Assembly: GCA_963930775.1 (NCBI GenBank) | Contig: OZ005703.1 | Span: 6,944,001 to 7,008,000, forward strand | Direction: 5' to 3' | Source: Cliona cf. orientalis | Taxonomy: Eukaryota; Porifera; Demospongiae; Clionaida; Clionaidae | Length of the DNA stretch: 64,000 bases | Shown here: one piece after another, positions 1 to 64,000 of the stretch | Layout: every line of letters begins with the position of its first letter | Position numbering within the stretch: the first letter of the stretch is position 1 | Notes under the pieces: generated by a model | Told to the model about the DNA's origin: nothing | The model's input: the letters and a program-made list of their open reading frames with translations, nothing else | The model's database searches: none | Made by a program: the position numbers and the translations under genes

Positions 1-846
1 ACGTGGGAGTCTGATCTGATACTGGAGGTGATGTAATCATAGAAGGCTTCGGTTCTGAATTGGTGATAGAAGTGCAGTCCCCAATATTTTCTGTAAGGCA
101 AATGATCACACAAAATCGTACAAGTGATGTAAACGAAATTATTCATACTTGAAATCTGTCCATAAAAATGAGCTATCCTGTTCTCTTGTAATGCCACGGC
201 CAGTCTTAAGAACGTACGGCCAAGAACAAATTCAGGAATGTTGCTGCAATCACTTTCTCCAAAGAAAAGCCTATCACCACTGAGAATTGCACTAGACGTA
301 CGCGTGTTGCTCACAATATTTAGAGAGTTAGTTCTTGGTAGGCATACTCCAATAATATCACCTTGCTGAACAGAGATCTGCTCCACTGGAATAAATGAGC
401 TGCATAGAAACTCGTCACCCAATCCATTAACTGATATACTAAAATTCAGTATGGGACTTTGCCTTTCATATAGCTGTATACTATTAAAAGTTCTCGGTCT
501 GAAAATGGTAAAGAATAGTTGATAAATCCCAGGTTCATTTGGCGGATAGTAGCAATACTCCCAGTGTGTAATAGTTCCATCACTTTGAGCTGGATTATCT
601 GTGTTCAGATAGAGTCGCCCTGCTCTCAATAAACTATCCACTGCTTCATATTGCATGCGATTATCACTCCCAATAATTCTTGCTCCGTTTTGACAAGTAC
701 CTTCTGCATTAACTACTTGGATGGATGCCAGTGAAAATAATTGCAGCACAGAGTGCATGGGGATATTTTGACTCACCCAAATTCAAAAAAGAGAAAAACA
801 ATACCCCTTCACCGATCGAGTGAAACAGCCACCATGATCCCTTCAT
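1..846 (-). CDS. Single-pass receptor-like protein, paralog A (3' end outside window)
   Basis: Exons read as 777-846, 149-715 and 1-90 (continuing past the window start), all joined in phase 1. Exon 1 gives a hydrophobic N-terminus (MKGSWWLFHSIGEGVLFFSF), a plausible signal peptide. Exon 2 holds the ectodomain shared with the genes at 1392-3054, 6556-8164 and 12021-13426: an early Cys (EGTCQNG), RLYLNTDNPA, then GTITHWEYCYYPPN, and later QQGDIIGVCLP. Exon 3 starts a Ser/Thr/Pro-rich stalk (NSEPKPSMITSPPVSDQ). A membrane segment and tail are expected beyond the window by analogy with the paralogs. I do not recognise the domain as a named family. No long ATG-started ORF covers it because the exons are short, but the alignment to the paralogs and the matching intron phases support it. 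Confidence 0.75.
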
Positions 847-1391
847 GCTCTAGCTTTAATACCACTTCAGATATCTTACTGAGACTCTCAATGGATACTA
901 GACCAGAGAGGATGCAAGCAATGAATATCCTTTGAATGTAACAATATCACTACTATGTAAGGCTATTAGCAGAACAATCTGTCAGTTAGAGAATTTCCTA
1001 TTTCATTGTGATCATGTGCAGTGATATTATGATAGTAAGGAGATAATATTATAGTCTTGATACTAGTCCACTCGTCCTTATTGTAATTGATTCGTAGCCC
1101 ATTGACAGCCACTGACACGATTTGCACACGAATTAAATAGATCATGAATACACTAGCCTCACATGTATAAAGAAGTGAAATTTTGGCTACAGTCAGCACA
1201 GGGTGATGTCATCAATGATAATTTAATTACTGATAGGAATGTCCCTTATACCTAATTAGCAGTCAGTCTCTGGCAAGCACTGGACACTTGAAGCCAAATC
1301 ATACTCTACTTCCAGACATAATTACGGACACACCATAGATGATATTCAATACACAAGTGACCAAATTTATTAATACAAAAGTGTAGCTAAA
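847..1391. other. Intergenic spacer between two receptor paralogs
   Basis: Both neighbours lie on the minus strand. A 77-codon minus-strand ORF inside it shows no family resemblance. TTTATT at 1366-1371 is AATAAA on the minus strand, about 20 bases after the stop of the gene at 1392-3054, and is a plausible poly(A) signal. Nothing else is seen. Confidence 0.5.
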
Positions 1392-3054
1392 TTAGCATAG
1401 TATTTTTATATTAGATGACGATCCGTAAGCAATATTTGAAAACATTGAAGGTTCATAAGCGATGTTATTGTCAGATACTTGGGATGAGGAGTCCACTACG
1501 CTCGCCCTCTTTGCTTTACTATAGTATTCTGTCCTTGCACTGTCATGAAAGCTTTCATACTCCACATCAGATTCAAATCCTTTTATAATATTATTATCAC
1601 CAACTGATAGACTTGCATAGGCAGTGTTTTGTTCAGTAAGAATAGCACTATTATATACTTTTGGCATATTATTGCTCTTAGAATAGGCAACATTTGCAGA
1701 AAAATCGAACGTCTTCTTGCGTTTTTTCAACATGACGCACAGAGCAATAGCTATCAGTGTTACCAGCATTGCCATAAGTATGAGAACTCCAATAGTTGAT
1801 CCAACTGCTATTCCTATCACTTGATCTATAAGAAATACAGGCATGGAAATTTACAAAAATTCTCTATGCCACGGTCTACAATAGAATCCATTAATACCTG
1901 AAGAAATAATTTCAGATGGGGCTGGACTTGATCCCATATTATGCACTGTTGAACTATGCATGTTAATTGCTGATGAAGCGGTATTAGTTGAACATGACAT
2001 TGTTGATGTTGGTGAAATCGAAGCTGATACATGTACAGTTGACTGACTCCCTCCATGGCTGGTAGGCTTGGTAGAATTAGAATCTGATGTAGTAATAGTA
2101 CTTTGTGCAGTACTAGAAGGAAACTCAGTGCTTACAATAGTTGGAACAGTAACAGTTTCACTGGTAGGTTGTCCAGCTTCTATAATAATACAATTACAAA
2201 ATTTCAGCTTCAGATAATAATTTTGACTACATTATACATTCACACATACCCAAATTGGCATAGATGTGTAATCTCTTTGAATTGACAACTGAGAGCTGAC
2301 TGGTGGGAATATTAGACGGCAGAGTGTCCATACTGCACCCCTCTGTTGTTGGCACTGCTAGCAGTGAACTCCCACTACCATGTCTAGATGTGGTCTCACC
2401 CACGACATCCAGCTGCCTTCGATTCAAGATACGTTCATTCGCGGGCTCAAAGACACAAGCACCAATAACATCTCCTGCTTGCACCATCACTGACTCAGAA
2501 GCCTCAGCATTATCTAAAGAGTCGGTGTAACATCTGAATCCACTTCGTATAGAACCATCCACTACATTTCTTCCTTCACGGAATCTAGCAAATGTCGAGC
2601 CTCGCACAGCTTTGAATATTTCTGATACTCTTATGTAGCGTTCGTCTACACCAGTAACCACTCTCCGATAGACGGCATATGTAGCCCAGTAGCTCGTTGC
2701 GAAACTAAAGGAGTTACTGGTGCTGTTTGGTCCATAGTAGCAAATTCTCCAGCTTGTGATGTTGCCAGAGCAGGGAGCTGGGTTGGCAGTATTCAGGTAG
2801 AACATTCTATCAGTGGCTTTAGTGACCATATTCTCATTACCATCGCCAATGATGCCACAAGTGTCTTGAGCATGATTCTGATGAACTATAAATTATTATT
2901 AGTTAATTTTTATTATCATGCAGTGACAGTGAAAAAATTCTGACTAGATTGAGGTTTTAATAATTATTAATAGTACATTAGGCATTCATAAAAATGACTT
3001 ACTTATGCATACAGTGGTTAGTAACGCAATAATTAGCCACTCAGAGGTCGCCAT
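1392..3054 (-). CDS. Single-pass receptor-like protein, paralog B
   Basis: Four exons: 3003-3054 (signal peptide MATSEWLIIALLTTVCI), 2250-2885 (ectodomain), 1898-2179 (Ser/Thr-rich, mucin-like stalk) and 1392-1825 (membrane segment and tail). All introns are phase 1. The ectodomain has FYLNTANPAPCSGNITSW, ICYYGPN and QAGDVIGACVFEP, with Cys residues at the same places as its paralogs, and ends in LHIYANLG. The membrane span is about 25 residues (VIGIAVGSTIGVLILMAMLV onward) followed by KKRKK. The tail carries repeated tyrosine motifs: ANVAY, QNTAY, NNIAY and SNIAY. These resemble PTB/SH2-type docking motifs, so a receptor or adhesion role is inferred; no ligand can be named. The start lies 140 bp from the divergent HSDL2 start. 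Confidence 0.85.
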
Positions 3055-3194
3055 CAAGAGACTTTCTTCCTTCAGCTGCCCTAGATTGTAGTAGTAAGCG
3101 AAATACGCATGCTCATCGAGGTGGGTGGGGCTCGTTGGCAAAATTACAAGGAAGTGCGCATTATTTGAGAAGCAGAAGGTCACCCGTAGAGAAG
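3055..3194. promoter_or_regulatory. Compact divergent promoter region, receptor B / HSDL2
   Basis: Only 140 bp separate the two divergent start codons, so 5' UTRs and promoter elements must be packed here. No TATA box is obvious in either direction. Shared regulation is an inference from the spacing. Confidence 0.45.
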
Positions 3195-6167
3195 ATGGCT
3201 GGGTAGGTGAATAGCTCGATCTTGCAAGCTCTGTATACGATCACTTCATTTATCATTGTTTGCAGTAAGCTTGCAGGCTGTACGCTGTTCATTACCGGAG
3301 CCAGTCGCGGCATCGGGAAGGCGATCGCGCTGAGGGCCGCACGGGACGGCGCTAACATAGTCATCGCTGCCAAGACGGCAGTGGCGCACCCCAAACTGCC
3401 AGGCACCATCTATACCGCTGCCGAGGAAGGTGACTCTATGATATATAGCATTTTAATATAAATAGTGATATCCTACACAGTGCATAACAAGCTCAAGTGG
3501 GGGGGGGGGGGGGGGGGGGGGGTTTAATTGCTAATTTATCCTAATTGGATGTTTAGTAATAGTGATTCTTCTTTGATTTCAGTGGAGAAAGCTGGAGGCC
3601 ACTGCCTACCCTGTGTGGTTGACATCCGGGAGGAGTCTCAGGTGGAAAAGGCAGTCAGTGATGCTGTGGCAAGATTTGGTGGAATCGACATTCTAGTCAA
3701 CAATGCCAGCGCAATTCACCTCACTGGCACGGTCGACACTCCAATGAAACGGTAAGAAAGTGCCTACTTTAACCCAATGAACTCTTAGTTTAATTTGTTG
3801 AATGTCTTCTTAGATATGACTTGATGATGAACATCAACACTCGTGGAACTTTTTTGACGTAAGACCTAGTAGACGTACCTCAATGAAGTTGACTCGCTGT
3901 TTTATACATGTAGATCGAAGTATTGTATTCCTCACCTACTGAAGAGCAAGAATCCACACGTTCTAAACATCAGCCCTCCATTGAATATGAAGCCAAGATG
4001 GTTTTCAGAGCACTGTGGTAAATTAGAGTCTCTCCCTCCCTCCCTCTCCCCTCCTCCCCCGGATATGTCATCTTATTTTCTGATTAATTTTTGTAGCTTA
4101 CACAATGGCCAAGTATGGCATGTCGATGTGTGTACTGGGAATGGCTGAAGAATTCAAAGGAGATGGTATTGCTGTGAATGCACTGTGGCCTAGAACAGGT
4201 TAGCAGCAACTTTTTTCTTGGTTTGAGAGTCTTATATCAAGTATACCAACCAGATTTCATGAAAAGCAATATCTGATTAGTGCAGGATGGATAGCTGTGG
4301 TACTAATACTTTACTGTTCTTTCAATTCCATACTATAGCCATAGCCACTGCTGCTATAGAGATGCTGGGCGGAGACACAGCAGCCAAGATGTCTCGTAAG
4401 CCCGAGATCATGGCTGATGCTGCCTACCTAATTCTGACCCAGGACAGCCGCAGCTTGACAGGAAAATTTCTCATTGATGATGAAGTCTTGAAGGAGCATG
4501 GGGTCACTGATATGGACCACTACGCCAATGCACCAGGTAACGTACCGCCTGCATAATAGTATTATAGTTTTGTGAAGGATTGAGTGCTCTTTTGAAAATG
4601 CCATTCAGTGTTATTATTCTATGTGATTTAGAAAGGTAGTCTTTGTAACGTACTACATGTATTTATTTCGTAGGCCTCTACGTAAATCACGAATATTTCG
4701 ATATTAAAATATTTTCGGATAGCATGGCTTGTGCGAAGATTAAACGCATGAAATACATGCGCAGTATTAACGACAATGCGGTAGAGGATCGTTTGTCCGA
4801 AAATTATTTAATGCAAAAAATTATTGCATGGAATATTTTAGACATGAAATATTCGCGATTTACGGTATATAATACATGTATATGCTTGTAATCTAGCTTG
4901 AAATTTTTTTTTCTCAGGTGAGAAGCTCCTTCCAGATTATTTCCTGGATGAAGCTGAAGACTTCCAGCAAGAGTGGATGCAGACTGTTGAGAGTCAAAAG
5001 AAAGCCAGTTCGTCATCAGCAGCATCAGCAGGAGCAGCAGGAGGAGGAGGTGGAGAGTCTGGAGGAGACACACCTGCGGCTGTGTTCGCTCAAGTCAAGA
5101 CAGTGCTCAACTCTGAGGTTGTCGATCAGATCAAGGCCACGTATCTCTTTGTTGTGGATGGAGACCATCCTGGTAAGTAGCGATACATCAGCTTAGTGTG
5201 AAGGAGGGCTTACCTTGGGGTGACTATTTTTTTTTGCGGGTACTAACAGTTGATCCTATACTATTTTTCCATAATTATTAAAAAGTTTAAGCCAAAGTCA
5301 CAGAAAAAATTAATGTGCCTGCAAATAATAATCACCTTAAGGTATCGCGAGACCCTAAGCCCTCAATTGGTGTGAAAGGATGGCAAAAGAAACCATCACT
5401 TTGGCGCCTCGTAATTTAATAGGGTTTTTTCCTGTATGGATAAATAGCACCTTGCAATGCACCCATTAGCAGGTTGGTTATTCTCCCTATTCACTTATTG
5501 TTAGCTACTCCTACACAGAATGGTACGTGTGTACTTTGCTGTATTAGGTATTGTGTGTCCACTGCCTTGGCACCATTATTATCAGTGGAGTGACGTAATC
5601 CCTTGCCAAATTATTAGGTTAACATTGCTAAACCTTCCCATTGCCTTCTCAGGCAAACCTAACTCGGGTGTGATACAGTGAAGGCAGCTGTGAGTTGTGA
5701 CTCTATAGCCTCATCCCCTGGCTTAAGTTCCCAATCTTTCAATGTTTCACAATTTCAGTCAACATTGAAAAGCAGGGAATAGCTAGGGTCTGGCAATAAT
5801 TATTGTTATAATAATTAATGGGCTAAACCAGAACTGTAATATTTACACTCTTGCCTTAGGTGCCTTGACAAAGCTCTTTTGTCCATAATATTGATGTTGT
5901 AACATTAGCCCAATCTTCCATTCGATTCCAGGTAATTGGTTCCTGGATCTGAAGAATGGAGAGGGCTCAATTGGTGCCGCTGAATCTAGTGAGGTTCAAG
6001 CGGACACAGTGATGAAATCCTCCTCTGGTGATCTTGTAGCCATGTTCACTGGCAAGCTGAGCCCCACAATGGCCTTCATGGGAGGCAAGCTGAAGATCAG
6101 CGGGGACATGGGGGCAGCCATGAAACTGGAGAAGATAATGAAGAAGATGCCAAAATCAAAACTTTAA
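3195..6167 (+). CDS. HSDL2: Hydroxysteroid dehydrogenase-like protein 2 (SDR + SCP2)
   Basis: Nine exons: 3195-3202, 3266-3429, 3583-3751, 3814-3858, 3914-4017, 4097-4198, 4339-4536, 4918-5172 and 5932-6167. They sum to 1281 nt, or 426 residues, close to human HSDL2 (about 418). The SDR part shows the cofactor motif TGASRGIG, NNAS, and the catalytic pair in YTMAKYGMS (Tyr-x3-Lys). A Gly/Ser linker (SSSSAASAGAAGGGGGESGG) joins it to a C-terminal SCP2 sterol-carrier domain ending GKLKISGDMGAAMKLEKIM. In animals HSDL2 is a peroxisomal/mitochondrial short-chain dehydrogenase tied to lipid metabolism; the exact substrate is not established. The first exon contributes only MAG. Identity is certain. 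Introns hold a poly-G run (3499-3522), a TIR element near 4681-4865 and a possible one at 5203-5366. Confidence 0.96.
3499..3522 (+). repeat. Poly-G tract (24 G) in HSDL2 intron 2
   Basis: Uninterrupted run of G read directly. Similar runs are at 26880-26898, 33540-33560 and 62149-62173, all on the + strand of this window. Length is likely unreliable in assemblies. Confidence 0.9.
4681..4865. mobile_element. TA-flanked MITE in HSDL2 intron 7
   Basis: The left end CGTAAATCACGAATATTTCG is mirrored by the right end (AATATTCGCGATTTACGG), flanked by TA. A related lone end is at about 34440-34470. It has no coding capacity and belongs to the CCGTA-ended MITE group seen elsewhere in the window. Confidence 0.65.
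5203..5366. repeat. Imperfect inverted repeat in HSDL2 intron 8
   Basis: GAGGGCTTACCTTGGGGTGA on the left is partly mirrored by AATCACCTTAAGGTA and CCTAAGCCCTC on the right. It looks like a decayed short TIR element; boundaries are approximate. Confidence 0.35.
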
Positions 6168-6315
6168 AGAATGATAATAATTAATTTTGTATCATGAGGT
6201 TTTTTCAGCAAAGTACGCAATAGGCATAGTCTGATGTGTTTATTGCCTTGATTGATGTTATTTTGAGTAAACTTTCAATGTTGATCTGTTGCCTGCATGT
6301 TAGGCAATGACGTAC

Positions 6316-6321
6316 AATAAA
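6316..6321 (+). terminator. Poly(A) signal AATAAA for HSDL2
   Basis: AATAAA lies about 150 bases after the HSDL2 stop codon, in the expected orientation. Confidence 0.5.
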
Positions 6322-6555
6322 AATTAGCTCATCGATGCAATTGCTATACATGGTCATCTGCGCAATAATTATGGTTTGTGGGAGTGCATATTATAAGTAT
6401 GGTTTCTCATGCATACAATATATTATACATTCAGGTAACTACCCAAAAGTACAAGGGTGTAGTGCATGATTGCATGCAGTTTCCATGTTAAGCATAACAT
6501 AACAGAGGAACTTACTGACTATGGTATATTATTCTCAGCAAATAGTGTACACAAG

Positions 6556-8164
6556 ATGGAGTGTTCAGATTTCTTTAAGTTGCTATTTGGTGAGTGAGTA
6601 GCTACTGTCAGTCTGTATGATTGTGCAGTATTAAGGTTTAGATCCTACTTGTCAAATACTGTGATCTGATTGCCTTCATAGAAAATCATGTATAAAGCTC
6701 TATAGAAAATCTCTTTCCTGTGGTTTGGGTAGCAATAAAAAAAATTACTATGGTACTGCATACATGAGAATAATATTATTAATAGCCTTGGTGCACATAC
6801 AATAATCTTGGTGACCTTTTTCAGTGCTTACAGGGACAAGTGCCTGCTCCAGAGTGGGTTCTGACAGTCTAAGTTCCTCTGATGACAACAACTTTCAAAA
6901 CGAAAAGGGACTATTCTTAAATCTTGGCACTCCGTCCGAGTGTCAAGGCATTGTCACAGCTTGGCACTTACGTTATGAGCTAGAAGAGTGTAGAAGTAGT
7001 CAAAGAGCTAGATCGGACCAGACTAGAAAGTCAAGTAGCTAGTGAGAGAGAAACAGATGGAGAAACATTCAACGGTGTATTTGCTGTGTACCGACCTGTC
7101 AGTAACCTGACAATGATGTATGAACTAGTTCCTGGCAGCACAAAATCTGTCATGATAAATTGTGATTATGCTGATGATAATGATGACAGTACTAGTGCAC
7201 ACTCGAATGGAAGAACACAATCGAATACCAGAGATAAAGAAGAGATAATACCGTTAGAGAAGGAAGAACAATTCATGATTCAGAGAGATGATGTCATAGC
7301 TATCTGCTTGCCAGATATAGAGAGGAATAAGCTTCAGATATTAGAGAACTTTAGAAATGAGAATAAATTAAGAAATGTAGCACCTGGTGTACACGAGTAC
7401 GATTATAGGGAAGGACGTGCTCTTGAGAACTGCAACTTCAATGAATTGCAAACAATCAGTTCGGATCACCTGAAAGAAAAAAGGAAAAGAGGAAAGAGAA
7501 GATATTATTATCGACTTAATCTATATGCCGAAATTGAAGGTAAGTATGGATAATAGCTATTAGCCTAATAATTATTGATATCGAGGATTTTAATTTGAAA
7601 AGCATGTACAGAAAGGCCTGGGTATTATAATTATTATACATGTAAGTCCAGCCATTCTCTCATCTATGTTTAATAGAGCTTGCCACTACTAATTCAAATT
7701 CATTGGCCACGTCAACTGAAGATGATTCGAATTCTCCATCGCTAAACGATACCCAAATGTTATCGGACAACCAACAGTATCCCATACTTGTGACAGCTTC
7801 TTCGGCGTCAGCTGGGGGACTGTTGGTGCTAATAGCTGCTGTAGTGTTGGTAGCTGGTATTGTCGTGTGTTGGAGTAGAAGACGTACTAAGCGGAGGAGA
7901 TCAATAACTTTACCTGCACGCGAAGCTGCTGCAAACAATAATGAGCTTCGAGACACAAGTAGAGACCAGCGATCGCCATTTACCCAAAGCAGAGTTGCCC
8001 CCAGTACAGTACCTGATAATAATATGATATTTGATATTGAGGAAAATGTTGCTTATCAAGGCTACAATTTTGATGAACATGTGTATGCACAACCTCATGC
8101 ACATAATTTGAAATCACACAGAGACTACCGTAGCAATGAGTACGAGATAGCCTCATACTACTAA
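6556..8164 (+). CDS. Single-pass receptor-like protein, paralog C (one apparent frame change)
   Basis: Exons 6556-6589 (signal peptide), 6825-7539 (ectodomain) and 7677-8164 (membrane segment and tail), phase 1 joins. N-terminus MECSDFFKLLFVLTGTSA then Cys. The ectodomain has GLFLNLGTPSECQGIVTAWH, later RDDVIAICLPD and the closing RLNLYAEIEG shared with its paralogs. Near 6981 the reading frame must shift by one base to continue from AWHLRYELE into the downstream open frame (SVEVVKELD, then FAVYRPVSNL). This is an allelic or assembly indel, or a real lesion. The membrane span (GGLLVLIAAVVLVAGIVVCW) is followed by RRRTKRRR. Tail tyrosine motifs: ENVAYQGY, DEHVY, NEYEIASYY. Unlike paralog B it has almost no stalk. 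Confidence 0.8.
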
Positions 8165-8558
8165 TTCAGAGATTGTTGATTTAGTATATTATATGCATAT
8201 CACAATGTTAACTTGTTAAATTTTGATTGTAAAATTTTATGCTTGTTTTTGTGTTACTGAGCATCATCATAATAATAATATTATTATAATAACGCCACAT
8301 AAGAGACTCAGTGTGTGTATATATGCGTCTTTGCCAATTTCTCCTCCAGTGTTTTAATTTTGACAAGCAAAGGATCTGTAGCTTATTAGCAACATTCCTT
8401 AGTTGAAATTATCACAAATTATCAATCTTTCAATTTAATATGTCATTAAGCTTCTAAATTGCTAATAATAATAGTATAAGTTTCTATCTACATAATAGGT
8501 TCATTAATTTTGACTATCTTTATTTACACAAATTAAAGTTGCTCGATGGTTCATGTTA
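8165..8558. other. Convergent intergenic spacer
   Basis: AT-rich gap between the + receptor C and the - 7TM gene. TTTATT at 8519-8524 is an AATAAA poly(A) signal for the minus-strand 7TM gene. No further feature is seen. Confidence 0.5.
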
Positions 8559-9806
8559 CTATTCATCTTTTTGATTCCTTTCATTTTCATGCTCAGTAAG
8601 TGGCGTTATTCTATTTGTTTTGGGGGCAAATTGACGTGCAAGACTATTTGGCTTGTTCTTCGATTTATGCACAGGAGATTCCTCCACCTCAGGGCTTAGG
8701 GTACACATAAATAGCTCCTTTACTCTCAAGCGAAGACGTTTGTTACTTAAGATGAGGAATATGGGGTTGACGCACGAAAATAGCTGGACAATCAGAAGAA
8801 CAATGAAATAGATTTGAAAATCGGGGCCATCGCTATTCTCTGGTGGTAGAGCGAAATTTCGGAAAATCTGAATATAGAGCATTCCAGAACTGATCGAGTT
8901 GCTCCCTAATTGGTTGAAGTAGACAAGGGATAATGACTTAGCTGTTCTCTCTTCCCCAGTACGGTAGAGCGGCTTATCTCGTCCTTTTATTGTGATGACC
9001 TTATCTGTACAGCTTTCATTATTTTTCGTATAGCGCTGACGAATTTTCTTCAGTGTATGTAGCTCGATCAAAATGCGTACATAATTGTAGAAAGTGGCCA
9101 ATGTGACAATAGAGGAAATTATCCAATAGCTGACGATAAAAACTGTCAAATAAACAAAAAAGCGTGTCCGATTGAGTCGTCGACTTGTTAACCCAAAACA
9201 GATAAAATTTCCACGGTTATGGAATAGATCTGGTATTCCATTTAGAACTCGCAAACCAAGAGTAAGAAAGAATACTCCAGCCCCAAGTGACACCACCCAA
9301 AGGATTATGGAATTTATGTACGCTCTCTTGTTAGTGGGTCGCCCATGAAGTGGGTCTTTCACTGCTTTCAGCTTGTCTCGACTGATGATAATGTGAAGAA
9401 CAGTGAAGAATACGTATACGAAATACTCTACAAAATAGCTGACATTGCACATGAATCGACCAAGTACCCAGCAACGTGCCACAACTAGCGTTAGTAGGCA
9501 AAAGATGTCGACTGCTCCTATCAGTCCTCCAATGGCCAAGGAGAACAAGTAGATATTGATGTTGTTGTTGAGCTTCTTAACGCATGCTAGTATCACCAGT
9601 GCCAGTAGAATAGCATTGGACACAATGGCAGCCACCAGCTCTAGTAGAAGGAAGGGAGCAAATGCCACTGCACCGATTGGCACAAGCACTAGTGCAGACT
9701 CATTTACAGTAACGTTGAGGCTACTATCATTCTCCATAGCTTTTGGAGAACTGTATCTCAAGGTAGTCAGATCGAAGGCAATAAGATGAGCACTTGTAAC
9801 TTTCAA
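8559..9806 (-). CDS. Seven-transmembrane receptor, rhodopsin-like, copy 1
   Basis: Single intronless ORF of 415 residues with about seven hydrophobic segments. The first is around FLLLELVAAIVSNAILLALV and the last around YFIVLLIVQLFSCVNPIFLI. Landmarks fit a divergent class A GPCR: a Cys after TM2 (GRFMCNVSY), a DRY-like site after TM3 reading SRDKLK, and an NPxxY-like NPIFLILSN at the end of TM7. An N-glycosylation cluster (NDSSLNVTVNES) sits at the N-terminus. The start is uncertain: the upstream Met at 9806 or the internal Met of MENDSS; both regions resemble the neighbour copy. The long third intracellular loop has charged KGRDKPLYRTGEERTAKSLS, which is conserved in copy 2. The ligand is unknown. 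Confidence 0.85.
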   Translation of the reverse strand: MKVTSAHLIAFDLTTLRYSSPKAMENDSSLNVTVNESALVLVPIGAVAFAPFLLLELVAAIVSNAILLALVILACVKKLNNNINIYLFSLAIGGLIGAVDIFCLLTLVVARCWVLGRFMCNVSYFVEYFVYVFFTVLHIIISRDKLKAVKDPLHGRPTNKRAYINSIILWVVSLGAGVFFLTLGLRVLNGIPDLFHNRGNFICFGLTSRRLNRTRFFVYLTVFIVSYWIISSIVTLATFYNYVRILIELHTLKKIRQRYTKNNESCTDKVITIKGRDKPLYRTGEERTAKSLSLVYFNQLGSNSISSGMLYIQIFRNFALPPENSDGPDFQIYFIVLLIVQLFSCVNPIFLILSNKRLRLRVKELFMCTLSPEVEESPVHKSKNKPNSLARQFAPKTNRITPLTEHENERNQKDE

Positions 9807-10144
9807 CCACAGGATCTGTATTTCTGATTTAGATCAACGTCAGAGGAATCATTTAAATAATTAGTTGTCAAATCAATCAAATGGTGCTAAATTATACTAT
9901 TATCTTATTAAGTATACCAAGTGTGTACTACAAATTGTATCGTTATCACGTTGAACCTGATATTAAGAAGAAATTTAATTATATCAGCAGTTCGCGGATC
10001 GACCTTTAAGAAAATTCCTAAAATTTGCAGATCTTATATAACTATTGTTACATAATATTATATCATATCACAAATATTACACTGTTATAGTATTACGTAG
10101 CTTTATAGCTATGGCGTCTTGCAATAGTTATGGTACACTAATAG
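9807..10144. other. Spacer between the two 7TM genes
   Basis: AT-rich, presumably the promoter of 7TM copy 1 and 3' UTR of copy 2. No repeat or ORF of note is seen. Confidence 0.4.
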
Positions 10145-11326
10145 TCACTGGCATGATGAAATAATTGGTGTTACTTTATTTGTACTTGGGGTTGTAGCGA
10201 TCTTCGGCACATGCACGGGAGATAGTTCCTCTTCTGGGTTCAGAGTACACATGAATAGGTCTTTCATTCGAGTGCGAAGCCTCTTATTACTCCAGATAAA
10301 TAAGATAGGTGTTACACATGGGAAATGCTGCACGATCAGCACTATTGCAAAGTAGAGTTGATAGTCAGCACTACTCCGAATCTCTTCAGGTAGTGCATAA
10401 TTCCTCAGAATAACTTGAATATAAATCATTATGGAGCCAAATATGGTACAAATGAATTGGATGAAGTAGACGAGGGTCAATGACATGGCTGTTCTCTCTT
10501 CTCCGGTACGGTAGAGTGGCTTGACACGACCTTTTATTTTGATAGTTTTACGATCTTTTTCATTTGCAAATTGTTGGCGAAGCTTTCTCAGCTTTCGTAG
10601 TTCTAGTAAGATCCGCACAAAATTGGAGAGTGTAATCAGGATAATAATGAATGAAGCTACATAAAAGACAGCAGCAGCAAGTGATGAGGAAATGAACCGA
10701 TTTTCCTGACCAGCTAGCCGGCTAGTAAGCCCAAAGCAAGCAAAATCTCCAAAGACTTCTATTCTTCTGTTGATAAGAGTCCAAGAAAAGGCAAGAGGTA
10801 TGATTCCAGCTGCAATTGAGCCTATCCAGAACACTACTGACTGTATGTAAGCTATTTTTTTACTTAGACGTCCGCGAAGTGGATCCTTCACTCCCTTCAG
10901 CTTGTCTCGACTAATGAAAAGGAAAATAAGGGTGAAAATTATTAAATAGATCATCACCACACAGTAACTGACATTACAAATGAACACACCAAGTACCCAG
11001 CGACGTGCAATAACTAGCGTTAGTAAGCAAAAGATGTTGAATGTTCCCATCAGTCCTCCAATGGCCAAGGAGAACAGGTAGATATTGATGTTGTTGTTGA
11101 GCTTCTTAACACATGCTAGTATCACCAGTGCCAGTAGAAGAGCATTGGACACAAAGGCAGCCACCAGCTGTAGTAGAAGGAAGGGAGCAAATGCCACTGC
11201 ACCGATTGGCAGTATATTATAAAGTGACGATTGGTTATCAAAGCTGCTATAATTCTCCATACCAACGGCTAATTGAGTGTGTGTACAATTAAAGGCAATA
11301 ACTTCCACTGGCATGCAGTCGCCCAA
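10145..11326 (-). CDS. Seven-transmembrane receptor, rhodopsin-like, copy 2
   Basis: Intronless 393-residue ORF, a tandem duplicate of the gene at 8559-9806. Long stretches match closely (PIGAVAFAPFLLL, ACVKKLNNNINIYLFSLAIG, GRVKPLYRTGEERTAMSL). It has the same altered DRY site (SRDKLKGVKDP) and a TM7 end with TPILFIWSN where copy 1 has NPIFLILSN, so the NPxxY Asn is replaced here. The N-terminus has glycosylation sites (ENYSSFDNQSS). The C-terminal tail shares FMCTLNPEEE and SPVH with copy 1. A chemosensory or signalling role is a guess from family resemblance only. Alternative starts are MGDC at 11326 or the MENYSS methionine. Confidence 0.85.
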   Translation of the reverse strand: MGDCMPVEVIAFNCTHTQLAVGMENYSSFDNQSSLYNILPIGAVAFAPFLLLQLVAAFVSNALLLALVILACVKKLNNNINIYLFSLAIGGLMGTFNIFCLLTLVIARRWVLGVFICNVSYCVVMIYLIIFTLIFLFISRDKLKGVKDPLRGRLSKKIAYIQSVVFWIGSIAAGIIPLAFSWTLINRRIEVFGDFACFGLTSRLAGQENRFISSSLAAAVFYVASFIIILITLSNFVRILLELRKLRKLRQQFANEKDRKTIKIKGRVKPLYRTGEERTAMSLTLVYFIQFICTIFGSIMIYIQVILRNYALPEEIRSSADYQLYFAIVLIVQHFPCVTPILFIWSNKRLRTRMKDLFMCTLNPEEELSPVHVPKIATTPSTNKVTPIISSCQ

Positions 11327-12020
11327 AAATGCTTATTGAACAGTATACTAACTGTTGTGTACATGTGCCTTTTATAGCTACTGCAAACTTCATTCAGAAT
11401 CCGGTCAAAATTAATTATTGTTCTATTCGGCAGTTAAAAGTTGCTAAATTGAACAATGTACCGAAAATGAGTTATACTGAAATGGATCAAAAAGCTGCCA
11501 CAAATCGTATCATTATCACCTATAAAGTGAATTATCTCTCATATTGACAGTATACATCGATCATTATATTATAATCACGATAACTAATATTCTTGCTCTC
11601 TTTTGATCTCAGTATTTGCTAATAACAACTATTATGACCTTTCATGCTGTCCATTCTGGTGGTCATAAGCTCCTTAAACTGCAAGTGCACCATCAACAAT
11701 AACAGCAGGCGTGCGGCTACATACCTGACATACATCCCAGAATTCAACTTTGGAATTCCATAATAATAAAAATACTATTACAGTATGTTCATTCCTTATA
11801 CTTTGCATGGTCCTTTTCAATGCCTTAACTGCTAGCATGCATGCTATAAGTTAGCACACCCTCTACTGCCTTCAACGGTTAATAAGGACTTAGCATTGTG
11901 CTTTAATTAATTTCGTGCATACTTTAATTAATTAAGTTGACCACCACTATAAGTAAGCTGCATAATGATGTTAAATAAATTGATTACTGTGGAAACCTTC
12001 GTGCATAAACTGGGATCATC
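11327..12020. other. Intergenic spacer
   Basis: Divergent spacer between 7TM copy 2 and receptor D. A 72-codon + strand ORF has no family resemblance. No repeats are recognised. Confidence 0.4.
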
Positions 12021-13426
12021 ATGCAATCGATACGTTTCATTGGGATATTTTGTTGCTACATAATACAACTATGCTTGATGCATGCACAAGGTGAGTTAAT
12101 AGTGTATCATTGCATTATAATAATATTATCAGCAGCTTGCAATTCTGTAACTGTATGTAGTTACGTACTGATTAGCACCGTAGATTAGAGCTCTATACAC
12201 AATCATGTACACAATTATTTTGTATCTTCAGTGTGTACTAGTACCGAAACAAACACTGACAGCTTTGTAATTGGAGACAAAAGCAGAACTATATCTGGCA
12301 GATTTAGGCGAGAAGTTGGGATTCTCATGAACTTTGGTACCCCATCACCGCAAACAGGAGTGATCACTACATGGAACTTTCGCTATAGCTGTTTTATACC
12401 TTGGGCAAATCTTTATCATGCAACATTCATGATGTATCGACTGAATGCCGCTACTTCACAATATCAAGTGATACCAGAAAGTATTCAACCGATTTCTGCT
12501 GAGTGTGCAAATATAGGCCTTGGAGTTACTCTAAGCAGAAGTAGACCACTGATGACCGAAGAGCAGTTTAGAGTTGAAGAAGGGGATATTGCAGCAGTCT
12601 GTTTGCCAAACAATGGCAGGGCACCACTTCGAATAGCAAGCACACTAAATGTCAACAGAGAATCCAACCGCAACATACGTGAATTCAGTATTAATCGAGG
12701 GGACGGATGCACTGTCGACCAACTACAAATAACAATCTTCCGATTACAAGATTTAGATTTACACCAGGATCTCCAGCTGTACCTTTATGCAGAGGCTATT
12801 ACTGGTATAATAACTACAATATTGTTAATTAGTTGTATGAGACCCTTGATGATAATCTATAATTTTATTATTCTTTACTTCTTGCAGTTCCTGAGATAAC
12901 TATGATCAAGGATCCATCAGATTCAGACAATGCCTCACCTACATCTGCCATGCCAGCAGAAACTACATCACACGTTTTAGCAACCAATACCGTCACAGCA
13001 TCAGATCACATGACTATATCACATGATTCATCTACTTCAACGACCAATACCGTCATAGTATTAGATTCAGGAATTGATCAATCACCAGACCTAGGAATCA
13101 TCAAGATAATTATCGTCACTTTAGTACCGGTTGCTATGGTGACCATTGTATTGCCAACAATTGCTGTGTTAGTAATAGTGGTAGCCATTGTTTGGAGAAG
13201 AAGATGTGAAAAACAGAAAAATTCCACATCTACCAATGGACAAAATAAAATGGACAGTCACAGTTGCTATTGCAATGCTAATGAATCAGATGAGTTTAAT
13301 ATGGACCAAAATGTGTCGTACAACATCTGTGAAACTGATGCCCTGTCACAACTCTACGAATATCCCGACTTGAGCACTACTATTTTGGATGAATCCAATA
13401 TCTACGACTCTATTGATTCACAGTGA
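12021..13426 (+). CDS. Single-pass receptor-like protein, paralog D
   Basis: Exons 12021-12090 (signal peptide MQSIRFIGIFCCYIIQLCLM), 12232-12804 (ectodomain) and 12888-13426 (stalk, membrane segment, tail), all phase 1. The ectodomain shows GILMNFGTPSPQTGVITTWN, EGDIAAVCLPNN, GDGCTVDQL and the closing LQLYLYAEA, collinear with paralogs A-C. The stalk is Ser/Thr-rich with two similar repeats around ATNTVTASDHMTISHDSS. The membrane span (VAMVTIVLPTIAVLVIVVAI) is followed by WRRRCEK. Tail tyrosines: QNVSYNI, LYEYPDL, NIYDSI. The frame is intact throughout, making this the best reference member for the family. Confidence 0.88.
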
Positions 13427-13838
13427 AATTTTAATGCATGCATGTTATTTAATATCGGTTTTTGTCTAAATCTGAATGATACAACTCGGACATATTTTGT
13501 CACCCTTTGTCTCCTTTTGTGATTCCACTTTTGTTCATTCGTGCCATTTGTTATGATAAGCTTAATTATGACCGGCTTATAAAAGGTGTATGCATATTAT
13601 TATGGTAAGACATGCCCATGAAAAGGAACTACAAGGCTACGCAGTAAAGTGCCAAAAGGAGTAAAAATATGTTTGAGGTTCTCTTAATTTGGGATCAAGA
13701 TGGTGCTACCTGCTCCACGACTTCTCCAATACTTGAACCTACATTTGATGCAGCCACGAAGAGTGGGTGGTGCATATCACAGGCAACAGCTGCATGAGAA
13801 TAACAAAAATAAGGCTATTATCAACAATTTTGAGGAGA
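13427..13838. other. Convergent intergenic spacer
   Basis: Holds the 3' UTRs of receptor D (+) and the dystrophin-like gene (-). A 77-codon minus ORF overlapping 13739-13972 is a frame shadow of the dystrophin last exon. Confidence 0.45.
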
Positions 13839-16631
13839 TTAAGAAGAGCCCTCACTTTCTGTGGTTTGAGTAGGGAAGGCTGCCAGTAGCTCCCGGAGCA
13901 TTGCCTGGAGTTCCTCCTCTTCGGTACCAAGCAGGAGGGAGTAACTACCTGCGGCTCGGCTAGGCGGCTCAACCTCTGATATAGATCTAGGCAATATCTT
14001 CTCTTGAAGGGAAGGGGTGTTCACGGCAATTGATCTAGTTTCAACTTTAGCTATCGTAGGGATAAAATTTAATTCAGAGTAGAATTATGGCTACAGTATA
14101 TACCAGGTGTGACAGGTGACATGATGGTGCTTCTTGGTGTGACTGGCACAGGATATAGCATCTTCACAATCTCCTAGGGAAAAAAAATCAACCATTAGCT
14201 AAATTAGCCGCTACATGCAGATTGACAGCTATATGATTAACGAAACACCCTTTGTAGCTGATCTTACTTTAATTGGTTTTTGCTGTTGAACGTACTCCAC
14301 TGTTGCCTGTAGCTCTTCATTTCTTCCCTGTAGCTCACTGATTCTACTCTCCAGCCTCTGTCTCTCCCTTTCATCCTCCTCTGAATCATATAAAATATCC
14401 ATACATTTTTATAGCAAATGATGCCTGAGTGATAGTCGATTGATTGTACCTGATGGAGGTGGTGGCTGTGCTTGGTAGTGCTCTACCACTGGAGCTGGAG
14501 CAGCTTCTACTGGTGCTGGCTGAATGCGGGGATCATGTTCACCACTTAGTTCCTGTAATCTGAGCACAGACATAAACAGCAGGAAGATTCGGATATTATA
14601 ACGATTGTCGATGAATGTGTGTGTGTATGAGTGTATGAATGTATGCACTTAAGCTTACCTTGCTGCCAATAGATTGATGCGGTTGTGCACATTCTCAAAT
14701 ATGGGTGAAGTCTCCGGGATTCTACAGCCATTACATAATTTTTTAGCAACATGATACAGTTAATCTTCATGCACTCACTCATCTTGAGGTCTTCTCTGAG
14801 AGATTGGATAGTCGTGGTAGCTCTTCTTTGGTGGCTGACGTCGATACTTCCTAGTGAGCTTATTCTTCAACTGTTTGGTAAAATCACGAATATCATCACC
14901 TGTTGTTGTCTACAAAATATACAATGAATCATATGAGATATAGTATATCAGCTTACTAACTCTTCAGATTGCTAAATTAGAGAATAATAATCGTGCCATA
15001 CTTACTGCTAGACAGTATTCTCTTGTGGGGTGTGTGACTTTGTGATTTTTCAGGGTCTGCTGAGTCCAGTAACAGTTTTGACACAGATCAACATTGGTAC
15101 ACTTCAGGCAACGATACCTGCATTAAAAACAGTGTGCTTATTATAGCCATAATATAATGATTAGCTACCTGAAGCCAATAATTGGAAATGCCTTGCACTT
15201 GGAGCACTTTGCTTCGTGCTTGACTGTCTCGGCTGTGGCCAGTCGGTAAAGGGTGGGCAGCCAAACCAGACAAATGGGTTCTTTGAACACCCACTTCAAG
15301 TATTCACCCTGGTTCAGTATGTCAGTAGGTTGCAAACGACCCTATTGAAAGTATAAAACTTAATAATTGACATAATGAGCTATTAAGTAGCTTGTCAAAA
15401 ATAATTAGTTCACCGACTCACCACTTCCCAGCAGTCATTAACAGCATCGTCAGTGGTGCTGGCTTTAAATGTGTCCCCTTCTGACACATTCTGAGGCAGC
15501 TGCAAAAGATATTAAAGAAGTACTCATTGATAATAATAGCAGTTTTGAGTTGAATCAAAACTATGTGAGTTACCAGTAGTAGATCTTGAATGAGAGTCTT
15601 GAGGCTCGACTTGGATATGCCAACACCACGCTCACCACACACTTGGGCAAAAATGTCTATCATCAACCAAAGGGGGAAATACATAAAAATATTACTGATA
15701 TTAAACTAGATTGTTAATGCTTACATCTGTACTTGTCCTCTGGTACTGAAGAACACAGAGCAGCCAGAACAATCTTAACAGATCTCAATTTTACAGCTCC
15801 AGTACGACCACTGCACAAACAATACAAAAAGTACTATCATAGCTAATACTTTCCTGATTTACTGTTATTTTTTGCTAACTGACCTATCAAGGCATCCAAG
15901 CGACCAGTTAAGAGTGATCTCGACACATTTGTCAGGTTCGAGAAACCTCGAACGGCCTCGCTGAGCCAACTGGAATATCTTATTTAGCAAGGACTCGAGT
16001 TCAAGGACAGAGAGTGTGATACTGTTGTGAGTTGATCCCTCCCATCCGTACTCAGAGAAAGCGTGGGAAAGGATTTCAAGATCCACTGCACCCACTATCA
16101 GAATCAAGCAACAAAATCTAGCTAAGACTTATTCACGGCTATTGGTACTCACGTTTTGTAGTCTTCTGGATAGCTCTGAGCTTCATGGCAGTCCTGTAGG
16201 CCCCATACTTGATATCATTCATCCCATCTATGCACACCAATTCAGCAAGTATACATGTAGCCAAAGTCACATGCACAGACTATCATATTTCGACTAGCTA
16301 TGGTACTAGCTATCTGTGTTTATTGCATAGAAGCTTACCCATTCCGTCAAAGGCTGCACTAATCTCAGGATGCTCCCACTGAGTGATGGCCTCATTATGG
16401 CTGTAGAAGGATTATTGCAAATTAAGGAAGGCAGTCAATAGGGAGTGAACAGGGCATGATTTCAGCCTTACTTGAGATAGTATGGAATCCCGTTGTTTGT
16501 CTCTGACCTTTCCCAGCCATCAGGAAGGCTACCTATAAATATTTTTACAACATCATCACATTTCGGTCATTCTGATACTACAAAGGAGTACCTAAATGAT
16601 GTCCTTCTGCGAGAATATCTCCGCCAGGCAT
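13839..16631 (-). CDS. Short dystrophin/dystrobrevin-family protein (WW, EF, ZZ, coiled coil)
   Basis: Sixteen exons: 16592-16631, 16472-16532, 16339-16400, 16153-16227, 15884-16094, 15725-15810, 15574-15656, 15422-15499, 15169-15341, 15006-15117, 14779-14909, 14659-14721, 14450-14559, 14268-14380, 14104-14173 and 13839-14050. The total is 1680 nt (559 residues), all in phase. A WW domain starts almost at the N-terminus ([19 protein letters not shown]), followed by the dystrophin EF-hand region ([31 protein letters not shown]). A ZZ zinc finger has [19 protein letters not shown] and [11 protein letters not shown] coiled coil ([20 protein letters not shown]) follows. The family links cytoskeleton to membrane glycoproteins and syntrophins. 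Spectrin repeats and the actin-binding domain are absent, so the layout resembles the short vertebrate isoform Dp71/Dp116, here as a stand-alone gene. The start Met follows no upstream coding exon within the 179-bp gap to MTG1. Confidence 0.93.
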
Positions 16632-16810
16632 TTCTCCCCTCAAGCTCGTCAACACGGAGAAAGGGGGCGTAGCTCAAGTTGGCGCTGCATGGTGGAACGT
16701 GTATGCAGCCCCGCCCCTCTTATCTATTTATCCGCCATACAAGAAATATCCAACTCATGAATGCTGTAGATGCTCCACATGCTCCACATGCTCCACATGC
16801 TCCATGAACC
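16632..16810. promoter_or_regulatory. Bidirectional promoter, dystrophin-like gene / MTG1
   Basis: 179 bp between divergent start codons. It contains a GC box (CCCCGCCCCT) directly followed by CTTATCTATTTATCC at about 16708-16732. A near-identical 38-40 bp block (from GGAAC to TTATCC) recurs at 47553-47590, where it sits between the DEATH-helicase gene and a truncated MTG1 copy. The conserved block is the best candidate for core promoter sequence. A CTCCACATG triplet repeat lies nearby (16771-16800). Confidence 0.6.
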
Positions 16811-19180
16811 ATGCAAGCTATGGAAAGGGCTATGAATGGATTCAGGAAGCAATTTCCTTTCTCTAATCTTCCACTGGCTAACTGGTTCCCTGGACACATG
16901 GCCAAAGGTACAGCCTCTTTAATATTGCAATGAATGTTCCTGGGCGGCCGTGAACATATCTACTGTAATCTCAGGATCGAGAAATATCGCGAGACGATTG
17001 CAGTTCTGTGACTGTGTCATTGAAGTTCATGATGCAAGAGTATCCATACACAGACCAAGCTATAATTCTTTATTCGTAGCTCCAAAAGTGCAATCTGATG
17101 CATGTATTTCCATAACTCCCATTCCCATATCCCATTCTCTGGTCGCAATCCCAATCTCAAATTCATGCTCCGAGGAAGGCCCAAGTTACTCGTCTTGAAC
17201 AAAATGGATCTAGCTGACCCAAGAAAATCAGAGGTTAATTATTGTTCTGCTTATTAACCCACACAAATTTTATTTTTTCACCATTTCAGGATGTATTACA
17301 GTCTTTACGAGAAGCAGGAGAGAGGGAAATACTCTTCACCAACCTTCGCAAACAACATGATTCAACCATAAATCAAGTAAGATGCCCTAACTTAAGTCAA
17401 AACTGCCATTGATTGAGATGTATGTTTATGTGTGTGCATAATTAGCTATATTATGACATTGTGTGTGTATATCCATAGTTAATGAGGAACTTGCTCGATA
17501 TTGTGGGCTGGACAAGAGATCAGACTGAATCAGTGAGTGAACATGCAACACTTCTATGCATATCTAGCTAGACTCAAGAGTATATAATATTACTAAAATG
17601 AACCCTTGACCACATCCCCAGTGGCTGCATAGTTCTAATGGTGCATGTGGTAAAGGTCGTCAATACACACATCGATGCTGGGGCCTCAATCGCAGAGATG
17701 GAGTCTAAGATCAACTTTCGACTTCGAGTTTCGATGCTTCAATCAAAGGAGATGAACTCGACAGCACAGTACAGCTTCCGAACTTCAAATCGGTCGTGGC
17801 ATGACGCGTGCTATAAATAGCGCAAGGCTAGCTTTATTTATCCACAGGATTACGTCAGCCAAGAGAACGCGTAAAGTTCGGCCGGCATTACTTGTCGGAG
17901 AAAGTAGCACTCAGCTTTTAATGTATTCGCTGGATATCTATGTAAGTTAATATATGATTCTGTGGATTTTCAGGTCTCAGAAGTGTTCTGTAAAGGCTCT
18001 GAATTTTAGCGCTATGACGACATAGGTTACATCATAATTACAACATAATTACCTAATAACCGCAAAAAAGTAAATTTATACTGGGGATGTAATTAATGTG
18101 ACTGTTCAGGACTCTGAATACAACATCAGACTGATGGTTGTGGGAATGCCTAATGTGGGGAAGTCCTCGCTCATCAACGCCCTAAGACGGAACTATACAA
18201 AGCAAGGTGACCTAACTAACTTCTCAGTAAATTCAATAGATTTCACTAACAAATAAACTATATTATAGGCAAAGCAGCAAGAGTGGGTAAACTACCAGGT
18301 ATAACGAGAGCTGTGTCAACCAAAATTCAGGTAGTCTATACAACTAAAACTATTTCCTCCAAAGTATACAATTTTGCAGTAAATAATATTGTATTAGGTC
18401 CCACATTAAAGTTATGCCCTTATACTAGCTAAGGGAGAGGAATGGAATGCAAATGACTCGCCACAATAGACTGGCTGGCTATCTGCACATATGATTAACA
18501 CTATATTCCATAGGTGAACAAGGATCCCAAAATGTACCTTGTGGACACACCTGGTATGTGTGAAATAATATACACCCAAAATAGTAATAATTATGTTCCC
18601 TCACTTCTCTCACTGGCTACTACAGGAGTTATGATTCCAAATATCACCAACCCAGAGCTGGCGCTAAAATTGGCGGTTGCAGGTGCTGCTATGCAGTTAT
18701 TAGGCACATATCAATAATTATTTACCTTAAGTTGATGTCCACATGCAGGCATGTTGAAGGACCACTTGATAGGAGAGACACTGATTGCAGACTACCTTCT
18801 CTATATACTTAACAAGCAGCAACACTTTGAGTAGGTTGCACTGATGGAGAATGAAGCACTGCATTATAGTCTATATGCATGGATTATTGTCTTTTTTTAG
18901 GTATGTTGATTACTATAGACTGGAACAACCTAGCGATGATATTGAGTTTGTTCTGACAGCGACAGCCAAGAGAATAGGGGCATTAATGAAAGGTAATAAC
19001 TGTATTTTTCAAATGGAATGCATTATTATGATCATCATAATGTCCATTAATTTTAATGCACTATTGCATATAGGTGGAGTGTTTGATCGAACTAGAGCAG
19101 CGCAACACTTTCTAAGAAAGTTTCGAGAAGGCCAGTTGGGACGTTTGACCTTAGATACGGTGACAAGTGATAAGATATAG
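16811..19180 (+). CDS. MTG1: Mitochondrial ribosome-associated GTPase 1
   Basis: Exons 16811-16907, 16975-17233 (probably split by a microintron ending at 17185), 17290-17376, 17479-17532, 18110-18206, 18269-18330, 18514-18553, 18626-18682, 18749-18830, 18901-18992 and 19074-19180. The YlqF/RbgA circularly permuted GTPase order is visible: G4 LLVLNKMD before G1 GMPNVGKSSLIN, then G2 region GITRAVSTKIQ and G3 LVDTPG. N-terminal NWFPGHMAKG and C-terminal QLGRLTLDTV match the family. MTG1 acts in mitochondrial large-subunit assembly at the inner membrane. About 311 residues (human 334). Start at 16811; an in-frame stop lies just upstream. Inside exon 2 the frame from YNSLF to LLVLNKMD needs an intron 17088-17185 or 17076-17185. 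Exons 9-11 are duplicated at 48.5-48.9 kb. Confidence 0.93.
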
Positions 19181-19289
19181 GAGTCGTTTTGTGGAGTGAA
19201 AATGATTCACTTGGTATAATTCTTAAAACACTAATTACATATAATATGTAGTTGCTATGCAGTCATCCTAGAATCCATGGCGATCAATA

Positions 19290-19803
19290 CAGTCGAGCCT
19301 CTGATAACGGACCCTTTGAGAAGCGGACAACCTCTCTACAGCGGACAAGTGCCGCGTTACCGATTGAATTTCGCATAGTTCTAGTACATTAGCAACCTCC
19401 GAGAAGCGGATGCTTCTCGATTCCGGACAGCGGACAAGCTTCCAACGTGACTTTTCAATGCAAAACTGCCTCTAAATAGCGGACATCCGGAAACCACGCC
19501 CACCTTTGCCGCAATCTAGGCAGTCGCGATATTATGCCGCATGCGCGATAATAATATTAGCCTTGAATCCAGATAACGATTTTGGTGTAGCCAGTACTTC
19601 AGAAACAAAAAATTCAGCCTGTGCTATGTTGATAACATACCAACTACTTGATTATCATCTCTACTGCTCTTATCATGCATTTCAGTGCATTTACTAACTA
19701 TCAAAATGGGTTGAAAAATCATGAACCTCCGAGATAGGGACAACCTCCAAGTAAAGGACAAGAGGCCCGTTCCCAAAGTGTCCTTTGTTCGGAGGCTCAA
19801 CTG
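19290..19803. mobile_element. pogo/Tigger-like MITE, copy 1
   Basis: TA-flanked element with ends CAGTCGAGCCTCTGATAACG and TTGTTCGGAGGCTCAACTG; interior shows repeated AGCGGACAA-type words. No transposase. The same family is at 53967-54819 in opposite orientation. TIR style (CAGTCGA...CCTC) and TA duplication fit pogo/Tigger relatives. Confidence 0.8.
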
Positions 19804-19891
19804 TAATAAAAATTATTATTATTATTACAAAGATTTAAGGATCAACCTATGTGTCACTAAATGTACCAGATACCTGCTATGATGGACTGGA

Positions 19892-20925
19892 TCATATTGA
19901 TTCAACAAGAGCTTTGAATGTTTCAAATGTATCTGGTGTTTCATATAATTCGGAAAAAAATTTCTTTGGATTATAAACCATCTTTTTTTTCTTCCCCTGC
20001 AGCGTACTTATTGTAACCTCTCTTTTCATGTGTGATAAAATTTTCTTGATTAATTGGACGTCGACCTTACTAATTTCGACACCACCGTCACGTGCAAGCT
20101 GCATGAGAAGAGCTACAATTCCCCCGATAGCTGGGGCTGCATAAGAAGTTCCATTAACCTTTTGATACTTACTGTTGTCATTATCCACTGGAGCATATAC
20201 ATTTTCTCCAGGAGCAAACACGTCAATTTTACCTGGAGGATTGAGATCGGATTCTACAGATTTGTGATCACACTCATCTGATTCACACTTATCATACTCA
20301 TCACACTTCTTCAAGCTTAAGCCACCAACAGCAATCACTTGGTCAAGACGAGCGGGATGAGCAACGTCGGGAGCAAATAGACCATAGTTACCTATAGCAG
20401 CCACACAAATCACACCTTTACTAGCTAGATCATTGATCAGTTCTTCTCGTTTTGGATTTTCCTTTTCTTTGTAATGCCCAAATGACATAACAATCACCTG
20501 ACATTTCTTTTTATCGCTAAGATGTTCATCCTCGTAACTTTTTTTCAGATGTTCAAGTGCTCCAATGATGGCATCAGAATAGTATTTCTTCTCTTCAGAC
20601 ACCCTCTCAGACACACAACAAACATATATTTCGGCTTTTGGAGCATACTGTGCAACAATACCTGTCACCATGGTGCCATGTGCTTCTCGGTTAGTGCGCC
20701 AGTAGTCATCTCCATTACCATTATTGATAAAGTTCTTTCCACTTAGATGTATATGTTTTTCAGTAAAATCGTCGTGGTTTACATTGACACCAGAGTCAAG
20801 TACAGCTATTGTGATCCCTTCTCCATTGATTCCTTTTTTATGTGCCTCCTGAAGGTTCCATTTGGGAAAAATTCTAAAGTCGCTGAAAAGCTTTGCTTCT
20901 GGACATATAGAATCTGATGTATCAC
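19892..20925 (-). CDS. Subtilisin-like serine protease (S8) exon, unit 1, intact
   Basis: Large terminal exon with acceptor at 20925 (phase 1; first codons GDTSDSI) and stop at 19892. The S8 triad is complete: Asp in ITIAVLDSGVN, His in REAHGTMVTGIVA, Ser in NGTSYAAPAIGG, plus the oxyanion Asn in CVAAIGNYG. There is no signal peptide or I9-type propeptide, so it should be intracellular. The same exon type sits at 50754-51724, where it follows ZU5-gene exons in phase. Here the nearest phase-compatible upstream exon is 34327-34380, which would need a 13.4 kb intron through repeats. Alternatively it is a detached terminal exon or has its own promoter. The first in-frame ATG (20980) lies upstream of the acceptor, so unspliced translation is also possible. 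Confidence 0.85.
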
Positions 20926-21099
20926 CTAATAATATAATACAATCAAGACCCGTATTATGAAACATCAACAGGATTAGCAATTGCTAAAGACATAGTAATT
21001 TAGTATTTCAAATACACTTAATTACTAAGCCACATCCACAATTTTAGAATTGTGTACTCCTTAATTTAAACTCTCTTCTTGATTGAAATCCCACTGGCT

Positions 21100-21190
21100 A
21101 TACAGTTCATAGCCACCACGAAGCTCAAGAACGTCAGTTAGGATGTTTGACCTTGCAATGGATACAGTGACAAGTCAAAAAGACATCGGA
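21100..21190 (+). pseudogene. Relic of MTG1 terminal exon
   Basis: GTTTGACCTTGCAATGGATACAGTGACAAG-type sequence matches the end of MTG1 exon 11 (19139-19175) with substitutions. It marks a duplicated MTG1 3' end lying beyond the subtilase exon, the same order as at 50.46 kb in unit 2. Confidence 0.6.
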
Positions 21191-22189
21191 ATCAGGACTT
21201 TTTATGCATGGAGGGTCCTTTATTTGATATCCTAATACAATGTTATTCATTTTATGATATCTTGCATGAAACCAATAATTGTGTCAAATATGATTGATTA
21301 CCATAGCTGCTATAATTACCCCTATATATATGGTATATGTGCCGAGAGTTAATTGGACTACTAAAATTAATGGCTAGCATGATCGGATGAGGGAAGTGGC
21401 TTCATTTAGTTACCGTATCAGCACATTCTGCATGGCATGTAGCAAAGGTTTAGAAAGAGGTAGCTTTAAATATAATTAATTTTGAGTGGACCAGAAGAAT
21501 TAATGTATGATGACACGATTCAGAAATATTATACTGGCTACCATTGCATTGCATGCCGTGGCTAGATATATAGGCCAAGGAATGTTACCCTGCGCGCATG
21601 CGCAAGGGGTAAAGTAATCGGTTGTGTTGTTGTCGTCGTGAGCAAAAAAATCGCCATATCTCTAAGTCTAGGCACCTGAGCGACTAGTAAGTACAATGAA
21701 TCAGTCGCATTTGGCAAAAAACGGGCTTCAGCGTGCTTCGAATCGAGGGACATAGTCCACGAGTGTCACAAATAGTGTCTTTTTGTTAGCCTTCGTAACC
21801 ACGCCTATCAACAGTGCCCACTTAATGCATTATGCAGGCATTTGTGCTTTCTGCTCATGCGCATAACAAATATTATGAGCTAATAAAGGTCGTCAATAAT
21901 GCTAGTGATCGAATCAGAATGTAAGATACCTATATCTACATACCTAGTCTAGATCTGATGCAGAGGGAGAGTCAGTGGTTGTTTGGCTGATATCACCAGG
22001 AGCCTATATACAACTAAGGGCTCATGGAGTCTATAAACCCTTGATAAAACCAAGCAGCATTTCTACTCATATTTGCACACAAAGCAGATCTATAGATTGC
22101 GCAATGTGCGCGCGGGGTATGCGCTCTACAGAGCTCTAGTTTAGCATGTGAACGAAAAGGAGACAGCAAATATTATTAGCTAGGGAAAG
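21191..22189. other. Non-coding stretch
   Basis: No gene, splice-linked exon or clear repeat recognised; a minus ORF at 21562-21753 shows no family features. Confidence 0.4.
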
Positions 22190-22440
22190 TAAACTAAATC
22201 AGGAGTACATTACAAGGAGTATGCAACATACACAGTAATAGCTAGTACAAACATCTCTTTCCAGACTTGACATCACAACCACTCTTGTATATACATGGGC
22301 CTGAATATCATTAGAGTTGCAACCATGGAGTTACATTCCTTATAGCCACAGCTGCAGCTAGTTACTATCAAACACTGATAGGCAGTCTACGCTAAGACCG
22401 CCTTAAGGTACCATTTAATTGCGTGGGCGTGAGCGTCAGG
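22190..22440 (+). repeat. Left arm of a long-range inverted repeat
   Basis: 22200-22440 (AAGGAGTATGCAACATACAC, AAACATCTCTTTCCAGA, CAGTCTACGCTAAGACC, TTAATTGCGTGGGCGTGAG) is found in reverse complement at 31002-31034 and 31920-32085. The two arms bracket the repeat array. Arms are diverged, so this looks like an old element or inverted duplication. Confidence 0.65.
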
Positions 22441-23230
22441 AATGGCTAATTCAATTAGCGAATCGTGAAGGGGCGTGGCCGAAGAGGCCATACGAGTGCT
22501 TTTGGTCGAAGGTGGGCGTGTCCAGAATCGGCCAGGGATGATTATGCGCGTGTAATTAGCGACCGGAAGTGGCCCCTGAAGAAAACACCGGTAATTGCCC
22601 ACTTCAAAGCAAGATCAAAGCATTCTTTCTTAACTATTAACCGCAACGACAAATTATACACTAAGTAGAAATTACACACTAAGTTACACACTAAGTAGAA
22701 AAAAAGAAAATATAATAATTCGTGGGGGAACTGGGAGCACCTGGGGAGATACTTTTTACATGGGCACGCAGAATGGGTCGAAACTAGAGATTTGACCCTG
22801 GGGAATTTTGATTCATGTCTTAGAATTAAAGTTACGGCGCAATGTTTTGAGTCCCGGTGTGCGTTATTTAGAAAATCGCTAGTCTAGTACATGCATAGGC
22901 TACCATGGAGCTGGTATTGTATCCAGAGACTTGCTGAATGGATGAGGAATCAGTCACAACAGTAACTCTCCCGTTTTTGCTGAGAGGTAGGTGGGGTAAT
23001 ACAGCTATAGTTTTTGTATGTGTGGATGTGTGGGAAAGTACATCTAGTTGAGAAACAAGTGACATAACTAAAATTGTTTTGTGGTTTCAGAGTCCCCTGG
23101 ACAATTTTTTTACAGTAATACTCGGGATGACTATAATAATATTATATTATTATACTGTAGGGTGTGAATATTATATACATGCATGTTTCTAATTATGTGG
23201 AACTTTTTGTGCTTAGTGTGCATGGTAGCT

Positions 23231-23300
23231 CCTTAGATGATTTCCAGCAAGCTCTAACTGCGCCTGCAGCGCAGTTAGAGCGGGTGGAAATCATCTAAGG
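23231..23300. repeat. Conserved hairpin, copy 1
   Basis: CCTTAGATGATTTCC ... GCTCTAACTGCGC, central TGCA, then the mirror GCGCAGTTAGAGC ... GGAAATCATCTAAGG. Near-perfect stem. Confidence 0.85.
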
Positions 23301-24671
23301 TACTTGGTATTATTACTATGGTATACCAATGCTAAATCGTATAGGCACTGTACACTGATTAAATTATTGTGGGCTTGGGTAGCTGTTTTGAACATGACTT
23401 GACTATGGATGCTCTACTCTACTGAAGAATGGTTTTAGTGACATTAGATGTTGTTACCATAGTAGTATATACCAAATGTACATAAAGTATTGCAGTGTAT
23501 GTATCTGCATGGTAAACAATCGATGTAAAGTAAGCCTAAGTGCATATTAATTTGTGTGAACCTATACAATGCAGGTACGTATACTTACGTGCCGCAGTTT
23601 TTTTTTCTGCTTAGTGTGCACGGTAGCTTGAAAAAAGCAAATTTAAATAAATAATCTAATTCATGGGGGGTTTGGGAGCACTTGGGGGGATAATTTTTAC
23701 ATGGGCACGCAGAATGGATCGAAACTAGAGATTTGACCCTGGGGAATTTTGATTCACGCCTTAGAATTAAAGTTACGGCCCTTTGAAGTTATCCCATATG
23801 TTTGTATAGGAAGCCATGCATTTGCAATGTTTTCCGCCCACGCGCGCACATCAACGTGACGACCATTACCCACTTGGGTCGAAATTGATGTACAGTACAG
23901 GCTGCCTGCTTGCATTGTATGGCTCTACTATGCATCCAGCTCAACTATGTGGTGGTTTTCGGACAATTTTTTTTTTCTGCTTAGTGTTCTGGTCGCCTTG
24001 AAATTACACACTAAGTAGAAAAAAAAAAAGATTTCCATTATTGGGACTCTGGGGAGCGGTTGGGACCGTAAGTTTTATATGGGCACGCAGAATGGCTCAA
24101 ATTATGAACTTTGATCGAGAGATTTTTTTTATTCACACCCTAAAATTAAAGTTATGGCTCTTTGAAGTTTGTATAGGAAGCCATTCACTTGCAATGTTTG
24201 CCAAAAAAATTTTACGGGCACGCGAAAAAAAATTTACGGGCGCGCGGCGTACGTTGACGACCCTTTACCGAACATTGTGCATATTGCTGTTTGGGTGCCT
24301 GCTTGCATTGTATGGCTCTACTATGCATCCAGCTCGACTGTGTGGTGGTTTTCGGACCATTTTTTTCTGCTTAGTGTATCCAGAGACTTGCTGAATCAGC
24401 CACAACAGTAACTGTCCCGTTTTTGCTGAAAGGTATGTGGGGGTAATAGAGCTATAATTCAAGTTTCATTTAATACGCTCTATTAGGAGCTAGATGGCCT
24501 TGTTTCCGATTGTATGGGCATCCAGCTCAACTATATGGTGGTTTCTGACAATTTTTTTACAGTAATACTCGGGATGACTATAATAATTATTATACTGTAG
24601 TGTGTGAATATTATATACATGCATGTTTCTAATTATGTGGCACTTTTATCTGCTTAGTGTGCATGGTAGCT

Positions 24672-24741
24672 CCTTAGATGATTTCCAACAAGCTCTAACT
24701 GCACCGCTGGCGCAGTTAGAGCGGGTGGAAATCATCTCAGG
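24672..24741. repeat. Conserved hairpin, copy 2
   Basis: Same palindrome as at 23231-23300 with a few changes (loop GCACCGCTGGCGC; right arm end CATCTCAGG). Confidence 0.8.
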
Positions 24742-25840
24742 TACTTGGTATTGTTACTATGGTATACCAATGCTAAATCGTACACGCACTGTACACTGAT
24801 AAAATTATTGTGGGCTAGGGTAGCTGTTTTGAACATGACTCGACTATGGATGCTCTACTGAAGAATGTTTTTAATGTTGTTACCATAGTAATATATACCA
24901 AATGCAGATAAAGTATTGCAGTGTATGTATCTATATGGTAACGATCAATATAAAATAAGCCTAAGTGCATATTAATTTGTGCGAACCTATACAATGCAGG
25001 TACGTATACTTATGTGCCGCAGTTTTTTTTTCTGCTTAGTGTGCACGGTAGCTTGTTAAACACTAAGTAGTTACACACTAAGTAGAAAAAAAGATACAAA
25101 ATTAATTCATGGAGGGATTGGGAGCACTTGGGAACGTAATTTTTACATGGGCACGCAGAATGGGTCAAAAAACGAGATTTGACATGAGAAAATTTTGATT
25201 CATGCCTTAGAATTAAAGTTACGGCCCTTTAAAGTTCACCCATGTGTTTGTATAGGGAAGCCATGTCTTTGCAATGTTTGAGTCCCGGTGTGCGTTATTT
25301 AGAAAATCGCTAGGCCAGTACATGCATAGGCTACCATCATGTACCATGCAGCTGGTATTGTATCCAGAGGCTTGCTGAATGGATGAAGAATCAACCACAA
25401 CAGGAGCTCCCCCGTTTTTGCTGAGAGGTAGGTGGCATACAGCAATAGTTTTACATTGTGTGTGCATGGATGTGTGGGAAAGTACATCGAGTTGAGAAAC
25501 ATAACTTTGTGCTTTTCCCCTAGCCTCTAAGTTGTGTGTGTGCTGTGGTGATTTTGAGTACTAGTAGGAAGTAACATATTGCAGCGGCCACTGGTACTGA
25601 ACCTCAACACTGATCATATACTCTTGAGTTTTCTAGGCTCTATTAGGAGCATAGACGGCCTTGTTTCCGATTGTATGGGCATCCAGCTCAACTATGTGGT
25701 GGTTTCTGGACAATTATTTTTTTACAGTAATACTCGGGATGACTATAATATTATTATACTGTAGCGTGTGAATATTATATACATGCATGTTTCTAATTAT
25801 GTGGCACTTTTTTCTGCTTAGTGTGCGGCATGGTACGGCT

Positions 25841-25910
25841 CCTTAGATGATTTCCAACAAGCTCTAACTGTGCTGCAGGCGCAGTTAGAGTGGGTGGAAA
25901 TCATCTAAGG
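25841..25910. repeat. Conserved hairpin, copy 3
   Basis: Same palindrome; stem tip TGTGCTGCAGGCGCA, right arm TGGGTGGAAATCATCTAAGG. Confidence 0.8.
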
Positions 25911-26659
25911 TAGCTACTTGGTATTGTTACTATGGTATACCAATGCTAAATCGTACAGGCACTGTACACTGATTAAATTATTGTGGGCTAGGGTAGCTGT
26001 TTTGAACATGATTTGACTATGGATGCTCTACTGAAGAATGGTTTTAGTGACATTAGATGTTGTTACCATAGTAATATATACCAAATGTACATAAAGTATT
26101 GCAGTGTATGTATCTGCATGGTAAATGATCAATATAAAGTAAGCCTAAGTGCATATTAATTTGTGCGAACCTATACAATGCAGGTACGTATACTTATGTG
26201 CCGCAGTTTTTTTTCTGCTTAGTGTGCACGGTAGCTTGTTACACACTAAGTAGAAAAAAAGATACAAAATTAATTCATGGAGGGATTGGGAGCACTTGGG
26301 AATGTAATTTTAACATGGGCACGCAGAATGGGTCAAAAAACGAGATTTGACATGAGAAAATTTTGATTCATGCCTTAGAATTAAAGTTACGGCCCTTTAA
26401 AGTTCACCCATATGTTTGTATAGGGAAGCCATGTCTTTGCAATGTTTAGAGTCCCGGTGTGCGTTATTTAGAAAATCGCTAGTCCAGTACATGCATAGAC
26501 TACCATGGAGCTGGTATTGTATCCAGAGACTTGCTGAATGGATGAAGAATCAGCCACAACAGCAACTCCCGTTTTTGCTGAGAGGTAGGTAGGTGGGGTA
26601 ATACAGCTATAGTTTTACATTATGTATGTGTGGATGTGTGGGAAAGTACATTTAGTTGA

Positions 26660-26937
26660 CAGTGGCGTAAGAAGATATTTTTGAACAGGGGGGCTGCAAA
26701 TAAAATTGCGCGCAAAGCGCGCAAAATTTTTTTGGATCACACGATACGCCTTCAAACCATGCCCATTATTATGCTAATTTGGCTGTAAAGTAGCTAGACT
26801 TTACATCATAAATCTGAAGATGTCAAGGCCTAGTAGAATAAATATCTTCCTAGATTTAGGCCCACTTGGTTGACAAGATGGGGGGGGGGGGGGGGGGGCT
26901 ATAGCCCCCCCAGCCCCCCCTGCTTCTTACGCCAGTG
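26660..26937. mobile_element. hAT-like non-autonomous element, 5-bp TSD, inserted in an array unit
   Basis: Starts CAGTGGCGTAAGAAG and ends CTTCTTACGCCAGTG; flanked by GTTGA on both sides (26655-26659, 26938-26942). Sister array units carry the empty site (AGTTGAGAAAC at about 23047), proving the insertion and the 5-bp duplication. Contains a poly-G tract and GCGCGCAAAGCGCGC. Confidence 0.85.
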
Positions 26938-27356
26938 GTTGAGAAACATTACTGAGGCTTATTTTGTGCTTTTCCCCTAGCCTTGTGTGTGTGTTGTGGT
27001 GATCTTGTTACAAAGTAGCATGTTGCAGGGGCCATACTGAACCTCTTCCCCTAGCCTTGTGTGTGCTGTGGTGATCTTGAGTACTAGTAGGAAGTATCGT
27101 ATTGCAGCAGCCACTGGTACTGAACCTCCTCAACACTGATCATATACATGTACTCTGAGGCTCTATTAGGAGCATAGACGGCCTTGTTTCCGATTGTACA
27201 GGCATCCAGCTCAACTATGTGGTGGTTTCTGGACAATTTTTTTTACAGTAATACTCAGGATGACTATAATATTATTATACTTTAATGTGTGAATATTATA
27301 TACATGCATGTTTCTAATTATGTGGCACTTTTATCTGCTTAGTGTGCATGGTAGCT

Positions 27357-27426
27357 CCTTAGATGATTTCCAACAAGCTCTAACTGCGCCGCAGGTGCAG
27401 TTAGAGCGGGTGGAAATCATCTAAGG
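27357..27426. repeat. Conserved hairpin, copy 4
   Basis: Same palindrome; tip TGCGCCGCAGGTGCA, right arm CGGGTGGAAATCATCTAAGG. Confidence 0.8.
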
Positions 27427-27959
27427 TACGTGTACTTGGTATTGTTACTATGGTATACCAATGCTAAATCGTACAGGCACTGTACACTGATTAAATTATT
27501 GTGGGCTAGGGTAGCTGTTTTGAAAATGACTTGACTATGGATGCTCTACTGAAGAATGGTTTTAGTGACATTAGATGTTGTTACCATAGTATAGTAATAT
27601 ATACCAAATGTACATAAAGTATTGCAGTGTATGTATCTACATGGTAAACGATCAATATAAAATAAGCCTAAGTGTATATTAATTTGTGTGGACCTATACA
27701 ATGCAGGTATGTATACTTATGTGCCGCAGTTTTTTTTTTCTGCTTAGTGTGCACGGTAGCTTGTTACACCATAAGATAAAAGAATTTCCGTATGAGTAAT
27801 GTAATGTAATGTAAATAATTAACTTATCTAGCCGTGGGAAGGGTTTTATGAGATAAAATTTTATATACATGGACAGAATGAAAAATCTTTAAGAATGTTG
27901 TGGGCAGAATTTTTAGTTTTACTTTCATATCTGAGTAAACGCTAGATTTAGTGGTTTTA

Positions 27960-28310
27960 ACGCGCGGGGGAAGTCCCGTATTTCACGTACGTCCATAGAG
28001 CCTGTACAAACTCGATCGCAGGCTATGACGTGTTCGCCCAATCGCGCATACCGCGTACTACTTAATCTGGACAAACGAGCATACCTGCGGGTTTATTCGG
28101 GATCGCGCGAAGGTAACCTTTGCCTTGGCTAATGAACGTGAGGTACTAAAAATACTCAAGGACGTCCGAGCGTCGATCCGAGAGCGGCACTACTAGTTAC
28201 AGGCAGGAGTTGGTACTATGTTTAGAGTTAGCTAGAACTGCCTATCTTCACTAAGTGGAGTCCAGCGAAGCTTCACTCACCCTGATCGAAAGGAGGTAAA
28301 TAAAATTGTG
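27960..28310 (+). other. CpG-rich block of unknown role
   Basis: CG dinucleotides are dense (CGCGCGGGGG, TCGCGCATACCGCG, GATCGCGCGAAGG) against an AT-rich background, followed by a GT donor-like AAAGGAGGTAAATA at about 28290. It could be a promoter with a non-coding first exon or a foreign repeat. No protein is visible. Confidence 0.3.
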
Positions 28311-29855
28311 TTTGTTGTATGAGCTACATGCGTTTGGCTATGACCAAGCCATGATGGTGGGCCCGGAATTGATCGTATGGTGAATGAACCAGCCCTAAAC
28401 CTGAAAATCTTTATTTCTATATAGTCTAGTGTACTATGACAAGGCTAGCCTTTGAAATCGTGCTAACTATAATTATAGCTATAGGCCCACATATAGTCTC
28501 TGCATGCCATGCTAGTGTATTTAATTTTGTATTCCTGTCTGATATTTACACTGTACTCACCTAATCTGCACACACGGCAACACTCTATACAGGGATTGAG
28601 AGATTGTGACGACTCTGAAACTGTATATTGAGGTGTCCATCTAGCTAGGTAGCTCTATAACTTCTTTTATTATAGCAGTATATTAATTTGTGTACATTTC
28701 TGATGTTATAATAATTAAAGCTACTTATTATAGCTATTACCATGTCAATGATTGTGCAAAGGGATGCTGTCTCACACGATTATAAAATTAGCAGAATCTG
28801 CTATAAATTAGATTAATTTACATTTTAACATAATATCATCAAGGAGTGTATATTATAGTCTCAACCAGTCATATCAACATAAAACTGGATTTGGTGTAAC
28901 AGCTAATTAAACTCTGAATTGATAAGTTCAAACCACTAAGGTGCACGTACTTTGCATTATAGGTAGGTAGTACTAAAGAATTTTAACTGCTGCAATTTAG
29001 CTATACCTAAAATATATCTTCAGCATTTCGATCGTATTGGTAAGTCTATGAGTCGTTAATTCTAATTCCGATAGGTACCTACTTGAGTTGTTACTATAAT
29101 GATAATAATATTATTATTATTTTGATATTAGGAAAGTAGAAACAACTTCCAACTTCATCAGCTTACAGGGATCAAGGATATCAATCTAGTTACATTGGAT
29201 AATACGGTGGGTCCTGGACATTAACTAAACTATTGCTATTATTGTATATACATGTGGGTGCCACTGCAACTGCTGGATATGGTGTATACTCAGGTGCACG
29301 GTATGACAACTGACTGCAAGTGATAAAGGAGTGTCAGGTGGTCATTCACAAGGTGCTACAGTAGCTTCAGCCGGATAGTACAATTATTATGCTTTTGGAA
29401 TTTCAGGTGGCCATCAACAGCTGCAGTATGTAGCATATCAGTTAATGTTTATAATACTCTGCCTTATAATTAAAATGATTATGTGCGAGCAACTTAATTG
29501 AGATTTGACATATTATTATGTATGTACACACAATAATATCATACATACTCATCAGCGGGAAATGGTATGCAACAGTACTAGTGATTCATCAATTGCAAGG
29601 CTTTGCACATACTAGTACAGGTCCATATAAAATATAATTGCAACTTGTGTGCACATAATATTTATTGTTGAACTAGACTTTGTATACGGTAGCTGATAAG
29701 TGATCACTTGTGTGTGCCACACAATAGTAAGATTTGCCGCCGCTTTTGAATAATAATGCTTCATAAAACTTGTATGGTTACATTCTATGGTCCTCCATAC
29801 AAATGACATGGTATTTCTTAATTAAAGGTTGTTGTAATTCTTTTATCTTATGGTG
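28311..29855. other. Non-coding stretch
   Basis: AT-rich. An exon-like segment (acceptor near 29131, donor near 29210) is open but matches no family. Nothing else supported. Confidence 0.3.
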
Positions 29856-29859
29856 TGGT

Positions 29860-30285
29860 TTAGCTTGAAAAAAAAAAAAGATTTAATGTAAATAATGTTT
29901 GAGACTCGGGGAAGCTATTCACGACAAACTATTCATATGTGCACGCAGAATGGATCGTACCTGGAAATTTCTTGGAAGCGGAATTTTGATTCACACCTTA
30001 GAATTAAAGTTACGGTCCTTTAAAGTTTCCCATATGTTTGTATAGGGAAGCCATACGTTTGCAATGTTTTCCGCCCACGCGCTACGTGAAAAACGGGGAA
30101 TCCCCGTTAGGCGCGAGCACACAAACGTGACGACCTTTACCAACTTTGGTCAAAATTGGAGTATAGGGTGCCTGCTTGCATTGTATGGCTCTGCTAAGCA
30201 TCCAGCTCAACTATATGGTGGTTTTTGGACAATTTTTTTCTGCTTAGTGTTCAGGTCGCCTTGAAAAAAAAAAAAAAAAAAAAAA
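29860..30285 (+). repeat. Detached copy of the array repeat (short variant)
   Basis: Shares GTGCACGCAGAATGGATCG, GTTTGTATAGGGAAGCCAT, TTGTATGGCTCTGC and TTTTTTCTGCTTAGTGTTCAGG with the short unit at 23665-24000; ends in a poly-A run at 30264-30286. Confidence 0.7.
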
Positions 30286-30299
30286 AGCCTAATTAGGCC

Positions 30300-31001
30300 T
30301 AATTAAGCATGTGGGCGTGTTCCTGGCACTGTGTGGAGTGTGTGCGTGTGCGTTAATGCAGGTTTTATTGCTTCCGATTGGGCGTGGCTTCACGGGCCAG
30401 TGCTTGGATATCGGGGCCTGGGACTTGGCCGCGGCGATAGGTGGGCGTATCCCGGATGCGGTGGTGACCTTTGCACCCGGCCAGGAGGCTTCGGGGGCGT
30501 GGCAGGAGGTCAAAGGTGAGGCCATGTCAGTTAATGAGGCACTGTACGCCGGTGCGATCGAGGGGACTGTACCGCTGGACGGAGGCTGACGATGGTTTGA
30601 AGCGGATGTGGTTGCGATGACGTGTTGTTACCCCACCCACACAGGAAATGAGGTGAGCTCTTGTGTGGGCGGTGTGGCAGAACGGCCTCCGAGTGTTTGT
30701 GTGTGTTTTGGCCTTGAGGAAGCTGTGTGTTTTAATTGGGATTGATTGTGGGCTTCCGGTGGACATCCGGTGGCCAGTTGGCACGTGATTGAGAATGATG
30801 GTCCTTGAGGCGCAGGGTGGTGCTGTTTTGGGCGTGGCCTGGCCCCTCCCTTCCGGCTCGGCTTCCGGTCCATGGAGGATATTAAATGAACACTTCCGGC
30901 TCTAGCAGCCACACCCCTGAGACCTGTGCAATTAAAAGGGCGTGGTTACACAACATGCACCTCACTAATGACTTTGATGTGGTTTAGGTGTCATATCCCC
31001 C
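30300..31001. other. GC-rich stretch without a supported gene
   Basis: Composition shifts to GC-rich with GGGCGTGG words. A 92-codon + ORF (30311-30589) and overlapping minus ORFs occur, but no homology or splice context supports coding. It may be the interior of the inverted-repeat element. Confidence 0.35.
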
Positions 31002-32085
31002 ACCTCACGCCCACGCAATTTAATGGTACCTTAATTGGCTCTGGAATGTGGTTTGAGCAGCTGTACAGTAGTATATGGGCGACCGCATGGTGGAATAATG
31101 CATGTACTAAAATTTTCGTAGCTACCTAGACATAGGAGATGTAAGCTACACACTTAAAACACACAGTGCAAAGGGATTATAGAACACCTGGGAGTACAAG
31201 ATCATAGATTCTGGCCGGTCATTCGAGCAGAACAAGGCCAAACGGTCCTTAGTCGAGTCTGGCCGCCTCCAACTTCAGTCGAGTGTTCAACATGCAGCAA
31301 ATAGCCTCCAGCAGTTCATAGAAATCTGGGAGCTAACTTTCAGGTAAGTATCTTGACAAATACTGGAGACATACCGTTGTCGTTACCTCCAGAAACACCA
31401 GCTCAAATATCAGAAATAATTCAACAATTCTCACATAAATAGCTTCATGTACAGTACTGTAGTACTAACTGAGGCTAATAGATCTACCTTACTACTAGTC
31501 TCTGTAACAGGTTTCAACTCCCTACCTACAACTGTTTGTTATTTATGAACCGATCTTCATGGCCATCTCCAGTCATCGCTCTGTTTCGGCGAAGTTCAAG
31601 CGAGTGTTCAACCTGCAGCAAACTGTCCTGGCTGCTTGATTAATTGGTCACATGAACATTCCATCCCATAGATCATTGGCCTGCCTTGGCTTCCGGTAAA
31701 TCCTTGCTCGTGTTCAGATATAGCTGCACAAACTCTCAAAAAAGTGAATTTGTAGCCGTGTCGACCAGTGGTGTGACGTCATGCATAGGGCTTTAACCGC
31801 TGTTAGCTTACGCGAGGCATGCGCAAATAATTATATTCATAGACCACCCTTCCCGGCCGACTGTGGTGCGCGTATACGTCAACCGCGGTTGATTGATGAT
31901 AACATTCCATAGTACCATTTAAGGAGGTCTTAGCGTAGACTGATAGGACAGTATAGACACAACCTTCATGGCTTCATGGTTTTAGTGGTTGTGTGTTCTG
32001 TGATGTCAAATCTGGAAAGAGATGTTTGTACTACTACTGTGTGTGTGTTGCATACTCCTTGTAATGACTCCTGACTGAATGTAAT
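31002..32085 (-). repeat. Right arm of the long-range inverted repeat (interrupted)
   Basis: 31002-31034 mirrors 22405-22440 and 31920-32085 mirrors 22200-22400; about 0.9 kb of unmatched sequence (31035-31919) separates the two parts, probably a later insertion beside a TTAA. The unmatched part shows no gene. Confidence 0.6.
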
Positions 32086-32566
32086 GCTAAAAGAAAAAAG
32101 TGTGCAGAATTGCCAAAAGACATGCGGAAATGATCACTGCATGGCCAGTGATGAGGAAGGAATGGATGAAAGTTCTAAGAGACAGAGAAATTTGAGAGAA
32201 TATTGGCTATAGGGAACGAAGCTATGTGTATACATGTCATACTATATACATGATATAATTATTGGATTCAGAAAGCAGTCTTTCAATCTGCCATTATTAG
32301 TACTCCATGGTATAGTTATGGCATAAACGTTCAAGAATTCCATAAAATTAATTCTTTATTATGCATATAATATAACAAAGACATACATATTATGTAAACA
32401 AACCAACCTACAAGTCACTTGAGTGTATACCACAGTCCAAGTACCTTAATTTCACTGATAATAAGAGCTTTGAATTGCAATAATATTATTATTCTATGTT
32501 TGGATGGTAGATTTAGTGGATATGTCATTTTCGCAAAAACTGTTCTTAATTAATAATTCAAATGTC

Positions 32567-34070
32567 CAAAGACATAACAATCACCTGACATTAATTTTGA
32601 TATGAACCTTAACATAATATTATTATTATTCAAGTGCATTAATGATAGCTCTTTTTGAATTTGTTCTCTTCAGACACACAACAAACACGTATCTTGGCGT
32701 TTGGAGCATACTGTGCAATAATACCTGTCATGTTCTTCTCGGTTAGTATACTCAGTCCAGCAGTCATATCGATGAGGTTCTTTCCAATTATTAGATTTTC
32801 AATTTTTTTTAAATCGTTATAATGTATATTAATACCAGAATCTAGTACAGCTATTGTGATCCCTTCTCCATTGATTCCATTTTATCGACGGATTTGAAAT
32901 TACCCTGAAATCTTGTACAGCACTTCAGAAATCTTTCAATCTTGAAATCCCGAAATATTCTTGAAATCTCACAAATCTGAAATCTCAAAAATCGATCCGA
33001 ATGTCCATGTATCCCTATATTATTCCCGCATTTGCATTCATCACGTGAGCTATACATAACATTATGTACATACGTATGTACCTATGTTTCTCGAGCAGCT
33101 GTTGAAATCGAGTGCTCAAATCAGTGCCAGAGTGTACTAAAAGCTAGCCTACGTAGCTATACACCTCTCTGGTAACAGATTCTCAATTTGATGATATTTA
33201 CAGATGGTAAGCAATCAAAATGTCATAGCAGGCCTTCATTTAGAAAGTACCATGAAGTCTGGTTAATAAGCGCATGCGCTTATCACTCTTGGTGGTAATG
33301 TAACATGCGCCTATTAGACGATGTGCGCTAAACAGAGAGTGATGTTTTGGCCCCGCCCACTGCCAGCACGTTCGAGCACTCAACGACAAAGCTAGCAAGT
33401 TATCAACACAGCGATTCTTGGAATAAACTCTGAAATATTGGAAGCCATCCCTGGAAGGAAAAATAGCCGACTTCTTTAGCAAGACTAGCTTCGAAGTCAA
33501 GGTCAAGAGTCCAAGCCCGTCTCAGTGGAATATCGCAGTGGGGGGGGGGGGGGGGGGGGGAGGGGGGGGGGAAGCAAGGCTATTTTCCATGTATATAAGC
33601 ACATGATCTCTAGGAGGGTCTGGGGGCATGCTTCCCCAGGAAATTTTACATTTTGGACTCCCTGAGATTGCTTCTGGTGCCGCACTCTCAGGTACTATAT
33701 TTTGAATGCTCAAGATTAGTACTTGTTATCATGATTATTATTCATGTTAAGGTGATTATGCGTGTGATAATACTACCTTTACAAGGGGGGTGAGAGTTTA
33801 TCAAGGGGGGGCAAGCGCCCCCCTTGCCCCCCTAAATGAAGCCCTGCATAGGCCTAGCTACTTGAAATCTTATGTGAAATCTTGAAATCCCAACAGAAAT
33901 CCGGAAATCTCAAGCGAAATTTCATACATTTTTTGGGTGCATGTTTCAAACCCCTCGATTTTTATGTACCTCCTCAAGGTCCCAATGACTCAGAGTCAGA
34001 CAATCATGGTCAATATTGTTGCTAATACCACATGCTTCTATCATATAATCAGATGTATCACCTCAAATAC
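32567..34070 (-). pseudogene. Broken subtilase (S8) exon, unit 1
   Basis: The first part at 33985-34070 (GDTSDYMIEACGISNN, then SHWDLEE) has an acceptor AG and matches the S8 exon start. Sequence matching the catalytic-Asp region (NGINGEGITIAVLDSGINIH), HGTM region and CVSEENKFKK resumes at 32567-32888. The two parts are split by about 1.1 kb that includes the element at 33229-33846; the later third of the domain, including the Ser motif, is absent. It occupies the position that the intact S8 exon has in unit 2. Confidence 0.8.
33229..33846. mobile_element. hAT-like non-autonomous element, 5-bp TSD CATAG
   Basis: Ends CAGGCCTTCATTTAG and CTAAATGAAGCCCTG, flanked by CATAG at 33224-33228 and 33847-33851. 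Carries a poly-G tract (33540-33571) and a GGGGGGGCAAGCGCCCCCC palindrome. Inserted within the broken subtilase exon. Confidence 0.8.
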
Positions 34071-34326
34071 AAGGAAGTAGCTCCAAGGAAGTAGCTATTA
34101 TGAAAAGTCAACAACTGATAGAGCAAAATTATGAAGGGAGTGTAATTCCACATAAAATGTTACATACATGCCCATGAGTATTTTAAAAAATGAGTGCATG
34201 ATTCTGAAATTGTGGACGTGGCTTACTGATAGCAAATGAATATAAGAATGTCATATTGGACATTCCTCCTAAAATGCTGAAGTGTTATTACAATAAAGTG
34301 ACAAATGCACATGCTTATGATCATAC

Positions 34327-37300
34327 CTTCTCGTGGTTTAAAGGGAGCAGCTGTAGATGGCTGTTTTGTAACACCTACATCTGTATAAATAGAGGATAAT
34401 GTTTATACACAACATCACAATGCAACTACATGTATTGTAAATCATGTATTGTAAATCACGAATATTTCGTTGTCAAAGTATTTTTAGACAGCCTGGCTAA
34501 TGCAAAAATTAAATGAGTGAAAAAATATTAATTAATGATAATGCAGTATAGGGTCATTTATCTAAGGCTCACCCCAAACGTGCCCTGCATGAGGGTGAGT
34601 TTGCATGCATGGGCAACAATACCATTGGGACTAAGCCAAGTATCTACTTTAGGCCATGCAAAGTAGATTGTCTTTCTCGTACATGCACGCCCATGTGTAC
34701 TACTTTTGATATTGAGAAATACCATATTTATAGGCACAGGGTCATCATTTAAATAAGTCGTTTTGGCACTAAACACAAGTAAAACATCATATTTGGTTTT
34801 TTTCGCTCTGACAGCAATATCAAAATCAACCACCCCTGCGTGTACTTTACAAATCTCTATATATAGGACGAGAAACAGAATATTTAGTTGTGAAGCCTTA
34901 TGGAATAGTGAGGTGTCCACATTTCATGGGTTAAATATATAGCTAGAATATGCACTACAATCCATGTAAGCATTATATTAGCGATTACAGGGTGTTGGGT
35001 TACACTGTAAACTCTCATTGCAGATGGACAGAGAGACAGATACACAAACCATAGTTAGTATAGCTGCATGTACCTGAAAGAAGAGTAACCTGCGTATTAA
35101 GACCATATTTTTCTTTCACATTGGGAAACATCACATTTATCCTCGGCTCAGGTTTTTCTCTTTCATTTGCAGGAGTAATTGATACTTTAGGTGGATATAT
35201 CCCATCACGATGTTCCTCCTCCATTTCCTCATAATTCTTTCCATCTCTCCAAAAGTCAATTTTTTCCTCATAAATCTAATTCAAAAACAGGATCACAGTG
35301 CTTATGAAGTTTCTGTGTGCTATATATCTATACACACCTTTCCTGGGTAAGGATTCAAATTTACATCATTCTCAGAATCACACTGAACTTCCACGTGATC
35401 CTGGCCATCGGATAGAGTAAAACGCTTCCATTCCACTTTATCCTTATCCAATCGTTGCGTTAATGCCTACATACATGACATTGTACAGGGCTCTAGCTCG
35501 ACTACTTTAATTTTCATTTGTACTGTCAAAATACCAGACTACAATCTCCCTATAACAAAGAGCGCGAGCAGCCTCAAACTTGTAGGGGGGTTAACATTTT
35601 GTGCCTCAAACTCAATTTCACAGAAAATTCCACATGCTGGGTTTCCCATGGGTACATAATTCAGTCATTACTCAGTTCATGCTTAACCTTTATTGTGCAC
35701 TTACCTTTTTACAAGTCTCCATGTAAAAAGTTGCGTAAATATCGAGTCGAGAAGGACCTTTCACAATACCAATGCAGTATCCCATGTGTTTCGCCTTGGC
35801 TTTGAGTTTGGTTGCATTACTTGGACATTTCAGGCACATGAAGCAGAAGTGATTTGTCTCAAGAGTTCCATAACCTTTGCCTCCACCAGCATAGTAAAAT
35901 GACTTACCCTCAATTGGCTGAAACTTGTACACTCTTTCTCCACTGGCATCAGTGATACAGTTATGGCCTGCTTTTGCAAATCCGACTCCAAGGGAAGCAA
36001 GCTCGTCCATGGATAAGTCAGGGAGGATGTGCGGGAGGGTCACCTTCATAGGCTTATCAAGACCATGTCGGGTATTCTCTCCTCGCAAGCACAGTAACAA
36101 GATGGGAGAGATCAGCCGATAATTCTTATCAAATTTGAATGGGCCATACAGGCAGACACCAATTTCCAGTCGTCCAGTCCTTCCATCGGGGATTGCAAGA
36201 GGGGGGATTTGGATTCTGATCTCATCAAAGCCAACAAAATCAGCACCAGACGAATCAAACTCAAGACACTGTGGTGGTATGATGAACGGAATCCGTTCAT
36301 CTTTAGAAGCCATCATTCCTTCTAGATCACCTGAAGATACATAATGATACTATATTATTATTGAAGCCTCACTAAATGGTCACATTCAGTGCCAGAAACT
36401 GCTGGCTGCCATTGTAATGAAGCACTCTAGTGCAAAACCCTCAGCGCAATAGCGATAGCTAGTCTGCATGTTGCAAATTCGCAAGCTGTCATGTAAGCCA
36501 AGCAACAGTGTACGGATTGCATGGTATTGCGTAATAGTACTATGTGCATGCCAGATCAGCAGATCTAGTATAGTACAAAGTAAAGCCAAGAAGCATAGTT
36601 GACAGCCTACTGAGATCGGTGAAGAGTCAGTCATGACAAATTTAAGAACTATCGCTAGAACTACACACTACTAATCTTGAAATGAAGCCATTGCTGTCTC
36701 TTTCATCAATCGAGAGCTCATCAAGAAGTGAAGAAGGCCATGGTGGTCAGCAAATGTCACCAGAACTTTTGAACGAAGCGTTTTCAATGAAATCCACACA
36801 ATTCCGACCTTGAAAATGCCGTAAACAGCCTACTGACACCTTGTTTGCATCATATAACCAGGTATGTAGCAGCTGGCGTGGTAACACACACACACACACA
36901 CACACACACAAAACGACTACCGAACCCCTCGCGCATGCGCCGAGGGTTAATGAAACACTACCACCTGTGTACATAGAGCGGATAATGGCCATACCTAAAC
37001 CAAGTAACATCCATGCACCACCCACATGCATCCCTAGCTCTCCCAGGAGATAAATTCTCTCACTGAATTTTATTAGCATGACTTAGTGTGAGAGAATGTT
37101 GATGATATACAAATGCTAAAATTCACCCCTCACTATCACGTGACACAATGGCAACGTATTCCATTCAGAAGAGCACATACATGTACATGTAGCTTCCAGT
37201 CAGAGATAGCTGACAGACACCACTCTCAACCCTTTCACTTTCCTTCAAACACATGCACGCATATATACACACTCATAGGTAGCAAATAGTTCAATGTTGA

Positions 37301-37643
37301 ACGCACATATGGCCTGTGATCAGAAACGTACAGGCTCTATGGATGTATATGGAAAAAGGGTCTTTCCCTTGCACTCCAACCACATTTACTCGGATATCAA
37401 AGCTAAATTAGAAATCTAAAGCTAGAATCTGAACTATATGTTACGTATTATAATATTATATGTATATAAATTAAATGATTATCACTACCTTTTCGGGACA
37501 CATTTCCTGATATTCCTAAGTCTGTGTCATTGCTACTTTGATTCTGTAGAGCAGTGGGCAATAAGCAGTTATATAAGTTAATAATTACTATATTCACTGC
37601 TTACTTTATGCCTTAAATGATGCTCATCCTTTAATTTCTTTAT
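34327..37643 (-). CDS. Coiled-coil/ZU5 middle exons, unit 1 (continuation of the helicase gene)
   Basis: Exons 37605-37643 (IKKLKDEHHLRHK), 37489-37543 (NQSSNDTDLGISGN), 35705-36330 (ZU5), 35338-35466, 35074-35275 and 34327-34380. Phases join to exon 37842-38695 of the helicase gene upstream and to an S8 exon start downstream. The ZU5 domain shows IRIQIPPLAIPDGRTG, LISPILLLCLRG, KPMKVTLPH and ends TLETNHFCFMCL. The HFC sits where PIDD, NLRP1 and UNC5-type ZU5 domains have HFS, so Cys-based self-cleavage is conceivable (inference). The later exons (VEWKRFTLSDGQDHVEVQC; KIDFWRDGKNYEEM, RINVMFPNVKEKYG) form a linker of unrecognised fold, paralogous to 54937-55325. Whether transcription starts at 47.5 kb or locally (MMASKDERIP) cannot be decided here. 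Confidence 0.8.
34558..34856 (-). CDS. Possible alternative terminal exon
   Basis: Acceptor at 34856 is phase 1 and accepts the donor at 35074. It reads EICKVHAGVVDFDIAV onward for about 98 residues to a stop at 34558. The only visible donor near its end leaves the wrong phase for 34380, so it works best as an alternative last exon that would yield a protein ending without the protease. No counterpart is seen in unit 2. Unrecognised sequence. Confidence 0.45.
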
Positions 37644-37841
37644 CTGCAAGGACTATCAAGAATAGAGAATCATTATTATAGCCACTTCTTGACCCCAAAA
37701 CCGATGAACAAAGCGTTTACAGTTATAATACACGTGTTTGGAATGCCATAAGGAACCTTCTAACACTGCACTTTGGACTCGCGAGGTATGTAGCAGTAAC
37801 AGACAGACAGACACACACAGAATGACTGGATGACCACCTAC

Positions 37842-40800
37842 CGGCCTTGATTGCCATGCCTCTGATCGAGCTACAGGTTGTTGAGCTGACTTTGGTGAAC
37901 TCGGTGACTGTTTCTGTAGTTGTTGAGCACTCCCGGGAATCTGCTTTAGTAGTTGCCCACCACCACCACCCCCACTAGTAGCTACCACCCTCTGTGATCT
38001 CAGTTGTATCTTCTGTGGATTTTTACACTGAGCTTGCCATTGGATAGTTGGAGATGGTGGAGTTGTAGTATTGTGCTGTTGTGGAGGTTGTCTCTTGACA
38101 GGAGGGTGGCCACCAGTAACAGTTGGTTGAGGTAGTGCTTCACGCTGCTTAGGAGGTGGTCTTGTTGTGGGTGGAGCTTGTGCAGCTTTGTTGTACGTAG
38201 GAATTGCCCTAGTAGGAGGTGGATCTTTTATGGGTGTGGCTGGGCGTGGAGCTTGAGGAGCACCAGCTGTTTGCGGGAGTGGTGGGAACTCATCTGCATT
38301 CAAGAACACGTTTCTGTCAGCTGGTGCTGGCATCATTGGCTCGCTAGCATAATCTCGTGACAGTCGCTCCTTGACTATCTCACGAATCTTGGACAGAATC
38401 TTCTTCTGCTTCGTTCTTGATAGCTGCGAATCACTGAATGAAATGGTCTTATTCCTTAGGCAGTAGTCCAGGTAGTTGCTCCAGCATTTCCCCTTCTCTC
38501 TATACCTCATGATCATGATTTTCTCCATCTCCAGGAGGAGAAATGGGTTCCCGACACTCACTATCAGTGACTGGGCTCGAGTGATGGCCGTGTTGAAGAT
38601 GAATCGATCACAGAAGCTCTTTGTCGGGTTGGTAATGTATCCATCGTCTGTCATAGGCTCTGATGTACTCAACAGTAAAAATCTGAATTCCCTTCCTGTA
38701 TCACACATACAATGTATATGTACATGTACAGTGTACATGTAATTATAAGATAGTGGTTGATAGTTATTATATGCAAATATTCAAGGGGTATTCTCCTTCA
38801 GCGATATATTATAGTCAAATTACCAACCGGCTCCAGGGGGTTTCTGGAAATTGGTCAGCCATCCCAGAAGGCACTAGCAATGCTATCAAAGGCAGCCATA
38901 TTATGGTCACAGCTAGCTACATGAGCTATGAGCAAGATGATTGCATGCACATACTAGTGTGACGACCTTTACCATAAAAGCATAGTCAGTGCAGAATAGA
39001 CTCCGAAGAAGCAGCTCATAATGGAACAAAGGTGCTAAGTTAGTTGCTGATTACCATGCAACCGTGAATGAGAAGAACATTCATGCTATAGAATGTACTC
39101 AGGTAGCCAGCTAGCTATACATGTAGTTATATAGGAGATCACAAAATCAGCAGTCCTGGAATGTATAATATTACATGTATAAATTTTTCTGGGGAGTACC
39201 CCCAGACCACCTAACTTTGGAGAATAAGGTTTTAGTTGTCAGAAACCAGTCAATAATTTTTCAGGAGCTGCCCATGCCCAAGCCTACAGGACCCACAGTG
39301 CCTGCATGCTTAAATCTCGGTACAATATAAGATGTTTCTTACCCTGTATATCGTATGTAGGCAGTCTCCTTATGGACCTGAGTCTGGAGTAGCCCCTTCG
39401 TCTATCATTAATTAACTTGCTAATCATAGTCAACTAGAGGGAGGAATATATATTATTACAATCATAATCTGTAGGTTACCATGCGTACAGGTAGCACATG
39501 CACATTCCTCAAGCAAAGTTCAAATGATGGAGTGCATAGTTTGTGCAGGGCCTGTGGCCACATCAAAGCATTTTCAGTCCCATATCAAGGACAAATTTAT
39601 ACTGAAGGTTGCATATGTGCAGGATGAATTAATGGCTAACCAGTATGCTGTAAATTTGTGGCATAAACCATGCTCATGGATTGTGCATCTGATGCCTATA
39701 AGAAGCTATATACATGTGTACAAGCATGAACAGGATTTCTATACATACCTGGCTTCTACTAGGGCTCATGATGCAGGCGTTGAATAGGTCCCTGTCCCCC
39801 CACTCCCTATAGGGCCAATTCTCACTCAGCTCCTTCAGCTTCTCCAAGATCACGATGGCTTCCTCCTCGTTTGTGTTCCTGTTTGTTTCCTCGACCTTCT
39901 CACTGTAGCTGGAGCACACAAACACGAAGGAGGTGGAATACTCTGGGTGGAGCTTGGGCGGGGCTTTGTCGTCGGGAGGCTTCAGTGGTGTTTCGTAGAA
40001 GAGGTTGCCCGATAGCTCAAGAATGTCGGGGTGGCAGCGGTAGTTGGTGACTAACGTGACTTGATGGTTGCTGGCTACATCCCCCTGCATGCCTTGATAG
40101 TGGAGCAGCAATCTCTCCAGGAGGGATTTGTCCAGACCATTGTCTCGAGCCTTGGAACCAAGAACTAGCATCGCTGGACCAACCTATGACAATGTAGATC
40201 ATGAGTGCTATACATGTACAATGTACATTGTACATTATGCATATTTGTTGGTAGTTGCCTAGCAACCAAAGTTTTTATAGGCAATTTGCTGGCTATGGGA
40301 AGGGGGTGGGTCATCATAAAGTAGGCCAATGATGAACAGAGATCAACTACCAACAAAATAGTTATCAGACAGTAATTGGGGTGCATTCGACCATGCATCT
40401 CATGCACCCCAATTATTATCAGATAGCTATTATGCCAATAATATGCACAGAGTGATTTCGCTTACCGTATGGCGGGTAATTTTCGTGGGGTGCTAATTTT
40501 CGTTATTTTCGTGGTTGATTTGGCAGCACGAAATTTTCCCACCCACGAAAATTAATGCCTACGGTGATATGGCACTATGCGAGTCCATGATGATGGGCGT
40601 GGCCACAAACATCTTGGCAGCGCGGCCAACACTTTCCAGTTTTAGCAAGCAATAGTAGCCACTGTCATCTAGCTAATAGTGTCTTCGACACTAATATTCT
40701 TCTATTTCATGCCTTTTGTCCAAGTCTCTGTAGGTATGGCTTAGTAACAAAGAAGATCGTGAGCGCGTGTATCAATTACATCATCACTTACGCAGCAGTG

Positions 40801-43800
40801 CCACGCCCCTAGACTTGTTGCTATCACGAAATTTAAAATCACAAAAATTAATTTTGAGGGCCTTTTCGGACTTTCCACGAAAATTAGACCCCACGAAAAT
40901 TACCCGCCATACGGTATATGTTATTGTAACATAATAATAATATTATACAATGATGTATGGTTTGTACCTAATAGTTCAGTATTCATACTACGCACACAAC
41001 AAGCTACAATTGTTAATGCATGTAATCATGTACATGTACAGTAAGCACATGCGTACTATCAAAACACATTGCTGTACACTACTACCTGTTATGTTAACTT
41101 AGCTACGCATGTACATACACTGTGTACATGTAGGCATACCAATAAGTGGATGTCATAGTGCACAAGAGGGTCTAAGCTACATAACCCGTTTCCCAACAAT
41201 GAATGTTTACAATACTGTACATAGTTCTCAAGGCTATGCAGCTACATGTACATGTAAGTGACTCTGCCTTTTGCAAGGACTACATGTAGGTTCGCCTGAG
41301 CAGGCGATGGGATGGTTACCCCTTAGATTTAGGATTATTATATTATATAGTAGAAGATAAGAAGTACCTGATGATGGTCTCCAGCGATGACAATCTTAGT
41401 GTTACTGCTAGCAAGGCAGAGTGGTGCAACGGCCTCTGGCTCCCTCATCTGAGCTCCTTCATCGATAAGGATGTGAGTGAAGAAGTCTCGCTGCAAGAAA
41501 TTAGCAAGACGAGGTGCGGTGAGGCAGGTGGTGACAATGAGCGTTCGAGGGTGTGGGTGGCGAAGGAGTTGATGCTGGATACTCTGGACATTTCTGTAGT
41601 ACCTTTTAAGCTTTGGAGTGCGAAAGCTGTAGTCTCGGAGCAAGAAAGCATCGGCAAAGCCAACATTTTTAGTCTGTTGTAAGTTTAGGAAGGTTTCAAG
41701 AAAGTTGTCGGCGGACACCCTCTGTTGGGTGCAGACTAAGACTCGGACAAAGGAGGAGGTACGTTGCTCGAAAAGGAACTGCACAGCCACAGCTAGGACT
41801 CGGGTCTTACCTGTTCCGAAGGGTCCAGCTATGAGGACAGGAGGACCACTGGAAGGAGACAGGGTAATGGTTTTTAAAGCCTTTAGCTGATCGGGAGAGC
41901 AAAGCTTCTCGTAAGATTTATACATGGGGTGGGTAACACCCCTGTGTAGGTTAGGCTAGTGGCACTGAAAATTCTGGTAGTGGGGTGTCAGCCGCTGAAT
42001 GATATCCGGATGAAGTCTGTCTAAAGACCGCTTAAGATTATTAAAATAAGAGTGCTTTAGTTTAAAGCTGACGTGAACATTAAAGTCGCTCGGACCGGGT
42101 TTAACTGGGCACTCGGAATGGTTTAATTTAGTCACGGCATCTCGATCGAATCCTATATAAAGCTTCTCCTCTACGTGAGAGTAATTCTCCGAGAGGATAT
42201 CAGCCGTGCATATCGTATTCCCGTCGTAGGTGAGGGTCACGCCCTCTTTATCCTGTGCTGCCTGCACAGCGTAAGCAATCTGGTCACCATTTAGGGCAAT
42301 GTAGCCGTATCGAACGTGTCGGAAGTCTGACTCCCGAGTCATCCAGTGTGGTCGCTTGAGACCCGACTGATGAAGGACTAACTGATAATCTCCATTACAC
42401 CTGCAGGGAAAGTATATGCACAATACGAATTAGAGGGAGTAGTACATGACATTGTACATATACATGTATAAGGATATCAATTGCTAGGAGATCAGCATGT
42501 ACACTGTAATCTCTAAGTTCTAAGGATGGAAAATCAACCTCATGACAAAAGCCATGAGCATGCATGCATGCATGCATACATGTACATGTACATGTGTATT
42601 ATAATATGGTATTATAGCACATAATTATTATGTACATGTTATAATACAACAACATGCAACTAGGAATTTTTATTCAGATTACATTTTTTTACATTAAGGG
42701 CATGTCATTTAGCCACCATAAGGTAATACACATTACACATTGTTTACCTGTTTTCCAGGATGTTCTTGTGTGTGCTCTCTTCGCATTTAAGTAGCTCCTG
42801 AAATTTATTTTTATAGTTGCTAGCAGATAGCAACTCATAGATAATATCTCCTGGCTTATAGTGGCCATAGCTCTTTGCCTGAACGACAGGACTGGCCAGT
42901 GAAGACTCTGACACCTGCTGCTTCTCAAGATCACTGTGAGCCAGAGGCCTGAATGACAGAGAATGCTGCTAGTTTATGTGCACACAAAATTAATACAATA
43001 TTACGCTCTCTGTCACTCTCTCTCTCTCTCTCTCACATACACACACACACACACACACACACATACATGTATACACACATTAACTCCTCTCTCTCCCAGT
43101 ACAGTATATACAAGTTTCATATGATGATATGCATGTGTTTATCACATGAAGATGTACACATACCATGATAGCCACTTATCATCACAATATATTATTTAAT
43201 ATGTGCATGCATGTACATGTACACGTAACACATACCTGGAAGAGGGTAGGTGTGGGGAGGGAGTGATTTGCTGCTGAGCTGGCTGTGATGTCTCAGTCTG
43301 CGTACTAAGCTGGTGACCTTGGGACGGGGGGTTGGGAGAGGGAGCTACAGCAGCCATGGAGTACTGTGGTTGAAGCTGTGAGCTGCCCAAGGGGAAGCCC
43401 CTTGGGGCGGTGGTGGGACTACCAAGAGAGGGCCAGGGATCCTCAGGTAATGATGGTGTCTGTGTGTCACAGAGAGAGAGAGTGGAAGGGGAGGGAGGGA
43501 GGGAGGGGGAGGGAGAGAGGGAGAAAAGATAAGTTTGAGTATGCATTTGTACACAGCTTATATCCTCATGGAGAGCAAAAGTACATTCCTGAACTACACA
43601 TACAATGTGGATGCTCAACAATGACACCACTATCAGTCATCTTCAAACTTTGATAACAATTATATAATATGTGTTTACTCAAGGCCGAAATACGGATGTC
43701 CATGCCGCAGTAATTCATTGGGTTATAATATTCATTAATGACTGGAATCATTCCTATTTTTCAAATAAGCAATTAATAAAGGTACAATGTATAAACAACC

Positions 43801-46800
43801 AACACAAATACACAATCATGAAAGTTTAAAAAAAGCCGGTCTTTAGTTTAATCTACCCTCAGTACATGAATCTAGAACATTTTAGCAGTTAGATGTACAA
43901 GAGGATAGTTTTGGCCCAGCTAAGTTGATTTAGCAGAGGTGTCCATTCAGTGTCATATAGCACACCCAATAGTAACTAGTAAGAATTGCATGTAGCTTAC
44001 CTGTGCAGTAGCACTGGTGGGTGCCGACTGTACCCTGGAGACGCTGGGGTGCTGACCGCCCAGACCAGGTAGCAAATTAGCCAATGGAGAGGAGAGAAAC
44101 TCATTGCTGATCTGGGATTCTGGGATACCGGAATGAGTTGGGTAGCGCTGCCTTCGTGAACCAATAGGAGGGTGGGCATGGCTATGAGTGTGGCTGTGGG
44201 TGTGGCTATGCCACGTCTGTGAATGATCCGTATTCAGAGGATGACCCAGCACAGAAGGACGAGCCTGTATCTACAAGAGATAATCTTGTGTAAACATGGT
44301 TAGTTGCATCAGCATTTTTATGTAAGGGAATTTTTTTTATGTGCTTTATCATGCTTGCCAGAGTATAATATTATGTTTGTAGTGTCCAATATTAAACTCT
44401 CTCACTCTCTCTCCCTTACCCTCTTTCTATATAATTATGTGCATACATACATGTACATTGTACCCTCAATCAGTGGATAGTGAGACCATACATTTACCTG
44501 ATAGTGTTGATGGCCGTGGCTGTAAACTGGCTGTGGCTGCTGGTGGGCACTGTGGGAGACAGCTGCGATGTCATAGAGTGGATCTGGTGTGGGAATGGCT
44601 GTCGCTCCAAGTGGTCCACTAGTGGGGTGGGCATGGTGGTACTGGGTGCCTTCGTAGAATGCCGAGTCATCATTTTGGTGGTAGGAAGGAGCTGTGTACG
44701 ACAGCTGAGTAACTGCAGTGTCCTGTCGACCAATTTGAGAGTAGAGTGGGGCTGGATAATAATGGGGAAAATACATCATACACTAGTACGTCGTCTTCAT
44801 GAATTATCTACAATACCGTAGATCGGGAAATTTTTACCGTTAAAAATTTTTCGCCAGTTGCTTAGGTGGCGAAAATTAAACGCGCGAAATATTTGAGTAA
44901 TGTATGACGACCTATACCAAGTTCAGCCTGGCGGCAAAAATTAGACTACACGAAAAATTTACAAGTGAAATATTTTACCAGCGAAAATATCCTGATCTAC
45001 GGTATATACCCTTTTACTGAATTACACGCATCTTTCCTTAAAAATTGGGCAAGGCTCAAGCGTACATATTATTATGCAAGTAATTATTATCATGTGGAAC
45101 AAAGTATGCATGCAGTGTATCTTATTAATAGCTTGGGACATTGATTTTGGTACTGTGTTTATTGTATGTCACACTGTGAGATTGTTTGCTCTAATTAGAG
45201 GTTTGTAGTACTAAATAGCTGCTATAATGTGTCACCATCAAACACATGAATGTACTTACCACCAATTCTCTCATCAAAGCTGACCCTCCTGTCCGGTGGG
45301 CCAGTAGCAGCTGTCATGGCCGCTGACTGCTGTCTGAGCAGTGCTTCATTCCAGGCCTCCCTCTCCTCCATGCTGTGAGCAAACGTACACTTGTCCCCAG
45401 CACACCTCCAGCCAAAGTCACACATGATGAATCTCTTTCCCCTCCGAGGTACACTCACACGGGGCATCGGCCGAATATTGACTCGATTGTCCGGTGGCTT
45501 GGGAACAGATAAAGATCCAAGGAAGGTATCATTTGACAGCTCCATCGAGCTCCTGACCCTCTCCATTCGCCTGGAGTCACGGTTCCATCGCACGGGGACC
45601 CTTGGTGCCTTTGCATGAGCGCCTGGCTTGAAGCAGCCGACATCGATGAGGTCTCTTATCGATGGATTCGCTGACAAGCACACGTTACACACGTAGTCTG
45701 CAGTGATTGAAGCCTGTTGTCTGATATACTCTGATGAAGAGACTTCAGGTTCAATATCAAATGCTCCACCTACTTGCGTTTTCTCCAAGGAAGACTCCCT
45801 CCCTTCTTGGACAGCCTGTAACGAGTGGTTGAGAAATTAGTGAGAGATGGATGAAATCTAGGGGAAGGGAGGACTGAGGGGAAGAGAGAGAGGGAAGGCA
45901 GGAGGGAGGGAGGAGAGGGAGAGAGATCAACCCTCCTATCATGCACATCTAGTGCTTACCTTGTCATATGCGACGACAAGTCCAGAGTCCTGCTCAGAAA
46001 CACTGATAGGCTGACTGATATTATACTCTGATTCAGGTTCGATATCAAATGCTCCACATAGTTGCATTTTCTCCAAGGAAGACTCCTTCTCTTCTTGGAC
46101 AGCCTGTAACGAGTGGTTGAGAAATTAGTGAGAGATGGATGAAATCTAGGGGAAGGGAGGACTGAGGGGAAAAGAGAGAGGGAGGGCAGAAGGGAGGGAG
46201 GGAGGGAGAGAGAGATCAACCTTCCTATCATGCACATCTAGTGCTTACCTTGTCATGTGCGACGACCAGTCCAGAGTGGTCTAGCCCCTGTTCAGAAGGC
46301 CGTCTGATATACGTGTACTCTTCAGGTTTGATACGAAATGGTCCACATACTAGCGTTGGCTCCAAGGAAGACTCCTTCTCTTCTTGGCCCTGTAACAAGT
46401 GGTTGAGAAATCAGTGAGAGATGGATGAAATCTAGGGGAAGGAAGGACTGAGGGGAAGAGAGAGAGGGAGGGCAGAAGGGAGGGAGGGAGGGAGATCAAG
46501 AGAGATCAACCTCAGATTTTATGTATGAATGGATACTCACTTGAACTTGGATAGCACTAGAACCAGTTCTATTCTCGGAGGGGATGTGTCGTTCCTACAG
46601 CATAAGCTCACAATAATCATGTATGTCAGCTTAGAGAAAACAGGACAGGATGCAATAAATGCACATCTATTACACTAAGTGCTTACTTTGTCACTGCCTT
46701 GGAAAAGATGGCCTGGGATGACCTGCTGCTTAGGCCACGCCATGACAGCATGGTACTGCCCACGCTCAGTAGCACTGACAGGCCTAATGATGACTTGGTC

Positions 46801-47560
46801 CGAGGACTGTCGAGGTAGCTGAGATTCCGATGAAAAGACACGAACTGGTTTGAAAAATGGTCCACCACTCTCCTCTGGCCCCAGAGAAGATGGGGTTACA
46901 ACTTCCTCTTCTTGGACAGCCTATATGGGATCGTTAAAAAATCAGTGAGAGGGGGATGAAATGTGGGAGGAAGGGGGAGGGAGGGAGAAGAGAGAGAGAA
47001 CATACTTTGTGTGGGACGGCCTGTACTTTTATCTGATCAGGCGCATACACTTCCTGTGGCTGTGGATCAACCTTTCGCTCATCACTGATGTTGAGAGGCA
47101 ATAAACCTATTAATATTTAACATTGAAACATTAGCAGTGATCCATCACTATTATCAGTATTACTTTGGCAAATGCTTTCAACCAGCTCAACTTCATCACG
47201 AATATAGAGAGCTTCTAGAAGTTTCTCTAGCGTGGCTTCTTCGTTTAATATTCTTACTCCATGCAAATACCGCCTGCCTCAACTGCTGCTCTTGCTTCTT
47301 GGCGCTGCGTGGATCACGGCACTCGCCTCGTCTTCTGTCAACCCGAGGCTATCGCAGAATGGGCGGGTCTGGATCGTATCTCTGGCTGCGCATTTGGGAA
47401 TGATCCAGTCCATTTCTGGCTGGAGCGCTGGGTCTCCGTAGACATCGTGACAGACGGGCCTCCTTAGGTAGTCCTGTCTGATACCTTGGATACAGTTACT
47501 GAACGCTATCGACTGAAAGGCCATCTTTGTAAATTGGGGGGAGCCCGAGACACGGAACAT
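37842..47560 (-). CDS. DEATH - CCCH zinc finger - SF1 (HELZ/UPF1-like) helicase protein
   Basis: Exons: 47164-47560, 47006-47106, 46687-46920, 46541-46594, 46249-46389, 45960-46103, 45260-45815, 44498-44751, 44001-44270, 43236-43459, 42748-42948, 41368-42400, 39749-40183, 39343-39433 and 37842-38695. Exon 1 is DEATH-like (FCDSLGLTEDEASAVI ... EEATLEKLLEALY) but needs two frame changes near 47300 and 47235. Acidic repeat exons follow, then CNVC...C...H and a CCCH finger (CDFGWRCAGDKCTFAH), a low-complexity His/Gln/Pro region, and the helicase: Walker A GPFGTGKT, ILIDEGAQ, AGDHHQ, NYRCHPDI, NTAITRAQ. A Pro/Gln-rich tail carries FLNADEFPPLP, reminiscent of PAM2. HELZ-type helicases bind RNA. An in-frame TAG (41956-41958) lies between HYQNFQCH and YKSYEKLCS. 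Phase continues into 37643. Confidence 0.87.
40465..40914. mobile_element. MITE with near-perfect TIRs in helicase-gene intron
   Basis: Ends CCGTATGGCGGGTAATTTTC and its mirror GAAAATTACCCGCCATACGG, flanked by TA. Interior holds more CGAAAATT words. Non-coding. Confidence 0.85.
44816..45002. mobile_element. MITE (CCGTAGATC ends) in helicase-gene intron
   Basis: CCGTAGATCGGGAAATTTTT on the left, TATCCTGATCTACGG on the right, TA flanks. Same style as 40465-40914 with different interior. Confidence 0.75.
45815..46920 (-). repeat. Tandemly duplicated exon-intron units in the helicase gene
   Basis: Exons starting at 46920, 46389, 46103 and 45815 open with the same AVQEE-type or GQEEKESSLE motif, and their introns share CTGTAACGAGTGGTTGAGAA and a GGGGAAGGGAGGACTGAGGG tract. 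Period is about 290 bp for the last three. Exon lengths are multiples of three, so copies insert in frame. A related exon is at 61928-62104. Confidence 0.85.
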
Positions 47561-47628
47561 ATGCAGCCCCGCCCCTCTTATCTATTTATCCAAGGATAAT
47601 TAAATGTAAACGCAGACCACTGTATCAT
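47553..47628. promoter_or_regulatory. Duplicated bidirectional promoter block
   Basis: Contains GCAGCCCCGCCCCTCTTATC and CTATTTATCC as at 16693-16732. Here it lies between the DEATH-helicase gene (-) and the truncated MTG1 copy (+). Part of it overlaps the first codons of the minus gene if the Met at 47560 is used; the Met at 47525 would clear it. Confidence 0.6.
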
Positions 47629-48905
47629 TGAAGTTCATGATGAATCTGGTGCATTTCCATAACTCCCATTCCCATATTCCATTCTCTGGTCGCAATCCCA
47701 ATCTCAAATTCATGCTCTCATCTTGAACAAAATGGATCTGGCTGACCCAAAAAAATCAGAGGTTAGCAATTTTTTCAATGCATATGCATACCGTATCCAA
47801 TATAATTAACGTGCCACTAAAAAATTCGCTGTGTCTACAGTGCCGGTACCGGCACCGCAATTTAAGCGTTATAGTACCGGTAAGTCCATATAAAATACTG
47901 TACTCTTACGTAGCCCTAGTCCCCGCCCCCTCATGCTTATGGCAATATAAATTTGTACATAAATTTGCCGGCACTCTAGACACTGCGTAAAAAATTAATA
48001 CCCGGTAATAATAGGGTGGTGCATAATTAGAGCACATCATTCTGGTCCAGTGGGCGCCACGCATCTCCAGAGAGGCAAGTTATAATTAGAGCAAAAGTGT
48101 GGAAAACGTGGCTTCCAGTACTCAGTATGGGATACTCAGTACTATCGAGCTATTGTCAACTGTAAATATACGTATAGGTTACATCACGAGGTGGAGGTCT
48201 CTACGGGATTTACACACCGAGGGCCAGAGCACTCTAATTAGAATGCACCTGGAAAAAATAATTAGCCTGGCCACATAGTGCATATAGTTAGAGCACAAAA
48301 TTAGGACTCCAGCGTAGATGGCATGTTCATTAGAGAGGCACCTTGGTATGGTATTAAAATTAATGTCAATCAGAACTGGCGCTAAAATGGCGGTTGCAGG
48401 TGTGCTATATAGTTATTAGGCACATAGCCATCAATTTACCGTAAGTTGATGTCCACATGCAGGCATGTTGAAGGATCATTTGATAGGAGAGACGCTGATT
48501 GCAGACTACCTTCTCTATATACTTAACAAGCAGCAACACTTTGAGTAGGTTGCACTGATGGAGAATGAAGCCCTGTACATAGTCTACATGCATGAATGAT
48601 AATTATCATTCTCTCCATTTTTTAGGTATGTTGATTACTATAGACTGGAACAGCCTAGCGATGATATTGAGTTTGTTCTGACAGCGACAGCCAAGAGAAT
48701 AGGGGCATTAATGAAAGGTAATAATTGTATTTTTCAAATGGAATGCATTATTATGATCATCATAATGTCCATTAATTTTAATGCACTATTGCATACAGGT
48801 GGAGTGTTTGATCGAACTAGAGCAGCGCAACACTTTCTAAGAAAGTTTCGAGAAGGCCAGTTGGGACGTTTGACATTGGATACAGTGACAAGTGACAAGA
48901 TATAG
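47591..48905 (+). pseudogene. Truncated MTG1 copy (unit 2)
   Basis: 47629-47763 matches part of MTG1 exon 2 (CIIEVHD, then LNKMDLADPKKSE) with a deletion; exons 3-7, carrying G1-G3, are missing. 48370-48400 matches the end of exon 8, and 48466-48547, 48628-48718 and 48800-48905 match exons 9-11 with their introns at high identity, including the stop. With no GTP-binding loop it cannot be a GTPase. A MITE fills 47791 to about 48355. Confidence 0.9.
47791..48355. mobile_element. MITE-like insertion inside the MTG1 copy
   Basis: Starts CCGTATCCAATATAATTAAC and shares TGCCACTAAAAAATT, GCATAATTAGAGCA, AGCAAAAGTGTGGAAAAC and AATTAGAATGCACCT with the element at 51905-52269. The right boundary is approximate; a second small inverted repeat appears nested near 47820-48010. 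Confidence 0.6.
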
Positions 48906-48999
48906 GAGTCATTTTGTGGAGGGAAATTTTTTCATATGGTATTCTAAAACACAGTTTTAATAAGTAAACAAATCCACAAGACTTAGTCACTCAAGTTTA

Positions 49000-49959
49000 C
49001 CAGGTCCCTGGCTTAATTTCATCAACAAAGCTTTAAATTTTGTGTTGTTCCATAATTCTTCGAAAAAATTCTTTGGACTAAGAAAATACTCCTCCCCACC
49101 CAGTAGATTTTCAGACATTGAATTTAGTGGATATCTCATTTCAAAATTTTCATAATAATTAGTTCAACATCATTAATTTGAAAACCACTCTTGCATCCCA
49201 TTCACTTCTGAAGAGCCACAATCCCCCCAATCGCTGAGGCTGCACAAGAGGTGCCATGACATTTTTGATACTTCGTGCTGCTGGTAACCCCTGGAGCATA
49301 CATGTCGATTTGACCAACAGAAGTGGGTGACCAAAGTGTGTCAAGCCACCCACAGCAATGACATTTTCAAGACCAGCAGGATATGCAATTCAAGTTTCCC
49401 AGCATTTAGACCAATGTTACCTACGGTGGCCACAAAAAGCACTCCTTTACTAGTTAGATTGTCGATCAGTTATTTTACGATTATCATACTCCTTATCACT
49501 CAAATGTCCAAATGACATGACAACCACCTGACATTTGTTGTCAGCTTGAATAACTTCAAGTGCTTTGATGATGGCGTCTTGTTTGAATTTATTTTCTTCG
49601 GACACACAGCAAATGAAAACATTGGCTTTAGGAGCATAGCATGCAACCACGCCGGTAACCATCGTGCCATGTGATTCTCTATTAGAGAAACAGTAGTCAT
49701 CTCCTTTTGAGGCTCCAGATCCATCTTTTCCTTTGATGAAGTTCGTTCCACTTATATAGATGCTCGATTTTTTTATGTCGTCATTATGTATATTGATAGC
49801 AGAATCAAGCACTGCTACTGTTATCCCTTCACCATCAATTCCTTCTTTATGCATGGACCTCGAGCTCCTCAAGGTCCCAATGACTCTGAGTCAGACGACT
49901 ACGATCAATATCGTTGCCGCTAATAACACATTCTTCTATCTCAAAATCAGATATATCAC
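49000..49959 (-). pseudogene. Broken subtilase (S8) exon, unit 2
   Basis: Keeps the Asp region (EGITVAVLDSAINIHNDD) and His region (RESHGTMVTGVVACYAPKAN), then loses frame after about residue 140; remnants of the Ser region (GTSCAASAIGG-like) are near 49220-49260. The splice acceptor expected before GDISDFE reads CG instead of AG. Most similar to the intact S8 exons at 19892-20925 and 50754-51724. Confidence 0.85.
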
Positions 49960-50457
49960 CGAATGTAATGCAATCAAGAAGGTAACAAATATTTACTGTA
50001 CAAAATATTTCATGTGATTTTTGGACAAATGACCCTTATTATGATGTTTCAAAACAAGCCCATGAGAGGCGACCATCTTTTGTGGATCACACATTAGAGC
50101 CATTGAAGGAGTGCAGTTTGCCAAAACTGGCAGAGCGTTGGTGGTATTAAGTTTTCAGAGAATAGATATCCATGTTTGATGTGTATCAGGAGCACAAAGA
50201 AGCAGCAAGAGGCGATCGGGAAGATGGGTGAAGATATAAAGCCGACGCGAACTTTTAACTATTGTTGAATCCTGGTTGCTGACACTTTCACTAACAGTCA
50301 TAGACAGTAAACTACCTTGTCTACAATATAAACTGATTCCTAGCTTTTGCCGTTTAGTAAGCACTTTTGTTGCACCCATGTATCACAAGATTTGTTTACC
50401 TCGTAGCTAGTACAGTATGACAGGTCCACACTTCCATATCGACTTATTGCATTGTTG

Positions 50458-50580
50458 CACAGGTGGAGTGTTTAATTGAACTAGTCTAAGAGCAGTCCAA
50501 CACTGTACTTTCTAAGAAAGTTTTGAGAAGGGCAGTTGGGACGGTTAGGTACATGTAGTGACAAGACTTAGTGATATAGT
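50458..50580 (+). pseudogene. Relic of MTG1 terminal exon, unit 2
   Basis: GGTGGAGTGTTTAATTGAAC, TTTCTAAGAAAGTTTTGAGA and CAGTTGGGACG match MTG1 exon 11 with several indels and substitutions. Sits directly before the intact S8 exon. Confidence 0.8.
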
Positions 50581-50753
50581 CAGGCCAGGATTTTTGTGGA
50601 GGGGAAAAATTTCATTTGAATAATTATAGTTTTATGATAATTACATACAATATAGTTGCTATGCAGTCGTCCTGGAATGGCCATTAATGATAATTATTAC
50701 AAAAATACAAAAGATCAACCAATGAGTCACTAAATGTACCAGACACCGGCCTG

Positions 50754-53700
50754 CTATGATGGACTGGTTCGTATTGTTTCAATAAGAGCTTTGAATTTAT
50801 CTGGCGTTTCGTATAATTCACAAAAAAATTTCCTTGGATTATAAACAGTTACTATCTCTTTTTCCATCTTCTCCGGCATAGTTGTTGCCACTTCTGTTTT
50901 CATATGCGAAAAAATCTTCTTTATTAACTGGACATTATTAATTTCGACACCACTCTTACGTGCAAGCTGCATGAGCAGAGCCACAATTCCCCCAATAGCT
51001 GGGGCTGCACAGGAAGTTCCACGACCCTTTCGATACTTACTGTTGTTAGTATCAGCTGGATAACAAACATCTTCACCAGGCCCATACATGTCGATTTCAC
51101 CTGGAGGGTTAAATGTTGCTGCTTCGCAACCATCTCCTTTTAAGCCACCGACAGCAATCACCTCATCAAGAAAAGCGGGATAAGCAAGCTGGCCAGCATA
51201 TAGACCACAGTTACCTATAGCGGCCACACAAATCACACCTTTACTAGCTAGATCATTGATCAGTTTTTCACGTTCAGGATATTCCTCTCTATTGTAATGC
51301 CCAAAGGACATAATAATCACATGGCATTTCTTTTTATTGCTAACATGTTCATCCTCATAACTTTTTTTTAGATGTTCAAGTGCTTTGATGATGGCTTTTG
51401 GTTTAAATTTGTTCTCTTCAGACACACAGCAAACATATATCTCGGCTTTTGGAGCATACTTCGTAACAATACCTGACACCATAGTACCATGTTCTTCTCG
51501 GTTAGTGCACCAGTAGTACTCATCTTTTTTTTCATCGATAAAGTTTTTTCCACTTAGAGTAGTTTTAGCAAAAGCCTTATGGTTTCGATTGATGGCAGAA
51601 TCAAGTACGGCTATTGTGATCCCTTTTCCATCAATTTCTTTTCCATGTGCCTTCTCAAGGTCCCAACAAGGAGGAATACAGTAGTTTGTTTCTGCTTTTA
51701 TCACCTCAAAATCAGATTTATCACCTAATATAACACAACAAGGAAGTATAATAATATTATTATTATTACGAAACAGCTAAAGAGACCCATTATAATAATT
51801 ATTGTCTGTGACAGTTTGAGTGCACAATTCAAAGTGGAACACAACTGTCATGACTCATGAAACAAAAATGTACCAGCGACAGTATTGGATATCTCTCCAC
51901 ATTACCGTATCCATTCTGATTAACATGCCACTAAAAAATTACCAACCTTAGGTGGCGCATAATTAGAGTAAGGAAATTAACATTCTGGTTCAAGTGGCAG
52001 AGAGGCACGTTGTAATTAGAGCAAAAGTGTGGAAAACATATGACTTCCAGTAGTCAGTACAGGATACTCAGTACTATTGTCAACTGTAAGTTAACCAGTA
52101 CATGCAGCTCTAATTAGAATGCACCTAATAATAATTACCATGCATGGCCACATGGCAGCGCAAAACTTAGGACTACAGCATAGGTGGCATGTTCACTATG
52201 AAAATTGCCACCCATGACGTAATAGTGTAGTCCTAATTTATAGAAGTGCCTTAATTAGAATGGGTACAGTATATCACAGCCTGTTTGATAGTGTTACCAT
52301 ACCTTCTTGTCGTGTAAAGGAAACATCGGTAGATGGCAGTTTTATAATACTTGCACCTGTACAAACAATATTTCTACTTGATACACAATCATGGGATAAC
52401 GTGGCTAATATGCATGAACAAGAGCATATATATTAATAAGATCGCGCGTACATGTGGGATCTTATTATGCGGTCTTGGCATGAACCATTAACAGTACATG
52501 TTCAGAGAAAATCTATACATGCATATCAAGATTGTCCATTAGTACAGTGTACACATGCAGATAAAAGCGGAACAAACTTTGACCCTATTATTGTCACACC
52601 CCTCATGCTCACTGCACTACAGGCCAACAGCTGTTGACCCACTTATGAATACATGGGCGAATTGAATGCTGCATAATTTCCGAGCGAAGCGAGGTTCCCA
52701 CTCGGGTCCTGGTGACACTTGCATGGTTTCCCGAATTTCGAAAATCTCACTCTCGGCCTCTAGAGCATCACAGGCCAGCCTTTGCGGTTTATCAACTGTT
52801 GATCAGATTGCTAACCTGCTACCGAGTGTCACAAAGCTGTGCAATGCTTCGTCTTGCCTAAGTGTATGTACCCCATTTGAAAAATTGTGTGCCTCCCTTA
52901 AAGCTCGCACTCCACTGTCACAGTTGTGACCCCAACTTCATTACTACTCACAGATTGGCTGACAATCGGCCCACTCTTTGAACATGTCAAACTGACAACC
53001 TAGCTAAAAATTGGACTTACTGTGTGGGCGTAATGTTGCGTCCGTGGACTTTTTTGCACATATCCTGTAGTCCCTTTGCCAGCTCCTTCACAAACATAGG
53101 AGGTGTCTAAAGCCGGTACCTATCCAATACTAAACTTTCAGACTCCTAGTCCTAACTAGCGCCTCGCCAGAGACGGTCAATAGATCTACAGAACGCAAGG
53201 ATTTTAGCACCGTCTAGCTCGTATTGAGGTAACCTTGCCCCACCCTAGCTAGCTAGAGCCTCGAACCTCATGCCTTGGCACGTGCCAGGCACGAGGCTAG
53301 CCCCACCCAGCGCTCGTCCTACTTGCCTTGGAGGCCGGGGTGTGGTGCAACACGAAAAATCAGGTAAGCTCACCGCATCCTAACCAATTATTGGCTTGTG
53401 CGCGCGCTGAGCGAGGAAATTTCTGCACTCACGTGTGTCCCTAGTATTATAAACTAAATATTCTGCAGGAAAAAGTTTGTCAGGCCTCTCAAACTCACCA
53501 CTAAGAAGTGTACAATGGCAACATTCTCGCCCTGCTACCAGTCTACTACATTGATGAGCATGACAAAGAACAGATTTCGCCTCTCACTTTGCTCAGCTTA
53601 GCAGGCTCCTCAAAATGCATGGTACTTCATGCTATACATTCAAGAATGCATCCGTCTCCACAGCCACCCTTATTTGTGCATACAGCCCTATACAATTCTG

Positions 53701-56700
53701 ACCAATCGTGAGCCTTTTAAACTTGTGGCAGAGCGTATTTTTTGTGCCTTCCACTAAAAGAATATCAACTTTCTGGCGATTTTCTGGTAAAGATTGTCAT
53801 ATTCTACTGTAACATTGAGAAAAGTCCTAGAATGCAAGACTTAGTCTTCTTGCGCTAATAAACCCTCGCCGCAAAAAGTAGGCAGAGGGGTTACTGCAAT
53901 CTGTCCATATAATATTATGTCAATGTTTAGTGGGCATGGTAGTGCACGATCACCCAAAAGTAGGTACAGTCAAGCCTCCGAACAAAGGACACTTTGGGAA
54001 CGGGCCTTTTGTCCTTTGTTCGGAGGTTGTCCTTATCTCGGAGGTTTGCCATATTTTGACCTTAAATAATCTTTAATAGGGCAGAGATTCATTGAAATGT
54101 ACTAACTATGACAATTGAATGTTCAAAACCTAATAATAGCTATGTGTTGTGAGTAAGTCATTGCATGACATGATTGCATGTTAGTGTCACTTGTCTTACA
54201 GATGCATGCTTTAATAGGTTAACAATCTTGTCAATATTTGAACTGACAGACAAGGTTTCATGCATGTCCATGTCCTTTATAACTCCTCAAAATTTAAAAG
54301 TAGCACACGTCTTTATAGCTAGCTTCCTTGTAGCTAAGTTGTCAATCTGGGAAGGGGTTCTTGTTGATCAACATCATTGTCCTCATCACCACCATCTCCT
54401 TCTATTTGCTGAGGAACTGGTTATGGACTTGAAATAGCTACCATGATATTGTGTGTATCACCTCTATGGACCTACGCCTTACATGGACAAGATGGAGTTG
54501 GTGGACTCATTAATATTATTCCAGTGTCCTTGTAGTGGCCAGTGGCCAGTAGCTATCATCAGCGAGTGCGCTTGATAGTGTGGGCGTGCCACATTTTTGA
54601 GGGCGTGGTTTTCTGGTGTCCGTTATTTAGAAGCAAATTTGTATTGAAAGGTCACATTGCGAGCTGGACTTTTGTCCGCTGTCCGGAAACGAGAAGCGTC
54701 CGCTTCTCAGAGGTTGTGCAAGTACTACAATCATGCTAAATGCAATCCGTAACATGATGCTTGTCCATTGTAGAGAGGTTGTCCTCTTCTCGGAGGGTCC
54801 GTTATCGGAGGCTCGACTGTATATGGTCAACCAAAAGTGGCATAAATTTTTGTGCGCATTCTTTTATTTTTCTATATTATAATAATATTGTCCTGGATTC
54901 TCTTATCATAACATTGGCAACTATGTAATATAATACCTTGACAAAGAGTAACATCCATATCAAGATCATTATTTTCTTTCAGATTGGAAAACATTACTCT
55001 GATATTCTGCACAGAGCTCAAATCCTTCGTAGTAATTGCTACTTTAGGTGGATACATCCTCCTTTCATGATCAAGCTTCATTTCCTTATAACTTTTTCCA
55101 CTGCTCCAAAAATCAATCTTTGTTACACGAATCTAATTTAATAACAGACCATTATAGTGCTTAAATTTTGTGTAATTTGTACTACCACACCTTTCCATTG
55201 CTAGGAATCATATTTACGCCTTCCCTAGGATCACATGAAACTGTCACGTGATCACGACCCTGGCGTAGAGTAAAATGCTCCGATGTGAGTATTCTATCAT
55301 CCTCTTCCAATTGTTTCTCTAATGCCTGCATATTATATTATGTACTAAGATCACAGTGTAATAATTATGGTATACCATACTTCCTCACAATTTTAATATT
55401 GGAAGGCTCTGATACATGCAGCAAACATAATTTGAGGGTAGCAAGATTTCAAGGGGTATTGAAATGCACAATACATAATATTATATAATATAGTCATGCT
55501 ATAGCCTAGAGTGGTTTATTTCAATTATGCACGAAAGGAGGGCATTTAAACCATGCACTAAGCCTTTCCCTGACAGTTATGGTTTAAATGTGTACCCTCA
55601 TGTATTCATAACAAGTATAATATTAAATAGGTATGCAGCTGTCTAGCTGTGGTGACATGTATACATAAGTACAGCAAAGCCCAGGGATCTCAAGCTCAGT
55701 TAGTCTACACATAATAATATTATTATACCGTCAAATTGACTACGCTCCTGCTTTTCGCTACTCATAGCGAAAAGCTTCATAATGAACCATTAATTTTGTA
55801 CACAAGTATATAAATAATGCACATTTGCATCACCACCATTTTTTAGGTGCAATGAAATTTCAGGGACATATTATTCAGTTTATGCTTAACCTTTGTTTTG
55901 CACTTACAGTCATACAGGTATTCAGGAAATAAGTTGCATAAATACAGAGTTGAGAAGGACCTTGCACACTAGTAAGGCAGTATCCCATGTGTTTAGCCTC
56001 ATCGTAGGTCACACCATTTTCAGCTTCCAGACACATAAAGCAGAAGTGTTTTGTCTCAAGAGTTCCATAGCCTTTGCCTCCACCAGCATAGTAGAAAGGG
56101 CTACCTACAGACTGCTGGAACTGGTACACTCTTTCTCCGCTAGCATCAGTGACACAGTCATGGCTTGCTTTTGCAAATCTGACTCCAAAAGCAGCAAGCT
56201 CGTCTTTGGACAAGTTGGGGAGGATGTGTGGGAGGGTTATCTTTACAGGCTCATTAAGACGGGTATTCAAGTACAACCACAAGATTGGAGAGATCAGCTG
56301 ATAATTCTCATCAAACTTGAATGGGCCATACAGGCAGACACCAACTTCCAGCCGTCCAGTGCTTCCATCGGGGATCGCATGTGGGGGGATTTGGATTCTG
56401 ATCTCATCAAAACCAACAAAATCAGCACCAGATGAATCAAATTCAAATGATTGTGGTGGTATGATGAATGGCACTCGTATATTTCTAGAAGCCATTACTT
56501 CTTCAAGATCACCTGAAACTAATATTATACATAGTGAACTCTTATATAATGGTCATATTCATGGAGCCAAAATCGCCATTGTAATGAAGCACTATCGTGC
56601 CTGTATAAATAGGTGGCCAAATATGCATCGTACGCTCAATACAATATTCATCCCTGCCCACATGCATCCCTCTCCAGCTGTAGCTAACCAATTTTAATTA

Positions 56701-59700
56701 ATGGTGGGTGTATCTGACCGGTAAATATCTGTTATTACATCCCTAGTAGTAATTTACTTTTCTGAAACAGTAAAAGTATCAAATCATAAGGGTATCGAAT
56801 CGTAAAAGTTGGCACAGATACAGGTGAACATGGAAAATGATTCTAGAAATATTTTAAAGTTCGTCATCTGTTATCATTTTCATGTTATGCCACTTTAAAA
56901 CATTTGACAATTACGTAACATTGCATAACTTAAGTATGCTACTTACATACATAGTGACCCTTTACTATTATTATACAATGAAGCTATATACTAGGGACGT
57001 GGTAATTGTTTCATACGGAATAGCAGATTGTCAGCTGTTGAGAGGATTTGAGTGTACTAATTTAAAGGATGGAATATCCCTTGTATCACAGGTGTCCGCC
57101 TTGCAGGAGGGATATCTATGCATATGGTAAACCCTTGCCAAACTGCCAAATTTAGTAGCTATGATTACAGTGGACTAAACTGCCATTCCAGCAAATAAAA
57201 TACACAGTAGGTCAGACTATGAGAAGATTGATTAGACTGTTATCATTGAGTGTCCGATAGATTTGTTAGCTATTCACCATGGTAGAGGCAGAACAAATGC
57301 TACTCATGGATCAGCTATAATTGAGATCAGTACTGCTCAATCTAAACTGGTATGATCATTTTTGAACTGAATACATGAAAAGTAATAGTTTGAAACATTA
57401 CTGTGTTTTGATCCATTATAAAGGATTAAAACATACTAATGTTTCAATACTACAATCATCTGTTCGTGTTGCTATGGGCACAAAACATTGCAAATGCATG
57501 GCTTCCCTATATAAACATAAGTGGATCTTAAAGGCATTGTGCCACGATATAAGGGCTATTTTTAGTAAATTAGTGTCACACGTGATGTAACCACGCCCAT
57601 TAGATTGAAATCTGGCAGTCACTTTTCAATCAACGGTTGTAGTTCGCGGTATATAGCGGAACGCGATCGATCCAAGAAAGGCTCAAAGGAGTCAGTGAAA
57701 AAATCGACAGGGTCTGTGCCCCCCTTGGAATCCAGACAGCTTTCAAGTCCCAGAACACCCTGAGACAGATGCTGATGAAAGTGAAGTCAAAAACACCTGA
57801 AGATCTAAAAAAAAGGAGTGATCTACGAAGTTCCATGCACAGACTGCACCAAGGTATATATTGGAGAAACTGGACGCAATCTGAGGACAAGGCTGAAAGA
57901 ACACAAGTATGCAGTGAAGAGAAACGGCATAGCGGTGCATGCCCAGAGGAGTGGACACAGAGTAGACTGGGAGGCTGCAAGGGTCAGAGCCATGGAGGAT
58001 CACACAGCAAAGAGGAAGGTGTTGGAAGCAATAGCCATCCAAGAGAGCGAATGCACCAGCAACCTGGACGTGGGACTAACCCTGAACCCAATCTGGAGAC
58101 CTTTCCTCAAAACACAACCCCCTCCAGTATCATAAGAACTCACAATCTTCCAATCATGCTGAACTCGTCATTTTCAAAACTTTTTCAATATTCCATCATA
58201 ATCATCGCATCTAATTATCCGTAAAATACGCATGCGTGTTCTATTTAAGTACTTTGTGCTACTGCATGTGTTCAGTTTTCGACTGAAGAAGGTCCGCGGA
58301 CCGAAACGTATCGAAATTCAATGATATTCTTTGATGTACTACGTTTAAGTTCAATAATCTAACAACAATTCAAGTACGTAGTAATGAGCCTGTATATATA
58401 GCAAAGGCTCAAATGTTGGAGCTGGAAGGTCTTCAGCTAGCGGAGGAAGGTAAGAGATCTATCAGAAGGACGGGCAAGAGTCAGCCGTGTCAGAGTAGCG
58501 ATGTCTATGTCTAGCTAGATGTATACCACATGCAAGGTAGTATACCACGAATACATTTACCTTTACCAAGCGAGAGTAGGTCGACAAGCTGACAGAGATA
58601 CCAGTCCTCTAGCAGCGCTACGAGTAGCTAAGTCCTTGCCTTGTCGTTCGATGGTGTTCTGGCGTCCACGAGGAGCTCGCGACAATAATATTGTATGTGT
58701 GTAATTTTTGACAACGCAAGTCCGTATACTAAATCTAAATTTACACGTGTATCGTGACACAATGCCTTTAAAAGGTGGGGGGAACAAAGGGGTGCATGCA
58801 CATTTTAATACTTACCGGACGATTGTCACGAATGTGTGACACGCATGCTCGTTGTACACGGATGATCGTCATAAATTCATGACATTCAATTACTCCACCC
58901 CCTAATCAACTGTATTATCACGCGCTTGTGATCTATTGCCGCCCTAACTATTGAATTATTCAAACCAAGTATATTCATGACTAAAACTAGTTTCGGATAT
59001 TCACATCCAGAGTGGGAAACACGGACCTGGATAGTGAAGATTGACAATATCATCACTGGCGTATCCAGGGGGGGTGCTCAGGGTGCTCGAGCACCCCCCT
59101 TAGGCTCATAGGCATACAATTAATTAGTGCTAACATGCCTTAGTTTACATCAATAAATAATGTCACTAGCATTTTACTAGATAAAAACGCTATACTAAAG
59201 CTTCAAAATCGCTAGCTAGTTCATTAGTAGCTGCTCACCTAAACGGTTTTCATGGTTTTTGAGTGGTGAAGAGTGAAAAGCATGGGCGATTCTTAATAAT
59301 GCACACCCAATAACGGGCGAAAATGGTGGGTGTGGTCAATAAAAGTGGGCGTGGCCGCCAAATTTTCGCGCGCGCTTCGCGCGCACATCGTTAAGCACCC
59401 CCTTTTGTTAAATTCTGGATACGCCACTGATCATCATGCATACACTTCACGATAAGCGACCTTTTATGCTTACCTTTGGCTTTCTTGTTGAAATCGAAGC
59501 TTATATACGCCTCGTTGGTGATCGAGTCAACCGTTCGTTTCTTCGTCTGAGGTCGCTTGCTGACGGTCTTCGCCATCGTGCGGTGACAATCAATTGACTC
59601 GTCAAAACTCTGCCCTCGACGATTGAGATATCACTTCATTCGACGATGCCTTTAGACTTGAACAGCATTGGCGTTGCCATGGTAAGCGTCTCCTGCCGTC

Positions 59701-62104
59701 TGATCGATTTAGTGGCCTCAGGTCAATCAACCACTTTACTTTGTACTGGCCCCACCCACCCCTCTGTCTACATGCGAAATATTCAATAAAAGTAAGCGTC
59801 TGCTAAGTGTTAAAAAAAGATGCACCAAATTGATGGAAACTGATTGAATTGTACGATGGTAATGTATACTCCTTTCAGTAGAGAGCATAATATTATTATA
59901 CATGTATTGTAATATACATGTATAATATATATGTACTATAGCATCCAGTGAGAGACAGCCATCAGATGTCACTCAGCCCTCTCACTTCTTCAAACACACA
60001 CACACACTCGTAAGTGATAAATGGTTGAACACATAGCGTGTGATCAGGCTCTATTGATGTATACCATAGGACGGGTTTTAATTGCGTAGTTTAATAATTG
60101 CGTTCTAGTCAAGTCAGGCCAAATTGCGATGGACGACCCCGTACCGTACTGTAGTATACACGCACGTGAATCTATTAATTGCGAAACGTAGAAAAACTCG
60201 CAATTCGCAATTAATAGATACTCGCAATTAAAACCCAATCTACGGTATGGAAAAAGGGACTTCCCCCTCATTAAAACATCGCATTTCTCAAGACTTCAGT
60301 TTGTACTTCCCGTAGCCATAAGAATCCACCAGAGAACTATGTGTGCTTAATATTATCACAACAATAGCCGCTATAGCTACCTTTATGGGGCATCTTTCCT
60401 GATACTCCTAAGTCTGTATCTTTGCCACCTTGATTCTACATGTAAAGTATCAGGCAATAATTAAGTAGTTACAGTAGAAGTCAAAAAAGTGTTTACATAG
60501 CGCAACTGTAGTACACAATCACTACATGTATAATATGATAGTTAGATGTTGGTTTCGCATATTCTACGAAGCGGCAAAGCCGCGAGTAGAATTGCAAAAC
60601 CAATATCTAACTATTTTGGTAGCAGTCACTACTGACCCATTAACATACTAATGACCCTCTATCACCTCTAACTATCCCACAATTTGGGATGAAGATTATG
60701 TTGCTATGGTATATAACTGCTACCAAGTAGGGTTGGTACAGCTGTTCTATAGTGTTAGCATGCTTTACTGCGTAGGCTTCTGCCTATAAATATACATAAT
60801 TATGCTATGTAAACTTTCATTTGATTCCTATACTGTATATAAGTTAAGTATTGTATGTGTAGTGTTGCATACTTTATCCTTCAAATGATGCTTATGCTTT
60901 AGTTCCTTCAGCTACATGGATTATCAAAACATGAAATAATATTAAGAATCATTATTAGCTACATGTAAGTACATGTACATATACATGCATGTATTTTACC
61001 AAGGCTTCTTTGTGTTCATTCTGTGAAGTTAGTGCTTTAACTTGTGCTCGTAGCTCCTCAATAGTCTTAAAGCTACCTATAGGCTGCAGCATACACAACA
61101 GTTATTCAAATAAAATTTCTAAATGGTACTGTGACAGTGTAGTTAGGCACACCATTGTTTATATAGGTTCTGCATCACCCCTCTGATCCTCTTCTTCAAC
61201 ACTTAAACTACTTAACAACTTTTCCAGCTGCTTAATCTGCATTTATCAGAATACAGCCAGGAATAATACGTAGGTAGTCTCAGTAGCCAGTTTTTGGGAG
61301 GGGGGGAGGGAAGCACAGGCCCCCCTGATTCCCACCTAAGCAGTAGTCTAGTGATGTATGTACTGATCTACCTGCTCTCCTTTTGCTTTCAGTTCACACC
61401 CTAGCTCATCAACTCTCCTAGTGAGTTCATTCATCTCACTGTTCTCTTCAGGTGGCTAAAAGACAAAATGTCATGGTTGAATCATAATAAATTTAAATAA
61501 CATTCTATCCTTCAGTTGCATCCTGGCGTCTGGACTCCATGTACACCATTAAAAAACGAATGCACTGGAGTGCAGAATCCTCACCACTGCATGCATACAT
61601 GTATGAACTCCCGGTATCATGTATAGCATCATGATGGTTGTGACTATAATAATGGCCTCAATCTCTCTGTGCATGCTAGGGTACTGTTTTCTGCAGATTA
61701 GTCTGTGATTTAGGAGTAAGGGAAAGGCACCAGGCTACATGTATGTCAACGGAAAGCCTCTGCGACATACTTAAAACTGAATCGAGCACTTAGAGAGCCA
61801 CAGCTTTCCACTGGATAACTGACCAGCAAAACACAGGTGCCATGTAAACACATATGACCACTACTTAATAACAGAACACTCATAAGTCCCATTATATTGG
61901 TACCTATTATGTACATTCATTACATACCTCAGAGGAATAGCCTGAGCTGTACATGCTGTACATGTCACTTTGATCAAAAGACAGTTGAGGTGACTGAGAG
62001 ATGACATTGTGCTCTGACAATGAGGCATGAACTGGTCTAAGAAATGGTTCCGGATGCCATATTGTCAAGGAAGGTGAAACTACAATTTCCCCCTCTTGGG
62101 TATC
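50754..62104 (-). CDS. Coiled-coil - ZU5 - linker - subtilase protein, unit 2 (5' end may lie outside)
   Basis: Exons: 61928-62104, 61372-61455, 61179-61236, 61000-61076, 60873-60911, 60381-60435, 55908-56512, 55191-55325, 54937-55132, 52303-52356 and 50754-51724; every junction is phase-compatible. The first exon (DTQEGEIVVSPSLTIWHPEP) resembles the acidic repeat exons of the helicase gene, so the true start is probably beyond the window. Coiled coil: NELTRRVDELGCELKAKGEQ and IKQLEKLLSSLSVEEED. ZU5 repeats the unit 1 features, ending TLETKHFCFMCL. The terminal exon is a full S8 domain: Asp in ITIAVLDSAIN, His in REEHGTMVSGIV, Asn in AAIGNCG, Ser in GRGTSCAAPAIGG. No signal peptide; predicted cytosolic. 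The helicase seen in unit 1 is not found between the acidic exon and the coiled coil. Confidence 0.85.
51905..52269. mobile_element. MITE in the ZU5-subtilase gene intron
   Basis: Left CCGTATCCATTCTGATTAAC, right TTAATTAGAATGGGTACAG, TA flanks. Related to 47791-48355. Confidence 0.75.
52660..53960. other. Intron interior without recognised features
   Basis: Several short ORFs on the + strand, locally GC-rich (53150-53420). No splice-linked exon of the minus-strand gene and no repeat family recognised. Confidence 0.35.
53967..54819. mobile_element. pogo/Tigger-like MITE, copy 2
   Basis: TA-flanked, ends CAGTCAAGCCTCCGAACAAA and TTATCGGAGGCTCGACTG; reverse orientation to 19290-19803 and longer. 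The interior shows no transposase ORF. Lies in the intron between exons 54937-55132 and 52303-52356. Confidence 0.8.
57640..58390 (+). mobile_element. Penelope-like element, 5'-truncated fragment
   Basis: The 3' coding part shows a GIY-YIG endonuclease signature: VIYEVPCTDCTKVYIGETGR then LRTRLKEHKYAV and LEAIAIQES, ending before LTLNPIWRPF. This is the arrangement of the C-terminal domain of Penelope-like retroelements. The reverse transcriptase is absent, so the copy is incomplete. It is followed by a CTGAAGA...GAAAC motif. Confidence 0.75.
58283..58312 (+). ncRNA. Hammerhead-ribozyme-like motif in the Penelope-like fragment
   Basis: CTGAAGA (CUGANGA core), a GGTCC/GGACC stem II with a short loop, then GAAAC and GTATC. 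Penelope-like elements are known to carry hammerhead motifs in their terminal repeats. Stem I partners were not established. Confidence 0.45.
59054..59429. mobile_element. hAT-like non-autonomous element, 5-bp TSD ATCAT
   Basis: CACTGGCGTATCCAG at the left, CTGGATACGCCACTG at the right, ATCAT on both sides (59049-59053, 59430-59434). Interior has TTTTCGCGCGCGCTTCGCGC. Non-coding. Confidence 0.85.
60064..60245. mobile_element. MITE with an empty-site counterpart in unit 1
   Basis: Ends CCATAGGACGGGTTTTAATT and AATTAAAACCCAATCTACGG between TA dinucleotides. The paralogous intron of unit 1 at about 37335-37355 reads GATGTATATGGAAAAAGGG without it. Confidence 0.85.
60538..60616. repeat. Long imperfect hairpin
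   Basis: ATAGTTAGATGTTGGTTTCG ... TTCTACGAAGCGGC, then GCCGCGAGTAGAATTGC ... CCAATATCTAACTAT. Foldback with a tip of a few bases, in an intron. Confidence 0.75.
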
Positions 62105-64000
62105 CTGCAAAGAGTGGTTAAGAAATCAGTGTGAGATGAATAAAACTTGGGGGGGGGGGGGGGGGGGGGGGGGAAGAGAGTAGCGATTTCCAATCTCTAA
62201 AATTAGAGGTGTTTAAAGGGAGGGTGGCATGAAAATTTATTTATTGGCTATTTTTGAACCTCGGGTCGAGTTATATTCACATAAATATTTTGCTCCGCAA
62301 CTTTCTGCAGAAAACAAGGTCAGTTTCCACTAATAATTGCATGCGCTTTTGCTCCATCCGGTTGAGGTGTAAGCAGGGCACGGTTTCGACGTGATGTCAG
62401 AAAAGGAATGTTGAGCATTAAAGGCACTGTGTCACGATATAAGGGCCGCGCGTTAGTATTTTTAAAAACATTTGAAATCAACCACAAAACGTGACGTGAT
62501 TCAACATCACGCTCGCGACCGCATGCCATGTACCACGCCCACAGCTATTGATTGAGCGAGCCCAGTGAACCTTATGATGGCAGCTAATCCTAAAAAAGAA
62601 GGCTAAACATCGAAAAGAGAAGTAAACTAACCTTCTTGCTTCGTTTAGTATCATCGCGAAGTCAATTTCACCGAAGGACGCGGCTGATCGCTTAGACCAG
62701 CCGGCCAGGCACGGGCGCCCCGAGCAAGTGGTGTAATCGCAACGTCACGTCATAAAACCGCATTGCCCACATTCTTGATTAAATATTGGGGATCCTCATC
62801 CGGCTTCCGTTACTAAAAATACGCTTATACCGTGACAGAGTTCCTTTAAATGGAGAGGGGTTGGCTACCATGAGCAATAGTAGCAGCAACTCTGTGGACC
62901 TTTGCCTGTCTTTTTCAGTTTCAGTTGAACTGTGCGTCAAATCTTAGAGCTAGTTGGTCCAAGAAAATTTTACTGTAAGTTTCTTATGATAGCATGCATA
63001 CTATTAGAGCAGTGCCCCATATAGCAAGTTTTCTGTAAGACTGTAGTCCAGCTTCGTGGTACAGGCCTCTATACCGCTCTTTGAGCTGCTCAAAAGCTGC
63101 CAACTGCTCGCTTGCCTTTCAGTGACTCCACCGATCAAGACGCTCTATGTGGCCCTGCACCATCATGAAAGCTATCATATGCTGTAAGTTTTGATTCATA
63201 CCTGGCTATTGGCTTGATAAAAACTGACGAATGGTTCTGTCAAGTGGACCCGTGTGTGGAGGTCAGTGGCTGAAGAGTTTCTTCTTGTTTCAATATCATA
63301 GTGATGGTATTTCAGTAGCTCTACATGGCTCTAGTTAGTTTATTTATGCATGCACTGTTGGGCTGAAATAAATAAGTTTGTTTTTTGTCATAAATATTTC
63401 ACTTGAACTCTAATCCATAACCTTAAGGTGGTATACCTATCATTAAGGCCCGGGTTGATCTGGAGGATGTCGGTCAGCTTCAACCATGCACTTGTAACTA
63501 TGGCTACTTGTGGGTGATTACTAAACTTATCCAGAAACATTGGGGTTAAAAAGTAAGGATTCCATGTTGTACGAAAGAGTAAAATATAGTCCATGAAGCC
63601 ATAAAATTTGATTTTGTGACATCAGTGGTTGAGAATGTGATCCTATATTAGAGGCTTGGTACAAGTTTCACCTTCACAGCTTGTTCTGAAGCAACGTTAT
63701 TGACAAAAGAAAAAATTTAAATGCCTTTTTTTTAGTTTGCAGTGGTCACAGTGCTCTCTACACTGCAGAGAACCTGGAAAAGTAAAATTCCACTTATTTA
63801 ATCATAACTTGTGTTTAGACCAAGATACAAATGTCATATTTGCAGCAATATGAATCTTTGAGCTGAAGAAACAACCTGAGCACAGTAGGTATTATATCAA
63901 TAATTTTGATTAGAAATGGTGAGAGAGAGAGAGAAAGGGGGGAGAGGGAGACTAACTGGTAAGTTGAGATGTGGTAGCAAGAAGCAAGATTGAGATGCAG
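62105..64000. other. Upstream region of the unit 2 gene, unresolved
   Basis: Contains a poly-G run (62149-62173), the TIR element 62418-62849 and AT-rich sequence. A minus ORF at 63388-63594 has no recognised domain. More 5' exons of the unit 2 gene should lie here or beyond the window, but none could be supported. Confidence 0.35.
62418..62849. mobile_element. TIR element of the 57528-58772 family
   Basis: Left TTAAAGGCACTGTGTCACGA then TATAAGGGC; right CTTATACCGTGACAGAGTTC then CTTTAA. Non-coding interior. Confidence 0.7.

Follow-up and report, generated by a model that had tools for sequence, protein, structure and literature searches.

PIDD and NLRP1 are proteins that cleave themselves, and ZU5 domains of the PIDD/NLRP1 type carry an HFS motif. 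ZU5 proteins are described as lineage-specifically expanded in sponges, with a proposed role in defence, and ZU5 and peptidase S8 are both named among the domains of bacterial toxin systems, according to the passage available (PMC3482391). The TRADD-N proteins of marine invertebrates are presented, in the part of the account at hand, as mosaic immune-type architectures that include fusions to the Mov10 and DDX60 helicases and to FIIND (PMC8195603). S8 is among the annotated domains of the fungal NLRs, a family of intracellular immune-type receptors, in an excerpt of another study (PMC4986451).

The window analysed here, a 64-kb stretch of DNA from Cliona cf. orientalis, carries on its minus strand two tandem gene copies, unit 1 and unit 2, each with a ZU5-like domain and an S8 protease. 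The first-pass annotation had proposed a single gene joining a DEATH exon, a CCCH finger, an SF1 helicase, a coiled coil, a ZU5 domain and a subtilase. Most of these parts are present on the minus strand, but the Death-like exon is not confirmed as part of the chain and the helicase frame is interrupted. The best reading is one of tandem ZU5-subtilase genes, one of which is joined to a helicase, the helicase being disabled now or in the present assembly. More precisely, and with middling confidence, the two are paralogous coiled coil/ZU5-like/S8 genes, that of unit 1 being joined to a UPF1/HELZ-like helicase gene with a stop-interrupted frame.

The S8 proteases are present as annotated. The S8 exons of unit 1 (19892-20925, with the terminal stop) and unit 2 (50754-51724), both on the minus strand, match Pfam PF00082 (peptidase S8) with 107.2 and 94.3 bits (cut-off 21.8; E 1.2e-30 and 1.1e-26), and the Asp, His and Ser motifs of the triad (VLDS, HGTM and GTS) are intact in both. 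Between the two exons dN (0.219) is lower than dS (0.338). PADLOC gives 'subtilase' at 1.7e-20 and 3.4e-19 and weak matches to IetS; the subtilase and helicase matches in NCBIfam are all under the curated cut-offs.

The ZU5 assignment is borderline. The corresponding minus-strand exons (35705-36330 in unit 1, 55908-56512 in unit 2) both contain HFC, with Cys at the place of Ser in HFS. Taken alone, the unit 2 exon scores just under the cut-off of 21 bits for Pfam ZU5 PF00791 (20.1 bits, E=0.00076) and the unit 1 exon is weaker (12.3 bits, E 0.21), and the domain is therefore called ZU5-like here. When the spliced proteins are compared with the same family, unit 2 gives 0.0042 and unit 1 gives no match. 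A profile search with the ZU5-like exon retrieved no ZU5 structures from the PDB, the AlphaFold model, made from an alignment of only two sequences, has a pLDDT of 28.7, and no relatives were confirmed among 80 pattern matches in viral_contigs and 203 in genome_contigs. Again dN is lower than dS between the units (0.166 and 0.333). The presence of a ZU5-like domain and an S8 protease in one gene is supported by the sequences of the two paralogous copies.

Unit 2 (62104-50754, minus strand) consists of ten phase-matched exons for a coiled coil, the ZU5-like domain and S8, and is stop-free throughout. An acidic exon of the helicase-gene type (61928-62104, phase 0-0) is followed by three coil exons (61455-61372, 61083-61000 and 60911-60873), a 55-nt exon (60435-60381), the ZU5-like exon, three linker exons (55325-55191, 55132-54937 and 52356-52303) and the S8 exon. 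A second S8 copy, decayed, with frame breaks and without AG at the acceptor position, lies at 49030-49959 on the same strand. An extra coil-like stretch near 61238 has no clean exon end and was omitted from the model. The start of the unit 2 gene was not found within the 64-kb window.

The first-pass annotation had taken the acidic exon of unit 2 as an argument that the joining of the helicase is not accidental. The exon is there, and its acceptor region resembles that of the helicase gene: at the DNA level, the exon and the end of the preceding intron score 43-62 against four helicase-gene exons, above all of 300 shuffles in each case (maxima 23-33), the match lying mostly in the pyrimidine-rich intron end and the control being simple base shuffles. 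At the protein level, only one of the four comparisons exceeds all 1000 shuffles (52, maximum 45), and the other three are at chance. The match was not recovered by tblastn at E up to 1 or at 1e-3, and unit 2 has no helicase by tblastn at E up to 1.

The helicase gene of unit 1 (46920-37842, minus strand) is of the UPF1-like SF1 type, as had been proposed. It begins with an acidic exon (46687-46920, phase 0-0) and two duplicated acidic exons (46389-46249 and 46103-45960, phase 0-0), followed by an exon with a fourth acidic repeat and a CCCH-like zinc finger (45260-45815). The claimed CCCH finger is borderline: its profile scores are all under the Pfam cut-offs (Nab2-zf4 0.039 at best, zf-CCCH 0.17), further below than those of ZU5. 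Four exons, mostly of low complexity (44751-44498, 44270-44001, 43459-43236 and 42948-42748), lead to the helicase core, which comprises an exon with GPFGTGKT and DEGA, recognised by eye (41368-42400), two further exons (40183-39749 and 39433-39343), and a last exon with a Pro/Gln-rich tail (37842-38695). An initial scan of one minus frame gave AAA_12 as the sole match. An in-frame TAG at 41958-41956, absent from the earlier annotation, interrupts the exon 42400-41368; the part after it matches Pfam AAA_12 (1.4e-19) and AAA_11 (1.1e-17). The closest solved match in the PDB is UPF1 (8.9e-17), and no HELZ chain is among the 17 PDB matches of the helicase. Excision of the TAG by a tiny intron was rejected, such an intron being far shorter than any modelled one (shortest 58).

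The chain of unit 1 has 19 exons, from 46920 to 19892, in the order helicase gene, two small exons, ZU5-like exon, linker exons and S8 exon. All 18 chosen junctions are phase-consistent, which is weak evidence on its own because the exons were picked partly by phase. The fused frame has 2192 codons with one internal stop besides the terminal one; apart from the helicase TAG, no exon of either modelled chain contains a stop. Splice sites that score below 0 are the acceptors at 44270, 60911, 60435 and 55132 and the donors at 61000 and 54937.

The phase-compatible chain of the first-pass annotation thus stands from 46920 to 19892, the donor at 34327 included, but not with the Death-like exon at 47560 as its first exon. 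Read from the ATG at 47560, that exon reaches a TGA at 47281-47279. In a three-frame translation of the minus-strand segment (47120-47560), the Death-like sequence starts in frame 0, moves to frame 2 and returns to frame 0, with two frame breaks. The best of the 14 GT sites ahead of the TGA scores -0.01 (at 47485) and would cost most of the exon. Neither the three pieces nor a composite with X at the breaks matches Pfam DEATH, and the top PDB match, the p75NTR death domain, is not significant (E=0.73). An ORF at 63391-63621 that looks Death-like by eye has no Pfam family match and was set aside.

At the other end of the chain, two linker exons (35466-35338 and 35275-35074, minus strand) and a 54-nt linker exon (34327-34380, minus strand, phase 1-1) precede the S8 exon. 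S8 had been named as the next exon type after the donor at 34327. The phases of this donor and of the acceptor at 20925 agree (both 1), but a decayed S8 relic lies between them (34061-33949 and 32883-32561, minus strand), with frame stops and without the HGT motif. The acceptor of the relic is weak (-0.59) and phase-compatible, and its use would give a protein without protease. The intron that holds the relic measures 13,401 bases, against 1,184 for the next longest of unit 1 and at most 3,868 for those of unit 2.

The junction between the helicase tail and the ZU5-S8 exons is tight: 198 bases separate the tail donor of unit 1 from the next exon. This donor (CCG/gtaggt, phase 0, score 3.37) is the highest of three donors above 1 in the last helicase exon, and its phase fits. 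The match between helicase tail and coil exon (0 to 0) is the free phase test in the chain, and its chance success is 1/3. When the helicase is read unspliced, its stop falls at 37658-37656, 12 bases ahead of the next shared exon. The 39-nt coil exon (37605-37643, phase 0-0) and the 55-nt exon (37489-37543, phase 0-1), both on the minus strand, have counterparts in unit 2, with DNA identities of 77% and 82% against 52-62% in the flanks; over their 31 codons dN is 0.232 and dS 0.268, values from which protein constraint is not clear. The joined path scores 32.3 (35.5 without the 39-nt exon) and the best split path 27.4, a lead of only 5 to 8 units on a crude, home-made score that uses assumed splice frequencies and favours skipping the 39-nt exon. 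Coding potential does not separate the open stretch past the tail donor (-0.05 per codon) from the last 180 tail bases (0.04; background -0.29, sd 0.14). A mobile-element origin of this stretch was dropped, the matches being weak and mostly TG-repeat-like (best E 0.003). A home-made gene finder put ZU5 and S8 in one gene with the C-terminal half of the helicase; its parse is not trusted because it took another tail donor (37961) and another S8 acceptor (20898), left out both small exons and the 39433 exon, broke the helicase in two at the TAG, and fused helicase exons to the decayed S8 of unit 2.

It is possible, though rather unlikely, that unit 1 comprises two separate neighbours that match in phase by chance. 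The first would be a HELZ-like helicase gene; the second, a ZU5-S8 gene, would have its promoter in the helicase 3' region and would start at the ATG of the ZU5-like exon or in a first exon that has escaped notice. A lone helicase is an ordinary gene, an ATG is retained in each ZU5-like exon (36313 and 56495), the split models trail by so little on the path score, and ATTAAA at 37635 and AATAAA at 37074 lie between the helicase tail and the ZU5-like exon, such signals occurring here at 1.3 per kb. As a sequence model, the joined gene is nevertheless favoured, on account of the lack of intergenic space, the phase-matching donor, the two small exons that precede the ZU5-like exon in both units with entry phase 0, and the helicase-type exon directly upstream of the coil exons of unit 2. 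The single joined gene of the first-pass annotation therefore keeps its ZU5-like/S8 part and, as the favoured model, its helicase part; a working DEATH-CCCH-helicase-ZU5-S8 protein finds no support in this sequence, where the Death-like and helicase parts bear disabling lesions as assembled.

On the preferred reading, the protein of both units would consist of a coiled coil, the ZU5-like domain, fast-changing linkers and the subtilisin-type S8 protease. Unit 1 would form a single transcription unit in which the helicase tail exon is spliced in frame into the coil exon, the space between them being too small for one gene to end and another promoter to follow. Its one helicase stop would mean that the allele was disabled recently, that the assembly is wrong at this point, or that translation of the transcript starts internally. 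The N-terminal part might assemble or detect a danger signal; the ZU5-like domain may cleave itself through HFC in the manner of PIDD and NLRP1, which would free or activate the subtilisin as effector. A giant sensor-protease of helicase, ZU5-like domain and S8 is possible. Its fullest form, an animal-type gene that arose by fusion within the tandem array and whose single protein chain has the RNA helicase as sensor, the ZU5-like domain as a switch that cuts itself and the subtilisin as effector, the sister copy bearing switch and protease behind another N-terminus, is a speculative proposal to which we give about a quarter of our belief.

It is improbable that unit 1 is a decaying chimera, produced accidentally by a deletion between a helicase and a ZU5 gene, with an unused product. 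The helicase TAG, the two frame breaks and TGA of the Death-like segment, the broken S8 relic and the 13.4-kb intron would all be signs of decay, but the helicase motifs look intact by eye, with one stop in 1479 modelled helicase codons, and the ZU5-like and S8 exons of unit 1 are open. That all lesions are assembly errors and a complete fused protein with a Death-like domain is made is very improbable: Death-like sequence is recognisable on either side of the frame breaks and all other exons of both chains are stop-free, but the helicase TAG keeps the frame and hence is no indel, and no good donor leads from the Death-like exon to the next.

The helicase resembles the HELZ/UPF1-like SF1 helicases in its SF1 profile match, its borderline CCCH-like finger and its Pro-rich tail with FPPLP, the finger and tail being features that we take to be HELZ-like; it differs in the in-frame stop, the repeated acidic exons and the phase-matched joining to ZU5-S8 exons. 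With PIDD, the FIIND of NLRP1-CARD8 and the UNC5 family the locus would have in common a ZU5-like domain in a multidomain protein, with HFC here and HFS there and possible autocleavage, whereas S8 is C-terminal here and Death or CARD there, and the better ZU5 score is just under the Pfam cut-off. The S8 protease matches Bacillus-type intracellular subtilisins best (closest solved structure 7y6m, 8.8e-19) but is here part of a multi-exon gene of animal type. The ZU5-subtilase genes are probably of an innate-immunity type, which agrees with the defence role proposed for the expanded sponge ZU5 family, in a passage that names no S8 or helicase partner (PMC3482391). The mosaic immune-type architecture is common to the TRADD-N proteins, but TRADD-N is absent from the Pfam matches here, and the ZU5-S8-helicase combination was not found in the available part of that account (PMC8195603). 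S8 is a domain shared with the fungal NLRs, as excerpted, but NACHT and NB-ARC are absent from the Pfam matches here (PMC4986451). Even without the helicase, the pairing of a ZU5-like domain with S8 behind it in an animal-type gene is of note, no description of it being present in the literature among the matches listed, as far as their passages extend. If the join is real, the two adjacent copies would show how such fusions originate, and a single gene would combine the parts that sense, switch and cut in a pathway of immune type, parts that in vertebrates are split over several proteins.

Exon models on the minus strand were made from splice sites, homology and a comparison between the tandem units. 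For the helicase gene, 12 exons were modelled between 46920 and 37842 (the gene start is not among them), and unit 1, the two small exons and the ZU5-like, linker and S8 (subtilisin-type protease) exons that directly follow it, adds 7 further modelled exons from 37643 to 19892. Phase agrees at all 18 of the 18 junctions between these modelled exons, which is weak evidence because phase partly guided the exon choice. The free test is the join itself, in which the helicase tail (phase 0) is spliced into a 39-nt coil exon (37643-37605; phase 0).

The first-pass annotation had extended the phase-compatible chain up to a Death-like exon at 47560. This extension is not upheld: the Death-like residues switch from frame 0 to frame 2 and back to frame 0, there is a TGA in frame 0, and none of the 14 GT sites scored before it is a good donor (the best scores -0.01). 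The top two solved-structure matches of this exon are p75NTR death domains, neither of them significant (E=0.73 and 0.8); Pfam gave no match to the DEATH profile, and the composite sequence yielded only DUF4606 (0.07) and Dredd_N (0.11). The helicase is recognized in the spliced translation by an AAA_12 match (Pfam, 1.4e-19) and has UPF1 as its nearest solved structure, and the zinc finger scores under the Pfam cut-offs. The earlier chain also overlooked a TAG at 41958-41956, the sole in-frame stop among the 344 codons of helicase exon 42400-41368, which breaks the helicase frame; the surrounding splice sites offer no plausible intron that would remove it. The acidic exons of the gene (45260-46920) are duplicated in tandem, intron ends included.

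The next exon common to both units begins 198 bases past the tail donor at 37842, and an unspliced helicase tail would reach a stop 12 bases ahead of the 39-nt exon; this close spacing favours one gene. The path score, a crude measure, is 32.3 for the join and 35.5 with the 39-nt exon skipped, against 26.9 and 27.4 for split models with a new first exon or a start within the ZU5 exon. The tail donor by itself is unremarkable, since donors of equal strength occur at about 0.5 per kb of this strand (33 in 64 kb). Between units, the 39-nt and 55-nt exons are 77% and 82% alike in DNA versus 52-62% for their flanks, with no clear protein-level constraint in the same comparison. This lack of constraint, the broken helicase frame and an ATG kept in both ZU5 exons, which would suit a separate gene, count against one gene. 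The chances that helicase, ZU5 and S8 form a single transcription unit are about evenly balanced, and a working helicase-ZU5-S8 protein is rather unlikely.

Unit 2, the minus-strand paralog, is open and stop-free over 10 modelled exons from 62104 to 50754, in the order acidic, three coil, 55-nt, ZU5-like, three linker and S8; a coil-like stretch near 61238 was excluded. Several of its splice sites score below 0 (acceptors 60911, 60435 and 55132; donors 61000 and 54937). It had been proposed that this unit begins like the helicase gene, and judged from sequence it probably does. The acidic exon, taken with its preceding intron end, was compared in DNA with four exons of the helicase gene and each time outscored every one of 300 shuffles (scores 43, 53, 59 and 62 versus shuffle maxima 33, 23, 30 and 26), the match lying mainly within the pyrimidine-rich intron end. 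At the protein level exon 46920 alone exceeds the shuffles (52 versus a maximum of 45, n=1000), the other three being at chance level, and tblastn missed the match. Unit 2 nevertheless shows no helicase, none being found in 48-64 kb by tblastn at E up to 1. A plus-strand GIY-YIG domain at 57812-58129 (Pfam 1.1e-05) is perhaps part of a retroelement.

S8 domains were matched in both spliced translations (Pfam, 1.2e-30 and 1.1e-26), with the triad motifs retained. The ZU5 assignment is borderline in both units: the unit 2 exon alone scores 20.1 bits against a cut-off of 21, the unit 1 exon 12.3 bits over the same profile portion, and in the spliced proteins Pfam gave 0.0042 for unit 2 and no match for unit 1. 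Compared between units, the ZU5 exons (dN/dS 0.166/0.333) and the S8 exons (0.219/0.338) are under constraint. The three linker exons (125 codons; minus strand, 35074-35466 and 34327-34380 in unit 1, 54937-55325 and 52303-52356 in unit 2) have dN 0.452 and dS 0.265; dN was the larger of the two in 98% of 2000 bootstraps, and Fisher's test gave p=0.044. From two sequences and a simple method, this fits quickly evolving linkers in a host-defence protein.

A gap of 13.4 kb separates the linker exon end at 34327 from the S8 exon at 20925. It contains a decayed minus-strand S8 copy (34061-33949, 32883-32561), whose acceptor is weak yet phase-compatible; splicing into it would terminate the unit 1 protein without a protease. 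Within this same unit 1 intron a repeat array occupies 22500-30300, its elements about 68-91% identical mutually. Unit 1 is flanked by 91% identical copies (18653-19231 and 48371-48952), possible marks of the tandem duplication. Each copy contains a plus-strand ORF that we take to be MTG1-like; the one of the two searched had no Pfam match. Farther along lie tandem minus-strand rhodopsin-like receptor ORFs at 8565-9833 and 10151-11332 (Pfam 7tm_1, 2.9e-16 and 1.4e-19), and by eye similar ORFs at 3-782 and 2230-2892 (minus) and 6815-7550 and 12189-12896 (plus); for the two of these that were searched (6-782 and 12192-12893), Pfam gave nothing significant. The receptor ORFs, the GIY-YIG domain and the multi-exon structure of the genes indicate an animal source.

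The ZU5-like exons of both units carry the motif HFC where PIDD and NLRP1 have HFS, which suggests that the domain would cleave itself through the cysteine. The S8 domain may be an intracellular effector, because its nearest solved relative is the intracellular serine protease 7y6m, and the helicase, if attached, would provide RNA or DNA sensing.

None of the literature matches listed mentions a protein that unites helicase, ZU5 and S8. A sponge regeneration study names a helz transcript (PMC13058987), S8 is among the domains of fungal NLRs (PMC4986451), and ZU5 with NACHT is noted in early animals (PMC12909245). Marine animals are reported to have immune proteins of mosaic build in which helicases, Death-like domains and FIIND occur (PMC8195603), and ZU5 autopeptidases have been described together with expanded sponge ZU5 proteins of possible defence role (PMC3482391).
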